This document shows positions 1 to 64,000 of a DNA stretch of 64,000 nt, one piece after another. The number at the start of each line of letters is the position of its first letter. The stretch's first letter is position 1. This DNA comes from Arthonia radiata (lineage: Eukaryota; Ascomycota; Arthoniomycetes; Arthoniales; Arthoniaceae), in NCBI GenBank assembly GCA_002989075.1, contig PSQN01000003.1:1298865-1362864 (forward strand), in the 5' to 3' direction. Position numbers and translations under genes: made by a program. The notes beneath the pieces were generated by a model, which was not told the origin of the DNA, did not search any database, and worked only from the letters and a program-made list of their open reading frames with translations.

Positions 1-1759
1 CTTGTCCTGTCGGAACGTGGATCTGCGTACAGGCTACGTATCTTGCAAAGATACATAAGCTGATTATATAAGATTTGTAGCGTCGTTTGCCTTGACGAGG
101 GTGGGCAAATGAGCCACCACGGCCCCCAACGCTAGCGTCTGCTGAATCGTGCAATTTGACAAAAAGTCTCCTTCCCGGCATTACCGTCAGTGTCTGGAGG
201 GAACGTATATCAACATATCTACAAGAATACGTATGGGTATTATGGCCCTAACTACGTACTTACAGCTGTTCTCTTTTTCCCTAGAATTCACAACGCCTGT
301 TGTATCATACCAAAAAATGGCAAGCAACAGAAATAGAGTTCAAGCTAGCGGTAGGGGCGGCAGAGGAAATTAGGACGACTGAGGTGCTCGTCAACTTTTT
401 TCTGTTCTCTTCTTTGGAGTGAGCAGGAAGAGCAGTGGTTTCTTCGAAGGGTGAGATGCCTTTTTCCCTGAAATCTTGGAACTATCGCACCGTGTTGAAC
501 TAGAAATGGTGGTAGGCATGTCGTTAGCAAGGAGAGAAAGAACCGCATCGCTAGCCTTGAGAACCTCTGGATCGAGCATGTCCAAGCCGTTACGGTGGGC
601 TTCCCAGATACTGCACTGAGGCCACCTCACCATATTGTGGTGAATTGCCGTACCGTATCCCTGCAAACACTGCATCTGATGAAGGCAGCGACGTAGTCTC
701 AAGGACGCTACCTTCTACGCGCAGGAGGTCACGCCTTCGAATCGGGCTCCAGCAGAAGTAATGAACGATACCGTCTTCTAGTAGGCTGTCGTCAATCGCC
801 AAGAGCAGCTTCTTCAGCCTGAGTGCCAAGGCCGCTGACGATGTCAGTAAGCTTTGGGAGTCGGCCGGTGCTCAATCGGGTCCGATGCATTCCTAGTGAT
901 GTCGAGAGATACGCTTTTAGTCAGCGGCAGGAGATGTATAGGGACGGGAGTAGTATTGGACTTGCGAGAGTCCCAAGTGTGCGAGAACGCATATTTGAAA
1001 GGATTCCGGGCGTGTTGGCCCCGGGATCCCAAGGAGGTCAAACGTTCCTTGTCTGATTAATGAACGCTTTCTTGTCGTGGCTGAGTAAGTATTGAAGAAT
1101 GAATACATAAACGGTGAACACTCAGCAAAAGCGGACGCGCGCTCTGCGGAGTCGCGGACCCTGATCGGCATAGGGACTGCGACGTCAAGCCATGGCCAAG
1201 TCAGACTCGGTCTACGTGGAAGACTAGCACTGGATGCTTCTAGATGAGCGGAGTACGAAGTAATCTTTGTAAGGAGGGGCTTCGTATCTCAAGACCTCGA
1301 ACTTCAGCCTGTGCCGACCGAACTCGACTCACTCCGGCGCGGCCACATCGAAGTTTTGTACGACATGCTGCATGTTGTTCATTTTCTCAGTATGCTCAAC
1401 ATACTCTTTCAAGTCATCTCTAATATTGCAGAGGCTGTTAGTCCTCATCACAACACTAAACTTCGTCAGCCGTCCTCACGCCGTACCGCAACACAGCAAT
1501 CAGGGCATTCTCCGCCAAGTCTCCGTCTTCCACTCCAAGACTCACACACACGCATCTGGTACGTTACTGAAGCCCTTTACAGTACTCTCAACCGCCCACA
1601 CGTAAGGCCAAAAAAGTTGACCATCCAAATAATCTTGATTACTGCTATCGAGAGACGACGCAGTGCCGCACTAAGTCTACAAGCATGTCGTCGCCAGAAA
1701 GTTCAGTCTCGACCGAAGAGTGATCCTCTCCCAGTGGACCCATTCCAATCCGTCCGATC
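1..1759. other. gene-poor stretch, no supported gene
   Basis: I find no reading frame on either strand that has a recognisable domain, a sensible start context or a splice-joined continuation. The only structure I can point to is a 41-base segment at 325-365 that is a diverged copy of 2765-2805. The stretch may be decayed repeat or subtelomere-like sequence, but nothing in it proves this. Confidence 0.5.
325..365 (+). repeat. diverged short repeat, copy 1
   Basis: This 41-base stretch aligns without gaps to 2765-2805, with about nine mismatches. Most mismatches are transitions, and this copy usually carries the A or T. A bias of that direction is what repeat-induced point mutation (RIP) leaves in ascomycetes, but the segment is too short for a firm statement. 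Confidence 0.5.
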
Positions 1760-2200
1760 CTATCGCGGCAAGTCAGCGTCGCGAAACCAATGTGTGCCAA
1801 CCCTGGTGTGGTGACGCATCCATCCCCGCGTATCCGCAGGGGCGGACGTGTAGCCGACGACCGTCTGGTTGGTGCCCTCGTCTGTCGTCCTGGGAGCGCC
1901 GTCACGCCCAACGTGGAACAGCCGACCGGCGGCGTGCTCAACTCTTTGAAGTGCAGTGTCTTGACCTCCGGGGTTGTTGCCGTTCTGACGGCCACCTCCG
2001 CCGGAGTCACCGTTCTGGCGGGAGCCAGTGCCGGAACCGTTCTCGGGGAGAGGCTCGCCGAAGGAGTTGACAGACCGGGGTTCGGAGGGATCGACTGGGT
2101 GAGGCATCCTTGGTGAGAAAGACTCGTCGGTGATCTGTGCTGCAAAGGGAGCTTGTAGAGCTTTGCTGGTCAGATTATAAATGAGGAAGTAGGAATACAC
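1760..2200 (-). CDS. possible small hydrophilic protein, unrecognised
   Basis: The frame encodes 146 residues, or about 115 if translation starts at the second Met, at 2108 (MPHPVDPSEPRSVNSF). It has a Gly/Asn/Gln-rich middle with two RQNG units and no transmembrane segment, signal peptide or known domain. I do not recognise it. The overlapping frame on the same strand (1645-2145) is also open, which weakens the case, because open frames can arise here from GC-rich composition. It lies in the gene-poor left end, directly next to the tandem repeat at 2291. A spurious frame is a fair alternative. Confidence 0.25.
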   Translation of the reverse strand: MYSYFLIYNLTSKALQAPFAAQITDESFSPRMPHPVDPSEPRSVNSFGEPLPENGSGTGSRQNGDSGGGGRQNGNNPGGQDTALQRVEHAAGRLFHVGRDGAPRTTDEGTNQTVVGYTSAPADTRGWMRHHTRVGTHWFRDADLPR

Positions 2201-2290
2201 GGAATCATGCTGGGCTCAAGCATCCCAGAGGAGCGCAAAGCTCTTATATATAGTTGTGAGATATGAATATGTTGGGTGCCAGCGTAGCTT

Positions 2291-2444
2291 GGACGCTGGG
2301 CTGATTCTCCGTAGAGACAGCTTTCAACGGTGGGTAACATAGACACTAGGCTGATTTCTCTTAGGGACAGCTTTCAATGGTGCACAACATGGGCGCTGGG
2401 CTGATTTTCCCTAGGCAGAGACAGCTTTCAACGGTGTATCACTA
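2291..2444 (+). repeat. 50-bp tandem repeat, three copies
   Basis: Three head-to-tail units lie at 2291-2340, 2341-2390 and 2391-2444. Each has the skeleton GCTGGGCTGATT..CC..TAG, then AGACAGCTTTCAACGGTG, then a variable tail. Units differ at several positions and the third has a 4-base insertion, so the array is not recent. It lies outside any supported gene. Confidence 0.85.
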
Positions 2445-4339
2445 TGTGTACAAAGGCTATGCTGAAAACAGCCACAGCGCAAGTTATTCGAGCCAGTAAC
2501 GTTGCCAGGACCCCACAGGTAGCTAATCAAACTGTTATATGCTCCCTACCTTATAGAAACGTTGTAAGTATATAAGACTTACAGTATCATGTGCCTTAGC
2601 GAGAGGGAGCAATTCAAAGGCTGCTAGAAGCACAGAGCTACCAGCGTCCCCAACGCCAGTGTATACGTACAGATTTTAGATCAAGCTACGCAGTCACAGT
2701 CTGCCCGCTTCAGCGATAGGTTGAACAGTCTGTTGTCTTGGACTCACGGCTGAAAGATCGCAAACAACAGGAACAGAGTCTACGCTGGCGGTGGGGGCTT
2801 CAGAGTGCTATACGAAGTAGGCATATCCCTTTGCGTGCGGATGACTCCCCGCCCCAAGCGCCAAGACATGTTTTTGCCTGCGGAGTTGCGAGAAGCGGGT
2901 CCGTCCCAGCGTTGGTGTTTGGGGCTGGGAGCCTTCGATGTGCAAACGGATAGAGGTCAGAGCTCCTGAAACCAGCCAAGAGTGTAAGAATGACTATGCC
3001 AAGACTCACCCCTGATAGAAGTGCCAAGACCTCAACACAGCGGCCTTGTATATTATCCGACTCGACTTGGGGCTGGGTCGAAATTTCGAAAGACGTCTGA
3101 GAAAGGTTCCGATACTTTCGCTCAGCTTATTGGCAAGCTTTGATGGTGTGTGATCGCTTTAGAGGCGTAGCTGCCAGGGCTGGCGTGCTGGGTCGGGATG
3201 AAGTCGGCGACAGGCCTGGATAGCGAGCGAATATCTCACGCTCTCTGTAGGCGAGCGGCCTCAAACTTTGAAGACAGCGGATAGAACGCATCAAGGACTG
3301 TTATGAGACCCAACCCGAAGCAATCCAGCAGCATATCAGCAGCCTCATGATCAACCTCCTCATCTCTCGCGGACGCAACAGCGGCAGCAACCACATCGCC
3401 CAATCTCCGTCGCACCAGGCTGTGACGTACACACACTCCTCTATTGAGTTATTCAATGTCATGAGAAAATTTTGAAAGCCATCGGATCAACTTCAAAAAC
3501 TCGGAAATGTTCTCGAGTTTTCAAAATTGCTGGCAGTGCATTCGCAAAAATATGAGAATATTTGCACGTCGTCTGGACTAGCCGAGACTACCGGCGCTCG
3601 ATGCACACGAGTCCGCTGTATAGCGCATGATGCTCTCAAGAGCCTCAATGGGTAAGTGATGAATTGGTAGTGGAAAGAACAAGGCTGTATAGCTTCCTAC
3701 CAACCCAGCGGTGATATCACATCGTTCATTCTTGCTCCAACCCGGCTGAAATTTGCACACCACGCTCCGACATACTCTTGGGTATTACCGCTCGAATTAC
3801 AAAGCTATGGGACAAGGAATGAAAATCGCGGCGTGCCCTCGATTTGTAATAGTTGCGGACAGTGCGCTTGGGGAAAGAATGCAATATTTTGAACGTAATG
3901 AACAAGGGATGAAAATAGATGCGTCGAATGCGCGCTGGTCGCTTGTGGCGTGTCTGAAGTTTTCGAATGTGTACATGAAAGAGCGGAGGAATGGCGGTGG
4001 GTTGAAGAAGCGTGAGAGGGAGTGGTGCCAAGGCCAGCAGCTCGTGCAAAGCCTACAGCGTTTCCGCGAGACCGCTCCTTTGATCGAAAAGAAACCGGCA
4101 TAATATGAAGAATTAACATGACTTTGAACGGAAGGCCGCCATGAAGACCGAAAAGCGTCGAGTGCGAGATAAATTCGGAGGTGAAAGCCGCCCCTCGTGC
4201 CACGCCAACAAGCCCATCCCGGCACCGCAAAGAAGCAAGTCTATCTCTATTGTCCAGGACGTACACCCACAACATCACCATGATCGGTCGATGATCGGAG
4301 GAGACCACCATAATCCGTCCACCCTGAGAGGCTCTCAAC
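2445..4339. other. gene-poor stretch, no supported gene
   Basis: No supported coding region is seen. The stretch holds the second copy of the diverged 41-base repeat (2765-2805). Several overlapping frames at 3.7-4.3 kb on both strands are mutual shadows without domains or splice continuations. Confidence 0.5.
2765..2805 (+). repeat. diverged short repeat, copy 2
   Basis: This is the partner of 325-365. It is the more GC-rich of the two copies. The ungapped match ends abruptly on both sides, so only a fragment of the original repeat unit is visible. Confidence 0.5.
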
Positions 4340-4912
4340 TCAAATCTGCATCCCCTTCAACTGCACCTGTTCACAGCTCACATCAGTCCCTTTATAATAC
4401 AACACCTTCCACCCCAGCACCTGATCCACACTATCCCCATCACAAAGCGTCCACCCCTCATCACCACCAACCGTATACGCCACGTCCCCACCCTCGCCAT
4501 CACAAACCTTCCCCACACTCCCCCCCGTCCACGGATACCCTAACACCACCTGCGCTCCCACCTGCGGTTCGCTGATCAGGAACTGCGCCGCGTCCCCATT
4601 GGGGTTCGTCTGCGTCTTGTGCTCTGTCCCGAACACATAGCCCTCATCGAACGGCGCGTCGGCAGTGTGGAACTCGGTGAATTGACTGCCTGTGAAGGGG
4701 TTGCTGGGGTTGGCGGTGAGGCGCAGGACTTGGCCGAAGGCGGCGGCGAAGGTTGTGGCGAGGGGGTATGCTGTCCCGTTTTGGGCGAGGGCGGTGAGCG
4801 TGAAGGCGGAGGGGAAGGGGCTGCATGTGCTGGAGGGGTTGGTTTGGCGAGATAGCAGGGGAGAGGCGGTGGCGAGGGTGAGGAGGGTGAGGAGCGTGGT
4901 GTGGGTGAGCAT
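4340..4912 (-). CDS. small secreted protein, four cysteines
   Basis: This is a 190-residue protein starting at the Met whose codon ends at 4912. An upstream in-frame Met would add 57 low-complexity residues before an obvious signal peptide, so I prefer this start. Residues 1-17 form a hydrophobic signal sequence (MLTHTTLLTLLTLATAS), followed by a polar mature part with cysteines near residue 30 and three more in the C-terminal third, enough for two disulfide bonds. There is no transmembrane segment or GPI-type tail. The general plan recalls small secreted fungal proteins such as the DUF7907 type, but I cannot confirm a family. It probably acts outside the cell; the role is unknown. Confidence 0.7.
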   Translation of the reverse strand: MLTHTTLLTLLTLATASPLLSRQTNPSSTCSPFPSAFTLTALAQNGTAYPLATTFAAAFGQVLRLTANPSNPFTGSQFTEFHTADAPFDEGYVFGTEHKTQTNPNGDAAQFLISEPQVGAQVVLGYPWTGGSVGKVCDGEGGDVAYTVGGDEGWTLCDGDSVDQVLGWKVLYYKGTDVSCEQVQLKGMQI

Positions 4913-5962
4913 GGTGGCGGTATTGTTGTGGGTGGTGGTGAGTGGTGGGTGGACAGTATGATTATCTGGTGGGTGAGGTGGGTTTGGTGGGTATCGACGT
5001 TGTGGTGTTATGGCTGGGTGAAGGCGAGGTAAGAACCATTTTGGCGCGGCAGGAGCGATCATATTTGTATTCCCGCACCGCAAATGTTGAGATGAGAAGG
5101 ATCACTAAAGCCAGGACATACAGGCATCCATGTCCGCAGTCTGCCGAGATGACACGGCCGCGGAGGGGGCCGCGAGAGGTCAGGTCAGCGTTCTAGAAGA
5201 TTCACCACTGTCAGCAAGCGGTGTGATATGATGATGATAGGCTCTGTCGCATTTGAGAAGAAAACAATAATGATAATACTGATGACCTTGTGACAGGCGA
5301 GCGCAGTGAGCTGACGGCAAGGCGGAGTATATCCGCTCCTGGCAGTCCGAAAAGACGGCGGCGAGCAGATGCAGCTTGCACGGCTTTGGTATTGCTTGCT
5401 CAACTATAGTCTCGGCCCAGTAAACGCGTGTTTTGAGCAAGCAGGCAAACTTCCAAAGTATTGATCAGAAGAAACGAGAATCTGAGATGCGCAACCACGT
5501 GGCGGATTCAGCCCCCAACGTGGCCCAATCTGGCACGGGGAGGACGGATGCGGCTGCCCACGTTGTACAGGTTCGTGCGCTCGCTCCTTGATTGGCTTCA
5601 AATCCATCAGCTCGGTACAGGCGTCTATATATACACGGCCCTGAAAGAAGTCTCGTCATCTCGGGGAACGCTGCGCATCCATCTGGCTGACCAGGATGTA
5701 ACCCTTTTGCAAAGCACGTGCCGTCGCGAGGAAATAGCGCGTCTTCAACGTCGTCAGAGTCACATTCCCAGGCAGAAAACAAGACCTCAACGCGTACGAC
5801 GTTGCACGAATGGGTATGTAGTATTCAAAGGGACTCGTCGCTTCGTAATCGATACGCGTTTGCTTTTTACTCCGCCCGTCTTCCTTGCATACTCTTATGT
5901 GTCGTCGATCCCACTGATATCACGCTTGTTCCCCCTCACCATCACGCCTCGATCACTCGCCC
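4913..5962. other. intergenic, between secreted-protein gene and Zn2Cys6 gene
   Basis: This is the upstream region of the secreted-protein gene and the 3' side of the Zn2Cys6 gene. The plus-strand frame at 5461-6117 is Arg/Ser/Pro-rich, has no domain and runs into the real antisense gene, so I treat it as chance. No RNA gene is seen. Confidence 0.5.
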
Positions 5963-7951
5963 TCACGCCTCAATCCCACCAGCCAGCGCCAGCGCCTGCG
6001 CACTCCCCGTCTCCCTCCCCGCCATCTCCAACCGCCCTTTCAACCAGCGCCGCTGCTCCGAGGGCACGATACCTTCGCAGCGCGCGGGCCACGGCATCCA
6101 CTTCATGCAGACCATGAGGCCCCCTCGGAACCACGCGAGCGGGTCGATGTAGCCTTTTCCGAGCGCTGGGTTGGACTCCCCTAGTGCCTCGCTGCCAAAC
6201 AGCCACGGTATGCTTGCGCAGATGCCATCCGCGGCGGTTTGGATCGCGTAGGTAGACTGCAGCGGTGGGTCGTCGCCGAGGTGGTACGATAGGGACAGAA
6301 TGAGCGAGTGAATGATAATGCGCATGACGTACGCGAAATCGAAGATATCCGCGAGCAGGCGGTCGGGGAAGATGTGGATGGTGCTGTGCCAGACCTCATT
6401 GTCGTAGCCGGAGACGCTGAGGATGGAGGGCCACCACTCCGCGGGCAGCTGGTCGAACCAGGCGTCTAATCGGATGTCGAGATCGCGTAATTGTGAGACG
6501 AGGGTGTTGAGGATGGCGGCGTCGGGGTCGGGTGTGCGACTGCTCGATGAGAGCGTCATGTCTGTGCGGAATCGCACCCAGGAGAGGTCGTAGCCGAGTT
6601 TCATGAGCGCGGTGTTGTGCTGTGTGGGATCGGGTAGGTCGCGGTCGCCGAACCAGACGAAGGTTGTGTCGGAGAGGTCGAGCGGTTCGGAGGGCTCGGC
6701 GTATTCGAGGGATGACATGACCTGTTACTAATCATTAGTATGACTGATTTCTCCGCGGACTGTGCATTAGGTGCGTGAGCGAACAACGCACCAGATGCGT
6801 TCTGAACGCCCGGAATAGTCTCAGCTTGGCGTCGCTTTCGAAATTTCTTGCGCCGCGTCTCCGCAGTATTGCTTTCATGCCGCTGTTGTGGCTTTGATAG
6901 ATCGCTCGGTCGTGTGTGGTTTGACTCAGAGACTGTTTCCGGCTATCAGCATTCATTACCAGTATCATTAAGAGACTCACCGCCGCAAACGCCTGGCTAC
7001 CCACCTCGAACATCTTCAGCACGAGTATCCCGCCTAATGTACCGTCTGATATCGCAGTCTCGTCTTGCGTGAGAGCATGTTGGATCAAATTGATCGCTTT
7101 GCCATACTTCCGTAGTGCGAAAACCTTCTTTAGGTTCGTCAGCATTGGCCTCATGTGGCGTTCCCATCACAGAACTCCTCCGCAAAAGTAAGGAGAAACT
7201 CACCAACTCCGGCTGCCCCCTCAACGTCGCAAGTGCAGCTAGTGCCGGTGCAGCCGTCGCCGCATGTACCGCTTCACTCCGCGGTGCGTTGATATACAGC
7301 TCCCGCACAAACAACATCGGCTTGATCCACAACCGCGGATCGGATGGCATCACGGAATAATCGTGCAGAAATAGCGCGACCGCTTGACACTCCAGCGGGT
7401 AATCCGGGTCGGGGCCAGGGACGGGTAGCGGCTCTTCTTCTTCCTGCTCACGCACCAGATCAGTCCTAGCACGCGCGGAGGCACGATGCGCGCGGCGCGC
7501 TCGGCGTGGTTGGCGGCGACCTACATGTATTGGCGTGTCATCTCGTGAAGATTGGCGGGAAGACTGACTCTGATGGCGACTGAGCTGATGCGAAGGGCCG
7601 GGGGACTCTGTGCGCAAGCTACTGCTGTTTCGAAATGCTAGGACCTGTTGTTCTGGGACGCCCGGGCAATCGCGGCCTGCCTTTTCACAGCGCCGACAGT
7701 ACGGTCGACGTTCGTCGCACTAAATGCTGGTAAGCTTACGATCGGCGGTGGCAAGTGTTTGAGGCTTGAAGTGCGAGTCATGCGAAGATGGGACTCCCGA
7801 GACACAGAGTGGCAGTTTGAGTGCGAGTGTTTTGAGTGAGGTGGCCAAAGTTGGGTGGTGGTGAGTGGTGAATGAGTGCGTATCAACGTACTTTGATCTT
7901 GCGTCGCTTGCAGACGTCGCAACCACCTGATGGCCGGCCAGTATTGACCAT
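5963..7951 (-). CDS. Zn(II)2Cys6 fungal transcription factor
   Basis: Four exons, all joined in phase 0, give about 556 residues: 7951-7892, 7719-7204, 7127-6792 and 6721-5963. Introns are 172, 76 and 70 nt with GT..AG ends and branch-like CTGAC or ACTAAT. The DNA-binding cluster spans the first intron: exon 1 ends CDVCKRRKIK and exon 2 opens CDERRPYCRRCEKAGRDC, giving the perfect C-x2-C-x6-C-x6-C-x2-C-x6-C spacing at residues 11-38. The rest matches the fungal-specific regulatory region (a helical segment around KYGKAINLIQHAL, an H..G..ILRRRG segment, and a conserved C-terminal half rich in Trp). It is a nuclear regulator; its targets are unknown. A short GTGAGT..AG stretch inside exon 3 is left unspliced because the frame stays open and conserved across it. 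Confidence 0.88.
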
Positions 7952-9684
7952 GGCGTGGCAATATGTTTTTTGCTATTGTCGTCGCTGTGGTCACCGTCGT
8001 CGATCTGGGTCGATGTATGTACGGTGAAATATATGGGTCTTCCACTCTTATGTCTGGTCGACTTACTAGGTATATTACTTCAATGGATCTCCAAGCCAAC
8101 TAACGTGAACTCTATGCATCCTTATATGACTGCCTGTCCCTACTCCACGCCCTCCACACGGGCCTGCGGAGAGCGTTGACATTTCGTGTGACGGACAAGC
8201 CGAGCGCAAAGGAGCCGGTGAGCTGTCACCGCGCCTACTGAATATGTCAACCCATTCCAAAGCAACTCGATCACCCAAGGTAAGCTGAAGGATACGGTTC
8301 TAGGCGTAATAATTTTGGGCGGGACTATTGGCTCATTGTTCAGAAGGTAGCCCCTGCGCCTCTAAGTTGATGCGAGCCGTCCCTTCGGGCGAGTGCTTCT
8401 TGGGGAAACGGGCTAGAGACGATTTGGGACGGTAGCCAGAGCTCCGCCAGTGAATTACGTATAAGCTCTGCTTTTACCTTCGGACCGCGTGTCATAGTGA
8501 GTGTGCTTCCATCGTTTCTGCCGCTTCTGCAACATTTCCACTGCAATGATAGGACAAGCCGCGTCCTGTAGACGCGTTGAACAGTATTCAGCGGCGGCGG
8601 CACCGTTATGGAAGACGCTAGCCCCCCGTCTCGGTACCGATGAGTTCGCATGACGAGGGCGGCCACGGATCAGCGAGGTCGAGGAATAGAGTGAAGCTGA
8701 CCATTACGATGTTTGTTACAAATTTTGGGGTTCGCAAGAGAACCAGTCTCATATTCAGCGCCAGGACGACCACGCTGCCCGGGGCTGCACTCTGACTACG
8801 CGCGCCAAGCAGCGGAGCCATCAGCGGAGCCATCGGAGCAGACTAGCCGACATGCCCACCAGGTTATAGGAGGTCTAAAAATACCGAAGCCGTCCGTGCC
8901 CCAATAAGCCCCTAATTCCACGTGTAAACAAGGACAAAACAGTCCTCTTAGATCCCTATTCCTGTTGCCTAGCATAGCATAGCGTAGTGTCTTGGTACTT
9001 ATCATTTTCTAAATCATCTCCGCGGAGCCTTGGTATCGTGTACGAATGAGGTGTCATGAGCCGACCACCGCGACCATCCTCCTCTACGCGCGCGCACCAG
9101 CCGCAGCTCGGAAGACTAACTCACATCATCTCGCATGGACCGGCGCGCTGGTACACGCGCCACGGCAGCTCGTCCTTGCTTATACATAGCTGCCTGCTGA
9201 TGCCTCTTCTTTAGAAATGTTAGCCAGTGGTCAAATTTTAGGCATACGCATTATGCCTGGGAATCTCATAAGTCGCGCACATCCATTCGTAATTGCATTA
9301 CAAAGAGCTACGTAGCTGAAATCCGTCCATCCGACGAAGCGAAGAAGACACTCCGTGCAGGTGCTCTGTCCGGGACCTGTGTCATCATGGTCGATGTTCG
9401 TAAATATCGCTCGTACCCTCTAACGTGAAAGAAGATGCGCCTCCCGTCGTTGAACTCATGAACATCTAAGACATCGCTTTGCAACAACATGCTGAACGCT
9501 GAAAAATGACTCGATGATGCATAAATCGGGACCACTCTGAAACGCCATGCTGGAAAAAAACAATCGTCTGTATGCGCGGGTATGTTATTTCGGTATCATC
9601 GATCCGTTCGATAGCGGATCTCTGGATCGACTGGTGTGTGAAAGGGAGGGACGATACGGTCGGGGAGGTGCGGGATGACCATCC
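7952..9684. other. intergenic, no supported gene
   Basis: This is the upstream region of the Zn2Cys6 gene (7.95-8.3 kb) and the 3' flank of the C2H2 gene. Short frames on both strands are unsupported: none has a domain, and none joins another across plausible splice sites. Confidence 0.5.
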
Positions 9685-11691
9685 TCAGTGATGCGAGATG
9701 GCTTGCTCCTCACTCGTGGCTACAGCGACCAGAGCGTCAAGACGTTGCGTGTCATGGCCTCGCGGAGGCATCACGGTTGGTGACACTTTCTGATGCTCCT
9801 CGACACCGGCCACACTCTGTCGCTCAATACGACCGTCGGAGTGAATAATGGCTGGCCTATAGTCGACGGCAGAAGATGGCGTGTGAACTTCTTCACTGTT
9901 GGCAGAACCATCCGGCGAGGTTCGCACTGCTGGACCTGGCTCGCCTACAGGGAACGAGGTAGGCAAGTCACCGAGGTCAGGTGCCTTGCGAAGGCTAGCA
10001 CGTGGTGTGTGGGGCTGCTGCAGCGCTGGATCAATGACAAGATTGATGTTTGGTTGACTTGAGAAGCTACCTTGTTGAGAATGTGTCGTAGATTGGGCGT
10101 GCGACATGGCGGAAGGATGAGCAAAGGCTTGTTGCTGACTGCCAATACTGCGACGGAGGACAGCACCGTCGCGAGGTGGTGTGTTCTGCAGAAGTTCAAG
10201 CTGGTTCATGTTCTGGTTCATAGAATTCCATGAATTGCGCTTGCTGGAGCCTTCCGTCTCACCAGCTGCAGAGACTGCATCAACATCCATGCTATCACCC
10301 GGGCGTCGACTCGAGCCACCAGAATGAATGGAGCTGCGGTCGAAGCTGTCGATGCCAGGAAGTCTTACCGCCTGTTGCGCTGCCGGCTGCGTAGTCGGGA
10401 CCGATTGAGGATCGTCAGGACGCTGATGGTAGCTCAGGCCACTTGTGGCGGGTCGACTACCAATACTGTGCCGAGTGCTTGGATGCCACGTGCGTCTACG
10501 CCACTCTGCCTCCATGACGTCAAGCGACTGATGTCGCGAATGCTGACCTGCCTCTCGCGGTGGACTGACATGAGCGCCGCCCACGTTGGCGTAGTAAGGT
10601 GTAGAGGAATTCATGATCGGCGACATGAACGGCGGTTGCGGCGCGACGAAGTGATTTTGGTAGGGGTTGACACCTGTAGGTACTGAGAGTCTCCGACTGC
10701 TGTTCTGCCCACCCCAGCCAATGGCGGAGCGAGGCATCATAGAGATCGGCGAGCCCAGAGCCGACGACATCCGAGGGCTGGTGGCCTCGCCAGAGTACAC
10801 TGACATGGGAGTGCTGTAGCCGCTGGGGGAGTAGTTGTAGTACGGCGGAGGAGCAGTCGGGCTGTATGTGTCTACGCTCAGTCCAGGCCTCGGGGTGTTG
10901 GGCTGTGCCATTGCCAATGGTGGATGCCTCCGTCGACCGTCACCCGGGGTCGCGCCGAATTCCGACATGGAACCAATGCTCGAACCTGAAATGTTGCGGC
11001 TGTGACCCCTGCTATGGCTGCCGCTGCTACTCATCGTGGACGCTCGCTGCCTATGGCCAGGAGTCTTCATGCGTTCTGTGCGGACTTGTCGCTGAAACCG
11101 AGTACCGGTAGCCGCAAGCGAATCCACAGGGATGTCCTCGTTCAGGTGTACGGTCTGCGCGTGTTGTCGCAGGTTGTCGAGGCGAGAAAAGCGACGCTGA
11201 CAATGGCATGCAAACGGACGCTCTCCAGTATGCTTTCTGATGTGTCTTGCAAGATGTTCGCTCCGAGTGAAACTCAAGGCGCATGGCGGATAGTCTCTGC
11301 AGTAGAAGCGCTGGCTGCGCTTTTTCTTCTGCGGTGGGTAGGTATCACCAGCGTCCTCCTGATCGGACCCTTCTGCTGGGTCATCGCCCGCTCCTGTATT
11401 ACTCGATGCATGTGTATCGTTGGACTTTAGCGACTGCAGTGATTCTTGACGGCTGAGATCGCCTTGGGTATCGGGTGGCGCCAGACGCATTGTGGTGGAC
11501 GACTCTTGTGGCGATAGTGGCCGCTTCTCGGCAAGGCTGAAGCTATCGCGTGTAGGCGTGGGATCCGCCGGGGTGGCCTGACGTGATCGCTGATGTGCAA
11601 ACTGGGAAATGGAGGGTTCGAAATGGGCCATGGTCGGCGTGCTCATGTCGTCGGGCCGGACAGGACTAGGCTGAGGATGGAGTTCCATCAT
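9685..11691 (-). CDS. C2H2 zinc-finger transcription factor
   Basis: This is a 668-residue nuclear protein with two adjacent C2H2 fingers at about residues 131-182, directly after a basic stretch (KKKRSQ). Finger 1 is C-x5-C-x12-H-x3-H. Finger 2 has only one residue between its cysteines (C-H-C) and then x12-H-x4-H, ending HAQTVH. This pair occurs in a conserved group of fungal C2H2 regulators; I do not assign a name. The remaining three quarters is Ser/Pro/Gln-rich and disordered-looking, as in activation or phosphorylation-rich regions. The 5' region upstream of 11691 has pyrimidine-rich tracts and a possible leader intron (GTGAACC at about 11905 in reverse), so the first Met may not be the only start. 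Confidence 0.85.
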
Positions 11692-13459
11692 ACTGACAAG
11701 ATGAGGACGTCAGCGAACTGATTACGAACGGTGACAATAGTACGGAGATTAGGAAGGCTGGCTAGGCTGTAGTCATCAAAGCGGGACAGGTTCAGGCAAT
11801 GACTTGACATGTGATGCACCCATGGAGATCGTTGCCAAGATGTGGAGTCATACGTACAGGAACAGGAAGGGAGCTGAGGGGAGTTGCGTAAGAAGAGGTT
11901 CACCTGGAGGATGATGACGAGTGAAGGCGCGACAAGTCGGATGTCATGCCGGGGAGAGATCGCAATGGTGGTGGTGGTGGTGGTGTTGGCGTGGGAGTAG
12001 TACTCCAGCGGGGAGGTCGTCTTGATGTGGGTCACGAGTGCATGAGATTGCGCCAGCCCCGCCGAAGCAGTCTGCGCAATGACTCGAGTAGGGGGAAGAT
12101 GTAATTGATGCGCAGGCCCTTGGGTGGGTGTCAAGGAGTTGCGAAGAGCGAGTAAGAAGGAGAGAATGGTAAAGGCGAGAGTGACAGGAGTGCAGATGGA
12201 GAGGTGATGCGGTCAGGAGAGCAGGAGGGGGAGGAGACAAGAATTGGCGGAGAGGAGAAGAGAGTGGAGGAGAGAATGAATGGAGGAGCCCCACTTGGCC
12301 GCCTTGGAGAGCGTTTGGGTTGTGGCGGCGTGGCTGGTTCCAAGTGCCGCTCGCGTCCACACCTAAATTTGACCGGACTGGCTGGTTTCAGAAATGAAAC
12401 GGAAGAATATCGCGCAGCCAGGAGACGAGAATAAGGTAGCGCTCCGATAGATATACGGAGAGAGGCCTTAACTCGCAAATGGGCGGTGCGGGGCAGAGTC
12501 TTCTGCAGGAACGAGATGCCGTCACAGGCGAGTCATGGCCCCCGCAGATCAGAAGAAGAACAAGTCCACTCCTCCAAGCGGCAAACCATAACCATCCACA
12601 CCGCTGGGCTCTCTCCACGCGCCCGCTCTCAGTTCGAGTTCCTCTCATCTTCGCGCTATGAATGACTCCTCCAGCGATTGGACAGACGCCGCCGCAAACA
12701 CAATGCCGATTCTGCTTCACGTGGTGGATCGCGTGTACACCGCCACTGCGCTACAACGTGCTGTCACGCATGTTGTAATACACTGTTAGACTTTACAGAA
12801 GAGGAACCTGCTCCCACGTATGATGGTCAGCTTCGGAGGTGCATGAATACAACCAGGATGGCGCAGTGGAAACCAGCTCTTGCTCCACTACCTTCGACTT
12901 CAGTAGCTCCAGGTCCACAAGTAGTCCTCGGTGTCTCTCCGAATCCATCATCTCTGTCCAAGATCCGAAAGTATATCTGGCCCAGAGCGCGAAGAAGGTT
13001 TCAGGTGCATCTGACCCTGATGGAAGCTAACATTCGGCGCTAGACTGCATACGGCCCTAGTCTCGCCTCCTGCCAGATCTCTTCGCTCTCGTCTCCTCTC
13101 TTCATTCATCCCAGCTGTTCATGCACACGCCGCCAGCGACCTTCATCAGTCTGCTGCAAGGGACCGCTACTTCTGCACAATGATGCATGTCATCCAAAGC
13201 TCATCCTTGTCCCTCGCAGCTCCTCCATCCATCCCTCCTAGCTCGTGCTACCCAAAGCTCCAAGGTGCACTCACGGAGGGTTTCGATGAACGCTGTGGGG
13301 TCAGATAACGCTATCAACATGTCTCACTCGTCAAACCGAGCACATTCTTAGCTCCATATATGGTATCATGTACTGCCGCTGTCAGCATAATGTCGCCATT
13401 CATCGTCAAGCGCATCCGTTCCTCTTACCTTCAACTTGACATGTCTCTTCATCCGCTTG
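11692..13459. other. promoter and leader of the C2H2 gene, then gene-free spacer
   Basis: The part next to the C2H2 gene (to about 12.35 kb) is strongly purine-rich on the plus strand, that is, CT-rich in the direction of transcription, as in long fungal 5' leaders. A 148-residue open frame at 11688-12134 on the same strand is low-complexity and probably leader. From 12.4 to 13.46 kb I see no supported gene. Confidence 0.5.
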
Positions 13460-14143
13460 TTACATCGCCGCGAGTCGGGCAATCTTCCTCTCACGTTCCG
13501 TCTGCACCTCGAACATCACCGTCAATACCTTCGTTATCATCAACAGCTCTTGTTGCTGTTGATCAAGCCGGTTGAGATTGTCCTTGTGTCTCTCCACCAG
13601 TGCTGACATCTCTGATGGGGTGAAGACGCCCGAGTGTTCGCTCATCAATACCAAGTCTCGCTCCGAACTCTTACACACGTCAACCAGAGCTCGCTCGTTC
13701 CACGCTGCCGGCTCGGCAATATCTCGTGTTGCTGCAAACGTGGCTCTGTGGAAAGCTGGGCCCGCTTCAGCTAGGCAGAATGCTGTGTAGCGGAAATGGT
13801 TAAGGTCTGGACCGTCAAGTTCGACGTCAAGTCGATGCCACATAATCCTCGTGATGACATCTTCAGTCAAATGTGATGGCCCTGCATGCGCTACGATCCA
13901 GTTTCGAAAGGCTTCTGATGTCTCTTGTTGTTTGAAGAATGGCGAGGGCTGAAGCAAGGGTCCGAAGCACAGGTGCCTGCTCTCACCCGGCTGTTGCCAC
14001 TGATTGCTGGAGTTTGAGGAAGTACGGCTGAGCTCGCTCTCACCGTCGGAGTCGTAAGAGTACCTTCCGACCGGAGTCGGCTCGGCATCGCAGAGACTCA
14101 TTCCGTCTGTGGCGAGCTTGCGCAGGTCGCTGGCCATGTTCAC
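13460..14143 (-). CDS. unrecognised 227-residue intracellular protein
   Basis: A single-exon frame starts MNMASDLRKLATDGMS. Residues 25-60 are Ser-rich and polar. The middle (about 75-150) is a compact-looking region with Trp and His residues (RNWIVAHAGPSHL, IMWHRLDVELDG). The C-terminal 60 residues form a likely coiled coil (ERHKDNLNRLDQQQQELL) ending ERERKIARLAAM. No signal peptide or membrane segment is seen. I do not recognise the family. It is the second minus-strand gene before the plus-strand paralogue array. Its length and amino-acid make-up suggest a real gene. Confidence 0.65.
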   Translation of the reverse strand: MNMASDLRKLATDGMSLCDAEPTPVGRYSYDSDGESELSRTSSNSSNQWQQPGESRHLCFGPLLQPSPFFKQQETSEAFRNWIVAHAGPSHLTEDVITRIMWHRLDVELDGPDLNHFRYTAFCLAEAGPAFHRATFAATRDIAEPAAWNERALVDVCKSSERDLVLMSEHSGVFTPSEMSALVERHKDNLNRLDQQQQELLMITKVLTVMFEVQTERERKIARLAAM

Positions 14144-14437
14144 GCGAATTGTTCTGTTTGTCTAACGCTGTTCGTGGGTGAGTGCGACCGACCGGCCGTT
14201 GTTCAGCTGTGAAGAGCGAGCTGGAGAGCTACAGAAGTCAAGTCGAAGGTACCGTGCGTCACGTGCCAAGACATGAAAGTGAGGCAATGGGCCTGCCTGC
14301 AATCCGTTTACAGCAGTGCTATGCGAAGATGACACCATCGATGTCGGCAACCCTCATCGTTCAAATTTCACGTTGCCATCCATCGGAGACTATGTACAGG
14401 ATCATCACACCGCAGCCGTATCCTCTATGAGCTCGAC

Positions 14438-15486
14438 TCATTCTTTGTTGGCAGAAGCAATTGCTGCAGGCCTACCCTTTGACGGTACGAACTTGACAGC
14501 AACCTCTTGAGCGGGGACTGTTTCTCCAACACACGGCTTCTCGGCAGGCCCTTTCCTCTTCAGACTTCGAGGCTTGAGATCTCTTACGTTTGATCTAGGG
14601 TTCCTTACCGGAGTCTTCCGTCTCACTTTGTCTTTGCATCCTTTCGGTCGCCCTCGTCTCGCGCGGACCTGTGGAAAAGACCGTGAGCACAAGTTTGTCG
14701 CCATGAGAATGCAAGCGGTCTGTCTCTGGGGCACACATTCCAAGGCATTGGTCACCACGGAAGCATACCTAAAAGCACGGGGGAGCGGATGAAGGCGCTT
14801 GACGTACCTGGAGGTTTGGAAAAGGCCCATGTGGGGTTTGCGCCCCCATCTCAACTTTGACGACGGTCAAGGCAGGCGGTGACTTTGATTCTGCGGCCTG
14901 CGGATCAAGGACACTATTGGGCTCTGGAATTTGTTTCAAAGCCACTCGTTTCCTCTTGTGAGGCGCCGCCCCTGGCTTTCGAATCGGTCGAGTTTTCGAG
15001 TTCGCAGACTTGCTCTTGAGTGTCTTCACCTCTTCCGCGTCGATTGTCTTGCCCACCATCAGATCGTCGCAACTGATACTGGCGTAGCCTTGCTCGCGTC
15101 TGAGAGCAACACGACCTTTCTCGTTCAACAGATCGAAAGGTCGGACATAGCTTTCTAGCTGAGCCTTGGAACTGTATCCTACATCCACGCACCGTCAGAT
15201 CTTGGTTCATTACGAGCTTGGGGGTATGCAATCGCTTACCGGAGCCTGACAGGTCAGTCAAGACTGCATTGGGCTCAGAAACAATGTTTGAAGGGTTGAA
15301 TATGTTCACATCGCCGTGCAGGGCAGCGTGGAACAATGCACCACTTATCGTGTTCCCAAATGCTGCACGCCTGTTCTTTGTCTGCTGGTATCGCACCGCT
15401 TCGTTCACCACTGCTTCGGTCCAGAACCCCTCTGGAAACTCGTCGGAAGCTTCAACAGGATAGCTCCCGCTGTGATCTGCAGCCAT
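14438..15486 (-). CDS. basic nuclear-type protein with AT-hook-like motif
   Basis: Three exons (15486-15240, 15178-14808, 14668-14438) give 282 residues. Introns are 61 nt (GTAAGC..GTAG) and 139 nt (GTACGT..CCACAG), and the joins keep the frame (phases 1 and 0). The N-terminal 80 residues are acidic and aromatic (FPEGFWTEAVVNEAVRYQQ) and contain FGNTISGALFHAALHGDVN. The C-terminal two thirds are Lys/Arg/Pro-rich, with an AT-hook-like core RARRGRPKG opening exon 3, so minor-groove DNA binding is plausible. Function is otherwise unknown. It is transcribed away from the array, whose first member begins about 340 bases away on the other strand. Confidence 0.72.
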
Positions 15487-15824
15487 GTCAATCTCCTGCG
15501 CTACGTCGTCGCGCCAAACAGCTCGATTGAGCTGGATCCGCCTGGAACTCTACCCATACAACCCACAAAAGCGCCGGTGTGCTAGCGGGGCTGCGTCTAC
15601 AACGCCGACGATCTCGTGAATGACAGCGACCCGGCTGAGCGGCAAAGTTGTTGCGACGTAAGATGTGCGTCACAGGCGGCTCTAAAGCAATGAACCCCTA
15701 GTGTTCCGCGTTCCTTGGTTGGCATATTTCGTTGAGTTGTTGAGCATCGAAACTTGGGTATAAAAGATACTGTCTGAGCGTACCGAGCATTGTTGTAAAC
15801 GTGAAAATCCTCTATGCTTGAGCC

Positions 15825-16508
15825 ATGCCAGCAGTAAGCAGTTCAATGCCAGTACACATCAACATGGATGCGCCTTCCACGATGAGTTCGCATACAACCA
15901 CAAGCACGATTGCACCCTCCAACGTGATTTCTTCCAGGCTCAAAACCGAGCCGCGGCTTCCAATCGAGCTACTATCCCTCATCGCGATCTTTGGACTTGG
16001 TTTAGCCCTATCTGACTCGATGACTGCCTACAAGAATATCATTCTCGGTCTCGCGACCATCGGTGGCATCTTTGGGAGTGATGTAAAGGCTGCAGCCAGC
16101 ATGCAGAAACGCGAAACTCTTGCCGAGCTTAATGTGTGAACCGTGACTCTCCAGGAGCACCGTAGTAGTATGAAATGCCCCATACACAGACGGCGAAGCT
16201 GGCCACGAGGCGCTCTTACACCGTATTACCCACCTGAGTGTAGGACTTGCGAGAGGACAACGCAGCAAGCTTCAGAGGCATTGGAACGCCACGAAGGTGT
16301 TGTTGAAGCTTGGCAGAGCGTGAAGCAGATCTGGAAAGCCCAGCATCCAGAACTCGCAAGCTCCGGGAAACGCCCCCATGCGAAGCAAGACCCTGAGGCG
16401 GAGCCAGACTCCTCTGAGCAGGCCGCTAAAGCACGACGCATCATTGTCGGGACAAAGCCTGTGGCTGGAGATGGAAGTGAGGCGAGGCGAAAGCGTCGGC
16501 GCGTGTAG
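15825..16508 (+). CDS. array member 1, interrupted by an in-frame TGA
   Basis: From the Met at 15825 the frame gives 104 residues with LPIELLSLIAIFGLGLAL and a segment DVKAAASMQKRETLAEL that matches the same region of member 2. It then meets TGA at 16137-16139. The same frame continues to 16508 and contains ECRTCER, the family's C-x2-C start of the last helix, plus a very basic tail (RRKRRRV). A GT..AG intron of 72 nt (16083-16154) or 105 nt (16134-16238) would remove the stop in frame; the longer one keeps the conserved helix. Otherwise this is a truncated copy or pseudogene. Confidence 0.5.
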
Positions 16509-16680
16509 GACTTTGCCAGATCTTAAGAACACCTCATTGAGCAAGTGCTTGCGAGTAAAATTTGACATGACGTACGGCTCTTCTTTAATCTGCTGTCCAC
16601 CCAGACATCGCAGCAAACTGCACCGATTGTCTACTGCAATCATTGACCGACTCGCACCAGACCATCGCACCAGACTAAAA

Positions 16681-17281
16681 ATGACCGCCATGGCACAGCA
16701 AGCCCTACGACCGCCATCCTCGAAGTTCTACGTCGAGCCTACCACGGAATTCTATACTACCATCGGCAAAGAGCCTCATCTCCCATCAGAGATCCTCATC
16801 CGAGTCGTCTATCAAGCTCTAGATTCTGCACTCCATGATCCCGTCTTTACGTACGCCAACACAGCCCGCCGCCTAGCCAATGTCTGCAGGACGATCAGAG
16901 GCGATGTCAAGCTGCATGTCAATCAGCAACACGACGAAGCAAACAAGACCATAGTCCTCGCGCGCAGAGCTCTAGGCAACCATCACGCGATGTGCCGACA
17001 CATGATGGCAATGTACATGACGCCAGCCAACGGTATCAGAACACTGAGCACGTGTTGCGAAGAGTGTTGCGACGTTCAAGAGGAGGCAGACGAGGCTGAG
17101 AACGTATGTGTTCAATGAGGCGTCACAATACGTTCTGAGAAACAATTGGGCTGACGTCTTTGTCTAGATCATGAGACGTATCTGGTTGGCAAAGGAGACA
17201 CTCGCTGGCATGAAGGTCGCGTCGCATGCGTGCAGAAACGGCTGCCGCGGTACATGCGGACATTATCGCAAGGTGACCTGA
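16681..17281 (+). CDS. array member 2, two exons
   Basis: Exon 1 is 16681-17103 and exon 2 is 17168-17281; the 64-nt intron has GTATGT, a GCTGAC branch-like site and CTAG. The protein is 178 residues. LPSEI is at 34-38, the TARRLANVCRTIRGDV segment at 61-76, a possible H102-x2-C105 pair and C126-x2-C129 within CCEECC. Exon 2 supplies the end of the last helix and a Cys-rich tail (CRNGCRGTCGHYRKVT) not seen in other members. Without splicing the protein would stop right after the C-x2-C helix begins. I infer an intracellular protein of unknown role. Confidence 0.75.
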
Positions 17282-17515
17282 TTGACGATGGTGATCGAAC
17301 TCAGGCCATTTACGATCACCGGGTTCAGCATATGCTTTGCCTCCCAGCTTACCTTATCAGATGAAAAGATGATCCGCGTGGAAAGCGACTCTCTCAAACG
17401 CGCGTTCCTCTAAATCTATCTCTTGACTTCTCGCTCTTGAAAAATCGCAAACCCCTTGAAAGCTTTCTTGATATTCGGCACTCATACCTGCACGAAGGGC
17501 GGCTCGCACGTTACA

Positions 17516-17935
17516 ATGATTGACGCAAATCCCACCCCTGCACTCGGTCTTCGCCTCCCCATCGAGATCATCATCACGATCACTGCCCACTGCCTCAACT
17601 CCGTCTACGACGATCCAGACTCAGGGAATTACTACGTGGTTGCTTCTTGTCTCGCCAAGACATGTCGGTCCATGCGCAACGTCGTCCTGTCTCTGCTACC
17701 ACATCACCTCGAAGGCGCGAGACTGCGACTACTCCAGGCAGACATGGTCAAGACACTTCACTACCAGCCACACGTATGCGCGGATAGGTGGATGAGATTC
17801 AACCGCGGCACTGAGGGAGCTGGCATCAAGGGTAGCACGTGCCGTACATGTGGCATCGTTTGGCGAGACTTGAGAATTGCGAAAGGATTCGTGATGTGGG
17901 TGGAGCTGGCGGTGGAGCGTATTGCACGAGCTTGA
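17516..17935 (+). CDS. array member 3, with H-x5-C and C-x2-C
   Basis: This is a single-exon protein of 139 residues; the start is the Met at 17516, close before LPIEI (14-18). The canonical metal-type residues are all present: H82-x5-C88 and C109-x2-C112 (CRTC), followed by a final helix rich in hydrophobics (WVELAVERIA). A TCTTGACTTC element lies 95 bases upstream (17421-17430), as in several other members. There is no signal peptide or membrane segment. Confidence 0.75.
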   Translation: MIDANPTPALGLRLPIEIIITITAHCLNSVYDDPDSGNYYVVASCLAKTCRSMRNVVLSLLPHHLEGARLRLLQADMVKTLHYQPHVCADRWMRFNRGTEGAGIKGSTCRTCGIVWRDLRIAKGFVMWVELAVERIARA

Positions 17936-18131
17936 AACCTGCAGGACGACCCCACATTTCTTCGAGAAGCCAGCTCTACACAACAGGTTTTGCAAAACGG
18001 GGCTGTGAAGTGACGCCTGGCTCCGCCTGCACACTCTTATCGATTAAGCTTTCTCACCATCTCTAGAATCTATCTGCCGCAGTCGATCTCGTCCTCCTTA
18101 ACAATCTCCGCTCCTTTAATTCGCAACAACC

Positions 18132-18566
18132 ATGGCGGTTCAACATGCAACCGCAAAGAAAGCCCCTCCACAACTACCCTTTGAGATCATCTTCGACATC
18201 ACCGATATAGTCCTCAGCTCGGCCTTCAACGATTACAACTCCGCGTCTCCATATCACGTTACCGCCTTCGGCCTCGCCTCCATCCATCCCGCTGTCGCGC
18301 ACCACGTCAGCTCTGTCATTTCACGCCACATCAAAAAGCGCGGATGCGAGATCAGCCACATCATGGCCGCGCAGTGGGAGCATCGCCGTTGCTGCTTCAT
18401 AGCGAGCCAAGAGTGTCCGAGATGCGAATGGTTTCACTGTCGTCTAAACAAGAAGGAGCGTGACGCGGCTGTGAAGAAGGCACAGGATGTCGAATACGCG
18501 GCTTATCTCATCAAGCGAATGCTGGGCGTTGATGCCGGAGATACTTGTGAGATGGAGATTGATTGA
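18132..18566 (+). CDS. array member 4
   Basis: A single-exon protein of 144 residues starts in a good context (AACCATGG). LPFEI is at 15-19, then FDITDIVLSSAFND, a YHVTAFGLASIHPAVAHHV segment and the possible metal set H84-x2-C87 with C95-x2-C98 (CPRC). The gap between the two pairs is much shorter than in most members (seven residues). The last helix (about 105-131) is Lys/Ala-rich. Spacers to members 3 and 5 are about 190 bases each. Confidence 0.75.
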   Translation: MAVQHATAKKAPPQLPFEIIFDITDIVLSSAFNDYNSASPYHVTAFGLASIHPAVAHHVSSVISRHIKKRGCEISHIMAAQWEHRRCCFIASQECPRCEWFHCRLNKKERDAAVKKAQDVEYAAYLIKRMLGVDAGDTCEMEID

Positions 18567-18630
18567 GCGGATATTAGCAATGGCTGGATGAGACATTGAT
18601 GCGTTGAGGTGCAAGAGTGGTTCAGGGCAC

Positions 18631-18639
18631 GCTAGTACC
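18631..18639 (+). promoter_or_regulatory. shared upstream motif GCTAGTACC (member 5)
   Basis: GCTAGTACC lies about 115 bases before the start codon of member 5. The same nonamer, or one with a single change, lies 100-131 bases before members 15, 16 and 17. Its role is unknown; a conserved position relative to the start suggests a promoter element or a relic of common descent. Confidence 0.5.
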
Positions 18640-18753
18640 AAGATGGCCTGGTACCAGGTACATCTCCAATCGCAGAACAGTTCTTCTTCCATTGACTTCT
18701 CTCTTCATCCCAAGTAGTTTCCAGACATCACACTCCAGTCTCGAGCAGTCAAG

Positions 18754-19182
18754 ATGGTGTGGAAAGTATGCAGCAACCCTGCTTCTGGACTACGTCTGCC
18801 TCTCAACATCATTCTGAAAATCTTCAGCATAACCCTCTCCACAACTCTCGAGCTCAGACGTGGCCTCGTGTCTACCGTCTACCACCGAAATGCATTCAAC
18901 TTCGCTCTCACATCCAAGATCATGGCCCGGCACGTCAACAAAATGGTGTTGCAGGATGTGCAGCATGCTCGGTCACACAGTAACGAAGCATACCGTGCAC
19001 TGATATCCCACTGTCGCATTTGGAGTAAGTGGCACTACGACAACCCAACCCTAGTGTGCAAAAAGTGCGAGATGCTCGAAGAAGAGAACACAGACGCCAC
19101 GATGCAGCTTGACCACGCGGAGGAAGTCGAGCGAATGTGCAAGCGGTCGCGTCGTTCATTCGTGGGGATCGCCTGGCAGTAG
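18754..19182 (+). CDS. array member 5
   Basis: A single-exon protein of 142 residues. The helix-1 signature is altered to LPLNI (15-19), followed by ILKIFSITLSTTLEL, a YHRNAFNFALTSKIMARHV segment, H86-C87 and C102-x2-C105 (CKKC) leading an acidic helix (EMLEEENTDATMQL). The tail is basic. ATTGACTTCT lies 63 bases upstream of the start and GCTAGTACC further up, so the 5' flank resembles that of other members. Confidence 0.75.
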   Translation: MVWKVCSNPASGLRLPLNIILKIFSITLSTTLELRRGLVSTVYHRNAFNFALTSKIMARHVNKMVLQDVQHARSHSNEAYRALISHCRIWSKWHYDNPTLVCKKCEMLEEENTDATMQLDHAEEVERMCKRSRRSFVGIAWQ

Positions 19183-19457
19183 CGAGGACTCGGCGCGGCG
19201 CTGTGGATGATACGTTTGGAGGAGTGATCCTCGATGGGCATTGGGACTGCGTGTATATTCGCGGTACTGCTTTTCGCGGAGCTCACACGCACGCACTACC
19301 GTCTGAGCACCGCACGACGCCATCAGAGCACGCGAATCCACAAGAGCGCGTCTGAGCGCGACTTCAATGTCTTCGGCAGCTCCTCCATTCCCATACAAGT
19401 CTTCGCTCTCAATTCAACAACACCTTGTCGCATCAAGCCAAACTCACGTCCTCCACC

Positions 19458-19925
19458 ATGTCCACCAGCACTCTGCAAACTCAACGCCTCCCGAACGAAT
19501 TGATACTCATGATAGCAACATGCGCTCTCAATGTCACCTTCAGCACCAGAATTTCCTCAGAATCAACATTCTACCAGAAAACAGCCATGAGCTTCGGCTC
19601 TGTATCGCGTGGTCTCAACGAGCACGTTCGCAAAGTTGTCGGCCAACATCTAAAGCATGCAAAGCACCTAACAGCACAGAGCTCATTGCATGTCAGACAA
19701 CATCGTGACGAGGGTCAGTTCATATCGAACTATAGGCGTTTTCGCGATGAGCTTAGAAAAAGTACTTTCCATCCGAATTGCCTCCAGTGCCTGTGGTTTG
19801 AGCGCGAGGAAAGTGTTGCTCAAACGGCATTAGTAGAGATTGGCCGTATGGATAGGAAATTGCGTGTGATTGCGTGGGATATGACGCCGGCTGAGGAGTG
19901 GGAGTGGTGTTTTGATGGGGTTTGA
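19458..19925 (+). CDS. array member 6
   Basis: A single-exon protein of 155 residues starting at the Met at 19458 (context CACCATGTCC). LPNEL is at 11-15, then a FYQKTAMSFGSVSRGLNEHV segment, a His-rich central helix (GQHLKHAKHL) and the compact set H105-x2-C108-x2-C111 (HPNCLQC). The C-terminus carries a helix and an acidic, Trp-rich end (EEWEWCFDGV). It is followed by a 23-bp tandem repeat in the spacer before member 7. Confidence 0.73.
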   Translation: MSTSTLQTQRLPNELILMIATCALNVTFSTRISSESTFYQKTAMSFGSVSRGLNEHVRKVVGQHLKHAKHLTAQSSLHVRQHRDEGQFISNYRRFRDELRKSTFHPNCLQCLWFEREESVAQTALVEIGRMDRKLRVIAWDMTPAEEWEWCFDGV

Positions 19926-20027
19926 CTGAGCACTAGGGGTAATGCTAGCCAGCAACAGGTACTGAATTGTGATATCACTTCGGGCCCCACTCACTAAAGC
20001 TTGGCATCCTCTACCTCTTATTCTTCG

Positions 20028-20122
20028 ACTTCCGCTCTCCACCTCTCAGTACTTCCGCGATCCCTCTCTCAGTAATTCCGCGCTCGACCACTCAGTACCT
20101 CCGCTCTCGACCTCTCAGTAAT
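20028..20122 (+). repeat. 23-bp tandem repeat before member 7
   Basis: The core CTCAGT recurs at 20045, 20068, 20091 and 20114, exactly 23 bases apart, within units reading roughly CTCTCAGTACTTCCGCTCTCGAC; a partial unit precedes the first. The array ends about 47 bases before the start codon of member 7, so it lies in the promoter or leader. None of the other spacers has it. Confidence 0.85.
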
Positions 20123-20168
20123 AACACGATGTGACGCGCTCGAAAAAGCCCATCAGTCACTCGATATC

Positions 20169-20690
20169 ATGAGCATGTCATCTGCAATGCATGCCAAAGC
20201 GACGCTTACGCCTCAGCTACCTCGAGAAATAATCTTAAACATCATGACCGTGGCGTTGAGTTCCGGTTTCATCGACGCAGCCAAGAGCCGAAAACTTCAA
20301 AATGGTCGCCTGCGGTACTACAAGACAGCACTCACACTGGCTTCGACTTGTACCACCGTACTGAAGACGATCCGTGCTACTGCCAAAGACCAATTGAAAG
20401 AAGTTCAAGCGCACTACGCAACGGCTTGTGCGCATCTGGAAGATCACCAGGCTGATCAATGCGTGAAGTATGTTTCCAGCGGATGTTACTCTCCAAAAGC
20501 CTGCGCTGACTCGAACAATAGCCGTGCATACTACAGATGGGACGCGACTCCTCTGTTACCGTGTCCGACTTGTGAGAGCCACGTCAATCAACAGGGAACG
20601 GCGCGCTCGACGGAGCAGATGATCGGGTTGGTAATTTTCAAATTGGGATTAATTGGCAGGGGAAGAGAGCATTTTGATGACGCCTTATGA
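20169..20690 (+). CDS. array member 7, close pair with member 8
   Basis: A single-exon protein of 173 residues. LPREI is at 17-21, then IILNIMTVALSSGF and a YYKTALTLASTCTTVLKTIR segment nearly the same as in member 8, which marks the two as a recent duplicate pair. Possible metal residues are H93-x4-C98 and C132-x2-C135 (CPTC), with three more Cys between. The last helix (MIGLVIFKLGLIG) is unusually hydrophobic. The 23-bp repeat lies just upstream. Confidence 0.78.
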   Translation: MSMSSAMHAKATLTPQLPREIILNIMTVALSSGFIDAAKSRKLQNGRLRYYKTALTLASTCTTVLKTIRATAKDQLKEVQAHYATACAHLEDHQADQCVKYVSSGCYSPKACADSNNSRAYYRWDATPLLPCPTCESHVNQQGTARSTEQMIGLVIFKLGLIGRGREHFDDAL

Positions 20691-20800
20691 GCTACTGGAC
20701 GCGAAAGACAGAGGCTTTCGAGATACATCATGCCTTGTGCAGGAGTTCGTGGAAACCGTTTGTCCGTCAGGGGCAAGCACCTGTGGACCAACGAGTAATG

Positions 20801-20808
20801 TCATGTGA
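20801..20808 (-). promoter_or_regulatory. TCACATGA motif (member 8)
   Basis: TCATGTGA is TCACATGA on the other strand. It lies about 160 bases before the start of member 8. The same octamer lies 104-127 bases before members 16, 22 and 26, and TTGTCACATG before member 25. It contains the E-box core CACATG, so a bHLH-type regulator is one possibility. Confidence 0.5.
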
Positions 20809-20966
20809 CATCAACAACACTCGACCCTCACCTCTCCACCTATTTCTCCACTTCTTGCCTTCTACTTTACGTCTCCTCAAACAAGTCCTCGGACTGCCGC
20901 TTTCATACATCTTCAACAACACCCACTCCGCTCACACCCCCCAACTCATCACTCCCAAAATCCAAG

Positions 20967-21479
20967 ATGTCATCAACAACCCCCGCAAAACCCTCCTCCA
21001 CGCCTCGGCTCCCCCAAGAAATCATCCTCCAAATCATGACCGAAGCCCTCGACAACATGCTCAGCACCGCTCAATCCCGCAAATACCGCATCAGCCGCGT
21101 CGCATACTACAAAGCAGCGTTCACACTCGCCTCGACCTGCAAGACCGCTCTACAAACAGTCCGCGCGATCGTCAAGCGCCACCTCGAAGAAGTCAGAGCC
21201 GCTGAGACGAAGGCAACCGAGGAGAAGGAGCGTCACAAGAGCGGCTCAGCATGCAAGAGCATCACAGTGGCTTCGCACGCTCAACAGAATGCCCCCGGGC
21301 CTTTCTCTGTGGATGACAGACTTCTTCGCGCTATGTGTAGCTTGGGATTTTGTCAGTGGTGTAGTGGTTTTGATCAGAGGTGCGCTGGTGCGAGGGCGAT
21401 GGTGTTGATGGTGGAGAAGGTGGATTGCAAGCTCGCAAGGATTGGGGAGAGGGAGGAACATGTCGATGGGTCTCCATGA
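20967..21479 (+). CDS. array member 8, canonical H-x5-C and C-x2-C
   Basis: A single-exon protein of 170 residues; the start at 20967 (CAAGATGTC) gives a short N-terminus like other members, rather than an upstream frame that begins without ATG in good context. LPQEI is at 15-19, YYKAAFTLASTCKTALQTVR follows, then H90-x5-C96 and C129-x2-C132 (CQWC). The last helix (ARAMVLMVEKVDCKLARIG) is well formed. Similarity to member 7 is the strongest of any neighbours in this part of the array. Confidence 0.8.
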   Translation: MSSTTPAKPSSTPRLPQEIILQIMTEALDNMLSTAQSRKYRISRVAYYKAAFTLASTCKTALQTVRAIVKRHLEEVRAAETKATEEKERHKSGSACKSITVASHAQQNAPGPFSVDDRLLRAMCSLGFCQWCSGFDQRCAGARAMVLMVEKVDCKLARIGEREEHVDGSP

Positions 21480-21699
21480 GCTATTTGTGGCCTGGATTTC
21501 TGGCGAGGGATGTAAGAGAGCGTGGCAGGAATTGATCGTGAGGTTGAGGGATCTGTGTCGCTTCTGGCTTCTAGTTTAGGAAATGATGTCATCTGATACC
21601 AGCAATAGGAGGCTCACCGCTCAACCTTCCTCTTCCTTTCTCCCTTCCACTTAACGTTTCATTGAAGAAGTCTCTTGACTTCGACATCATCCGAGCAGC

Positions 21700-22222
21700 A
21701 TGCCAGTCACAATGCAAGTCATCCTTCTGAACCCCATCAGTTCGTACCCGGTTCGGCGCGAACAGTCCAAAATCACCCCGCAACTACCCATCGAGGTGGT
21801 CATCCAGATCCTGACTAGCGCTCTCGACGTCGCGCTTGAAGACTCTACGCGCGTTACCATCATCGACGGGCATTTCGACTATTTCAGAACAGCCTTCGCC
21901 ACCAGTATGACCGCGAAGATCATGCTACCAATAGTCCGCGCGACAGTCAACCGTCACTTCGAGGAGATGCAAGCTACACACATGGAGGTCGCTCAAGAGA
22001 AACGACTCCACCTGCAGAGCAATACGTGCACTAGTGGCAGCTCGTGGAGATGGAAGTCTTGTAGGTTTGTGATGGTCTGCTGAGGTGATATCGCTGACCA
22101 AATCGTCAGACTGCGGACGGTGCAAGGAGCTGGTTCTGGAGGATGATAATAAGAAACGCACGGCGGATGCAACGGCTCTTCTTGATTCTAAGATGTGGAA
22201 TCTCGGACGGTTCGTGGGATAG
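21700..22222 (+). CDS. array member 9, two exons
   Basis: Exon 1 is 21700-22060 and exon 2 is 22110-22222; the 49-nt intron runs GTAGGT..GTCAG with a CGCTGACC branch-like site and joins in phase 1, giving 157 residues. Unspliced, the frame ends at 127 residues and loses the C-x2-C. After splicing all canonical residues are present: LPIEV at 29-33, H104-x5-C110 and C122-x2-C125 (CGRC), followed by KELVLEDDNKK and the last helix. TCTTGACTTC lies 28 bases before the start. The restored motif is strong support for the intron. Confidence 0.78.
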
Positions 22223-22468
22223 AGTGTTCCGGCGACTCTCTGTGAGCGGCTAGAGGTGCGATTCGGCTTGGACAAGTACAGGCGGTGCCTCCACCTGGAC
22301 TCGGTTGCTTCTAAGGCGACGGACGATGTCACATAGCTCCAAAACCACCTGCACCTCAAACTTCCATTGATTTTCTTCTTCCAAATTCCATCGCACGCAC
22401 TTCTTTCATTCTCACAATCATCAACAGACCAATTTATCGTTCCAAAAATCTACATCCGGTCGCAAATC

Positions 22469-23038
22469 ATGACCACGACCATCGAACACCCAGACCACGC
22501 CAGTAGGTCTAAGACCAAGCCACAACTCCCCACCGAGACCATCCTCGATATCGTCGCCCTCACCATCGAAGCCGCCTTCGAGAACGTGCTCCGATACCAG
22601 AATATTCGCAGTATCAACGAATATTCAACAACTGCAATCAACATCGCAGCAATCTCCAAGACTATTCTTCATGATTTCATCCTCACGATCCACGCCCACA
22701 TCATGGTCGCTCAAGCCGCCCACGCAGAAGTCTCTCAGACACTGGCGAGCCATGTACAGGCCAACGTGTCTTTCCACGAGTTACGGCGCCTGTCACGTCG
22801 TGCTCCTCCAAGGACTACTATTCAAGTCTTAGGCCAGGCCAATGCGAATGACTTGGCTAATGCTATTTCGGCCTTCAGCCGGGCTCTTGGAGCATGTCGA
22901 CAATGTGATGAGCTGGAGGAGAAGGAGCTGCATTTGCGGAGAGTCGTTGAGGCGTTGACTCGAGGCGTTGGGGCTTTAGAATATGTCGAGGACAGAATCA
23001 CGCGTCTGGATGATGCCGAGCAGCGCGGAGATGCGTAG
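22469..23038 (+). CDS. array member 10
   Basis: A single-exon protein of 189 residues from the Met at 22469. Helix 1 is LPTET (20-24) followed by ILDIVALTIEAAFEN; a STTAINIAAISKTILHDFIL segment follows. The usual H-x5-C is missing (SHVQANVSFHEL has no Cys), while C143-x2-C146 (CRQC) and the following ELEEKELHLRRVVEAL helix are intact. The gap before C-x2-C is longer than usual and Ala/Arg-rich. Confidence 0.75.
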   Translation: MTTTIEHPDHASRSKTKPQLPTETILDIVALTIEAAFENVLRYQNIRSINEYSTTAINIAAISKTILHDFILTIHAHIMVAQAAHAEVSQTLASHVQANVSFHELRRLSRRAPPRTTIQVLGQANANDLANAISAFSRALGACRQCDELEEKELHLRRVVEALTRGVGALEYVEDRITRLDDAEQRGDA

Positions 23039-23279
23039 ATATTGTCGTCGGGTACGAAGTGAGGAGTGGAGGTAGCTTGAGGTGAATGTAGGGATTCGAA
23101 ACGACGAGTCACATGTTCACCGCAGCTTCTAGCTGCCTAGCGCAGCGTAGGGATCAGATATCGTTGTGACCTCTTCTTATCTTGCCTCTCCCTCTATTCT
23201 TCTTGACTTCAACCTGACTCGTCTTCTTCTTGGTCCCTCCGGCATCTACCAGCAGACGCAATGCCTCATAACATCGAAA

Positions 23280-23840
23280 ATGGCTTCAGCCAAAAACGCG
23301 CCAGCCAAAGGCACACCTGCCAAAAACAAACCTGTCAAAAGCAGGCCAGTCAAAGGCAAGTCAACGAAAGCAATGCCGGAACTTCCGCTCGAGATCATCC
23401 GTCAAATTTTTGCCATAGCCGTTGATCAAGCATTTTATGACGAATCTGACCCCCGCAATAAGCCGGGAGTTTATCTCAAGATCGTCACTGGCCTCGCGTC
23501 GACATGCAAAAGCATGACGGCGCTTGTGCGCCCAAGGCTCGACGGCCACTACAATGAAGCACAGTCCACGCACAAGAAGCTAGATCGAGACCATATCATA
23601 CACCGAAATCGCCAGAGACCGAGCAATAATGTTGATGAATGGGGTCGCCCAACTTTCAGACAACACCGCAAGAGACTTCATGGCTCGTTGTATTTTCATT
23701 ATCCAGGAAACACCACCGCAAACGACATGCTCCGATGGTGTCCTCATTGTGAGGATCTCAATTCTAGAGACAATCGAGCCATCCTCGTTCTTGACGGGAT
23801 CTCACGCGCTCGTCGTGCACTGTTCTCGGTTGAGATCTAG
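23280..23840 (+). CDS. array member 11, with Lys-rich N-terminal repeats
   Basis: A single-exon protein of 186 residues starting at 23280 (GAAAATGGCT). Residues 4-30 are a run of short units of the type P-A/V-K-x (APAKGTPAKNKPVKSRPVK) not seen in other members and possibly a nuclear or nucleic-acid contacting tail. LPLEI is at 35-39, LKIVTGLASTCKSMTALV follows. The middle is His-rich (DHIIHRNRQRP) but lacks the H-x5-C; C154-x2-C157 (CPHC) is present. TCTTGACTTC lies 69 bases upstream. Confidence 0.77.
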   Translation: MASAKNAPAKGTPAKNKPVKSRPVKGKSTKAMPELPLEIIRQIFAIAVDQAFYDESDPRNKPGVYLKIVTGLASTCKSMTALVRPRLDGHYNEAQSTHKKLDRDHIIHRNRQRPSNNVDEWGRPTFRQHRKRLHGSLYFHYPGNTTANDMLRWCPHCEDLNSRDNRAILVLDGISRARRALFSVEI

Positions 23841-24108
23841 CATCGAAGAGCTACGTGCAGGCTGAAACTTTGACTATAGAGCAGGTCAAATTGAGTATTT
23901 GCGCCACAGCCGATTACGCAACCAACACAACTGATATACAACATCTCGCGTCCCTCACTTGATGAAGATGATGTCATCCAATACGCGTTTCCACCTGCCT
24001 TTGCGCTCAATTTGCCTCTCCTGGCGTTCTACTTGCAAACCTCAAAACTCCGCCATCATCACCAACCAGCAAACACAGCACGAAAACCAACCTACCACTT
24101 CTCTAATT

Positions 24109-24747
24109 ATGGCACATCCTACACAAACCCTTCACCACAACCAAAACATCAACAAACAAAAAGCAAAACCCAAACCACAGCTCTCCACCGACCTCATCCT
24201 CCAGATAATCAACATCGCCGTCGACGACGCGCTAGACGACACCCTCTCCGCCCCCGAGCGCACCGTATTCCGCACGCACAAAACCTGCGCTCAAGCCATC
24301 TCAGCCCTAGCCCGCACATCAGAGCTCATACTCCGTCATATCTACGTCACAATCCAATGCAGACATCGAACCATCGAGCCAGTCCTGAAACAGAGTCTTA
24401 AGGACTTTTCCGAGCATCAGCTGGCCTGCGACATGGATCAATGGGACCAAGTGTTTGCGGGTCTGCCCTTGACGAAGTGTGAGGAGTGCGAGCGACTGCA
24501 GACGGATAATGAGGGGATGGCGCTTGCGCAGAGTTTGAACGAGAGCCTTGAGAGGGAGGTGTGGTGGCTTGGGTGTAGTATGGGGCTGTCGCCTTTGCGG
24601 GATGGGGCTTATTATGATATGCTGATTAGTCTTGAAGACGCTGCGAAAGCGGTGGCGGCGATGAGGCGGATGGGACGGGCTGGATGGCTTGGTCAAACTC
24701 GGTCTCCGGTGAGCCCGACACCTGATCGATTCTTTTGGTGCGGTTAG
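24109..24747 (+). CDS. array member 12, extended C-terminus
   Basis: A single-exon protein of 212 residues from the Met at 24109. Helix 1 is degenerate (LSTDL at 25-29, then ILQIINIAVDDALDD). The AQAISALARTSELILRHI segment follows, then H103-x3-C107 and C124-x2-C127 (CEEC). The C-terminal 80 residues after the C-x2-C helix are longer than in most members and include a second Ala-rich helix (LEDAAKAVAAMRRMG). Codon use turns G-rich near the end, so the true end could differ if an intron were present. Confidence 0.72.
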   Translation: MAHPTQTLHHNQNINKQKAKPKPQLSTDLILQIINIAVDDALDDTLSAPERTVFRTHKTCAQAISALARTSELILRHIYVTIQCRHRTIEPVLKQSLKDFSEHQLACDMDQWDQVFAGLPLTKCEECERLQTDNEGMALAQSLNESLEREVWWLGCSMGLSPLRDGAYYDMLISLEDAAKAVAAMRRMGRAGWLGQTRSPVSPTPDRFFWCG

Positions 24748-25090
24748 GTGAACACCCCGTTGTGAGATAGCTTGATATCAAGGGGGTATTTGGCCAGACA
24801 TCTGTCGGATGAGGCCTGAGTATGCGCATGGACACTGATGCAATGGACTCGTCGCCAACTTCCTAGGAGATCTCGGATGCCAAGAAATTCACGTCAGAAT
24901 TAGGGCATAGCTATCCAGCAGGACCTTGGTGGAAGGTAGCGCGATAGAATGAGTAGGGATTTTCTCGCATCGTCATGCTCTGAATGCGTCGAACGTGGCA
25001 CGCATGCACCTTCCGTTCTTGTCTCGCGAATCATCCTCCTTCTATCGCTACTTCCACTTTCAAACAACTCTTATCTCTACAGACAACGCA
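24748..25090. other. spacer between members 12 and 13
   Basis: The spacer is 343 bases without a coding signal. The last 70 bases before member 13 are pyrimidine-rich (TTCTATCGCTACTTCC), like the leaders of the other members. Confidence 0.5.
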
Positions 25091-25513
25091 ATGGATCCTC
25101 TTAAGGACACAAATCCGAAGGAAAAGCCACAGCTGCCACTGGAGATCATCCTACAAATCGCAACAATCACCATTGACATAGCGCTGGATGCCGCTCTTGC
25201 CGCTACCGGTCGGTCTGCAGCACGCAAGCGATATGCCCACATAGTCCGAAACCTGGCTTTGGCCTTGGAGCCGCTCTTCAACCACGTGCTGTCAGAGGTC
25301 TCCAAGAAGCGCGAACTCGCAATGAGCAAGCTACGAGAGCTCAACGGCAAGCAGGATTATTTGGGGTGGTGCCTGAATCCGCACTGGAAAGGCTGTGAGC
25401 CTTATGGGGAGGAGTATGGGAAAGCCATGAGGATCTTCGACTTCAACAAGTGTGCTGGTGAGGGGTTGCAGACGCTCGGGACAAGAAGGGAACGACTTCG
25501 GGATATGGATTGA
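25091..25513 (+). CDS. array member 13, metal residues degenerate
   Basis: A single-exon protein of 140 residues from the Met at 25091 (CGCAATGGAT). LPLEI is at 15-19, followed by ILQIATITIDIALDAAL and YAHIVRNLALALEPLFNHV, so the N-terminal half is typical. The C-terminal half has Cys at 94, 102 and 121 and His at 98 but no C-x2-C, so the proposed site is lost or rearranged. It is one of the shortest members and may be decaying. The spacer after it (about 750 bases) is the longest in the array. Confidence 0.7.
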   Translation: MDPLKDTNPKEKPQLPLEIILQIATITIDIALDAALAATGRSAARKRYAHIVRNLALALEPLFNHVLSEVSKKRELAMSKLRELNGKQDYLGWCLNPHWKGCEPYGEEYGKAMRIFDFNKCAGEGLQTLGTRRERLRDMD

Positions 25514-26264
25514 TTGCTTCCTCACAAGTGAAGTGTCATTCAGAACTGGCGATAGGAGATGAAGGATTCTGGACGTATCTCAAAAGGTTCGTTCAGCGGT
25601 TCCAAATCGAGACTGATCAGACTCCGATCAGAGGCTGACGAATAGGACCCTTTTCCGTTCAGAGTCTCCGATAGTCTTGCGGCTCCCATGAACGCAATCA
25701 GCATAGTGGGATAGAAAATGTCCCCAGACGTTCACATGCCTATAGTTGCAAGGAGTGGGTGGAGGGAAAGACATCGGACACGGAAAGAATCTAACAAATC
25801 AGGTCTTGGCATTGCCTTGGCATCACGTGATTCTATAACAAAAACTGTATAGCTATCTTCGTACTCCATCCTCTTCATCACATCGCGCTTCAATCATTCA
25901 ACCCCGACTTTTCAGCTCAACGACCTGCCCAGTCGCAACCGAAATTCTCTTGGTCTGTCCACGCTACCCTCATGTGGTGCAGAGGCAATCTAGAAAGCAA
26001 CGTTTGCCTTACGTGGTTCGCAAGACAGAATGAGTGAAGGTCGTGAACGGCGGACGCAGCTCGCGTTGATTCCCCACTTAGCAGGTGTCGATAGCATACC
26101 TCAACTACTCAGATCCTTTTTCCGTAGACGAATTAATTTTGTCTCTTTTCCGCAGCTCAAACAATCCGTGCGTCTCAATCCTGCGTCAGCCTCTTCTCTC
26201 CAAAGCGGCTTTCAAGTTCACCTGAGACCATCGACGTCAGATCGTGGGGGCAGTTCTGTTCAAC
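25514..26264. other. longest spacer of the array, members 13-14
   Basis: No member-like LPxEI or C-x2-C sequence can be read here on either strand. It holds a TCACGTGA palindrome at 25823-25830 and a pyrimidine-rich tract before member 14. A lost copy is possible but not visible. Confidence 0.45.
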
Positions 26265-26744
26265 ATGGATCCACCAGCCACCAAGCGCACTCCGGCAGGC
26301 CATCGGATCCCTCTCGAGATCATCCTCCAAATCATAACCGACGCAGCTAAGTCCGCTTTTGACGACTACGTGTGGCCAAGAGAAAGGCCTGCCTACAAAA
26401 ATGCCGGATTTCTGGCTTTTCACACGTTGATGAAGCCCATGCCCGGATCGACGGCCAAAGGTTATCTACATCGCATCAGTAACCTCTCCACCATCTCTCT
26501 CCGCATCAGGAAACATGTTGTGGAGGTAGTCTCAGCGCACATTGCCTACTTTGACGCGAAGTGCATTGGAGCTTACAGAGCGCATACGATGCACCGTCTT
26601 TATGACTGCGGCCGCTCTTCGCTTTGGTCTCCGCCTGACCACTGCATGGCGTGCGGGAAGCTCGTAGAGGACGCAGAATACTGGAAGAAGGTAGTTGCTG
26701 ATCTCGAGAACATTCTCAAGAAAGTCGGCTTCAACCGAACGTAA
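26265..26744 (+). CDS. array member 14
   Basis: A single-exon protein of 159 residues; the Met at 26265 (CAACATGGAT) is the first ATG of the frame. Helix 1 reads IPLEI (15-19) then ILQIITDAAKSAFDD. A longer insert than in early members follows before LHRISNLSTISLRIRKHV. H110-x4-C115 and C127-x2-C130 (CMAC) are present, followed by the helix KLVEDAEYWKKVVADLENIL. From here on the members have longer loops after helix 1. Confidence 0.76.
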   Translation: MDPPATKRTPAGHRIPLEIILQIITDAAKSAFDDYVWPRERPAYKNAGFLAFHTLMKPMPGSTAKGYLHRISNLSTISLRIRKHVVEVVSAHIAYFDAKCIGAYRAHTMHRLYDCGRSSLWSPPDHCMACGKLVEDAEYWKKVVADLENILKKVGFNRT

Positions 26745-26825
26745 GACACAACTGAATTTATTGAGCAATGAAAGCGTGACAAAAGTTGTTGAAGTTTCCT
26801 TTCTCGAAGTGATCGCGTATATTGC

Positions 26826-26834
26826 GCTAGTACC
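26826..26834 (+). promoter_or_regulatory. shared upstream motif GCTAGTACC (member 15)
   Basis: An exact GCTAGTACC lies about 130 bases before the likely start of member 15, at a spacing close to that before members 5, 16 and 17. Confidence 0.5.
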
Positions 26835-26956
26835 CATCGAGCTGCGAAGGTGAAGCGAACGCTTATATATCTGTTCTTCGCACTCGATTTGAATTTCATG
26901 GTTTGCCTCCTCTCACGCTCACGACTGCGCCACCCACTCCATCACCAAAGATCAGA

Positions 26957-27431
26957 ATGCCACTCGAGCTCATCCTCGAGTTCATCACAGCCGCTATGAC
27001 GTCTGCTTTCGAACAGTCAAAAACACCCGAAAATCTGATCCCGCACGAACTTCGAGACGTGATGGTGATGCTGGACAGTATTCCTTACCAGCCGCCGCCA
27101 GCAACACCTCAACAGAACGAATACATCAGAACCCTCTATCGTCTTAGCAGCATCTCTCAGATTATCAATTCTCACGTCAAGTCCGTTGCTCAGCTGCACC
27201 TCAAAGAGGCAAAAAAATATGAGTGCAGAAACTCGCAGACTGCTGCAACAACATCAACACACGATCATATATTCGGTCAGGGCTCCGGGAGGCGGCTTGA
27301 TGCGTCAAGAAAAAAAGGATTCAGGGCCATGTTGCAAAGAACACATGGATAGGGTCCAGCAGTGCGAGTTGATACAGTGTGGATTAGAGGACATCGTTGA
27401 AGCTGTTCTTCCAGGCCAGGAGAGCGAATGA
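26957..27431 (+). pseudogene. array member 15, frameshifted copy
   Basis: Helix 1 (MPLEL then ILEFITAAMTSAFEQ) begins at the first in-frame ATG, 26957, so the usual residues before it are missing or lie in a non-ATG frame. The frame reads through LYRLSSISQIINSHVKSV and the central helix, then leaves the family pattern and stops at 27352. Another frame, open from 27186 to 27431, continues the pattern with GPCCKEHMDRVQQCELIQ, close to the CCKPY end of member 19. A run of seven A at 27211-27217 lies exactly where the switch is expected. This is either a pseudogene or a sequencing slip. It is closest to member 16. Confidence 0.55.
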
Positions 27432-27516
27432 TAAATTATGGTGCAGGTTTTGGAGCTTTAGGTCAAAAGCCTTCATCACGCATTTAGAACTATCCAATAT
27501 GGATAAGTTGCTATTG

Positions 27517-27524
27517 TCACATGA
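27517..27524 (+). promoter_or_regulatory. TCACATGA motif (member 16)
   Basis: TTGTCACATGA runs 27514-27524, 112 bases before the start of member 16 and immediately before its GCTAGTACC motif. The 11-base string recurs exactly before member 26 (35555-35565). Confidence 0.55.
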
Positions 27525-27525
27525 C

Positions 27526-27540
27526 GCGCTAGTACCTGCA
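27526..27540 (+). promoter_or_regulatory. shared upstream motif GCGCTAGTACCTGCA (member 16)
   Basis: CTAGTACCTGCA (27529-27540) is identical for 12 bases to 28215-28226 before member 17. It lies about 100 bases before the start of member 16. Confidence 0.55.
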
Positions 27541-27635
27541 GATAGTAGCCAAGCTCCACCTTTACAAAACAGTTTTATTTCTTTCCATCCACAACACACT
27601 CTACGCTTTCGGTATCGCCTAGTATCGCCGTCGGA

Positions 27636-28154
27636 ATGAATGTTCAAGCACGAAGACAACTCTCCGCCGCACACCGGATGCCGCTCGAACTGATTATCGA
27701 GATCATCACTATTGCGTTGACGTCCGCATTCGGGCACGCCAAACCCTCCAAAAACATCGTTCACGGTAGAGACCCTTACGCAATCTCCAAGTCTGGACGT
27801 CCGTCATACGCCAAGTCTCGCATCAAAGACTACGTCGACCTGGCCTGGCGTCTCGCCGCCGTCTCTACAGCTCTGAAAGATCACGTCGAGACCGTGGTTC
27901 ACAGCCAGCTGATTGAAGCAAACGAAAGGGCCTCAAAAGCTCGTATGAAGCTGCAACGGCAGCTCACAGCTCTTGATACTTTGGAAGTTCTCACCTATGC
28001 CAATGGAGACTTATCGAAGGTGCCGCTCTGCGGAAAAGAGTTCAAAGAGTTCGACCACTGTAGAATGTTGCAGAGAGGTGCAGTGGATGTTCTGAGGATG
28101 ATCTCTTGCGACAGGGTGTTGGAGCGCTGCTCCATTGCCAGCGGAAGTGCATGA
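27636..28154 (+). CDS. array member 16
   Basis: A single-exon protein of 172 residues starting at 27636. Helix 1 is MPLEL (15-19) followed by IIEIITIALTSAFGH, very like member 15. A 30-residue loop, YVDLAWRLAAVSTALKDHV and a long charged helix (ANERASKARMKLQRQL) follow. The C-x2-C is replaced by CGKEFKEFDHC, so two cysteines remain but with wider spacing and a His beside the second. The last helix (AVDVLRMISCDRVLERC) is present. Confidence 0.75.
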   Translation: MNVQARRQLSAAHRMPLELIIEIITIALTSAFGHAKPSKNIVHGRDPYAISKSGRPSYAKSRIKDYVDLAWRLAAVSTALKDHVETVVHSQLIEANERASKARMKLQRQLTALDTLEVLTYANGDLSKVPLCGKEFKEFDHCRMLQRGAVDVLRMISCDRVLERCSIASGSA

Positions 28155-28213
28155 GATTGACTGTTGTCCGGCGGAGATCTGCTTGAGAGTGATATGGCAT
28201 TATCTCATGATAC

Positions 28214-28226
28214 TCTAGTACCTGCA
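28214..28226 (+). promoter_or_regulatory. shared upstream motif CTAGTACCTGCA (member 17)
   Basis: It shares 12 bases exactly with the motif before member 16 and lies about 125 bases before the start of member 17. Confidence 0.5.
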
Positions 28227-28346
28227 TGAAGCAAGCGCTAGCTCCATATTGCCATACCGCTCCTTCCTTTTGAACTTAACTCCCTTTCATCTCATCTCTC
28301 AAACAGCAATCAGCTCCCTCAACATTCAACGTTGAAGACAGTCGCA

Positions 28347-28877
28347 ATGAGTTTCCAAGCATCCAAACCAGCGCCAGCCAGCCATCATCTGCCACCCGAG
28401 ATCATCGACAATATCCTCAAGCTCTCACTGCTCTCCATGATCGAACACGTAGAATCGTTCGCTTTCTCAGACCCGAATGCCGACAAGCTTTTCTTACACG
28501 CAACGTTGTCGCAGAAGGACTACTACAACCACGCCATCAAACTTGCGCATCTGGCGCCACGCATCCAGATCAACATCACTCGACTGTGTGCGCAGCACCT
28601 CGAATCTTCGCAAAAGACCCGAGAGGAAGCTGTAGAGGCAGTTGGGAATCACTTGGGCACATTGTATGAGCACACAATCTATGAAGCTGGGCGCGCAGTC
28701 CGGCGGGAATGCTGTGTTCAGCTCTTGTGGCTGTCGAGTCTTCATCAGATGGTGCACAATAACGTTCAGCGAATTATGAAGGCGGTTTCCGGACCATTGA
28801 TCATTCGCGAAGAGTACGATGATGCCGTTGAGATTGGGTGCGGCTGTCTTGAGCACATGTGCGGTAGAGCGCCGTAA
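28347..28877 (+). CDS. array member 17
   Basis: A single-exon protein of 176 residues from the Met at 28347 (CGCAATGAGT). LPPEI is at 15-19 followed by IDNILKLSLLSMIEHVE; YYNHAIKLAHLAPRIQINI follows. The C-terminal cysteines are reduced to an adjacent pair (RRECCVQLLW) before the helix MVHNNVQRIMKAV, and extra Cys sit at the very end (GCGCLEHMCGRAP). No H-x5-C is present, although His residues lie near the expected place (NHLGTLYEH). Confidence 0.72.
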   Translation: MSFQASKPAPASHHLPPEIIDNILKLSLLSMIEHVESFAFSDPNADKLFLHATLSQKDYYNHAIKLAHLAPRIQINITRLCAQHLESSQKTREEAVEAVGNHLGTLYEHTIYEAGRAVRRECCVQLLWLSSLHQMVHNNVQRIMKAVSGPLIIREEYDDAVEIGCGCLEHMCGRAP

Positions 28878-29107
28878 GTGCTTTCAGCATGGACAAGGGG
28901 CGCAGATACTGCATGAATGATTAAGAAAGAGAAAGACGCGTCGCGCGTCATGACCTGTCGCCTCACTTCATCGAAGCTTGCGTGTGTTACCTCTAGTGCT
29001 TCATTTTGTGACTCCGTCATTCGTTCTATTGCTTTCTTACAATTTCAAACGTGACCTTAACTTTACAACAACCTTCCAAGTACTGAGAGCTTTCAACAAA
29101 AGCAAGT

Positions 29108-29734
29108 ATGAAAAAGCAGATAGTCTCCACACAATCTTCGCTACGTCTTCAACTTCCGCCCGAACTTGTCCTCCGCATCATCAAGACCACCCTATCATCC
29201 GCATTCGAGAAAATTGAGCAGCCACTAGAGCCCAATGAAGCTTCAGCTGCCTACGATAACCCGTCTCGAGAATGGCTCGAGCAGCAGCGTGCGAATTCGT
29301 CGATCCGCGAATATGTCCAATCAGCTCGAAACCTGACCTTACTCTCTGAAGACTTCAAGAGACTTGTCCGGCTCGTGATCGGAGAAGATCTCGCCAAAAT
29401 CAAGCAGAAGTCGAAGCGAGCGCACGGGGCTCTCGGCCAGCATTTGGTCCAGGATGAGTATCTTCAATATTGGACAGGTTCAGCTTTTATTAAACTTTCG
29501 CTGGAGAGACATCAACGCTGCAATGAGCTTGTCGCCAGGGTTGATCGTTGCGATGTGATGCAAAATGCCATTGAGACTGCTCTCATTCAGATCGGGTGTC
29601 TGAAGACATGGCACAACACGCTGCCTGCAGACGGGATCGAGAATAAGGAGTTGCGAAGCGCCACTGCACCTCGTGCTTCAGAGGTGCGAGACGTGCGCGA
29701 GCTCCGAGAAGCAGTCACAGCAAACAACGCGTGA
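29108..29734 (+). CDS. array member 18
   Basis: A single-exon protein of 208 residues starting at 29108. LPPEL is at 16-20 followed by VLRIIKTTLSSAFEK. A long loop precedes YVQSARNLTLLSEDFKRLV and a Lys-rich helix. The metal residues are mostly lost: HQRCNEL keeps one Cys of the pair and RCDVMQ adds another. The last helix (NAIETALIQIGCL) is intact, then a 40-residue charged tail rich in Arg/Glu follows. It is likely a true gene with a diverged C-terminal site. Confidence 0.72.
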   Translation: MKKQIVSTQSSLRLQLPPELVLRIIKTTLSSAFEKIEQPLEPNEASAAYDNPSREWLEQQRANSSIREYVQSARNLTLLSEDFKRLVRLVIGEDLAKIKQKSKRAHGALGQHLVQDEYLQYWTGSAFIKLSLERHQRCNELVARVDRCDVMQNAIETALIQIGCLKTWHNTLPADGIENKELRSATAPRASEVRDVRELREAVTANNA

Positions 29735-29923
29735 CGCGTCCAAAGCTATCACCTTACCTCGTTTCACCTTTTTGTACCTACGTAGTTACTCAGTGAAAGA
29801 CATGTCAGAGGTTTGGCTTTGTCACCTCAGCTTCTTATTCCTCTGCTTATGAGAACATACAACTCAAGTCTTTCGCACTTCAACAACCCGCAACCCCGCA
29901 AAGAGCAACAACCACTACCAAAA

Positions 29924-30418
29924 ATGCAACAGCAGCCACCACTTCCCGCGCGCGCTAATCCAACTCTGCCCCTCGAGATCATCACCGACATCATAACGCT
30001 GTCCCTCGAGACGGCCCTTGAAGAATCAGCCTCACGCTTCGGCAACCCCATCCCCAACACCAACGCCAACCTCAGCCCCGACTACAATCTTAGAACACCC
30101 ACGTCCTCGCCCTACCTTCGCTTTCTAGAGATTACATTGAGTGTCTCACCATATTACCAGCTCGTTCGAAAGCTCGTACATCTCAGCACTCGAATCGATG
30201 CACACCTCGTGAAGACGGTGCGACGACACCTCTTGGTGACGACAACGCATCTTAGCAAGAATCGCGCAGAGCTCAAGAGGCATTGGAGTAGTGGAAAATG
30301 CTCACGTGGTCCGCCGTTCCAGGGGACTGCCCTGTGCTGCAAGCCATATGCAGAGAGGGTTGAGAAGTGGAGGACCTTGATGTTTGGGCTGCAGCATGTG
30401 CTGGAGGTGGTGTCTTGA
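29924..30418 (+). CDS. array member 19, H-x5-C with CC pair
   Basis: A single-exon protein of 164 residues; I choose the Met at 29924, because it lies after the pyrimidine-rich leader and gives a short N-terminus. LPLEI is at 15-19, then ITDIITLSLETALEE, a loop, YYQLVRKLVHLSTRIDAHL and H120-x5-C126. The second pair is adjacent (C138-C139, CCKPYAERV) rather than C-x2-C, a form shared with members 15, 20 and 21 and so probably a sub-branch. The last helix is MFGLQHVLEVV. Confidence 0.76.
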   Translation: MQQQPPLPARANPTLPLEIITDIITLSLETALEESASRFGNPIPNTNANLSPDYNLRTPTSSPYLRFLEITLSVSPYYQLVRKLVHLSTRIDAHLVKTVRRHLLVTTTHLSKNRAELKRHWSSGKCSRGPPFQGTALCCKPYAERVEKWRTLMFGLQHVLEVVS

Positions 30419-30691
30419 AGGAGCGATGATCTGGCTCAGAGTGGGGATCTGCTTCATCGGTGCAGCCCTGTCGGCCAACGCATAGCATCGTGTCTGCGCG
30501 GAGGCATTTTGGCCGGATCGCAACGGCTGTGCCATGTTTGAATACCGCCATTAGGCGCTGCTTTGTCTTGTCCATACTGCTTGATGTCTATAAAGCCTCT
30601 TTGCATCGCGAATTCTGTTAGTCCCCTGTTGTTCAGATCCTCATCTCAGTGCAATCTCCTCGCGACCTCAATCGGTATCTCACCCTGACCA

Positions 30692-31201
30692 ATGTCTTCC
30701 TCACCGACCACATCGCGCCCAGATGGCCTTCGCATCCTCTTCGAGCTGATCCTCAAGATCACGACTTACGCCCTTGACTCCGCACTGCAAGACCAATCCC
30801 TCGTCTGCCGCCACTGGGGTCCCACGACCGACCGAGACAGCTACCTGTACATCACCCCCGGACCGCTTCACGAACGCCGACTCGTCTACGTCTCATACAG
30901 CCAACTCGCTTGCAAGCTCGCGCGCGTCTGCGAGAACCTCAAAAGCCATGTCGAGAAGATCGTCACCGGGCATGAGCCTTCCATCGCCCGGAGAATGAAT
31001 ACCGAAGCAGCTGACACGACTCATTGTCGCTATCATAGCGGCAACTGTCGGGCGAGACGGCCAACGTTTGATACATGTTGCCAACCGTTTAAGAAGAAGC
31101 AGACTGAAGGATTGATGCAGCGTGTGGCGCTGGATCGGGCAAAGAGGCAGTTGAGCGGGCGGCGCCCTACTTGTGTCACCGGTTTTGGCGGGATTGAGTA
31201 G
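30692..31201 (+). CDS. array member 20, CC sub-branch
   Basis: A single-exon protein of 169 residues. Helix 1 has lost the proline (ILFEL at 15-19, then ILKITTYALDSALQD). YSQLACKLARVCENLKSHV is very close to member 21 (YPQLTRTLAAVCPELKSHV). H115-x3-C119 and the adjacent pair C129-C130 (CCQPF) are present. Members 20 and 21 also share an insert with YxxITPxxxxxR after helix 1, marking them as a duplicate pair. Confidence 0.76.
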   Translation: MSSSPTTSRPDGLRILFELILKITTYALDSALQDQSLVCRHWGPTTDRDSYLYITPGPLHERRLVYVSYSQLACKLARVCENLKSHVEKIVTGHEPSIARRMNTEAADTTHCRYHSGNCRARRPTFDTCCQPFKKKQTEGLMQRVALDRAKRQLSGRRPTCVTGFGGIE

Positions 31202-31486
31202 AAGCAGCGATGACGTGTTGGACTATAAGAGACAGCCAGTAGAGCCCTTGAAGGAAGCTCGATCGCTCGAAATCGGGCCAGCGTTGAAGACTGTAATAAT
31301 GGAAATTTCTTCGTTGCGCTGCTCTCATCCCTTATTTGCCAAGCCGTGCGCTAGTCTCTTTCTGTAATTTCTTGGCAGCGCTGTTCTAACTCCTGAACTC
31401 ACTTTTACGACCATCATGTTTTCTAACCCACTCTTCAAGCCTGAGGCGAGACCGACTGCTACGCTGCCAATTAGGGCAATCTCAGC

Positions 31487-31963
31487 ATGGACGCCTCATC
31501 AGTGCCGTCGACTGGTCTTCGTCTCCCACTCGAGCTCATTCTCATCATCACAACTCACGCTCTCACTTCCACGCTTTGGGACGCATCACTCAATGACGCG
31601 GACGAGTTCAAACCCGTCGATCTTCGACAAACACACATACATATCACGCCGAAGGTCGATGGATGCTCACAGATAGTAGCGCTGTCATATCCCCAACTCA
31701 CGCGAACCCTCGCCGCAGTCTGTCCTGAGCTGAAGTCGCACGTTCAAAGTATTCTGTGGGATCACGAGGCCAATGCACGACATGAGGTGAAGGTGGATAT
31801 CGCTGCGCTACGAAGGTATCGTTCAGCCCTACTCCCCTGTGGGATATACGCGCATAAGCCGGACTTTAAGCTACCGTGTTGTGAACCATACCGGAAGAAC
31901 GGTTATTATATGTCTGCAACCGCGCTTAGGAACGTGGAAGCCGGCCTTAAGTGCGTTCAATGA
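31487..31963 (+). CDS. array member 21, CC sub-branch
   Basis: A single-exon protein of 158 residues starting at 31487 (CAGCATGGAC). LPLEL is at 13-17, followed by ILIITTHALTSTLWD. YPQLTRTLAAVCPELKSHV follows. The C-terminal part has a Cys (LPCGIYAH) and the adjacent pair in LPCCEPYRK, then the last helix. The arrangement C..H..CC differs from the H-x5-C..C-x2-C of other members but uses the same kinds of residue. It is the closest relative of member 20. Confidence 0.76.
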   Translation: MDASSVPSTGLRLPLELILIITTHALTSTLWDASLNDADEFKPVDLRQTHIHITPKVDGCSQIVALSYPQLTRTLAAVCPELKSHVQSILWDHEANARHEVKVDIAALRRYRSALLPCGIYAHKPDFKLPCCEPYRKNGYYMSATALRNVEAGLKCVQ

Positions 31964-32067
31964 GCTAGGGTGATTTTCGTCACTTCAGTCCCGCCGGCCG
32001 TGAAGTGTGGCGCACAGGGTGGGCTTGTATCGGCTGGGGTTACCTCTACGAAAGCTGCGCAATGATA

Positions 32068-32075
32068 TCACATGA
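32068..32075 (+). promoter_or_regulatory. TCACATGA motif (member 22)
   Basis: TCACATGA followed by CAATC lies about 120 bases before the preferred start of member 22, at a spacing like that before members 16 and 26. Confidence 0.5.
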
Positions 32076-32193
32076 CAATCTCCCTTCTACCTCCACCTTC
32101 GTCTCCACCCTGCTGGAGCGCATGGTCAGTTGTCTCTCCGACATCTCCTTCCGCAGCGCTCTTCTACAACGAGACCCATTGCTCGCGCCACCG

Positions 32194-32742
32194 ATGAATC
32201 CATCAGCATTGCGAGACATAAAGGCACACCTCAAAATCCTGCACGCTCACCGCGACAATGAGATCGCCTGGGCACGAGCCCTCAAACGCAAGTCGAAGCC
32301 CCGAAAGCGCGTCATGCTTCCCTACGAAATCGTCGTTGAGATCATCACTATCGCGCTCGACTCATCTGTGTACGAGATGACAGACAGCGAAATGCGCATG
32401 TCGAACCCTAACGCCAAGCGCCGCCGGTGTAGACAACCTGTTTGGAACTACAAGTCGACTGTTCCACGCTACCCGGAAGTGGCCTCCAACCTCTTGTACC
32501 TGTCTCGCGACATCAACGAGCGTTTGACCAAGATGATGAAGGCGCACCGAATCACGATTGGAGAACAGCTTGAGGCCGTCGAGACGGACACGAAGAATCA
32601 CAAGCTTGGCGGTTGCTACTGCATGTGCAATTACGCATCTTGTGACGAGTATCTGTCTCTTTACAAGGAAAAAGATCTGCTCACCAAGGCGAAAGTTGGC
32701 GTTGAGGACGCTATGTGGAACGCGTGGATTGCTACCGATTGA
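32194..32742 (+). CDS. array member 22
   Basis: A single-exon protein of 182 residues from the Met at 32194; the frame is open further upstream, but that part overlaps the TCACATGA element and the CT-rich leader. Before helix 1 there is a basic helix (ARALKRKSKPRKR) unlike the short N-termini of most members. LPYEI is at 42-46, then VVEIITIALDSSVYE. YPEVASNLLYLSRDINERL follows, then NHKLGGCYCMCNYASCDEY, in which the metal residues are packed closely (H-x4-C-x-C-x-C-x4-C). Confidence 0.74.
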   Translation: MNPSALRDIKAHLKILHAHRDNEIAWARALKRKSKPRKRVMLPYEIVVEIITIALDSSVYEMTDSEMRMSNPNAKRRRCRQPVWNYKSTVPRYPEVASNLLYLSRDINERLTKMMKAHRITIGEQLEAVETDTKNHKLGGCYCMCNYASCDEYLSLYKEKDLLTKAKVGVEDAMWNAWIATD

Positions 32743-33010
32743 AAGGACGGGACTTGGAGATGCACTGTGCGAAGACGTGGAGCTCTGAAAATCCCTGTTC
32801 GAGTAGTCAGCCGCGTCTCGTCGCTGTGCTCGATTGAAGCGCTAGTGTCGATAGCTATCCGGACCGGACTCATGGTAACCCATGACAACCACTTCTTTCC
32901 TACCTCTTTCACTTGACTCGAGTCTCTTCCCATTCAATGCTCCCAATTTTGCATCGCACTCTTGGAATTACGCCGGCACAGGCACAGGCCGATAAGGAAG
33001 AGAACCCGCA

Positions 33011-33577
33011 ATGGCCTCGCACGTCGACCTGAAGGGTCCGCCCATTTCCAAGAGCTCGAGATCCGCCAAGGCTGCCAAACCTGCTCCACAGCTACCACTC
33101 GAGATCATCACATACATCCTCACCCTGGCGCTTGAGCTGTCAATCTACGATGTTGTGACAAAGGAAGCTCTCTTCACCAAAGGCGGGCGCCATGGCAATC
33201 CACGTCGACGTCACGACAATCGTGAGGATCGGAGGATGGTTGCAGTTTCTCTCTACACCGAAAGAGCTTTGGAGATGCGACTCGTGTCATCATACGTCAA
33301 TGATCTGGTAGCAAGAGTGACGGAAGCGTCGATGCCGGCAGCTCACGCGCGGCTCAAGCGAGCGAACCAAGCATCTGTCGACCACGACAGCAGCGTTCTC
33401 TGCGTCCACAACTATGTCAGCGCTAGACGCTTGGGCGGGACAACATGCGACGACTGCTTGAAACTAGACAAAGATCAAGATCGAGCTTGGCTTGCGCTAA
33501 AGGCTCTCGGCGATGTGTGGGAGGTGGTGAAGCCAACAGAGACGCCAAACGGGCGAGGGTCGCGATTTTACGATTGA
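33011..33577 (+). CDS. array member 23, canonical H-x5-C and C-x2-C
   Basis: A single-exon protein of 188 residues from 33011 (CGCAATGGCC). LPLEI is at 29-33, then ITYILTLALELSIYD. A basic His/Arg-rich loop follows (GNPRRRHDNREDRR), then ALEMRLVSSYVNDLV. H125-x5-C131 and C146-x2-C149 (CDDC) are present, joined by a 14-residue linker (VHNYVSARRLGGTT) that is strikingly like the one in member 25 (LKNFVELERFGGV). An ACTTGACTC element lies 100 bases upstream. Confidence 0.8.
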   Translation: MASHVDLKGPPISKSSRSAKAAKPAPQLPLEIITYILTLALELSIYDVVTKEALFTKGGRHGNPRRRHDNREDRRMVAVSLYTERALEMRLVSSYVNDLVARVTEASMPAAHARLKRANQASVDHDSSVLCVHNYVSARRLGGTTCDDCLKLDKDQDRAWLALKALGDVWEVVKPTETPNGRGSRFYD

Positions 33578-33854
33578 GATACTATGTCTCACTCAACAAG
33601 ATGATAACCAAGAGAACTTAGTGTTCATCAAGCAAGAGACAAGAGAATACACTCTAATTGCATCTGAATTCTTTTGTGACGCATAATGTACACGCCAGGC
33701 TTGATCTCACTTTACTTTTCTTGCACCTGAGCTTTGCTGTCTAGCACATCCTGTCTCGCGAAGCCCGTCCGGTATTGGTAGAAGTTTTCTGGTGACAGCT
33801 GGACTTCGTCTTACCAAGTGCCACCTTCCATGGCGACAGAAGCGGAGCGAAAAA

Positions 33855-34569
33855 ATGATGTCACTTCGTCCCCTGAGGTTAGTTTGGCAGCCGCCGCTGC
33901 TTCGCGATTTGCACCTGTCTATCTTTCTGCTTGCTCTTCACTCCGGCGCCGCATGTCAGCGAAAAAAAGTTGAATCCACAGGCGGCTCTTCAGGCACCGC
34001 AAAGCGATGTGACAAACATTATCACGCCATCAAAAGCATCGACAACCAGCTCGCGCAATCCCAAAGATCTGCGCCTTCCTATGGAACTCATTCTCAAAGT
34101 CGTAGACTCGGCACTTGAGACAGCAATTGTCGACCGCTACTCCGATGAAGGACATAAGAATGTCTCTTATGACAATCAACATGCGTGGAAGAGAAAACGT
34201 TACACAAAGATAGCGTTCAAGCTAGCTGCTATTTGTGCTGCTCTTCGCACTCACGTCAAGCAAAAGATACACACACACGCGTCCGAAACGATTTTCGACG
34301 CCAGGACTTGTCACAACGCCCGCAATGACCGCAAGCGCCATTGGTCCTGCATAAGTAATTGGGTGGAAGACGATCAGCAATTCCTAGGAGTATGGAACCC
34401 AAGGTGTGATGGATGCGCTACTGCATTGGATAGTGCTCGCAACGCCAAAAATGCGAGAGTGCGTGTGCGGAACGCTGTGGAGGGAATAGCTCATGCAGCC
34501 AGGGCAACTGAGCGCACGAAACTTCCGCGCAGTCGGCGTGCTGCGCAGGAGCGTGACCAAAGGCACTAG
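33855..34569 (+). CDS. array member 24, start uncertain
   Basis: The frame from about 33931 has no in-frame ATG before helix 1. A splice model solves this: ATG at 33855, an 82-nt intron 33878-33959 (GTTAGT..GTCAG), phase 2, giving 210 residues. The rival view is that the ATG at 33953 was the start (MSA-Lys run) and is now out of frame by one base at the run of seven A (33962-33968). The body is typical: LRLPMEL, ILKVVDSALETAIVD, YTKIAFKLAAICAALRTHV, H-x2-C (HWSC) and C-x2-C (CDGC) with an Arg-rich last helix and tail. Confidence 0.65.
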
Positions 34570-34709
34570 ACCGATCACTGGATTTCGGTGGAAGATAGGG
34601 ACTTTGCCTGTGCTGCGAGCTACCGAGAGAATGGTAGAAAGCAATAAGCTGGCTATGCCGTCAAACGGTCGGGGCTTTAGCTGATTCCCAAAGTGAAGCA
34701 AACGCAACA

Positions 34710-34719
34710 TTGTCACATG
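34710..34719 (+). promoter_or_regulatory. TTGTCACATG motif (member 25)
   Basis: TTGTCACATG lies 113 bases before the start of member 25. It matches the first ten bases of the 11-base string before members 16 and 26. Confidence 0.5.
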
Positions 34720-34831
34720 CGCAGCGTTTGTTTGCAATCTCAAGCATCCGGCTTTCTTAGCTGTTTGTCTTGCCTCCCTTGGATTAAGTCTCTTCTCATT
34801 CAGTTTGCAACCAAACACGTCGCAATATAGC

Positions 34832-35428
34832 ATGTCGAAGGAAACCGCTCAGCAAGAGCCGTTCAACATACCGCAGGATGCTACTCATGTCTCACGTACG
34901 CAACCCGCAAGCCTAAGCACCTTGCGTCTTCCGATGGAACTCATCACCCAAGTCATCGATCTCGTACTGAAATCTGCTCTCTATGACTACATCGACAGAG
35001 AGACAGTGTTCTTCGAAGAGATACGCTATCGCCGTCGCCCTAACACCTTCGAAGAGATACAGACGACTATCAAAGAACCCGCATATCATTGGACCGTACT
35101 CAAGCTCATCTCAATTTCGCATGACGCCCGGGAACACGTTCTCAAGCTCCTCAAGCCTCAGATGGACCAGACCCTTGCAACCTTTGTCGACCAAAGCGAA
35201 GCGTACATTTCTCATCGAGCGGATGGTCTCTGTCTCAAGAACTTTGTCGAGCTGGAGAGATTTGGAGGCGTCTGCAAGAAGTGCCGAGTGATGGAAAGGC
35301 GGGTTGAGAGGGCAGCTATCGCCAAGGAAGGAGTTGCTAAGACCATCTGGATATTGATCCAGGCGGCGAAGAGGACTAGAAGTCGCCCGAAGGCAGCTAG
35401 CGATAAGAAGGTGCTGGGAGTCTTGTAG
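34832..35428 (+). CDS. array member 25, canonical H-x5-C and C-x2-C
   Basis: A single-exon protein of 198 residues from the Met at 34832 (AGCATGTCG). LPMEL is at 33-37, then ITQVIDLVLKSALYD. A charged loop and WTVLKLISISHDAREHV follow. H128-x5-C134 and C148-x2-C151 (CKKC) are present with a 13-residue linker similar to that of member 23. The last helix is basic (RVMERRVERAAIAKEG) and a Lys/Arg-rich tail follows, which could help nuclear import or nucleic-acid contact. Confidence 0.8.
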   Translation: MSKETAQQEPFNIPQDATHVSRTQPASLSTLRLPMELITQVIDLVLKSALYDYIDRETVFFEEIRYRRRPNTFEEIQTTIKEPAYHWTVLKLISISHDAREHVLKLLKPQMDQTLATFVDQSEAYISHRADGLCLKNFVELERFGGVCKKCRVMERRVERAAIAKEGVAKTIWILIQAAKRTRSRPKAASDKKVLGVL

Positions 35429-35554
35429 ATCGCCAGCAGCTCACGTCTTAATTGTTTTAACAGCTGGTGTGGCTGAACGCAAGGGCCGCAGCAGGAACGG
35501 CACTTCACACTGATCAGCATCGCCGTCGATATCCACAAGGAGTCAAGCCCCACA

Positions 35555-35565
35555 TTGTCACATGA
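35555..35565 (+). promoter_or_regulatory. TTGTCACATGA motif (member 26)
   Basis: TTGTCACATGA, identical over 11 bases to 27514-27524, lies 104 bases before the start of member 26. Confidence 0.55.
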
Positions 35566-35668
35566 TAATCAAACATTGTCGCCTTGTCATGTTTGGCAAG
35601 CTCTCAAGCTTAAAGTCTTCTCTCTTTCCATCTTCTCAGTAACTCAAACAACGCTGATATCACCAACG

Positions 35669-36235
35669 ATGCCAGGCAGACCTACAACAACAGGTCGAAA
35701 CTACGCGCACGCATATCGTCGCCCGCCGCCCGCCTACACTTCACAAACCCAGCGCTTCTCGACTGCCGCAACGCCTCCAGCCATCACTGAACCAGCCAAA
35801 AAGGTTCCACTCCCGGTGGAGATCATCCTCGACATCGTCACACTATCTCTCTCCGACACAATCGGCGAGCCCTACCAAAAAGGATACGATCCCTTCAATA
35901 GACAGCAATGCCTCGCAGCGCACGCCAGTCAAGGCCCCAAGACAACCTACCCAAAGACCGCGGGCCGCCTCCGTCTGTTGTCCAAGGCGGTGAACTCGCA
36001 TATCATCAAAGTCATGCGGTGCCACCTCGTGGATGCTACAAAGAAATACGAGGCTTTGGAGAAGCAGTGGCGTGATCATTGGACTACGCCTGGGTGCAAC
36101 TGCTGGGACAATGCGGCTCATGGACGCCTGCCTGTCTACAATTGGTGCGACTGCTGCGGAGGTCTTTGCGAGGATAGGGATCGTGCGAAGGTTGTGCCGA
36201 TGGATATTGAGCAGGCTTTGTATCGTATGACTTGA
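35669..36235 (+). CDS. array member 26, canonical H-x5-C and C-x2-C
   Basis: A single-exon protein of 188 residues from the Met at 35669. A Pro/Tyr/Thr-rich N-terminus of about 45 residues precedes LPVEI (48-52) and ILDIVTLSLSDTIGE. YPKTAGRLRLLSKAVNSHI follows, then H137-x5-C143 and C160-x2-C163 within WCDCCGGLC. The Cys-rich end has five Cys in eight residues, so more than one pairing is possible. The last helix (VVPMDIEQALYRM) closes the protein. Confidence 0.79.
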   Translation: MPGRPTTTGRNYAHAYRRPPPAYTSQTQRFSTAATPPAITEPAKKVPLPVEIILDIVTLSLSDTIGEPYQKGYDPFNRQQCLAAHASQGPKTTYPKTAGRLRLLSKAVNSHIIKVMRCHLVDATKKYEALEKQWRDHWTTPGCNCWDNAAHGRLPVYNWCDCCGGLCEDRDRAKVVPMDIEQALYRMT

Positions 36236-36548
36236 TCGTCAAGACGCTGCGATGGTGTGATGGAGTGTATAACAAGAGAATGACACACAGTCTTGTGACG
36301 AGGAAGCAAGGCGACAGGAGCGGGTTTCGTGGTGCGGTCTCGGCGCGAGAGGTGATGTCGCTGGATATGCATTCAGCTCGATAGGCGCGGATCATGAAAG
36401 ATGACATAATCAGACAGCTGATGCAATGCCGTCACCTCGCATCGACTCTGCCTTTCTGACTCAGCCCAAGATTCTTCCACACATGCCCTTTGCCCTCTTG
36501 CCGCTGCTCTTTCTGGGACATCTCCAGAAGCCCCGCCTGCCAATCACG
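36236..36548. other. spacer between members 26 and 27
   Basis: The spacer is 313 bases. The plus-strand frame of member 27 is open through the last 120 bases, but its pyrimidine-rich, Pro/Leu-coding sequence looks like leader. No other signal is seen. Confidence 0.45.
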
Positions 36549-37085
36549 ATGTCAACAAATGTTCGAATGGTCGACGATGTGGGTGACACTGCCTCAAACA
36601 CAGGGTCTGCGCATTCCAGCACCACCGAAAGACCACAAGGCCTTCGACTGCCCATGGAGTTCATCCTCAAAATTGTCATCACAACTCTCACTGAATCTAT
36701 CGACGATTCAATCCTCTCTTCGTCAAAGTTCTCGAAGATTTGCCGCCAAGGTCGCTCCAATATCTCCAAAAGATCCCCTTTCCAGTTCTCCGGCTACCCG
36801 AGCGTCGTGCGCAAGTTGAGAGCGGTAGCGCCATGGCTCAGAGGGACGATCAAAGACACCGTCGAGCAACACTGGGTACTCGTCAAGGCTAACTACGAGA
36901 CCGCACGCGCTCGTCGGGAGGATCATGTCTACGGCTCGGAGTGCAAGGATGTTTACGACAATACGGTTGTCTCACGCCATGACTGCACAGAAAAGGACTG
37001 TGCATGTTGCGCTTCTATCCGTGAGTTCGATACAGCTGCATTGCATTACAATGGTATAGGGTTCGCTTGGCTGTGGCACGCATGA
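36549..37085 (+). CDS. array member 27, canonical H-x5-C and C-x2-C
   Basis: A single-exon protein of 178 residues from the Met at 36549 (CACGATGTCA). LPMEF is at 34-38, then ILKIVITTLTESIDD. YPSVVRKLRAVAPWLRGTI closely matches member 28 (YPVLAGKLRAVSPRLRSHI). H126-x5-C132 and C151-x2-C154 (CACC) are present, with a further HDC between them. The last helix is short and ends in WLWHA. Members 27 and 28 appear to be a duplicate pair. Confidence 0.79.
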   Translation: MSTNVRMVDDVGDTASNTGSAHSSTTERPQGLRLPMEFILKIVITTLTESIDDSILSSSKFSKICRQGRSNISKRSPFQFSGYPSVVRKLRAVAPWLRGTIKDTVEQHWVLVKANYETARARREDHVYGSECKDVYDNTVVSRHDCTEKDCACCASIREFDTAALHYNGIGFAWLWHA

Positions 37086-37332
37086 AGGATGACAGTGTGA
37101 GAAACGCGATCGGCTGCACTGGCGCTCGGCAAATGAGTCCAAATAGAGTTAAGATCAGACTCAGGAATCCAGATAGACGTATGGCTGTCGTAAGAAGGAA
37201 ATTTGCGGATGCACGTGACGCGCTAAGCCGCAGTAATCGACTGTTTTTGCACAGTGATCACTTGACTTTCGCTCTTGACTTGCCTCTGCTCTTTATTTTC
37301 GCGCGAGACCGCTGAGCAATACGAGATCGATA

Positions 37333-38112
37333 ATGTCTCTTCGCAAGCGCGTCAAGCTGCGTTGGACATCGTTGAGAAAGGCTCTGCCGTGCTCTTTCGG
37401 GGCGCGCATGTTTGTCAAACCGTACTCGCCCAGCGGTGGTGAGGCCTCATCAAGCGAAAGTTCAACAGCTCCAACGGTGACCAATAAGGCTACAGCGACA
37501 TGTGAGACCACTTCAGCACCAACTCAACCCCTCCAAACGCTTTTAAATACCATAGCGACTTTGCAAAATGCGACTCAAGCACCACCTGACGTCGAATCTG
37601 TGCCGCCGCAGACCTTGCCGATGGCAAACGCAACATCGGACGAGCTTCGCTTGCCCTTGGAACTCATTCTCGAGATATTCCGCCTGGCGCTGAAGTCCGC
37701 AATCGACGACACCTTCGCATCTTCACCATCTAAGAAGAAATCCTGGCCAAAGTTCCCATCCTGGACACTTTTGCAGCGAAGCGGTCTACAATTCGTGGAC
37801 AAAATCGGCGGCAAGCCAGACGCCGATCGTGCCTACTATCCGGTTCTTGCCGGTAAATTGCGAGCAGTATCGCCGCGTCTCCGGTCGCACATCAAGTGGT
37901 TCGTTGAGCAAGATGTGAAGGAAGCGAGAAGATCGGCGTTAGCGGTTATGGATTGCTGGCTAGAACATCTGGATCGAAATGCCTGCACATTCTATGGAGA
38001 TGGCGATTATGGTAACAGTCATATGGCCACGGGATGCTGGGGCTGTGATGCGCTATTTCGTGACACTAAGATGGCGCTGAAGGCTGTCGACGACATAACG
38101 GAGGCCAGGTGA
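37333..38112 (+). CDS. array member 28, long N-terminal tail
   Basis: A single-exon protein of 259 residues, the longest of the main array. Residues 1-105 are extra: a basic start (MSLRKRVKLRWTSLRK) and a Ser/Thr/Pro-rich stretch. LPLEL is at 108-112, then ILEIFRLALKSAIDD. H212-x5-C218 and C235-x2-C238 (CWGC) are present and the protein ends with the helix MALKAVDDITEA. Two CTTGACTT-like elements lie 60-72 bases upstream of the start, which supports this long start rather than an internal one. Confidence 0.78.
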   Translation: MSLRKRVKLRWTSLRKALPCSFGARMFVKPYSPSGGEASSSESSTAPTVTNKATATCETTSAPTQPLQTLLNTIATLQNATQAPPDVESVPPQTLPMANATSDELRLPLELILEIFRLALKSAIDDTFASSPSKKKSWPKFPSWTLLQRSGLQFVDKIGGKPDADRAYYPVLAGKLRAVSPRLRSHIKWFVEQDVKEARRSALAVMDCWLEHLDRNACTFYGDGDYGNSHMATGCWGCDALFRDTKMALKAVDDITEAR

Positions 38113-38462
38113 GACAAGCCTCGCTAGAGATGAATGAGGGCATACCAGGTATGCAGGGTCGAATGAGTTGTTGCTGAGCAATCTCGAGTGTCGTGCGAGC
38201 GACTGATAGAGCTGCACTCTTGAGTAATAGAGAGGATGTGTCAAGCGTGCTGGTGATGAGCAGAGTGTTCACTCCTTCCCTTTGGAGAACCGGGTGCGGT
38301 TGCCCCGCGAAAATTGACAGTGCTCAAAGCTGCCACGCTGCCTCTTTCTTCACCCTTTTTGCTCCGAAAGCAGCTCAATTCGATCTTCGCCAAACACCTG
38401 CGTCCCTTGATTCACTCTTCTTCTGCCATTTCACCGACACTCACGACATTCCGCACAACGCC
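38113..38462. other. spacer between members 28 and 29
   Basis: The spacer is 350 bases without a supported gene. Although the frame of member 29 is open upstream to 38193, that part has no ATG near a leader-like tract and gives a Cys-rich sequence unlike any member. Confidence 0.45.
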
Positions 38463-38981
38463 ATGTCGCCGACAAACACACATAAAGCTCCTGCCCTTCC
38501 ACCTCTACCGACAGAGATCGTTCTGGACATAATCGCACTGGCGCTCACGTCAAGCATTGGGGTCAGGACTCATTTTCATCACATCATTCCCTACGAACGC
38601 TTGGTCAAGACGTTTGCACAAGTCTCAAAGACCTTCAGAGCCTATACAAAAGACATCGTACGGTTGCATCTCGCCAAGATTACCGGGATAGCCGAGGCCG
38701 CCTCCTTAGAGCGCAAGCAACATACAGAATATCAGACCTGTTCGGAGTACGACAAGTTCTGGCGTATTGGAAATTGGCCATGCGAGAAGTGCGAGCGCTG
38801 CTCCGGGGACTGTTTCGTGGCAGACTTGAGGTTCTCGACTGTTCAGGAGGCGTGGTGTATGCTTGAAGCCGAAGGAAGTTGCTGGAGATGTGGAATCGAT
38901 CTGGCTCTGCACAGACCGGCCAGGCACGCCCTTTCCATCCCAAGTGCGATCAGAAGGTCAGGAGGCAGTCGACGGGAATGA
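38463..38981 (+). CDS. array member 29, canonical, last of the main block
   Basis: A single-exon protein of 172 residues from the Met at 38463 (CGCCATGTCG). LPTEI is at 15-19, then VLDIIALALTSSIGV. YERLVKTFAQVSKTFRAYT follows. H87-x5-C93 and C107-x2-C110 (CEKC) are present and are followed by two more Cys (CSGDC), so the site may be extended. The last helix (STVQEAWCMLEAEGSC) leads into a basic tail. It closes the uninterrupted block; the next relative is 5 kb away. Confidence 0.79.
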   Translation: MSPTNTHKAPALPPLPTEIVLDIIALALTSSIGVRTHFHHIIPYERLVKTFAQVSKTFRAYTKDIVRLHLAKITGIAEAASLERKQHTEYQTCSEYDKFWRIGNWPCEKCERCSGDCFVADLRFSTVQEAWCMLEAEGSCWRCGIDLALHRPARHALSIPSAIRRSGGSRRE

Positions 38982-40012
38982 GGAGGAAAGAGCTATGAAG
39001 TCACTCTGAACAGTCTCCCAGTCTTCTGGAGTGCGCCAGCCTCCTTACCCCTGCGCCGCCTTTCACACCAACGCCGTCCCTTTCAGAAACAGCCGGTCTC
39101 GGACAAACTAGAACTAGCGCTCTTGGCGCGGCTCGAAACCCAGAAAACCCTTCTCGTGCCTTCTACACCCACGCCACCGCTTCAGAACTAATATTTTCGT
39201 TCTTTTCGGCGAAATCCGAGTCGGAGCGCATGCCAAAGATGTAAGCACATAATATTGCGATGGCTTGCTCGCCAGTTTGATTATCCACGAATGCAGCAGC
39301 GGTACGCTAGCGGCAGCTAATTCGATTAGCCGCCCTAAGCGCCGATGTCGAGAGATGCTCTACCACACGGCATCTGTCCACGCTATCAATTTGAGATTGT
39401 CAAATTCGAGCTTTTCAGCGAAATTTGGATTGATGCGCATGCCAGCGACGTTGAGAATCTTGGTTTCGAATGCAGAGAATAGGGATGCTGTGTTGCACAG
39501 GTTTCGTGCCAAGAGCGCTCGCGGACGCTAGTGATTTTAGCGTTGAAGCGAAAATTCTCTCGATTTTCACGTCGCCGCTGAAGCCCTTCTTATGATGATA
39601 ACGTCCATCCAATGCTAATAAAGTGTCCACTGCGTCTGATGAATTTCGTTGCGCGCGAAGTCGCAGTCAGCTATTGGAAAGCGCAGCCAGCCACCACTAT
39701 ACAACATCCTGTGTAGTCCGTACGCCAGCGTCATCTCCCTATCAGCAGTTCTGTGCCAATTAAAGATTCCAGGGTCTGGTTGTTCATACTCTGTAGTCCC
39801 AATCAAATTACGCGCAGCACCATTTGCATTTCCTGTCAGCGTAGCCATCTTTCCCACAGCCTTGCTCATACCTCGGGACGCAACAGTGATGAAACGCTAC
39901 TGTCGTCATCATGACCTCAAAATGCCAGCTTACATGTTGAGCTGATATGTATAGATAAGCGCTCAGCCAACCTGCGAGTGCGGTTTCTCGGTCACTCTGC
40001 AGCAATCTCATC
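38982..40012. other. spacer with decayed repeats, no supported gene
   Basis: Two segments, 39201-39240 and 39409-39450, are diverged copies around (C)GCGAAAT..G..GCGCATGCCA, and 39116-39141 forms an imperfect inverted match with 39498-39519 (AGCGCTCTTGGC..GAAACC). This looks like remains of a duplicated or inverted unit. I cannot tell which element or gene it was. Confidence 0.45.
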
Positions 40013-40330
40013 ATGGGTGCCATCATCGGCAGACTTGTTGGAGAGATCTTCAACAAGAGGGATCTCAGCGTGCGCAGTGGCGCACTGGGGCAGTATGGGC
40101 GTCTAGTTTCGCCCCAAATGGCGCTCGTGGCAATGCCGGACCTATGGAGGCAGCGTGTATGGAACACGTGTACTGATAGCGGCCAGCACCTGTGGTGAGT
40201 ATTGCATCCCCTCGAGAGTCCCAAACTCGCTTCTCGACGCGTTCTACGATCACTAGACTTTGAGCAAACGTCTGTTCAGTCAAACTTCTCAGCGGCAATC
40301 CACATCTTTCTACATGCAGTGACGTGTGGC
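40013..40330 (+). pseudogene. truncated paralogue of the 40657 gene
   Basis: The Met at 40013 opens a 61-residue exon (MGAIIGRLVGEIFNKRD) whose end, ALVAMPDLWRQRVWNTCTDS, matches the end of exon 1 of the next gene (ALEAMPGLANTRPWTECVDN). The donor after CTGTG (GTGAGT) is at the same place as there, splitting a Trp codon. No exon like the second and third exons of the neighbour can be found downstream: one splice choice ends soon after at a stop. I treat it as a partial duplicate that has lost its 3' part. Confidence 0.6.
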
Positions 40331-40656
40331 TTCGTTGAGCAAGAGCAATCTGCTCAACCAGATTTGTTGGTCACGTTTCTGCATCTCTCTATCTGGGCCA
40401 GACGATCACGTCCAGATAGCGCCGCGAAAAGCCTCAAAGCTTTCCACCTGCTGTGCACATACGGCTTCTTTCAAGCAATGAGTGCTATCTCAAGTGATAA
40501 TGCAAAAAGATACCGCCAATGAAGTCCCGAATTCTTTTCCTCATCCAAAGATTATAAAAGATTGGCTTGCCGTCGACGAATGCAGACAGTAGAAACTTTC
40601 TTGCCTACACCCTTCACTTCTTCTCTATCCTTCTAAAATTTCAATTCACTCGGAAA

Positions 40657-41525
40657 ATGGGCGGCTTCGTCAGCACATTCGTCAAATCGTGGGTAAGGAA
40701 CAGTGCCCAAAATGTCGTGAACGACCACTTCGGTAAAAGAGGCATCTTCGCATCTGCCATGTTAATGGCCCAGCTCAACACACTCTCTTCTCCCCTGTTC
40801 GCACTGGAAGCCATGCCAGGCCTCGCCAACACCCGTCCGTGGACCGAATGTGTTGACAACGGTGGCAAGTTCTGGTTAGTTTGTCAGCACAAACTTTAAA
40901 GAAATTCCGTTCAGCCCGATAGTCAACTCTCTACTCTACTATTATTGCTTCATACAGCTTTAAAGCGTCGCAGAAGCAATTACTAATCGATGTGCGCCAG
41001 GAACGTCACCGAAGCCGCCGCCGCCATGCCCGACGTCACCGCAGCCATCGTCAACTCACCTTGGATGATGACCGACATGTCTTCCATCGTCCCCGCTGAG
41101 AGCGGCGAAGACTTCAATCTCGCGCTTTACAATCGCAAGTGGCTGGACATGTGGGCCGAGTAAGCCCAAGCTTTGAACAGCCTCGTGTGAAAAACACTGC
41201 TGATGCGACCTGCCACAGCGTGCAAGAGATCAAGACGCTGCCTCACGAGCGTCGAGATGTGCAGCGCCAACCAGCATTGAAGGCCGCTCTTCAGGGTGTC
41301 ACGGCTGAGGTAGCCCGCGCTGTGGAGGCTGTGGAGGGCGTGCAGACTGTGGGCATTGCTGAGCAAACCATGGTGCTCGCGCAAGCAAACGGGACAAAGT
41401 ATGAGACGGAGCAGTACCTGCGTGAAGTGCTCGACATTCTGCCAGGCATCTACGGTCTGCGCATGCCGAGTGGAGTGAGCGACCTCACTGTCACGTGCCC
41501 TGTGGGCGTTGGCATGGATTCTTGA
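40657..41525 (+). CDS. unrecognised 227-residue protein, three exons
   Basis: Exons are 40657-40874, 41001-41159 and 41219-41525; introns of 126 and 59 nt are GTTAGT..CCAG and GTAAGC..CACAG, both in phase 2, and the reading frame is kept. The protein starts MGGFVSTFVKSWVRN, has WTECVDNGGKFWNVTEAA at the first junction, a segment WMMTDMSSIVPAESGEDFN, and an Ala/Val-rich helix (TAEVARAVEAVEGVQTVG). No transmembrane segment or known domain is seen. A truncated copy lies just upstream at 40013, so this family also duplicates in tandem. Confidence 0.72.
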
Positions 41526-41949
41526 GTGCTGAAGAGCGCTGCCTGGGCTTGTGTAACGTTGCACAGTAGTATGTCACAAATGTTGCATATCGTTGGTCCA
41601 TTGCCATGTCTTCTACAGCACGAGTGTAATGCTGAACACTGTCTCTATGCACCCCTTGCAGCAATCCAGGCCTACCTCATCAACAGGCAACAGCATTCGG
41701 TTGCAGCCGCATAGTCTTTGTTCCATATTGAATGCTTCTGTCTGTTACGAAAAAATGCCGCCTAGACTTTGTTGAGCATATAGAAAAACATCGCGCTCGA
41801 TGTGAAGATGCATCAGCGTTTCGCATCAAGCCGCAAATCTCGAGACAACTTCATACAGCTTCACAAAGTCCTCGGTCCACGTACACACAAGTGACAAAGC
41901 ACGACAGCGATCATCATGCGCATCAACAACCCCACCACCCCACCCACCA
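41526..41949. other. intergenic, no supported gene
   Basis: This is the downstream flank of the three-exon gene and the upstream flank of the CVNH gene. The frames here are short or overlap the CVNH gene in the wrong register. Confidence 0.45.
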
Positions 41950-42471
41950 ATGCTCCCGAGCACACAGTCCCCCGCCACTTCCGACACCAACACCCCACCA
42001 CAAGTTCTCACGAGCGCGCAGTCCCCCGCCACTTCCGACACTGTCACCCCCACCGTCCCTCCTCCGGGCAACTTCTCCGCCCACGTCAGCAAACCCGACT
42101 CCATCTGGCTCGATTCCAAAATCTACCTCTTCGCCCTCTTCCACCGCAACCCCATCGCTAGCACCGATGAGCCTCTCATGTCCGCCCTCGACCTCAACGA
42201 CCACATCAAAAACGATGACGGCGTCCTCCGCTGGGTCGACCAATAGGACCAGAAGGGCATATTTGGGCGGAGCTGCAGACGTGTGACTTTGGATGAATTG
42301 GAAGCAGGAGTGGGAGCGAGGAAGATGTTGGTGTGTGAGGCGCGCAAGACGGATGGGTCATGGGTTGAGGCGAGGTTGGATCTGGATGAGAGGGTTGAGT
42401 GGAAGGAGGGTGCGTTGGGGTATGTGAAGGGTGATGATGGGGAGGTGTGGAAGTGGGTGAGGGTTGAGTAG
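41950..42471 (+). pseudogene. CVNH-domain (cyanovirin-N homology) gene with one in-frame stop
   Basis: From the Met at 41950 the frame carries a Pro/Ser/Thr N-terminus with two copies of QSPATSDT, then NFSAHVSKPDSIWLDSK and SALDLNDHIKNDDGVLRW, the typical first half of a CVNH carbohydrate-binding domain. TAG at 42244-42246 stops it. The same frame continues with FGRSCRRVTLDELEAG, LVCEARKTDGSWVEARLDL and GALGYV, the second half of the domain. One base change (for example CAG to TAG, a C-to-T change) is enough to explain the break. No intron of sensible size removes the stop. Host lectin gene, probably lost here. Confidence 0.7.
41965..42041 (+). repeat. 54-bp spaced direct repeat in the CVNH gene
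   Basis: CAGTCCCCCGCCACTTCCGACAC occurs at 41965-41987 and 42019-42041, 54 bases apart, encoding QSPATSDT twice in the linker before the CVNH domain. Confidence 0.85.
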
Positions 42472-42972
42472 TGGTGTGGTGAGTGAGGTGGGTTTGATGG
42501 CGAGGCTGGGCAGGTATCTCCGCTCATTTAGGTGTGGGGTGTACCTCCCCCCATGCTTAAAGTTTCCGGTAATAGAGTATCTACAAAGCAGACGCTCAGA
42601 GAGACACTAAAATTAGGACGTCTTCATTACGAGCATCTACACAATGAAAGAAGTAGGCCTAGCGTCAAAGCAGGTCCATTTCACTCACTTCTTTCCAGTG
42701 ATGTTAACCGTCGACCATTGGTCTTTGTTTGGTCACCAGATTCTTGTTAACCCTTACTAAATATGGTAATAATTATGGTCTTGGTCCAGCCTGCACCGGT
42801 GACCAATCTATTCTAGGCACTTGGTCGGTCTGGTAAGCACCCCTAAAGTCTGGTCACCAGACCGTTCACATCACTGCTCCTTTCATGCACAGTACTCTGT
42901 CACCAGAAGCGTCATGGTCATGTGGCGTTTCAAGCTTCCAGTAAGCAAGAGAGGCATCTCGCTCGAGGCCTA
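42472..42972. other. intergenic, no supported gene
   Basis: About 500 bases without a coding signal lie between converging genes. TTGGTC and CACCAGA-type words recur at 42.71-42.91 kb (GGTCACCAGA three times in variant form), a possible decayed simple repeat. Confidence 0.4.
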
Positions 42973-43170
42973 TTACTTGCTGCCGGAAGAATACGGCCTG
43001 AACGGCGGCGGTTCGTAAGAATCTCCGGTCTTTTTTGTGATGTATCTCGCGCCCTCTTTCTTCTCGCCGACTTGAGACTTGCCGTCTTTGTGCATGACGG
43101 TGTACAGGTCTTTAGGCTTCGAAGAGCTGCTGGAGCTCTTCGTCGTGGTCTTCTTGTCGTCGTCAGGCAT
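42973..43170 (-). CDS. small hydrophilic 65-residue protein
   Basis: The preferred start is the Met whose codon ends at 43170 (MPDDDKKTTTK); upstream in-frame sequence is leader-like. The protein has a Lys/Ser-rich head (KKTTTKSSSSSSKPK) and a more ordered tail (LYTVMHKDGKSQVGEKKEG, ARYITKKTGDSYEPPPFRPY). The tail looks like a conserved small fungal protein but I cannot name it. It is probably cytosolic or nuclear. It is the only minus-strand gene between the two parts of the array apart from the xylanase. Confidence 0.55.
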   Translation of the reverse strand: MPDDDKKTTTKSSSSSSKPKDLYTVMHKDGKSQVGEKKEGARYITKKTGDSYEPPPFRPYSSGSK

Positions 43171-44162
43171 GACGATGGCGGATGAAGGTGATTTGGTCTT
43201 AAGGGATGTGGTGCACAGCTGATATATGTCTGGGCGGTCGACCTCAGTAGAATTGTGGGCTTTATGTAGGGTTTGCGGTGAGGTTTGGTGCTGAGAAGTC
43301 TCCCGAACAGAGAGACAGAGAGGGAGAGCCGAAGTTGTACAGGTTAGCTGCAAACGGCTTATTTCGAGGTGCGTTTGGAGGTGCAAGCAGTGAGGTGGCT
43401 GCGGTTGTCCACCTTTAATAGATTGGCTATGATGCTGGGTCATCTGAAGCGCGTCCTAGCCCAATATAGATACGGAGCCGTACGATGATGCTCAAGGAAG
43501 ACCGCTTGACAAGATACGAGTAGTCCTCAAAAGAGCATCTCCACGATTCTCAAGGCGCCACAGAGAACTCGGCCATGACTGTGCGTATCGTTTGCACATC
43601 GTGATTTCCGGCGAGTTCGCACCACCAGCGATACTCAAGAGTCAACACCGGCCATGCCCGCCTTTGAACATCAGCTCACAAGCTCCAGGACGTGTGCATC
43701 TACCAGGAAGATCACCTTGATCCCTGAGAGAAACTATTTGTTTCATCTTCAAGACATTGATTACGAGCTTGGATCTTGAATGATCCTACCTATATCAGGT
43801 GAAGGTCACAAGTGCTTTGAGAAAATTGAATAGCAACAGCCGCAAGAACGGGTTGCGTAAGATCAGGTGAGTATGTCAGCTCAGTGCAGTCAATGATCAA
43901 GCTTCACAAGAAAGGCTTTCGTACCTCAGAAGCTGTCTTTGCCTCTTGCAATCTACATCTAATCTCACTACCTCCGCAGCGACTCATTAAAAAGTTTGAA
44001 GACTTGCGAGGCGTGATCCGCAGCACCTGAAGACATTCCGAAGCTAATCAAAGTTCCTTTGAGGACAAATCGTAGAGCGGTCTAGACGCAATAGCGGCGG
44101 CTTCAACCTTCTCGTAGCCACGACCACTCCTTGCCTTGTCAGCAGGACCACAAACGGCAATA
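43171..44162. other. intergenic, no supported gene
   Basis: Nearly 1 kb without a supported gene or array-like remnant on either strand. It includes the promoter of the 65-residue protein gene and the upstream flank of member 30. Confidence 0.45.
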
Positions 44163-44773
44163 ATGTCGTATGAAGACAACTTGCAGCGCTGGCTTGCTGC
44201 CTCTGCCGAGATTCCCAGCAAGCGCCAGAAGCTCAAAGAGTCCATTTCGATTCCTCAAGAGATCATCAACCGCATTGTCGCCTACGCGAGGGCATCGGCA
44301 AGACGAGAGTCTGTCCAGAATCCGGCAGCAACAGCAGGTCAGACGCCAAGAAGTACACTGTCGTACATCCGAGGACCTCGAGAGTAACGTTCAAGGCCGA
44401 CGAGTATCGCAAAGACCAGCGTCTAGCAATCATCGCAGAATGCATGCCAAAATGCCGGAACCTCGCCGCTGTCAACCCTGAAACTACCTACACAGTGCGC
44501 ACAGAGCTAGCAAAGCACGAAGCTACCTTGAAGGCACTGGTCCAGGAATGTCAAGAGCGCAAGTTGCATCCATCATCGCCCGGAGGAAAGCTCAGCTCCA
44601 ATGAGAAATGGAGCATTGAGGAGCAACGCAAGGACGCGAGAGACGTTGGGTATGCCCTGCGAGACTATAGAAACCGACTCTTGAGGCTGGGAAAGAAGGG
44701 CATTGGCGCAGGCCTGACGAAGGTTGAGAAGAAAAGGCGTCTCCTGAAAGCCGCTCAATCCAAAACGAAGTAG
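44163..44773 (+). pseudogene. array member 30 (subfamily B), one-base frameshift
   Basis: The Met at 44163 opens MSYEDNLQRWLAASAEIPSK, then IPQEI-INRIVAYARASARR, the helix-1 signature. Around 44338-44345 (GCAGGTCAGACG) the family pattern moves to another frame, which reads KYTVVHPRTSRVTF, then CRNLAAVNPETTYTVRTEL, matching CRNIALVNFEASYVARKEL in member 31. The end RNRLLRLGKKGIGAGLTKVE corresponds to LRRLAKKGVGKPLLKSES there. One extra base would join the halves, so this is a frameshifted copy or a sequencing slip. No intron of usable length explains it. Confidence 0.6.
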
Positions 44774-45855
44774 GACGATATGGCAGGGTCTTAGGTCAAC
44801 GGTGGGACCTCGAGCGTTCCATGAGATGGGCTTGTGACAAGGTAGTGTCCGTAGGCGACAGAATTGGCTTTGAACAGTCTAAAGAGGAAAGTCAACATGA
44901 CGACGTTGTCCAGTCTCACTTGATGATAGCAACGCCGCCGTTCTAGTCTGAGACGAACAGATTTTGCTTAATCATGTTGCTGCGGAAGTACATTGGAAGC
45001 CACTCGAGGCTTTCAGCTGCTTTTCATGATGAGATATCATTGCGGTTGAATAATAGCGTGGTAGTCAATGCAATCGCATGAACGTAGCATGGCTGATAAC
45101 AACCGTCCCTGCGATTCGGCATGGGTTGAGTCTCATCGTGACTTTAATAGCCTTCGACTCGTATATTTGTATCTTCCTAGCATTCTTCGCTCAGCCAGTG
45201 CAATTGAGGTGAGCAATCAGTCTCGGATTGTATTCTTAGGGGTGAAGCTGGCCAGAAAGGAAGCACAGAACCGGACGAAGTCCGGTGTTGAACCTGGCCA
45301 AGACATTTGCGGCCTAGTTTCTCAGGCACTACTCAGCAAAAATTTTCCATCACCTCCGTGCCTCCATACTCCTCAATCAGCCGGATACGTAATTGAGACC
45401 TGTACTGAACTCCGGGCTTCACTGGGGTGCACAATGGCTGAGATTAAGCACACCTACCGGCGTCTGACAAGACGTCAATGCTTCATCAAAGAAGTGATAT
45501 GTGTCCATCTTCCTGAACAGATATACACTCCCTGCAGGTACCTGGACGTGGTCTATAGGGTACTGGGCTGTTGCAATCCTGGGCGTAATGACTCTACCAA
45601 AATCTCTCTACTACGATACATGTACAGCTTGTTCTACTTGCAAAATAAATGGGATCGACATAATGCATTTCCAGAAATTATCTAAACCCGGATGTGGACA
45701 CGTAACTAGCTGGCAGCATGCGATCTCGACCTTATTCGACGCATGCTCTTCTTGATAAGATATTTTGATCTTTCAGTACCCGAAACTTGACTTGCGCGTT
45801 TTGAGTAACAATCGATACTAACAACTGCTGTCAGGCGTCTAGCCTACCTGAAGAC
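44774..45855. other. spacer with one doubtful open frame
   Basis: A 205-residue plus-strand frame (45068-45685, start MQSHERSMADNNRPC) is open but has no recognised domain, a mixed Cys-rich composition and no similarity to its neighbours. I do not call it a gene but record it as a possibility. The rest holds the promoter of the coiled-coil gene. Confidence 0.4.
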
Positions 45856-46925
45856 ATGTCGCTAGAGCTCGCAGATCCGCCACCACCAGAAGATCCAACA
45901 GATGCCGGTTATTTCCACGAGTGTTCTATCCTCAAACTTGGAAGTGTCAAACGCGCACGCTTCTCGAACATTGACCAAGCGATCGAGAAAAACAGGGGCG
46001 ATGAGGCGACATTGCGCATTCTCCGCCCTCTTAAGCGTTTGAACAAAACTATTGATCAGGCAATCGCCGCGTATGTGGTTGCTGCGCATTCCTGTATCAG
46101 TGACTGGCTGACTGCTAACAGCCACTTTGAGAAGGGGCTCGAGGCCATGAGACTTGACAGCCGCACGAGTTCGGATTGGGATCCAAACGCGCACGCACCG
46201 CCTGTGGATGATCCCCAGCGCGAGCTCATGGACGATCATAGAGATCTGTCCATGCTGTATGGAGTCTTGAAGGAAGCTGGCTTCCAGCACTGGAACAACA
46301 AGCCCGTCGACTTGCTTATAACGTAGTACGTTCTGCGCACCTGCTTGTGCCAAGTATGCTTCACTGACCGTAGTCCACCCTGTCTTCAGTCATGTCGCCA
46401 AGGTGGAGGAAATCAAACGTCACGTCCAGGCGTCAAAGCCCCAGCACGACAAGGTGTTCCGCTCTGGCCCCCATCGGCACCTCACAGTCGCGGAACTAGA
46501 GGAGAGTTTGTCGTCTCGCAAGGACAACGTGAGGAATCTGGAGGTCGTCAAGGAAGAGTTACAGTATCGGCCTGATCATCACACTCACAGTGTGAACTGG
46601 CAGCGGATGGACTTTGCTCACGTCACCAACCACATCCGCGAGTAAGTCGCAGCATCACAATATCCATTACTGAAACCCTTACGCTAACGACGGCAGCGAG
46701 ATTCGGGAAATCGAGAACCTCAGCCGCTCGCTGCATCGCTCGCGCCGCTTTACGGCTCCTTTTAGAGCCAACCTGCTGGAGAATCGCTCACGCGCCCAGA
46801 ACGAGGAGGTCCTGCAATATCACCAGAGCCGGGTGGAGTGGCTAGAGGAGCGCAAGCGCCAAGGCCATTTGATCGTTGGGTTGAAGCCGGTTGACGAGCG
46901 GATTACGCAGTATGATTTCTGTTGA
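45856..46925 (+). CDS. coiled-coil-rich protein, three exons, unrecognised
   Basis: Exons 45856-46325, 46390-46641 and 46697-46925 give 316 residues; introns of 64 nt (GTACGT..TTCAG) and 55 nt (GTAAGT..GGCAG, with GCTAACG) are both in phase 2. The N-terminal third is acidic and Pro-rich (LELADPPPPEDPTD), followed by helices (IDQAIEKNRGDEATLRIL). Exons 2 and 3 are highly charged helices (SSRKDNVRNLEVVKEELQ, RVEWLEERKRQGH) and end ERITQYDFC. No membrane segment is seen. It interrupts the array and is unrelated to it by sequence, but has the same orientation. Confidence 0.7.
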
Positions 46926-47543
46926 CTTTTGGGACTGTGTGAAGTGCTCACAAGCTGCAGTCATTATCGGATGATTGATGAGATCTTCAAATTCAAACAT
47001 GCTCCGCCGGATACAAGGAGGCGGAGGGACACTGGGAGGGGCCGTGAGAGTGTTGAGCAGAGGTATGGAGATGCCGCGCAAGGTCAAAGAGGTGTCGAAC
47101 ACGCGCGAGGCGTAGAGCAACCACACGAAGGTTTACGGCAAGCGCAAGCCGCACAGCACAGGCAGTCAGAAGGTAGGGGCTCGGAGCAAAGCAGCTCGCA
47201 ACACTCCACAGATTTTCATTCTAGTGAGGAGGAAGTGTTCCCTTGTGGGTAGACAGTCAAGAATTTTGTATAGAGTAAAGCTGTAGGATGAGCCTTCGTC
47301 AAGAGGGTGAGGACTGGATAACTTCTTGCTAAACAGCATAAAAATTAGGTGAATCCTTCAGAGCTTCAGTCTCGACAGCTGTGGGGCATCGCTTGTTCTG
47401 CCCGCTTTAGGCTTTCTTTGCGCCTTACAATCTCTTCTTTACTCTTTCCGCTCTTGACTCCACATTCGTCTGAGCTTTCTCTCATACTCTTGATCGATCT
47501 TTATCCTTACGCTTACACGCCACCAAGCTGATCACGATTCATA
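46926..47543. other. intergenic, leader of member 31
   Basis: An open plus-strand frame at 46929-47252 directly after the coiled-coil gene is Arg/Gln-rich and probably 3' UTR. The last 150 bases are pyrimidine-rich and contain CTCTTGACTC at 47451-47460, 93 bases before member 31, as in the main array. Confidence 0.45.
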
Positions 47544-48290
47544 ATGGCGACGCCATCGCTCGCACAGCATAAAATATCGCTCTCGCACAAGCCAAACGTC
47601 AAGAGTGAGAAACCCGAGATCATCTCGATCATCTTGAAGCTGGCAGTGGCAGCTGCGATCCCAGACTGCACTGGACCAACTCTCGAAGGCATCGACAAGA
47701 ACAGAGACGAGTGGGAGTTTATATCTTACGCCCGCTTCTTCGACATATTGGGCAGTTACTGGGAGCTCTCCGGGTACCCGAGGCAGGAAATGGCCTGGAG
47801 AAGCGTGAAGGGCTGTCGCAACATCGCCCTCGTCAACTTTGAGGCCAGCTACGTCGCACGAAAAGAATTGCTATCGCGGATCCTCAAGCTCAAAGAGCGG
47901 GCTCAAGACTGCCGACATCAATGTCTTAGACTGATCGCTCTCACACAAACCAGATCCGAGCAAACCAGGGAGGCAGCGCGTGAGTTCTTGCATCACTATG
48001 ATTATCTGCGAGAGCTGGAGACTCCTTTGGCGAACTATTTGCGAGGCTTGCGGCGGCTAGCAAAGAAGGGTGTTGGAAAGCCGCTCTTGAAAAGCGAGTC
48101 GAGGATGCCGTTTCCCGTTCTGAAGTTGAAGAAGTGGTGGAAGACGTGGCCGGAGATCCTGCGGAGACGACGAGCTGACGAGGAGGAGCGGAAAGCTGCA
48201 AGGCACGAAGGACTAATGGAGGATGTCAGTGATGCACTTCATGCCACTGATGGGCTTGAGGATGATTTTATTTTCAAGGGGGGTTGCTAG
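47544..48290 (+). CDS. array member 31 (subfamily B)
   Basis: A single-exon protein of 248 residues from 47544 (CATAATGGCG). Helix 1 is KPEIISIILKLAVAAAIPD, without the first Leu-Pro. WRSVKGCRNIALVNFEASYV follows, where the main group has LA.vS..LR.HV. There is no C-x2-C. Instead the C-terminal part carries LETPLANYLRGLRRLAKKGV and GKPLLKSESRMPFPVLKLKK, almost the same as in member 32, then a charged tail. Subfamily B thus keeps the N-terminal part but has a different C-terminal module. Confidence 0.77.
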   Translation: MATPSLAQHKISLSHKPNVKSEKPEIISIILKLAVAAAIPDCTGPTLEGIDKNRDEWEFISYARFFDILGSYWELSGYPRQEMAWRSVKGCRNIALVNFEASYVARKELLSRILKLKERAQDCRHQCLRLIALTQTRSEQTREAAREFLHHYDYLRELETPLANYLRGLRRLAKKGVGKPLLKSESRMPFPVLKLKKWWKTWPEILRRRRADEEERKAARHEGLMEDVSDALHATDGLEDDFIFKGGC

Positions 48291-48537
48291 CCTGAATGAT
48301 GACTTCTCGGAGGTTTGAATCGCGTGCACCTCCGCTTTTAGTACGTTGAGGGATTTCTAGCTGTCACCTAGCAACGCGTCAGCAAGTGCACAGGTAAACA
48401 AACCCCTTTACCTGCTAGCTAGCGCGCCCCACACAGATGCGCTGTCATATATCTTCCAGTCGCTGCTGTTTCTCTTCGTCTTTTGCTACTCGATACTCGA
48501 CCTCTTCAGACACTCAACCTCTTCGCACACTCCCAAA

Positions 48538-49215
48538 ATGGCCAACACCTCAGCATCCAACAAAGGCAAAGGCAAATCCAAGCAACCCCCCGAGCTCCCA
48601 CGAGAGCTGGTCATCAAAATCCTCGAGTTCGCCGTCGAGCACGCCGTCCCAAACATCATCGCCCCCACAACCGAAGGAACGCTCTTCGAAGGCCAAATCC
48701 GTCCCTACAATGGCATCCCATACGCCCACCGCCGCCTCACAGCCATCGCCGCCGTCAAACCCTGCCGTAACATCGCCAAAGTGAGCGTCGAAGCCAACAC
48801 GATCGTGCGCCGAAAGCTGCCAAAGCAGATCGTCCTGCTGCACGACTGCGCAAAGGAGAACCGCCAGTACAAGATCCAGGCGAAGCCGGTCCCGAAGCCC
48901 AAGCGCCGCACGAAAGCCCAGGTCAGCCTCGAGCACCAGCTGGACTTGCATTATGACTGGTTGAAGGAGATGGAGGCGCCGCTGGCGAACTACCTCCGAG
49001 GACTGCGCTGTTTGGCTAGAAACAAGGTCGGGAGGCCGCTCTTGAAATCTGAGTCCAAGATGCCGATCCTGGTGTTGAGTCTAAGGGATTGGTGGGATAA
49101 TTGGGATGGATTTGAGCTGATGTATCTGGGTTGGAATGAGGCCGAGCGCAACCAGGTGTTCGTTGATGAGGAGTTGGTCAGCGACCTGCAGATCTCAGAG
49201 GGAGTCGAGATCTGA
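48538..49215 (+). CDS. array member 32 (subfamily B)
   Basis: A single-exon protein of 225 residues from 48538 (AAAATGGCC). A Lys-rich start (NKGKGKSKQPPE) precedes LPRELVIKILEFAVEHAVPN, a clear helix 1. VKPCRNIAKVSVEANTIVRR and MEAPLANYLRGLRCLARNKV follow, with GRPLLKSESKMPILVLSLRD, closely matching member 31; the two are a recent pair. The end is acidic (FVDEELVSDLQISEGVEI). It has neither signal peptide nor metal-type Cys set. Confidence 0.78.
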   Translation: MANTSASNKGKGKSKQPPELPRELVIKILEFAVEHAVPNIIAPTTEGTLFEGQIRPYNGIPYAHRRLTAIAAVKPCRNIAKVSVEANTIVRRKLPKQIVLLHDCAKENRQYKIQAKPVPKPKRRTKAQVSLEHQLDLHYDWLKEMEAPLANYLRGLRCLARNKVGRPLLKSESKMPILVLSLRDWWDNWDGFELMYLGWNEAERNQVFVDEELVSDLQISEGVEI

Positions 49216-49637
49216 TAAGATGGAATCTGAGACGGCGGCGTGGCCCCAAATACGGCCAGGACGCGTCCTCAATCAATAGGTGCGCCAGCTGCGAAATAGG
49301 ATGCAGTTCCGCACTTCGTGGTGCTTGATAGGCCAAAATACCGCTCCTTCTCTCATTCGCTCTCTGGTTCCTTGCGTAACAGATCTGCCATCAACCCGTA
49401 CGCAAAGCGATCTCCTGCAAACTTTTATCGAGGGCATTTCACCTTGGGGCTGCTGCCTAATACCTGTGGGGAATGTGCTTGCGGGCTGATGCTCTTTTTC
49501 GTTCTGCGTTTTCTAGAATTTCTCCATTTTCCTTCCAAAATCAAGCATCGCACTACCTTGAGCCTCAAATCAGCCATTTCCAGTTGCAGTACATCTCAGC
49601 CTTTCCCACCTTGTCAGTTCAAGACTAACGACAACAG
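49216..49637. other. upstream flank of member 33
   Basis: The stretch is CT-rich from about 49.49 kb and contains TTCCAAAATCAAG where other members have TTCCAAAATG, so the usual start codon may be mutated. A branch-like ACTAACG and a GACAACAG acceptor lie just before 49638. Confidence 0.4.
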
Positions 49638-50155
49638 ACACGGATATTTCCTCGCCAACGGCGCCCAAGCCGCATGCGCAGCGCGCTAAGCGCAAGAACC
49701 TATCGACGCTTCCTTTGGAGATTGTATCGCAGATATTCGAGCACGTCATGGACAGCACATTGCCCGCGGAGCCGGGTAAGGAGCTGCTCAAATCGCGCAT
49801 GCGGAAAGTTGGCGTGGCCCAGCGAGCGATTCACAACCTTGCTTCAATGAATTCAAGCATAGCCTTCGCAGTCCGTCAGAAGTTGGACAGGCTTATTGCT
49901 GGTCTGAAGCATCGTCCGCGAGCCTTACACACAGAGCATAGCCAAGAATATGAGACAGACTTCGTGCTCAATTGCCGCTTGCATCTGGCAAGGGACCATG
50001 TCTCATTTGTCAACACTCTAGAGCGTAGCGCCAATCGATTCAAAAGGCTTGCAGTCAAAGGTGTTGGCGTCCCACTCACGACTGAAGAACAGAAGATCCT
50101 GGCGGAGGCTGATGCGAAAAATCGCCTTGTGCTAGACACATCGCAATTGCAGTAG
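49638..50155 (+). CDS. array member 33 (subfamily B), 5' end uncertain
   Basis: The frame encodes SPTAPKPHAQRAKRKNLST, then LPLEIVSQIFEHVMDSTLP, then AIHNLASMNSSIAFAVRQKL and a C-terminal RFKRLAVKGVGVPLTTEEQK that corresponds to the RLAKKGVGKPLLKSE module of members 31 and 32. The cysteines of the main group are absent. No ATG precedes helix 1 in this frame. A short upstream exon joined at the acceptor ending 49637 is likely; one option starts at 49489. If no such exon exists, the copy has lost its start. Confidence 0.6.
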
Positions 50156-50515
50156 GACGTGTCGGACTCTTCACAGGGGACGACATCTGCTCGACCATGA
50201 CGACAAGCACGACACAAGCACATAAGACCCAAGGTCAGCGTCGAAAGCGGCAGATATTATTGCTCCACACACCGTTTTCCGCGATTGCACTGAAGGCTGA
50301 GAACAGCTCTCACGAAAGATGCCACCCAAGAAGACACAACCGTAATGTGAACGGGCTTGGTTGACTCGTTACTAATGATGGAATGAAACGTAATCATCAC
50401 CGGAAGGCTTTTCATAAAATCAATGGAGGTTTCGGTTGAGCTCATGGGACTGACTACAGCACTTCCAGAAGTTACCACAGCATACTCAGCCAGGGAACTA
50501 GAGCGAGGCGGGGCC
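50156..50515. other. convergent spacer, member 33 and xylanase gene
   Basis: The stretch is 360 bases between two converging genes. An open minus-strand frame covering it is the read-through of a wrong frame of the xylanase gene. No RNA gene is seen. Confidence 0.5.
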
Positions 50516-52245
<1,730 letters not shown>

Positions 52246-53061
52246 ATGCAACTCACCAGCTCGGTACTCCTCGCCCTCTTACCCGCCTTCCTCGCCTTCG
52301 CAGCGCCCGTAGACGACGTCGAGAAGCGCGCCGCCTGCCCACGAGTCCATGTCTTCGGCGCTCGTGAGACAACCGCCGGTCCTGGCTTCGGCTCGTCCAG
52401 CACTGTCGTCAATGCCATCCTCGGTGCCTACCCGGGGTCCACCGCGGAAGCCCTGAACTACCCAGCATGTGGCGGCCAGGCGTCTTGCGGAGGCCAAAGC
52501 TACTCGCAGTCCGTGCAAGCGGGCTTCAACGCTGCAGCCGCTGCTGTCAACAGCTACGCCAGCCAATGCCCCAGCACACAGATTGTGCTAGTAGGCTACT
52601 CACAGGTATGGTCTACCCTTTCCAGCCAATGCGGCCAATACTAACGTGGAGCAGGGAGCTGAAGTCTTTGACGTCGGAATCTGCGGCGGCGGCGACCCCA
52701 ACCAAGGGTTCACCAACCGCAACGTGCTCTTCAGCGCGGCAGCTGTAAACAACATCAAAGCTGTGATTCTCCAAGGTGCGCCGACGTATCACGTGGGCCT
52801 TCCATACAACGTCGGAACCTGTCAGGCTGGCGGCGTAAGTATACTGTCTTCCGTCTTATCGATGCTTACGCTGACTTTGAGACTCAGTTCGACCAGCGTG
52901 CAGCTGGCTTCTCGTGCCCAAATGCCAGCAAGATCAAGTCTTACTGCGATGCTTCTGATCCGTATTGCTGCAACGGCAGCAACGCCGCTACTCATCAAGG
53001 ATATGGCGCAGAGTATGGCAGCCAGGCTCTCGCTTTCGTGAGGACCAAGGTAACGGCATAG
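52246..53061 (+). CDS. CE5 acetylxylan esterase, secreted
   Basis: Three exons (52246-52605, 52655-52834, 52888-53061) with introns of 49 and 53 nt, all joins in phase 0, give 237 residues. Residues 1-20 are a signal peptide with KR at 27-28 as a likely Kex2 site. CPRVHVFGARETTAGPGFG and LNYPACGGQ mark the CE5 (cutinase-like) fold. The serine motif GYSQG is split by intron 1, with S119 as nucleophile; D204 in DASDPYCC and H216 in ATHQGYG complete the triad. Ten Cys suit the family's disulfides. It removes acetyl groups from xylan and so helps the neighbouring xylanase. Confidence 0.94.
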
Positions 53062-53438
53062 ATGCCGTCCAGCTAGATGGCCGACTACTCGAGCGGTTAT
53101 ATAGCCAATGAATCACCTTCTAAAAAGTCAAGAACGCTTTTCAATGCTTCGCTGATCAGGATACAGTCAGCAACTGTATGCTTACCGCGTTCGTGATGTA
53201 TAATACCCTGTTGCATCATAATTGCATCGGATATGCCAGTGGCTCTTCTGAGCACTTCTCGGCATCGTCCAAAAGTCCAAGGCTACGACTCTGCCATACT
53301 CTACTTTCTGCCAGTGCAAATTGACAGAATGAAGGTTCCTCGCCATATACCTCTTGTAACACACAGTCGAGTCAACGCTGCAAAGCGCTCTAAACTCATG
53401 CTAAGGACGAACCCCCTGCGACGTCCTCGCAGCCTGTA
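53062..53438. other. spacer after the esterase gene
   Basis: 377 bases: the 3' flank of the esterase gene and the leader of member 34. No gene is supported. Confidence 0.45.
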
Positions 53439-54056
53439 ATGATGTCCAAGCCGACGCTTCTTCAGAAACTGCCAAACGAGATCATCAACCTGATCGTCTT
53501 TCGACGTCTGGAAATGAATCTAGTAGAGGAAGAGCGCTTGATGTACTGCCTTCTCGAGCGCGAACTCCATACCTATGAGCGCAACGTCACAACCTTAGCC
53601 GGCGTCTCGCGGGCAACACACGATGAAGTGATGCACATCGTGAGCCAACACTTAGCCACAGCAACGAAAGAAGCAGCCCATGCCCAACATTCACCGCCGC
53701 TTCGGCGAAAACCGAGATCCCATTCAGGGTATCAAGAAAGGTTCATGCGTTCTCGTCCAGAGAATGTCTGGGCGATCGCGAGCGCGCGGGCGTTTGCGCT
53801 CGGAAGAATCTGGACCAAGATGCTCACGGCTCGTTGGGTCGCACTATATCCGCGACCACAGAATTCTCGTGGAGGCTCCTGGAAGATCACCATACGGAAA
53901 CGCCGGCAGGCTAGGCAGCGGCAAAAGCAGCTCTTGCAATCGAGGGGCTGGTGCTTTGACGAACGAAAGTATCGGTGGCGACCTCTGCCTGAACGGTCGG
54001 AGAGTATCGTCATCTTGGTGCAAGGGGGGAAGTTCAGATTAACACGGCGAGAGTAG
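53439..54056 (+). CDS. array member 34 (subfamily C)
   Basis: A single-exon protein of 205 residues starting at 53439 (or the next Met at 53442). LPNEI is at residues 11-15, followed by INLIVFRRLEMNLVEEERL; YERNVTTLAGVSRATHDEV matches the LA.vS..LR.HV segment. After the central helix the family pattern fades; the C-terminal half is basic (KRRQARQRQKQLLQSRGW) and lacks C-x2-C. It shares LPNEI and the length of its helix-1 region with member 35. The second half could be altered by a frame change, because another frame is also open there. Confidence 0.62.
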   Translation: MMSKPTLLQKLPNEIINLIVFRRLEMNLVEEERLMYCLLERELHTYERNVTTLAGVSRATHDEVMHIVSQHLATATKEAAHAQHSPPLRRKPRSHSGYQERFMRSRPENVWAIASARAFALGRIWTKMLTARWVALYPRPQNSRGGSWKITIRKRRQARQRQKQLLQSRGWCFDERKYRWRPLPERSESIVILVQGGKFRLTRRE

Positions 54057-54360
54057 TCATGCGCCTCCTGTCCATCAATGTCGCTAGAGTCTTTGGCGTC
54101 TCAGGCGCCATTTCTGCTTAACGTCCGCATATGCGACGCTGAAATTATAAAAAGATTTGTTGGAGCGCCTCTATGCAACGTGCGCATTGAAACCCGTTTG
54201 ACGTCTGCAGCGTCAGGGTTGCCCCTTCCTAATCTCCAACTGCTTGTCAGAGCGTGCTTCGGGTGCTTCGACTTTCCTGTTCTGCCACAAACCCTGTCAA
54301 TCAGTACTCGCAGTCTTATCAGACACTCATCTGCGAGTTTCTTGCAGCATAATCTTGACC
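54057..54360. other. spacer between members 34 and 35
   Basis: 304 bases with a CT-rich end that reads like a leader (CTTCGACTTTCCTGTTCTGC). No gene is supported; the frame of member 35 is open through part of it without a convincing start. Confidence 0.45.
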
Positions 54361-54933
54361 ATGGATACCACGAAATCGATCCCACGGCAGTTTAGCCTTT
54401 TATCAATTCGGTCTACACCAAAAAGACAGAAACTCCCAAACGAGATCCTCTTCATGGTCCTCAATTACCGCCTCGAAGCCGACACGAAGCAGCCAGGATA
54501 TCTCCTGAGCTACCAACGCACCGCCATCGATCTCGCCAACATCTGCAAGGCTTTCCGCCACGAAGTCGAAAAGATCGTCCCTGTCCACATCGAAGTCGAA
54601 AAGCTGAGGAGAGAACGACATCTAGCCGAAGAGTCACGTCAAATGAACTGTGTATCTGACAAAAACGATGCCGCGATATACTTTGCACAATACATGGCTG
54701 GTATGGCCCGTGAACGAGAGAATAACCTGCGCGTACTTCAGAAAAGGCTGTCGGAGTTCGCTGGGGACGCCACTTTTCCGCAATTCGCCATTGCTGAAGC
54801 TACTCCTACCGATTTGGGTTCGGAAGCACGCGCGAACGACTCGAAGAAAGTCGCCACTGGGGAACCCGTTCGGCGCGCCCGAAGAAGGAGAGCACACAGG
54901 AGGCGAAAGGTTTTGGCCTCTGATGTTCACTAG
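54361..54933 (+). CDS. array member 35 (subfamily C), last relative
   Basis: A single-exon protein of 190 residues from the Met at 54361 (GACCATGGAT). LPNEI is at 25-29, followed by LFMVLNYRLEADTKQ; YQRTAIDLANICKAFRHEV matches the second conserved segment. A long charged helix (EVEKLRRERHLAEESRQ) follows. There is a single Cys (MNCVSDK) and no C-x2-C. The C-terminus is strongly basic (RRARRRRAHRRRK), a likely nuclear localisation signal. The housekeeping block begins 425 bases downstream. Confidence 0.72.
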   Translation: MDTTKSIPRQFSLLSIRSTPKRQKLPNEILFMVLNYRLEADTKQPGYLLSYQRTAIDLANICKAFRHEVEKIVPVHIEVEKLRRERHLAEESRQMNCVSDKNDAAIYFAQYMAGMARERENNLRVLQKRLSEFAGDATFPQFAIAEATPTDLGSEARANDSKKVATGEPVRRARRRRAHRRRKVLASDVH

Positions 54934-55358
54934 GGAGATATAACACGTGAGGGAGACGTCTCTGGAGCTTGACAGCTCCGTCAGGACATCTGAAGAATTA
55001 GCGAGGACGAGAGCTGGCACGGAAAGGTAGAGAATGAAGACAGAGCCTCTCCCATCATTTCACCTGATAGCGCGTTTACCGCTAGGCTCATTTTAGCTTA
55101 GCTCACGAATTCGTCCTATGTACTATTGCACGCATCTTGAGGTTCGTCTTATATACGTCAGGCTATCTGGGAGCGAAAATCAATTCCCCATCGCAGCTAG
55201 ACGTGTCGTAGTCCATCTGAGGGCCTTTCGAGGTATGAGATCGACCAGAATCTGACCGAGCGTGATCACACCTCGCCTTCCACCATGATCACATTGAACA
55301 CACACATATTCACATCACGGTAACCCTCCCATACCTGCGTTCCTCCATCCAAATAACC
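54934..55358. other. spacer at the right border of the array
   Basis: 425 bases without a supported gene, marking the switch from the array to conserved housekeeping genes. Confidence 0.45.
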
Positions 55359-56546
55359 ATGCCCGACGCATCCACCCGCCTCCGCCGCGCCCTCGACCTC
55401 CGCTCCCTCCCCATGGTCACCCGCATCCTCGCCTCGCACCCCAACGACCCCCTCCTCCTGCGCAACGCCGACCTCACCACCAACTCCCAAACATCCCTAC
55501 ACATCTGCGCCGCCCTCGGCCTCCCCTCCATCGCCGCCCACCTCATCTCCCTCGGCCACGAAGACGCCGGCATCTCCCGCGACACCGCAGGCCTCACGCC
55601 CCTCATGCTCGCCTGCCAAGCCGGGCCCAGCGACGATGACCCCACCGTCGCCGCCCGCATCGCCGTCGCAAAACTCCTCATCGAGACCTTCCCCGAGTTC
55701 ATAGCGATCCGCGACAGCCGCGGCATGGACGCGTTCGCGCACGCCGCCGCCTCCGGGACGAACGCACTGCTAACCCTCCTACTATCGCAACCACTGCACC
55801 CCTTCGCACAGGAAGCGCTAACAGATACGCTGCTCAATCCGCCTTCCACCGTCCTGGACGAACACGGCACCATCCTGCTCAATCGGCCAGGCGTCCACGT
55901 ACCCTCCACCGCTATTACGACGCAAGGCCCGTCCAGCCAGACGAGCGCAGGCGCGCACCCCCTCCTCAGCGTCCGCGACATCCACGGCAACACGCCTCTG
56001 CACCACGCCTCCGCCAACGGCCAACTGAAGACCATGCGTCTCCTCGTCCAAGCGGGCGCCGACGCCGGCGCCAGCAACGCGCAGACGTGGACGCCGCTTG
56101 ATTACTCACATACTGTAGCCGTGGACGTGTACCTGCGAAAACTAATCAAGGAGGCGAACGCCGCAAAGGGCATACCGGCTGGTCGTGCGTCACCACCGCG
56201 GAGCAATCACCCACCGCAGCTGACGAGCAGGATCGACACGGGTGTGCGCCCGAGTTTCGAGGGCGGGCGGAACAGTCCCGCGCCGTTTGCGAGTCCCGTG
56301 AATACGTTTTCGAGCCCGATTGGGATTGGGAGTCCGTTTGGGAGTCCTGGGTTTGGGAATTCCGGGAGGCAGAGTCCGGCGCAGATGGGGCGGACGAGGG
56401 GGTTTAGTGATGAGAGAAGGACTGGGTTAAGGGTGAGGGGGGAGAGCGACGAGAAGAGGAGGGGGGCTGGGCAGGTGCGGTTGGTGAGGCAGAGTAGCAG
56501 TGAGAGTGAGGGGGAGGTGGTGGGGAGGGCGAGGACGAAGAGTTAG
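55359..56546 (+). CDS. ankyrin-repeat protein
   Basis: A single-exon protein of 395 residues from 55359 (AACCATGCCC). The first 275 residues hold ankyrin-type repeats: SQTSLHICAALGLPSIAAHL, TAGLTPLMLACQAG, SRGMDAFAHAAASGTNALL and the best one, IHGNTPLHHASANGQLKTMR. The last 120 residues are Ser/Pro/Gly/Arg-rich and disordered-looking, with repeated FGSPGFGN- and SPA-like pieces. No signal peptide or membrane segment is present. Ankyrin repeats bind other proteins; the partner is unknown. Codon use is strongly biased to C in the first half, which gives long antisense frames that I ignore. Confidence 0.85.
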   Translation: MPDASTRLRRALDLRSLPMVTRILASHPNDPLLLRNADLTTNSQTSLHICAALGLPSIAAHLISLGHEDAGISRDTAGLTPLMLACQAGPSDDDPTVAARIAVAKLLIETFPEFIAIRDSRGMDAFAHAAASGTNALLTLLLSQPLHPFAQEALTDTLLNPPSTVLDEHGTILLNRPGVHVPSTAITTQGPSSQTSAGAHPLLSVRDIHGNTPLHHASANGQLKTMRLLVQAGADAGASNAQTWTPLDYSHTVAVDVYLRKLIKEANAAKGIPAGRASPPRSNHPPQLTSRIDTGVRPSFEGGRNSPAPFASPVNTFSSPIGIGSPFGSPGFGNSGRQSPAQMGRTRGFSDERRTGLRVRGESDEKRRGAGQVRLVRQSSSESEGEVVGRARTKS

Positions 56547-56836
56547 GGGTTGTGGTACTTGGTGAGACTTGCTTGAGAAGAGGCGGTGAACGGCTATGAG
56601 GAAAGCTGGGGAGACCGGAGAGGATGCAGCAAGGATCTATAGTATTACACGGGCGCCTCGACCGCCCCGTCCTCCGAAAGCGACCACGTTCTATCGACAG
56701 GATGACAGCGGCGCTGACTGCTCAAATTGAGTACCGACGCAGCTCACTGTTTCCTCTGGAGCCGGAGCTGCAGACCCATCAGGGACAAAACCCTGCTGAA
56801 CGGCACGGGCGAGCGGCTGCATATCGCTCAAAGCGC
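56547..56836. other. convergent spacer, ankyrin gene and rpn3
   Basis: 290 bases between two convergent genes; 3' flanks only. Confidence 0.5.
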
Positions 56837-58405
56837 TCACAACCCCTCAAAGTCGCCACCAGCATCATCCTCGTCGATCTCGCCTTCTTGAATCTCCTTC
56901 GCCAATTCGCGCTCCCGCTCCCTCGCCTCCTGCGCGTTCTTGAGTTCGAGCTTGTGCTTGTCCATGGGGAAGCGCATGGCCTTGACGCACTCGTCGTGGA
57001 GGCCCAGGCAAGCTTGTATGCGCTCGTGGAACGCCTCAGCTGGCTCGCGTGTAGCGTACACGTCGCTGGCGCGCTTCGTCTCCATGTAGCCCTTCTCGTG
57101 GTTGATGGACGCTTCGATGACGCCGTCGCGGATGGCCTTGGCGACAATATATTCTGCGGACTGTTCGGACTCGATGCCGAGGCGGATACAGATGTCGCGG
57201 AGGGAGATGCGTGAGTATGCGAGTGATAGCATACGCACTCCAGTGCGGATGACGTTTTGACGTAAGCGTCTGGCAAGAGTGTAGGTGCCATCCCGACGGA
57301 AAGTGTCGGCATTTTTCGTTACCAGGTCTTCGAAAGCCTTCAGATCGCCGCTGCGGACAGCCTTGACTAGGTGGAAGTATGGCTCGAGAGCTTGCTCGAG
57401 CTTGGGCTGGCGGAAGATAGATCGGTCAGGAATGTCACCCATCAGCAGCTCAACGACAACGAGTGTCTTCATCGAAGCCTGGTAGAAACCCGCCGCAGAC
57501 CCGCTCGCCGGTGCCTTGCGCGCGGCGCTGGTAATATGGGACTGAGCATCGGTATAGTCCAGCTGGATCGCTCGTATCCGACCCAGGTAGTAGAGGTATC
57601 GAGCGACCTGGCTGTTTGATGCGCCCAGTGGAAATTGGTTGTGGGTAATGAGAAGGTCGGCTTGGGTAATGTCGGATGTAGAGAGATAGTTCCGTAGTAA
57701 CAGAACAATAGCGACGGCTTGTGTCTCCTGATCCTTTCTCAAGATCGCACTTCGAAGAGCCAACAGCAAATGCTCGCGAATCTCAAAAACGGGCGATTGA
57801 CGGGATGGCGGCACTGGGCTCAGCTTCTCGATGAGCAGCTGGAGGTAGAAATATATCTTCGCGGCCAGTGGGTCCAGTGTTCTCCTGTTGAAGTTCCGCA
57901 TCTCTGTGACGAACTCAAGTGAGAACTTGGCTCCCGCTTCATATCGCTCAGAGTCGAAGTAGACGACCTGGGGAGTTCGTCAGCGCCGATGATCAGGCTT
58001 TGCGTCACACAATGACGATCATACCTGTCGCAGAATGGCCAGATAGACCTCCTCTTCTGGCAGCAATGTGCCTGGTTCGATGCGGAGCTTCTTCGCGGTG
58101 GCCGATGCCTTCTCATTGCTTGTAGATGTGCGAGCTTCACGAGCACTTTTGATCGCGTCTAGCCCGTCGCCTTCTTTGCCTAGACGCTGTCTGATGGAGC
58201 TGATGGCCCTCAAAGCTCTGAGAATGAACCGCACGTCGAACTGTTGGACGGCAAGTTGAAGGAGTTCGAGGTTGGAGATGATGTCTGCAATTAATCAGCC
58301 GCGCTCTGGCTTGTATTCGTTTATACGCGTACCATCTTTCACATTGCGCTCGCCATTTGCTTCCTGAGGAGCGTCATCAACCTGCATTGCATCGTGTTGA
58401 GACAT
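56837..58405 (-). CDS. rpn3: 26S proteasome regulatory subunit Rpn3
   Basis: Three exons (58405-58333, 58284-58025, 57967-56837) with introns of 48 and 57 nt give 487 residues. The N-terminus is short and acidic (MSQHDAMQVDDAPQEANGE), followed by FILRALRAISSIRQRL and the helical repeat region (YLYYLGRIRAIQLDYTDAQS). The PCI domain is in the C-terminal half (about 250-420), with LARRLRQNVIRTGVRMLSLA and YSRISLRDICIRLGIE; the tail is acidic (GEIDEDDAGGDFEGL). Rpn3 is a scaffold subunit of the proteasome lid, working in cytosol and nucleus. Its length and content are normal for fungi. Confidence 0.95.
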
Positions 58406-58753
58406 CTTGGGCAGATTCGGCGAGATCGGATGAATGTTAAAGAAATGAGGATGGTGTTAGAGAAAGCTTGAAGCGAAGCATCTTTGAACGACCTGCCGGT
58501 ACCTTGCTATACCGATAATTCGATAAAGGCTGTGGAACAAACATCTCCTTCCTATGCTGCTCCACTTCGCTTCAAACGGAGGTTGAACCCGATTCTGCAA
58601 GTTCGCATGAATACGTATCTCGTGTGAATATACGCAGTTCATGAAGACAAATTCCAACGCCTATTAGAGCATCTTGGTGCAACATTTGGGGTATCTCTAA
58701 CCACCAAAACTCATCTCGACTCGTGTCTCATTAATCGTGGTTGTGAATTGGCA
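58406..58753. other. spacer between rpn3 and spc34
   Basis: 348 bases: promoter of rpn3 and 3' flank of spc34, both on the minus strand. No other signal is seen. Confidence 0.5.
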
Positions 58754-59588
58754 TCATCGCATCAGACCTCCTAGATCCTTCTCAATCCCGTTCACTCGCT
58801 CCTCTAGTGTTCGCTTCCTGCGCTCAAGCTCAGCAATGCCTTCCTCCTCGCGCTTCAGATCGACCTGAGTCGTCGGCGTCTCTTCTTTGAATGACGGGCC
58901 GCTGCCAACAGCGACGATCTCTTCATCGGCTTCATCATCAAGGCCGGCCGATGAGATGCCATTCATTCGTCCTAATTGCACTGACTGCTCTTCCACGAGC
59001 TGCTCATAGTGGTCCAGGGACGCGCTAACTTTCACATTGCGATTGCGCAGAGCCGATATTCGGTCAAGGGCGCCAGGTATTGGACTGGAAACATCAGTAT
59101 TACGGCTTTTGATAATTGAGCAATGAGCACACGCACTACACAGAACACAAGCGTTCTGCTCCACTCAATAGCAGCTCCACGTCGAAGTCGTCACGCTGCT
59201 GTCTCCTGTCCTTGCGAGAATCCTGCGTGTCGCGCTGATACTCTCTGCGAATCTTCTCACTTAGATCACCACCCAACACCGTTGCAACCGCTGTGCCTCT
59301 CCTCGGAGCGCGGAAGGTCTGACTGTAGTCGGTCTCTTCCTGCTGGCCTGGTAACGTCGTGGCTCTTCTTTTCGCGGCCGCAATAGTGCGTCTTCGGTGG
59401 TTGGAGTCTTCATCGGATGCAAGCGAAAACAGCGCTCGTTCGTGTGCCTCTGTGTCGCGTATAAGAGATGTAATGTCGGTTGTGTTGAGCATTGCATTTG
59501 TGAAGACCTTGGGTGGGGGAAAGGGGAGCTGTTCTATTGTGGAAGAGCATAGCTGGATTTGTTCCAAGTGGCTCTCGAGTAAAGACAT
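58754..59588 (-). CDS. spc34: DASH complex subunit Spc34
   Basis: Two exons (59588-59140, 59084-58754) with a 55-nt intron (GTAGTG..TTCCAG, phase 2) give 259 residues. The N-terminus LEQIQLCSSTIEQLPFPPPK and FTNAMLNTTDITSLIRDTEA is diagnostic of Spc34. The middle is basic (RRRTIAAAKRRATTLPGQ) and the C-terminus is a coiled coil (KREEEGIAELERRKRTLEER). Spc34 is part of the DASH/Dam1 ring that couples kinetochores to microtubules in fungi. The donor is the least certain point; an alternative GTGTTC a few bases earlier would change only two or three residues. Confidence 0.9.
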
Positions 59589-59984
59589 ATCGTTAGTCTC
59601 TGCAAGAAGTTGTCCAGTACCGCATTTGTACGTTCAACACTGATGCCGATCCCAGAGCAGAGACGCGTCGCGTAGAGTTGTGCACTATTGCAATAGCGAG
59701 GATATCGGTATCTGGCTCGGCCGAATGATTGTCTGTGCCGGCATACCCAACCAGCGTTCACTCTCATCCTCACCTCGTTTGCGCCGACAAGGTCTCTAGT
59801 CTGATTGAGATTGGGGCAACGACAGTGAGGCGCTTGGCTTCGATTCAGCAATCTCGCGACTGGATGATTTGCATTTGGGTTTGTCGTACTAGGGGAACCC
59901 ACCATCAATCCTGTCTCATTCTTCTTGATTCCGTTCACGTCCACGTTAGCTAGTAATAGATAGGATCTTCGTTGCGCCGCCATC
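59589..59984. promoter_or_regulatory. divergent promoter region of spc34 and taf12
   Basis: 396 bases between two divergent starts. No clear TATA box or named motif is seen; the taf12 start has the context CATCATGG. Confidence 0.45.
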
Positions 59985-61742
59985 ATGGCGAATGCGATGC
60001 AAGCCCAACAGCATGGCGGCCAACCAAACCAGACGCAGCAGCAACGGTATGTTGGCCTGCTAAAGCCCGAGCAGATAGCCACCTGGTCCGGACTCACCGA
60101 TGAGAAACGCAAGCAGTTTGTTGCCGGTGCGGCTACCTTCTGGCAACACATTGAGAGCAAGCCGCCTACAGACCCTCTCCATCAGGAAGCAGTCAACAAG
60201 CTCAGGCAAGTGACGCAACACCTTCATAATATATCTAGCGGCAACAGGATGCAGCAACCCGGCAGTCAAGCGCAACCGACGCAGTCGCAAGTTCCGCAGT
60301 CCCAGCCAATGCAGCGGCCGCCAAGCCAAGGTCAGCTCGGGCAAGCAACCGGTCAAATGCATGTGAACGCCAGCCAGCAGCAAACGGCCGCACCTCAAAA
60401 CCGCGTGGCACCTCAAGCTCCACCTCCATATCCCCAACTTCCAGAACCTATTCGTCGCGTTGCAGAATCCGCGCCATATTTTGCACCACCCAGCAACCCC
60501 GATCCTCAGACATTTAAGACCGAAGCTAGAAATCGTTTCGCGCAGCAATTGTACATGCAAACTGCGGCAAAGACACGGCTCCAGGAGATTTCAGCGCATG
60601 AAACCAAATTGCGCGCCAACAATCAAAGTCTATCAGACGAGCTTCAAAAGAAGAAATCGGCGTTTCAAGAACAGTACCAGACAGCGACGAACTTCATTAG
60701 CAAGCTTAAGCAGCAGCAAGATACATTCCGAAACCAACAAACCAACGCGCAGTCCCAGCAAGCTGCACGCAACGCAAACGGACCTCTGCTCAACAGCAAC
60801 CAGCCCGGTGGTCAAAACGCAGGCCCTCAGCACCAGCCCGGTCCGCCGATGCAGAACGCGCAACAGCGACCCGCGCCTCATAATGCGCCTTCACCACAGC
60901 AGCAAGTCAATCGGCCAGGCACTGCCGGCTCGCCTGCCCCTGCACAAGCGCCTACGCCTGCTGCACTGAGCCAACAAGCTCAACAGCAGCAGCAGCAACA
61001 AAATCAGCAAGCGCAATCATTTCAGCGGCCGCAGCCGCCAAACCAAGCTGCTGCTGGACCCTTCTCACAGCAGTCTCCACAAAACGTCATGCCATCTGCT
61101 AGTCAACCTGCAAACCCATACACACAGCAGGGCGCGGCTATGGACCAGCGATCGTACAGCAACGGAGGCACCAATCAACCAGCAGGACCGCAACAGTTCA
61201 CAACACCTAGCACCGAGAAGTCGAACAAGTGGCCCATCAACAAGGACTTCACACCCTCGCGCCCACAACCTGTACCTATGGGCGCTATGCGACCAACGCT
61301 GGCTAACCCGGGTAGCGCACCAGGAGGCCCAATGGGCCAACCCGCCATCCAACAACCGCCATCGTACAATCTTCATGGGCCCAGCGACCATGTGCTGAAC
61401 AAGAAGAAGCTCGACGAGCTGGTACGGCAAGTCTGTGGCGCAGGTGACAGCACGTCCGCACAGGGTCTCCATCCAGAGGTTGAAGAGAGCGTCCTTGAGC
61501 TCGCGGACGAGTTCTTCGACAACGTCGTCAGCAGCGCTTGTCGACTGGCGAAGCTGCGCGGTTCGGCGACGCTTGAGATTAAGGATATACAGCTCGTGCT
61601 GCAGCGTCAGTACAACATCCGAATCCCCGGCTACTCAACGGATGAGGTCAGGACTGTGCGCAAGATCCAGCCGACGGCGAGCTATTTGCAGAAGATGAAT
61701 GCGATCCAGGCGGCGAAGGTCATGGGAGGGAAAGGCGATTGA
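59985..61742 (+). CDS. taf12: TFIID/SAGA subunit Taf12
   Basis: A single-exon protein of 585 residues. The N-terminus has a conserved helix (LTDEKRKQFVAGAATFWQHI). A long Gln/Pro/Ala-rich disordered middle includes a CAG/CAA run coding Q-rich tracts (about 60.98-61.02 kb). The histone fold is at about 470-550: LDELVRQVCGAGDSTSAQGL, LELADEFFDNVVSSACRLAK, SATLEIKDIQLVLQRQYNIR and IPGYSTDEVR. Taf12 pairs with Taf4 in TFIID and with Ada1 in SAGA, in the nucleus. The length is normal for filamentous fungi. The CAG tract may vary in length between strains. Confidence 0.94.
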   Translation: MANAMQAQQHGGQPNQTQQQRYVGLLKPEQIATWSGLTDEKRKQFVAGAATFWQHIESKPPTDPLHQEAVNKLRQVTQHLHNISSGNRMQQPGSQAQPTQSQVPQSQPMQRPPSQGQLGQATGQMHVNASQQQTAAPQNRVAPQAPPPYPQLPEPIRRVAESAPYFAPPSNPDPQTFKTEARNRFAQQLYMQTAAKTRLQEISAHETKLRANNQSLSDELQKKKSAFQEQYQTATNFISKLKQQQDTFRNQQTNAQSQQAARNANGPLLNSNQPGGQNAGPQHQPGPPMQNAQQRPAPHNAPSPQQQVNRPGTAGSPAPAQAPTPAALSQQAQQQQQQQNQQAQSFQRPQPPNQAAAGPFSQQSPQNVMPSASQPANPYTQQGAAMDQRSYSNGGTNQPAGPQQFTTPSTEKSNKWPINKDFTPSRPQPVPMGAMRPTLANPGSAPGGPMGQPAIQQPPSYNLHGPSDHVLNKKKLDELVRQVCGAGDSTSAQGLHPEVEESVLELADEFFDNVVSSACRLAKLRGSATLEIKDIQLVLQRQYNIRIPGYSTDEVRTVRKIQPTASYLQKMNAIQAAKVMGGKGD

Positions 61743-62511
61743 GGGTCGACAGTGGTCTGAGACGGGTTTACGGAAGGAGTGTTATTTTCATGCATAGCGA
61801 GGCGCGGGCGGCAATGGGAGGGTGAGCGACATTGATATGAAGTGGGAGAAGGAGAGGAGCCAAGCTTCACGGGGAAGACCCTTGGCATGTTCCAACCACG
61901 TTTTGAGGCACGCTAGCTATTGATACGTATTTGCCACCAAAGTTACTTCACTGCATTCATCAATGCCCATATTCTCAAGATGTCATCGATCCCTCATAAG
62001 CCACTACAGCATCAATAAGCAACGCATGATTTTGCAGTATTGAGTAAGCGGCGATGCTCGTTTCCCGCGGGACGATCGCCCGCGTAGTCGCGGTTGCCTT
62101 TGATGCATCACGAGGCCCCCAAGCCCGCTAAATGGCGCACGTCGACCGTCTTTAGCCTGCAAGCGGCTGTGTTGTGACCTTTGCTGCTGACTTGAGTCTG
62201 TTGCTCACGTTTTGTCATGTATTTGGTACGTTGTAGGCTGCGGCAGATGCTCACGCGACAGTACGCAGATATACAAGTACTCGGATAGGGCTTGCTACAT
62301 GAGTTGATTTGTACAGGACACTGACCGGGAGGAGAGGAAAGAAGTACACAGGGGCCATCAGTCTAAATCCACTGTACAGCATTGCCGACTGGACCTCTGA
62401 GGGTGCTAACAGCTCCCTCTAAGCGACGCCGGCGAACGCGCTGCTGCCATAGCTGGAGACGGCCGCAGATTGAAAAAGCACGGAGGCTCGAGTCTCTTAT
62501 TTGGCTACGCA
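61743..62511. other. intergenic, taf12 to CorA-like gene
   Basis: 769 bases: 3' flank of taf12 and promoter of the CorA-like gene. No tRNA-like fold or small gene can be read. A GC-rich, locally palindromic stretch lies at 62.06-62.10 kb (CCCGCGGGACGATCGCCCGCG). Confidence 0.5.
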
Positions 62512-64000
62512 ATGACAGACACAGAGCAGCGACGAGTCCAAGATGAGCCAAAAGACGCCGCCGACGCCGCCTCCGGCTCCAAAGAGACCTTCGCCAACCC
62601 TCCAGACACCGAACCCTTGAAGAGACGTCCCACACGGCCTACACCGGCGGATGATCCGGACGCGTTCCGCAATAGCTTTAAGACTAAGCCAAAGGGCTCG
62701 TGGCATCAGAACTTCACCGTGGATTGGAAAGAGCCGTGGACGGAGGAAAGTTGGCAGAATGGACGTGTGCTCATGATCGATTACAAGAGATGGAGTCGGT
62801 CCGGAAAGGTAAAGGTCGCTGCGCAAGAGATACAAGACCAGCACGGGCTATACAAATTCTACGCGGACACGAACAAGTGCAAGGACGCCGCGTTAAGAGT
62901 CATACATGTGCAGAACGCGCCGTGGGCTGTGCGCTTCCTCCTACACAAGTACAATGTGATCGCTAGTGACGATCTCGTTGGCTCGGACTTTGGCAAGTGG
63001 GTCAAGTTCGATCAGCCGGAATGGAGGGCGGGGAAACCGCTTTTGAAGGGCAAAACATGGCGGACGCAGCGGGACCCCTGGCGGGCGATACGGCGGACAA
63101 GCTTTGGAATGGACTACCTCAGAGCGAATGATTGCAAATCAGACAGAAGTGATCAGGGCTCGCACCGAGCCAACAGCGAAGCCGGGCGCGGCACGTCGCT
63201 GCCTGTAGAGGACAAATTAATGGAGCTCAACTGCTATGACGACACAGACGCGCCCTGCTATGGGTGGGACGTCAACGTGCAGAGATTGTCAGTGTACGTC
63301 CAATACTCAGAAGGAGACCCGAAACCGCCCACCGACGTCAAGAATCCCTACTTCCAAGCACGCGATGAACATGCACAGGCCAAAGATTCCGAGAAGCAAC
63401 CTAAGCAAGCAAATGGCCACACGCACAAGCCCAAGTTGCCGCCCTTCGCTTCACTCGACAATGGCAATACCATCATCATCTTCGAGAACTCCAACGATAA
63501 ATCAGTCACTAATACCCTCATTGGTGCTCGCCAACAGATTGAATCCCGTTGGCGTCGCCTTTCTTTTTACCTGCCCCAGGAGGACTTGAAAAACGATTCT
63601 CGCCTTGCTCTTGAGTGCATGGATCTCATCTTGGAGGACATCTTCAAAGGTCTTGCCACTGGTTGGGATCAGTTTCTGAACATTGCCGAGACGCACATGG
63701 CCATTCTAGAAGACAAAATCTATGAGTCTCCCGCCGATGAGTCTCGTGCTCCGGAACTGTGGTATAACTCCAGCGCCTGGCTCAAGATCGAGCGCCTATG
63801 TTTCTTGCATCTCGAATGCGTGAAGGAGCTCCAGACGCACCTTGACGATCTGCCTCACCGCACCGAGCTCGCCCGTCAATGGCTCGAAGGCGTGACCGAG
63901 CAATTCGACAAGCTCACCACGCTCGTGCAAGAGGATCTTGTCAAACCCACTAACAACCTCAGCGACCTCATGTACAAGTCCGTCGAGATCCGCGACTCGC
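62512..64000 (+). CDS. CorA-like Mg2+ transporter family protein, 3' end missing
   Basis: The frame opens at 62512 (CGCAATGACA) and is still open at the window end after 496 codons. The first 50 residues are polar (RRPTRPTPADDPDAFRNSF). A Trp-rich region follows (KGSWHQNFTVDWKEPW), then KVAAQEIQDQHGLYKFYADT. The last 200 residues seen are the helical stalk typical of fungal CorA-like proteins: RWRRLSFYLPQEDLKNDSRL, CMDLILEDIFKGLATGWDQF, AETHMAILEDKIYESPADES and LVKPTNNLSDLMYKSVEIRD. The two membrane helices and the GMN motif should lie just past the edge. It likely sits in the plasma membrane or vacuole; the ion is not known. Confidence 0.87.
   Translation, partial: MTDTEQRRVQDEPKDAADAASGSKETFANPPDTEPLKRRPTRPTPADDPDAFRNSFKTKPKGSWHQNFTVDWKEPWTEESWQNGRVLMIDYKRWSRSGKVKVAAQEIQDQHGLYKFYADTNKCKDAALRVIHVQNAPWAVRFLLHKYNVIASDDLVGSDFGKWVKFDQPEWRAGKPLLKGKTWRTQRDPWRAIRRTSFGMDYLRANDCKSDRSDQGSHRANSEAGRGTSLPVEDKLMELNCYDDTDAPCYGWDVNVQRLSVYVQYSEGDPKPPTDVKNPYFQARDEHAQAKDSEKQPKQANGHTHKPKLPPFASLDNGNTIIIFENSNDKSVTNTLIGARQQIESRWRRLSFYLPQEDLKNDSRLALECMDLILEDIFKGLATGWDQFLNIAETHMAILEDKIYESPADESRAPELWYNSSAWLKIERLCFLHLECVKELQTHLDDLPHRTELARQWLEGVTEQFDKLTTLVQEDLVKPTNNLSDLMYKSVEIRDS

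Follow-up and report, generated by a model that had tools for sequence, protein, structure and literature searches.

Members of the array and their relatives

The window analysed here, i.e. the whole 64,000-nt stretch of contig PSQN01000003.1 within which all coordinates below are given, comes from the lichen-forming fungus Arthonia radiata. Between positions 15,825 and 38,981 it contains 29 plus-strand reading frames, without overlap, which align as one family, in agreement with the preliminary description of 29 genes in a row on this strand. Each member lies largely within one open frame, with frame lengths of 104-261 residues rather than the 140-260 first given, and members 1 and 9 are cut short. 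The six relatives claimed at 44.2-54.9 kb are retained in part: four match at E <= 2.7e-15 and one (47.5 kb) is related pairwise, while the sixth (44.1-44.8 kb) is weak and frame-split. The start of member 24 is probably located upstream of the annotated one, because its only in-frame ATG sits inside the LPMEL motif. No RNA genes were found within the 64-kb window. For the features listed below, assignment is based on the alignment and the family profile unless another basis is given.

15825..16139, +, member 1, truncated, with a weak C-terminal piece at 16140-16505, past a stop (family profile)
16681..17118, +, member 2, frame open from 16378
17516..17935, +, member 3
18132..18566, +, member 4
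18754..19182, +, member 5
19458..19925, +, member 6
20169..20690, +, member 7, forming the closest pair with member 8
20967..21479, +, member 8, structure predicted
21700..22083, +, member 9, frame cut, C-terminal part continuing in another frame (family profile)
22469..23038, +, member 10
23280..23840, +, member 11, weak F-box-like_2 match, N-terminal domain modelled (Pfam scan and family profile)
24109..24747, +, member 12, frame open from 23962
25091..25513, +, member 13, frame open from 25004
26265..26744, +, member 14
26957..27352, +, member 15, without the C-x2-C part
27636..28154, +, member 16
28347..28877, +, member 17
29108..29734, +, member 18
29849..30418, +, member 19
30692..31201, +, member 20
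31487..31963, +, member 21
32062..32742, +, member 22
33011..33577, +, member 23
34081..34569, +, member 24, sole in-frame ATG at 34,081 (family profile)
34832..35428, +, member 25
35669..36235, +, member 26
36549..37085, +, member 27, frame open from 36426
37333..38112, +, member 28, weak F-box match (PF00646, E 0.28; Pfam scan, alignment and family profile)
38463..38981, +, member 29, frame open from 38256
44118..44773, +, possible weak relative, split across two frames (family profile, E 0.67 and 0.053)
47544..48290, +, pairwise relative of the 48.5 kb gene (40% identity, E 1.5e-26)
48538..49215, +, significant relative, the 48.5 kb gene (family profile, E 2.7e-15)
49601..50155, +, significant relative, frame open upstream of its first ATG at 49748 (family profile, E 2.7e-15)
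53439..54056, +, significant relative (family profile, E 1.3e-16)
54361..54933, +, significant relative (family profile, E 8e-16)

One diverged family on five contigs

Alignment of the 29 members gives a mean column identity of 15%, with an E and a Y nearly invariant. A profile built from these 29 only matches 54 of 1,544 frames (of 40 residues or more) outside the window at E <= 1e-4, and none of the reversed versions of the same frames. An iterated profile recovers all 29 window members at E <= 1.7e-6, all of them being in its training set, and a total of 101 frames over five contigs. The relatives outside the window sit in further groups, and the idea of a single 35-gene array is therefore abandoned; about 100 small, highly diverged genes, mostly in tandem arrays, form one family. 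Later comparisons used an 85-member set (the 29 window members and 56 outside frames at E <= 1e-8) and a tree of 98 of 99 domain rows, those with at least 50 residues. For gene starts outside the window, a script took the closest ATG preceding the domain. A Pfam scan of 54 rows omitted L062:8358-9416 and L068:2-727, which were scanned individually.

None of 2,000 shuffles of the gene order makes neighbours as alike as they are in the actual order, which bears out the earlier proposal of repeated tandem duplication with strong divergence, and the closest aligned pair is 44% identical. Six-frame searches reading through stops listed 62 rows, some places being repeated, none with an internal stop, although local matches favour intact stretches; a random 140-codon frame would stay open with a probability of 0.002. 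An A at -3 precedes 19 of the 29 member starts, compared with 29% of 377 other ATGs, and in four neighbouring pairs the third codon positions are the most different. In these four pairs synonymous sites are saturated (dS 1.3, 2.8, 3.5 and one not computable), and dN/dS was set aside as a measure of the putative selection for diversity. No common upstream motif was found: the top 7-mer is carried by 6 of the 29 upstream regions, a count that shuffled sequences also reach (mean 4.65, maximum 7 of 100; the start of member 2 was 6 bases off in this comparison). Because neighbours are most alike, the closest pair has diverged this far and the matched frames lack stops, the arrays are regarded as old, maintained tandem duplicates.

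A conserved front end and a variable back half

A search of about 5.8 billion proteins with the 29-row alignment gave no match at E <= 0.1 among 8,000 scored candidates, and member 8 alone gave none at E <= 1 among 45. The flanking Rpn3 gene, used as a control, matched 3,647 of 8,000 scored candidates, many of them bearing fungal names, showing that the database holds fungal proteins; distant relatives may nevertheless escape, since the search requires shared 5-residue words. A whole-protein match to a described domain family, named in the preliminary description as the outcome that would count against it, did not appear: a Pfam scan of the 29 found 20 families with a best E of 0.013. DUF3420 is absent from these 20, and BTB is missing both there and in the individual scans of outside members, two sets of ten; WD40 and LRR substrate domains are likewise absent from the matches listed for the window and outside members scanned. 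Structure prediction and fold comparison, also proposed earlier, were carried out for member 8, and Foldseek with the full predicted model gave no match at E <= 0.001 among 638. Several hints were set aside, including two ‘Tet4 Variant’ chains among solved structures (E 0.002, one helix only, no single stretch passing) and Holin_2-3 (E 4.5e-5) and TSC22 (E 7e-5, below cut-off), each in one outside member. With a possible family of secreted, effector-like proteins in view, a hydropathy screen of the first 40 residues found hydrophobic stretches in 12 of 85 members, by eye often the LPxEI helix itself.

The front end is predicted to form three helices and matches the F-box profile in two separate pieces, with order and register kept. 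Helix 1 carries LPxE-hydrophobic with an I eight residues on (hhalign score against the F-box 27.6, null maximum 12.5). The preliminary description had given all members an LPxEI-x(3)-I helix; LPxEI is not universal (variants include LSTDL, ILFEL, MPLEL and LPLNI), while its key residues are strongly conserved among 98 rows (L 96%, P 96%, E 93%, I 93%). The second piece, comprising helix 2, a V[SC] turn and helix 3, scores 14.8 (null maxima 9.1 permuted, 9.5 reversed, 8.8 helical decoys). The helix break falls at VS/VC in both predicted models (member 8 and the N-terminal domain of member 11), and one weak structural match lies on the F-box of FBXO42. No family had been named at the outset; the LPxEI...I helix and LA.vS..LR.HV segment, read from their sequence, suggest F-box anatomy with a variable insert. 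The best F-box-clan match has E 0.022 among the 29 window members, and E 0.045 (14.2 of 21.6 bits) among outside members, in the best 25 of 61 families, the others lying at E >= 0.045. The F-box gathering cut-offs (PF00646, PF12937, PF13013) are reached by none of the window or outside members scanned (outside: best 25 of 61 families), which, together with a stronger DUF3420 match to helix 1 in one outside member, counts against the F-box reading. None of the 65 PF00646 places in the genome lies inside the arrays, and a genome search found a single Skp1 gene.

Variation is concentrated behind the front domain. In the window array, helix 3 is predicted to be long and to be followed by a last long helix, and many members have a Cys/His cluster in the stretch joining the two (C-x2-C, in many cases preceded by H-x3-8-C). 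The statement that most members share C-x2-C holds for the window array, where 18 of the 29 have it, against a mean of 2.4 and a maximum of 7 in 500 shuffles, and H-x3-8-C...C-x2-C occurs in 13 of 29 (shuffle mean 0.8). The back half differs from array to array: many members of two large arrays have C-x2-C, but it is absent from the C3 array (0 of 12) and the large C16 array (0 of 19). What is conserved across the arrays is therefore the front domain and not the metal-site-like part.

Candidate recognition adaptors and known systems

The F-box is the part that plugs proteins into the protein-disposal machinery of the cell. Because the shared front end resembles a worn-down F-box, the family may provide the fungus with interchangeable adaptors for recognition. 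The favoured account, held to be somewhat probable, is a lineage-specific, tandemly expanded family of small, presumably intracellular adaptors whose three N-terminal helices are a degenerate F-box. After helix 1, with its LPxE-I-x3-I, would come an insert whose length varies and then helix 2, closing with LA-x-V-S/C; beyond a turn, helix 3 would occupy the position of the ‘VSrrW’ helix of the F-box. This end would dock on the single Skp1 of an SCF ubiquitin ligase, and the fast-changing insert, long helices and tip, all of which differ between arrays, would bind targets and present them for ubiquitination. Members would accordingly be expected to bind Skp1 and recognise substrates, with zinc held by the Cys/His cluster, in a role of meeting many changing target proteins. 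Of the functions offered earlier, substrate adaptors would agree with this putative anatomy.

A serious but lesser possibility is a small helical family, new and unconnected with ubiquitin ligases, in which the LPxE helix cap arose by convergence, e.g. a metal-stapled protein-interaction module, as the poor Pfam and Foldseek results and the enrichment of the Cys/His pattern would suggest; the two F-box segments, exceeding permuted, reversed and helical decoys, and the arrays devoid of C-x2-C argue against it. It is unlikely that the proteins are shortened relatives of BTB-type (Cul3) adaptors whose front end is a helix region of the BACK/DUF3420 kind. The one outside member favouring DUF3420 over the F-box is in line with this, but in the five members with alignments listed the match covers helix 1 only (profile positions 10-33 of 47 at most), the best listed match is below cut-off (21.5 of 24.9 bits), and window Pfam families and listed matches lack DUF3420 and BTB, respectively, whereas the second half of the front end matches F-box helices 2-3.

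A shade less likely still are F-box-like proteins that compete for Skp1 as decoys or selfish elements, delivering no substrate; the very short proteins and the lack of listed WD40 or LRR domains fit such a role, but variability behind the front domain is as expected for binders, and about 100 different decoys would presumably be redundant. Neutral relics of old duplications, open by chance, are very improbable: truncation of two window members out of 29, a frame split in one more copy and low identity would fit, but the stop-free matches, the small chance of an open 140-codon frame, the A at -3 and the third-position differences all speak against them. The degenerate F-box account also has a bolder extension, considered doubtful, in which about 100 or more F-box-like receptors form an SCF-coupled intracellular repertoire that destroys foreign or selfish proteins (of viruses, transposons, toxin-antidote elements or incompatible mycelia) and diversifies by tandem duplication, which would make it the fungal equivalent of the F-box expansions in nematodes and plants.

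If true, the adaptor account would provide those who study fungi and lichens with a specific candidate for a recognition system that is open to testing, and suggests that F-box-like adaptors can escape notice under domain cut-offs; about 100 genes missed by curated F-box models would correspond to about 1.5% of the 6,931 annotated genes of A. radiata (PMC5887037). The literature describes tandemly expanding F-box repertoires in nematodes and plants, used by toxin-antidote elements and with a proposed immunity-like role (PMC12680543, PMC8665587), and differing F-box numbers among fungi (PMC3828140, PMC4469406). Searches of the open-access literature turned up no fungus described as having a tandem F-box-like repertoire.

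Canonical F-box proteins of the same genome (30 of the 65 PF00646 places, those with loci retrieved; 18 of these 30 in one alignment) share the LPxE-[IL] helix 1 and the V-S/C before the third helix, but unlike the array family they have no long insert between helices 1 and 2, and an aromatic after VSrr is common. The canonical first helix is also shorter than that of the array family. DUF3420 (PF11900), presumably a region of NPR1-like BTB-ankyrin plant proteins, has an LPxE-type helix with II-D-x-R; it resembles helix 1 of the family, with the match limited to this helix where an alignment is listed, and no BTB or ankyrin part is listed. As described in PMC12680543, the KSS/KSL F-box-like toxin antidotes of Caenorhabditis tropicalis are, like the fungal family, fast-evolving, largely species-specific and clustered, with a canonical F-box recognisable in some relatives only. 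KSS proteins have a C-terminal solenoid, whereas the fungal window members have about 100-260 residues with long predicted helices behind the front domain; KSS proteins reportedly form a complex with SKR-1, a relative of Skp1, and the toxin is reported to be degraded (PMC12680543), while the fungal family is known here from sequence and models. Caenorhabditis F-box families likewise show massive species-specific tandem duplication and rapid divergence, also within the F-box region, but they are catalogued as F-box homologs (PMC8665587) with varying exon structures, whereas the fungal family stays below F-box cut-offs, with each member largely in one open frame.

A tandem run within a genome-wide family

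Positions 15,825-38,981 of the window hold 29 homologous plus-strand reading frames in an unbroken run, as the preliminary description had it; all 29 were aligned as homologues and score E <= 1.7e-6 with the iterated family profile, of whose training set they form part, and the gaps between array genes have a median of 268 bases. Six relatives had also been claimed at 44.2-54.9 kb, four of which were recovered by the family profile (E <= 2.7e-15), while one is clearly related, in a pairwise comparison, to the gene next to it, and one is a weak match split over two frames. Between the two parts of the array lies an open frame (41732-42286) that is of low complexity, rich in Pro/Ser/Thr, and lacks a Pfam match. 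Ordinary genes flank the array and also lie among the relatives.

Other genes in the window
9.7-11.7 kb, protein with C2H2 zinc-finger matches just under the cut-off
50953-51288 (~51 kb), (-), glycosyl hydrolase 11 (GH11 xylanase) piece, in the interval from the 49.6 kb relative to the 53.4 kb relative
52246-52644 (~52.2 kb), (+), cutinase piece, between the same two relatives
55.4 kb, ankyrin repeats
56.8 kb, Rpn3
60 kb, TFIID 20 kDa (TAF12-type) subunit

The GH11 xylanase and cutinase pieces are probably exons of genes with introns. In a protein search, the best named match of the Rpn3 was from Coniocarpon cinnabarinum (92%), and an Rpn3 84% identical carries the name of a tree, Carpinus fangiana, an entry that looks like fungal contamination of a plant assembly.

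The single 35-gene array originally proposed proved too narrow, since the family is genome-wide, with frames on five contigs. The genome comprises 33,499,693 bases in 16 contigs (the published Arthonia radiata assembly has 33.5 Mb in 17 scaffolds, with a scaffold N50 of 2.25 Mb; PMC5887037). A profile built solely from the window's 29 matched 54 of 1,544 frames (of at least 40 residues) elsewhere in the genome at E <= 1e-4, and none of the same frames in a reversed control. The iterated profile matched 101 frames genome-wide at E <= 1e-4, an estimate from a partial reading that covered, outside the window, the stretches near matches, and in which some few frames are fragments. Every group is one-stranded, except on contig C10.

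Family frames per contig
C9 (including the window's 29): 33
C2: 20
C3: 13
C16: 31, with 25 at 231.6-268.2 kb (plus) and 6 (minus) that form one group around 985-990 kb and another around 1,292-1,295 kb
C10: 4 (2 plus, 2 minus)

Protein anatomy and apparent upkeep of the arrays

The full-length predicted model of member 8 (pLDDT 87, pTM 0.78) contains helices at 17-37, 41-55 and 59-92, then a segment of lower certainty that includes short helices, and finally a long helix at 130-167. Within-array pairwise identity is 35%, 28% and 16% for helices 1, 2 and 3, 19% for the tip, 15% for the last helix, and 10% for the insert that separates helix 1 from helix 2, which is 1 to 38 residues long. The front domain (helices 1-3 with the insert) is common to the arrays, and the back half varies from array to array. 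In the window, C-x2-C is present in 18/29 members (shuffle mean 2.4, maximum 7 in 500 shuffles), and H-x3-8-C...C-x2-C in 13/29 (shuffle mean 0.8, maximum 5). C-x2-C also occurs in 14/20 members on C2 and 2/3 of a small C16 group, and was not found on C3 (0/12), in the large C16 array (0/19) or on C10 (0/2). Zipper-like spacing near the C-terminus was found in 7/19 members of the large C16 array, 5/12 on C3, 1/29 on C9 and 3/20 on C2. L044:2649-3236 and further members of that C16 array end in zipper-like coiled coils where the C-x2-C tip would otherwise be, and a TSC22-like match falls under the cut-off (E 7e-5). One of 54 aligned outside members has a Holin_2-3 (PF13272) match (E 4.5e-5).

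In each of the four arrays examined, neighbours resemble one another more than they do after the gene order is shuffled, the observed mean being reached by 0 (C9), 5 (C2), 5 (C3) and 1 (C16) of 2,000 shuffled orders. The tree requires 22 changes of array label, compared with 58 on average after shuffling (minimum 51, 200 shuffles), and the closest of all pairs is 44% identical. Each array therefore expanded mostly in place, either in the distant past or while changing rapidly. The reading frames look maintained, because no internal stops appeared in 62 rows of searches reading through stops (some places appear more than once, and local matching tends to pick out intact segments), 19/29 starts carry A at -3 compared with 29% of 377 other ATGs of the region, and the four pairs of neighbours compared show most differences at third codon positions and fewest at second ones. 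Synonymous sites are saturated.

An F-box-like reading and its parallels

Several results speak against membership in the F-box family PF00646. A Foldseek search with the front domain returned no chain named F-box among the matches listed, and the F-box tryptophan is absent from the family. DUF3420 (PF11900) matches 6/54 outside members, the strongest (L061:1939-2460, E 2.6e-4) at helix 1 and under the cut-off, and in the five members with an alignment listed the match does not reach beyond helix 1. When the family profile was run against 947 frames at 30 F-box loci, the top match (E 0.0036) was not an F-box gene but an adjoining frame, L019:3-533 (-), which lies beside a canonical F-box gene. 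This frame contains LPREIRDRILDDVLTSAV and may be a stray family member or belong to another LPxEI family. Because of these contrary results, our claim is that the family is F-box-like and would work like an F-box adaptor, not that it belongs to PF00646.

One Skp1 gene was found in the genome. In the proposed working, the front domain would dock on Skp1 and hence join an SCF ubiquitin ligase, and the target would be chosen by the insert together with the long helices and the tip with its Cys/His residues, these putative target-choosing parts being the fastest-changing of the protein. A putative role in recognising foreign or selfish proteins would be the natural reading.

Protein database searches found no homologues, and in searches of an open-access library we met no paper describing a fungal family of this kind. 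Fungal genome papers give F-box counts or mentions, with no comparable array in the portions available (PMC3828140, PMC4469406, PMC6409746), and ‘F-box’ is not mentioned in one Arthonia radiata paper (PMC9232553) or in the available portion of another (PMC7765829). The proposed working is paralleled most closely by the clustered nematode F-box families (PMC8665587) and by the C. tropicalis KSS/KSL proteins, which are reported to degrade toxins via SCF, and whose F-box, like that suggested for the present family, is seen by structure and not by sequence (PMC12680543).
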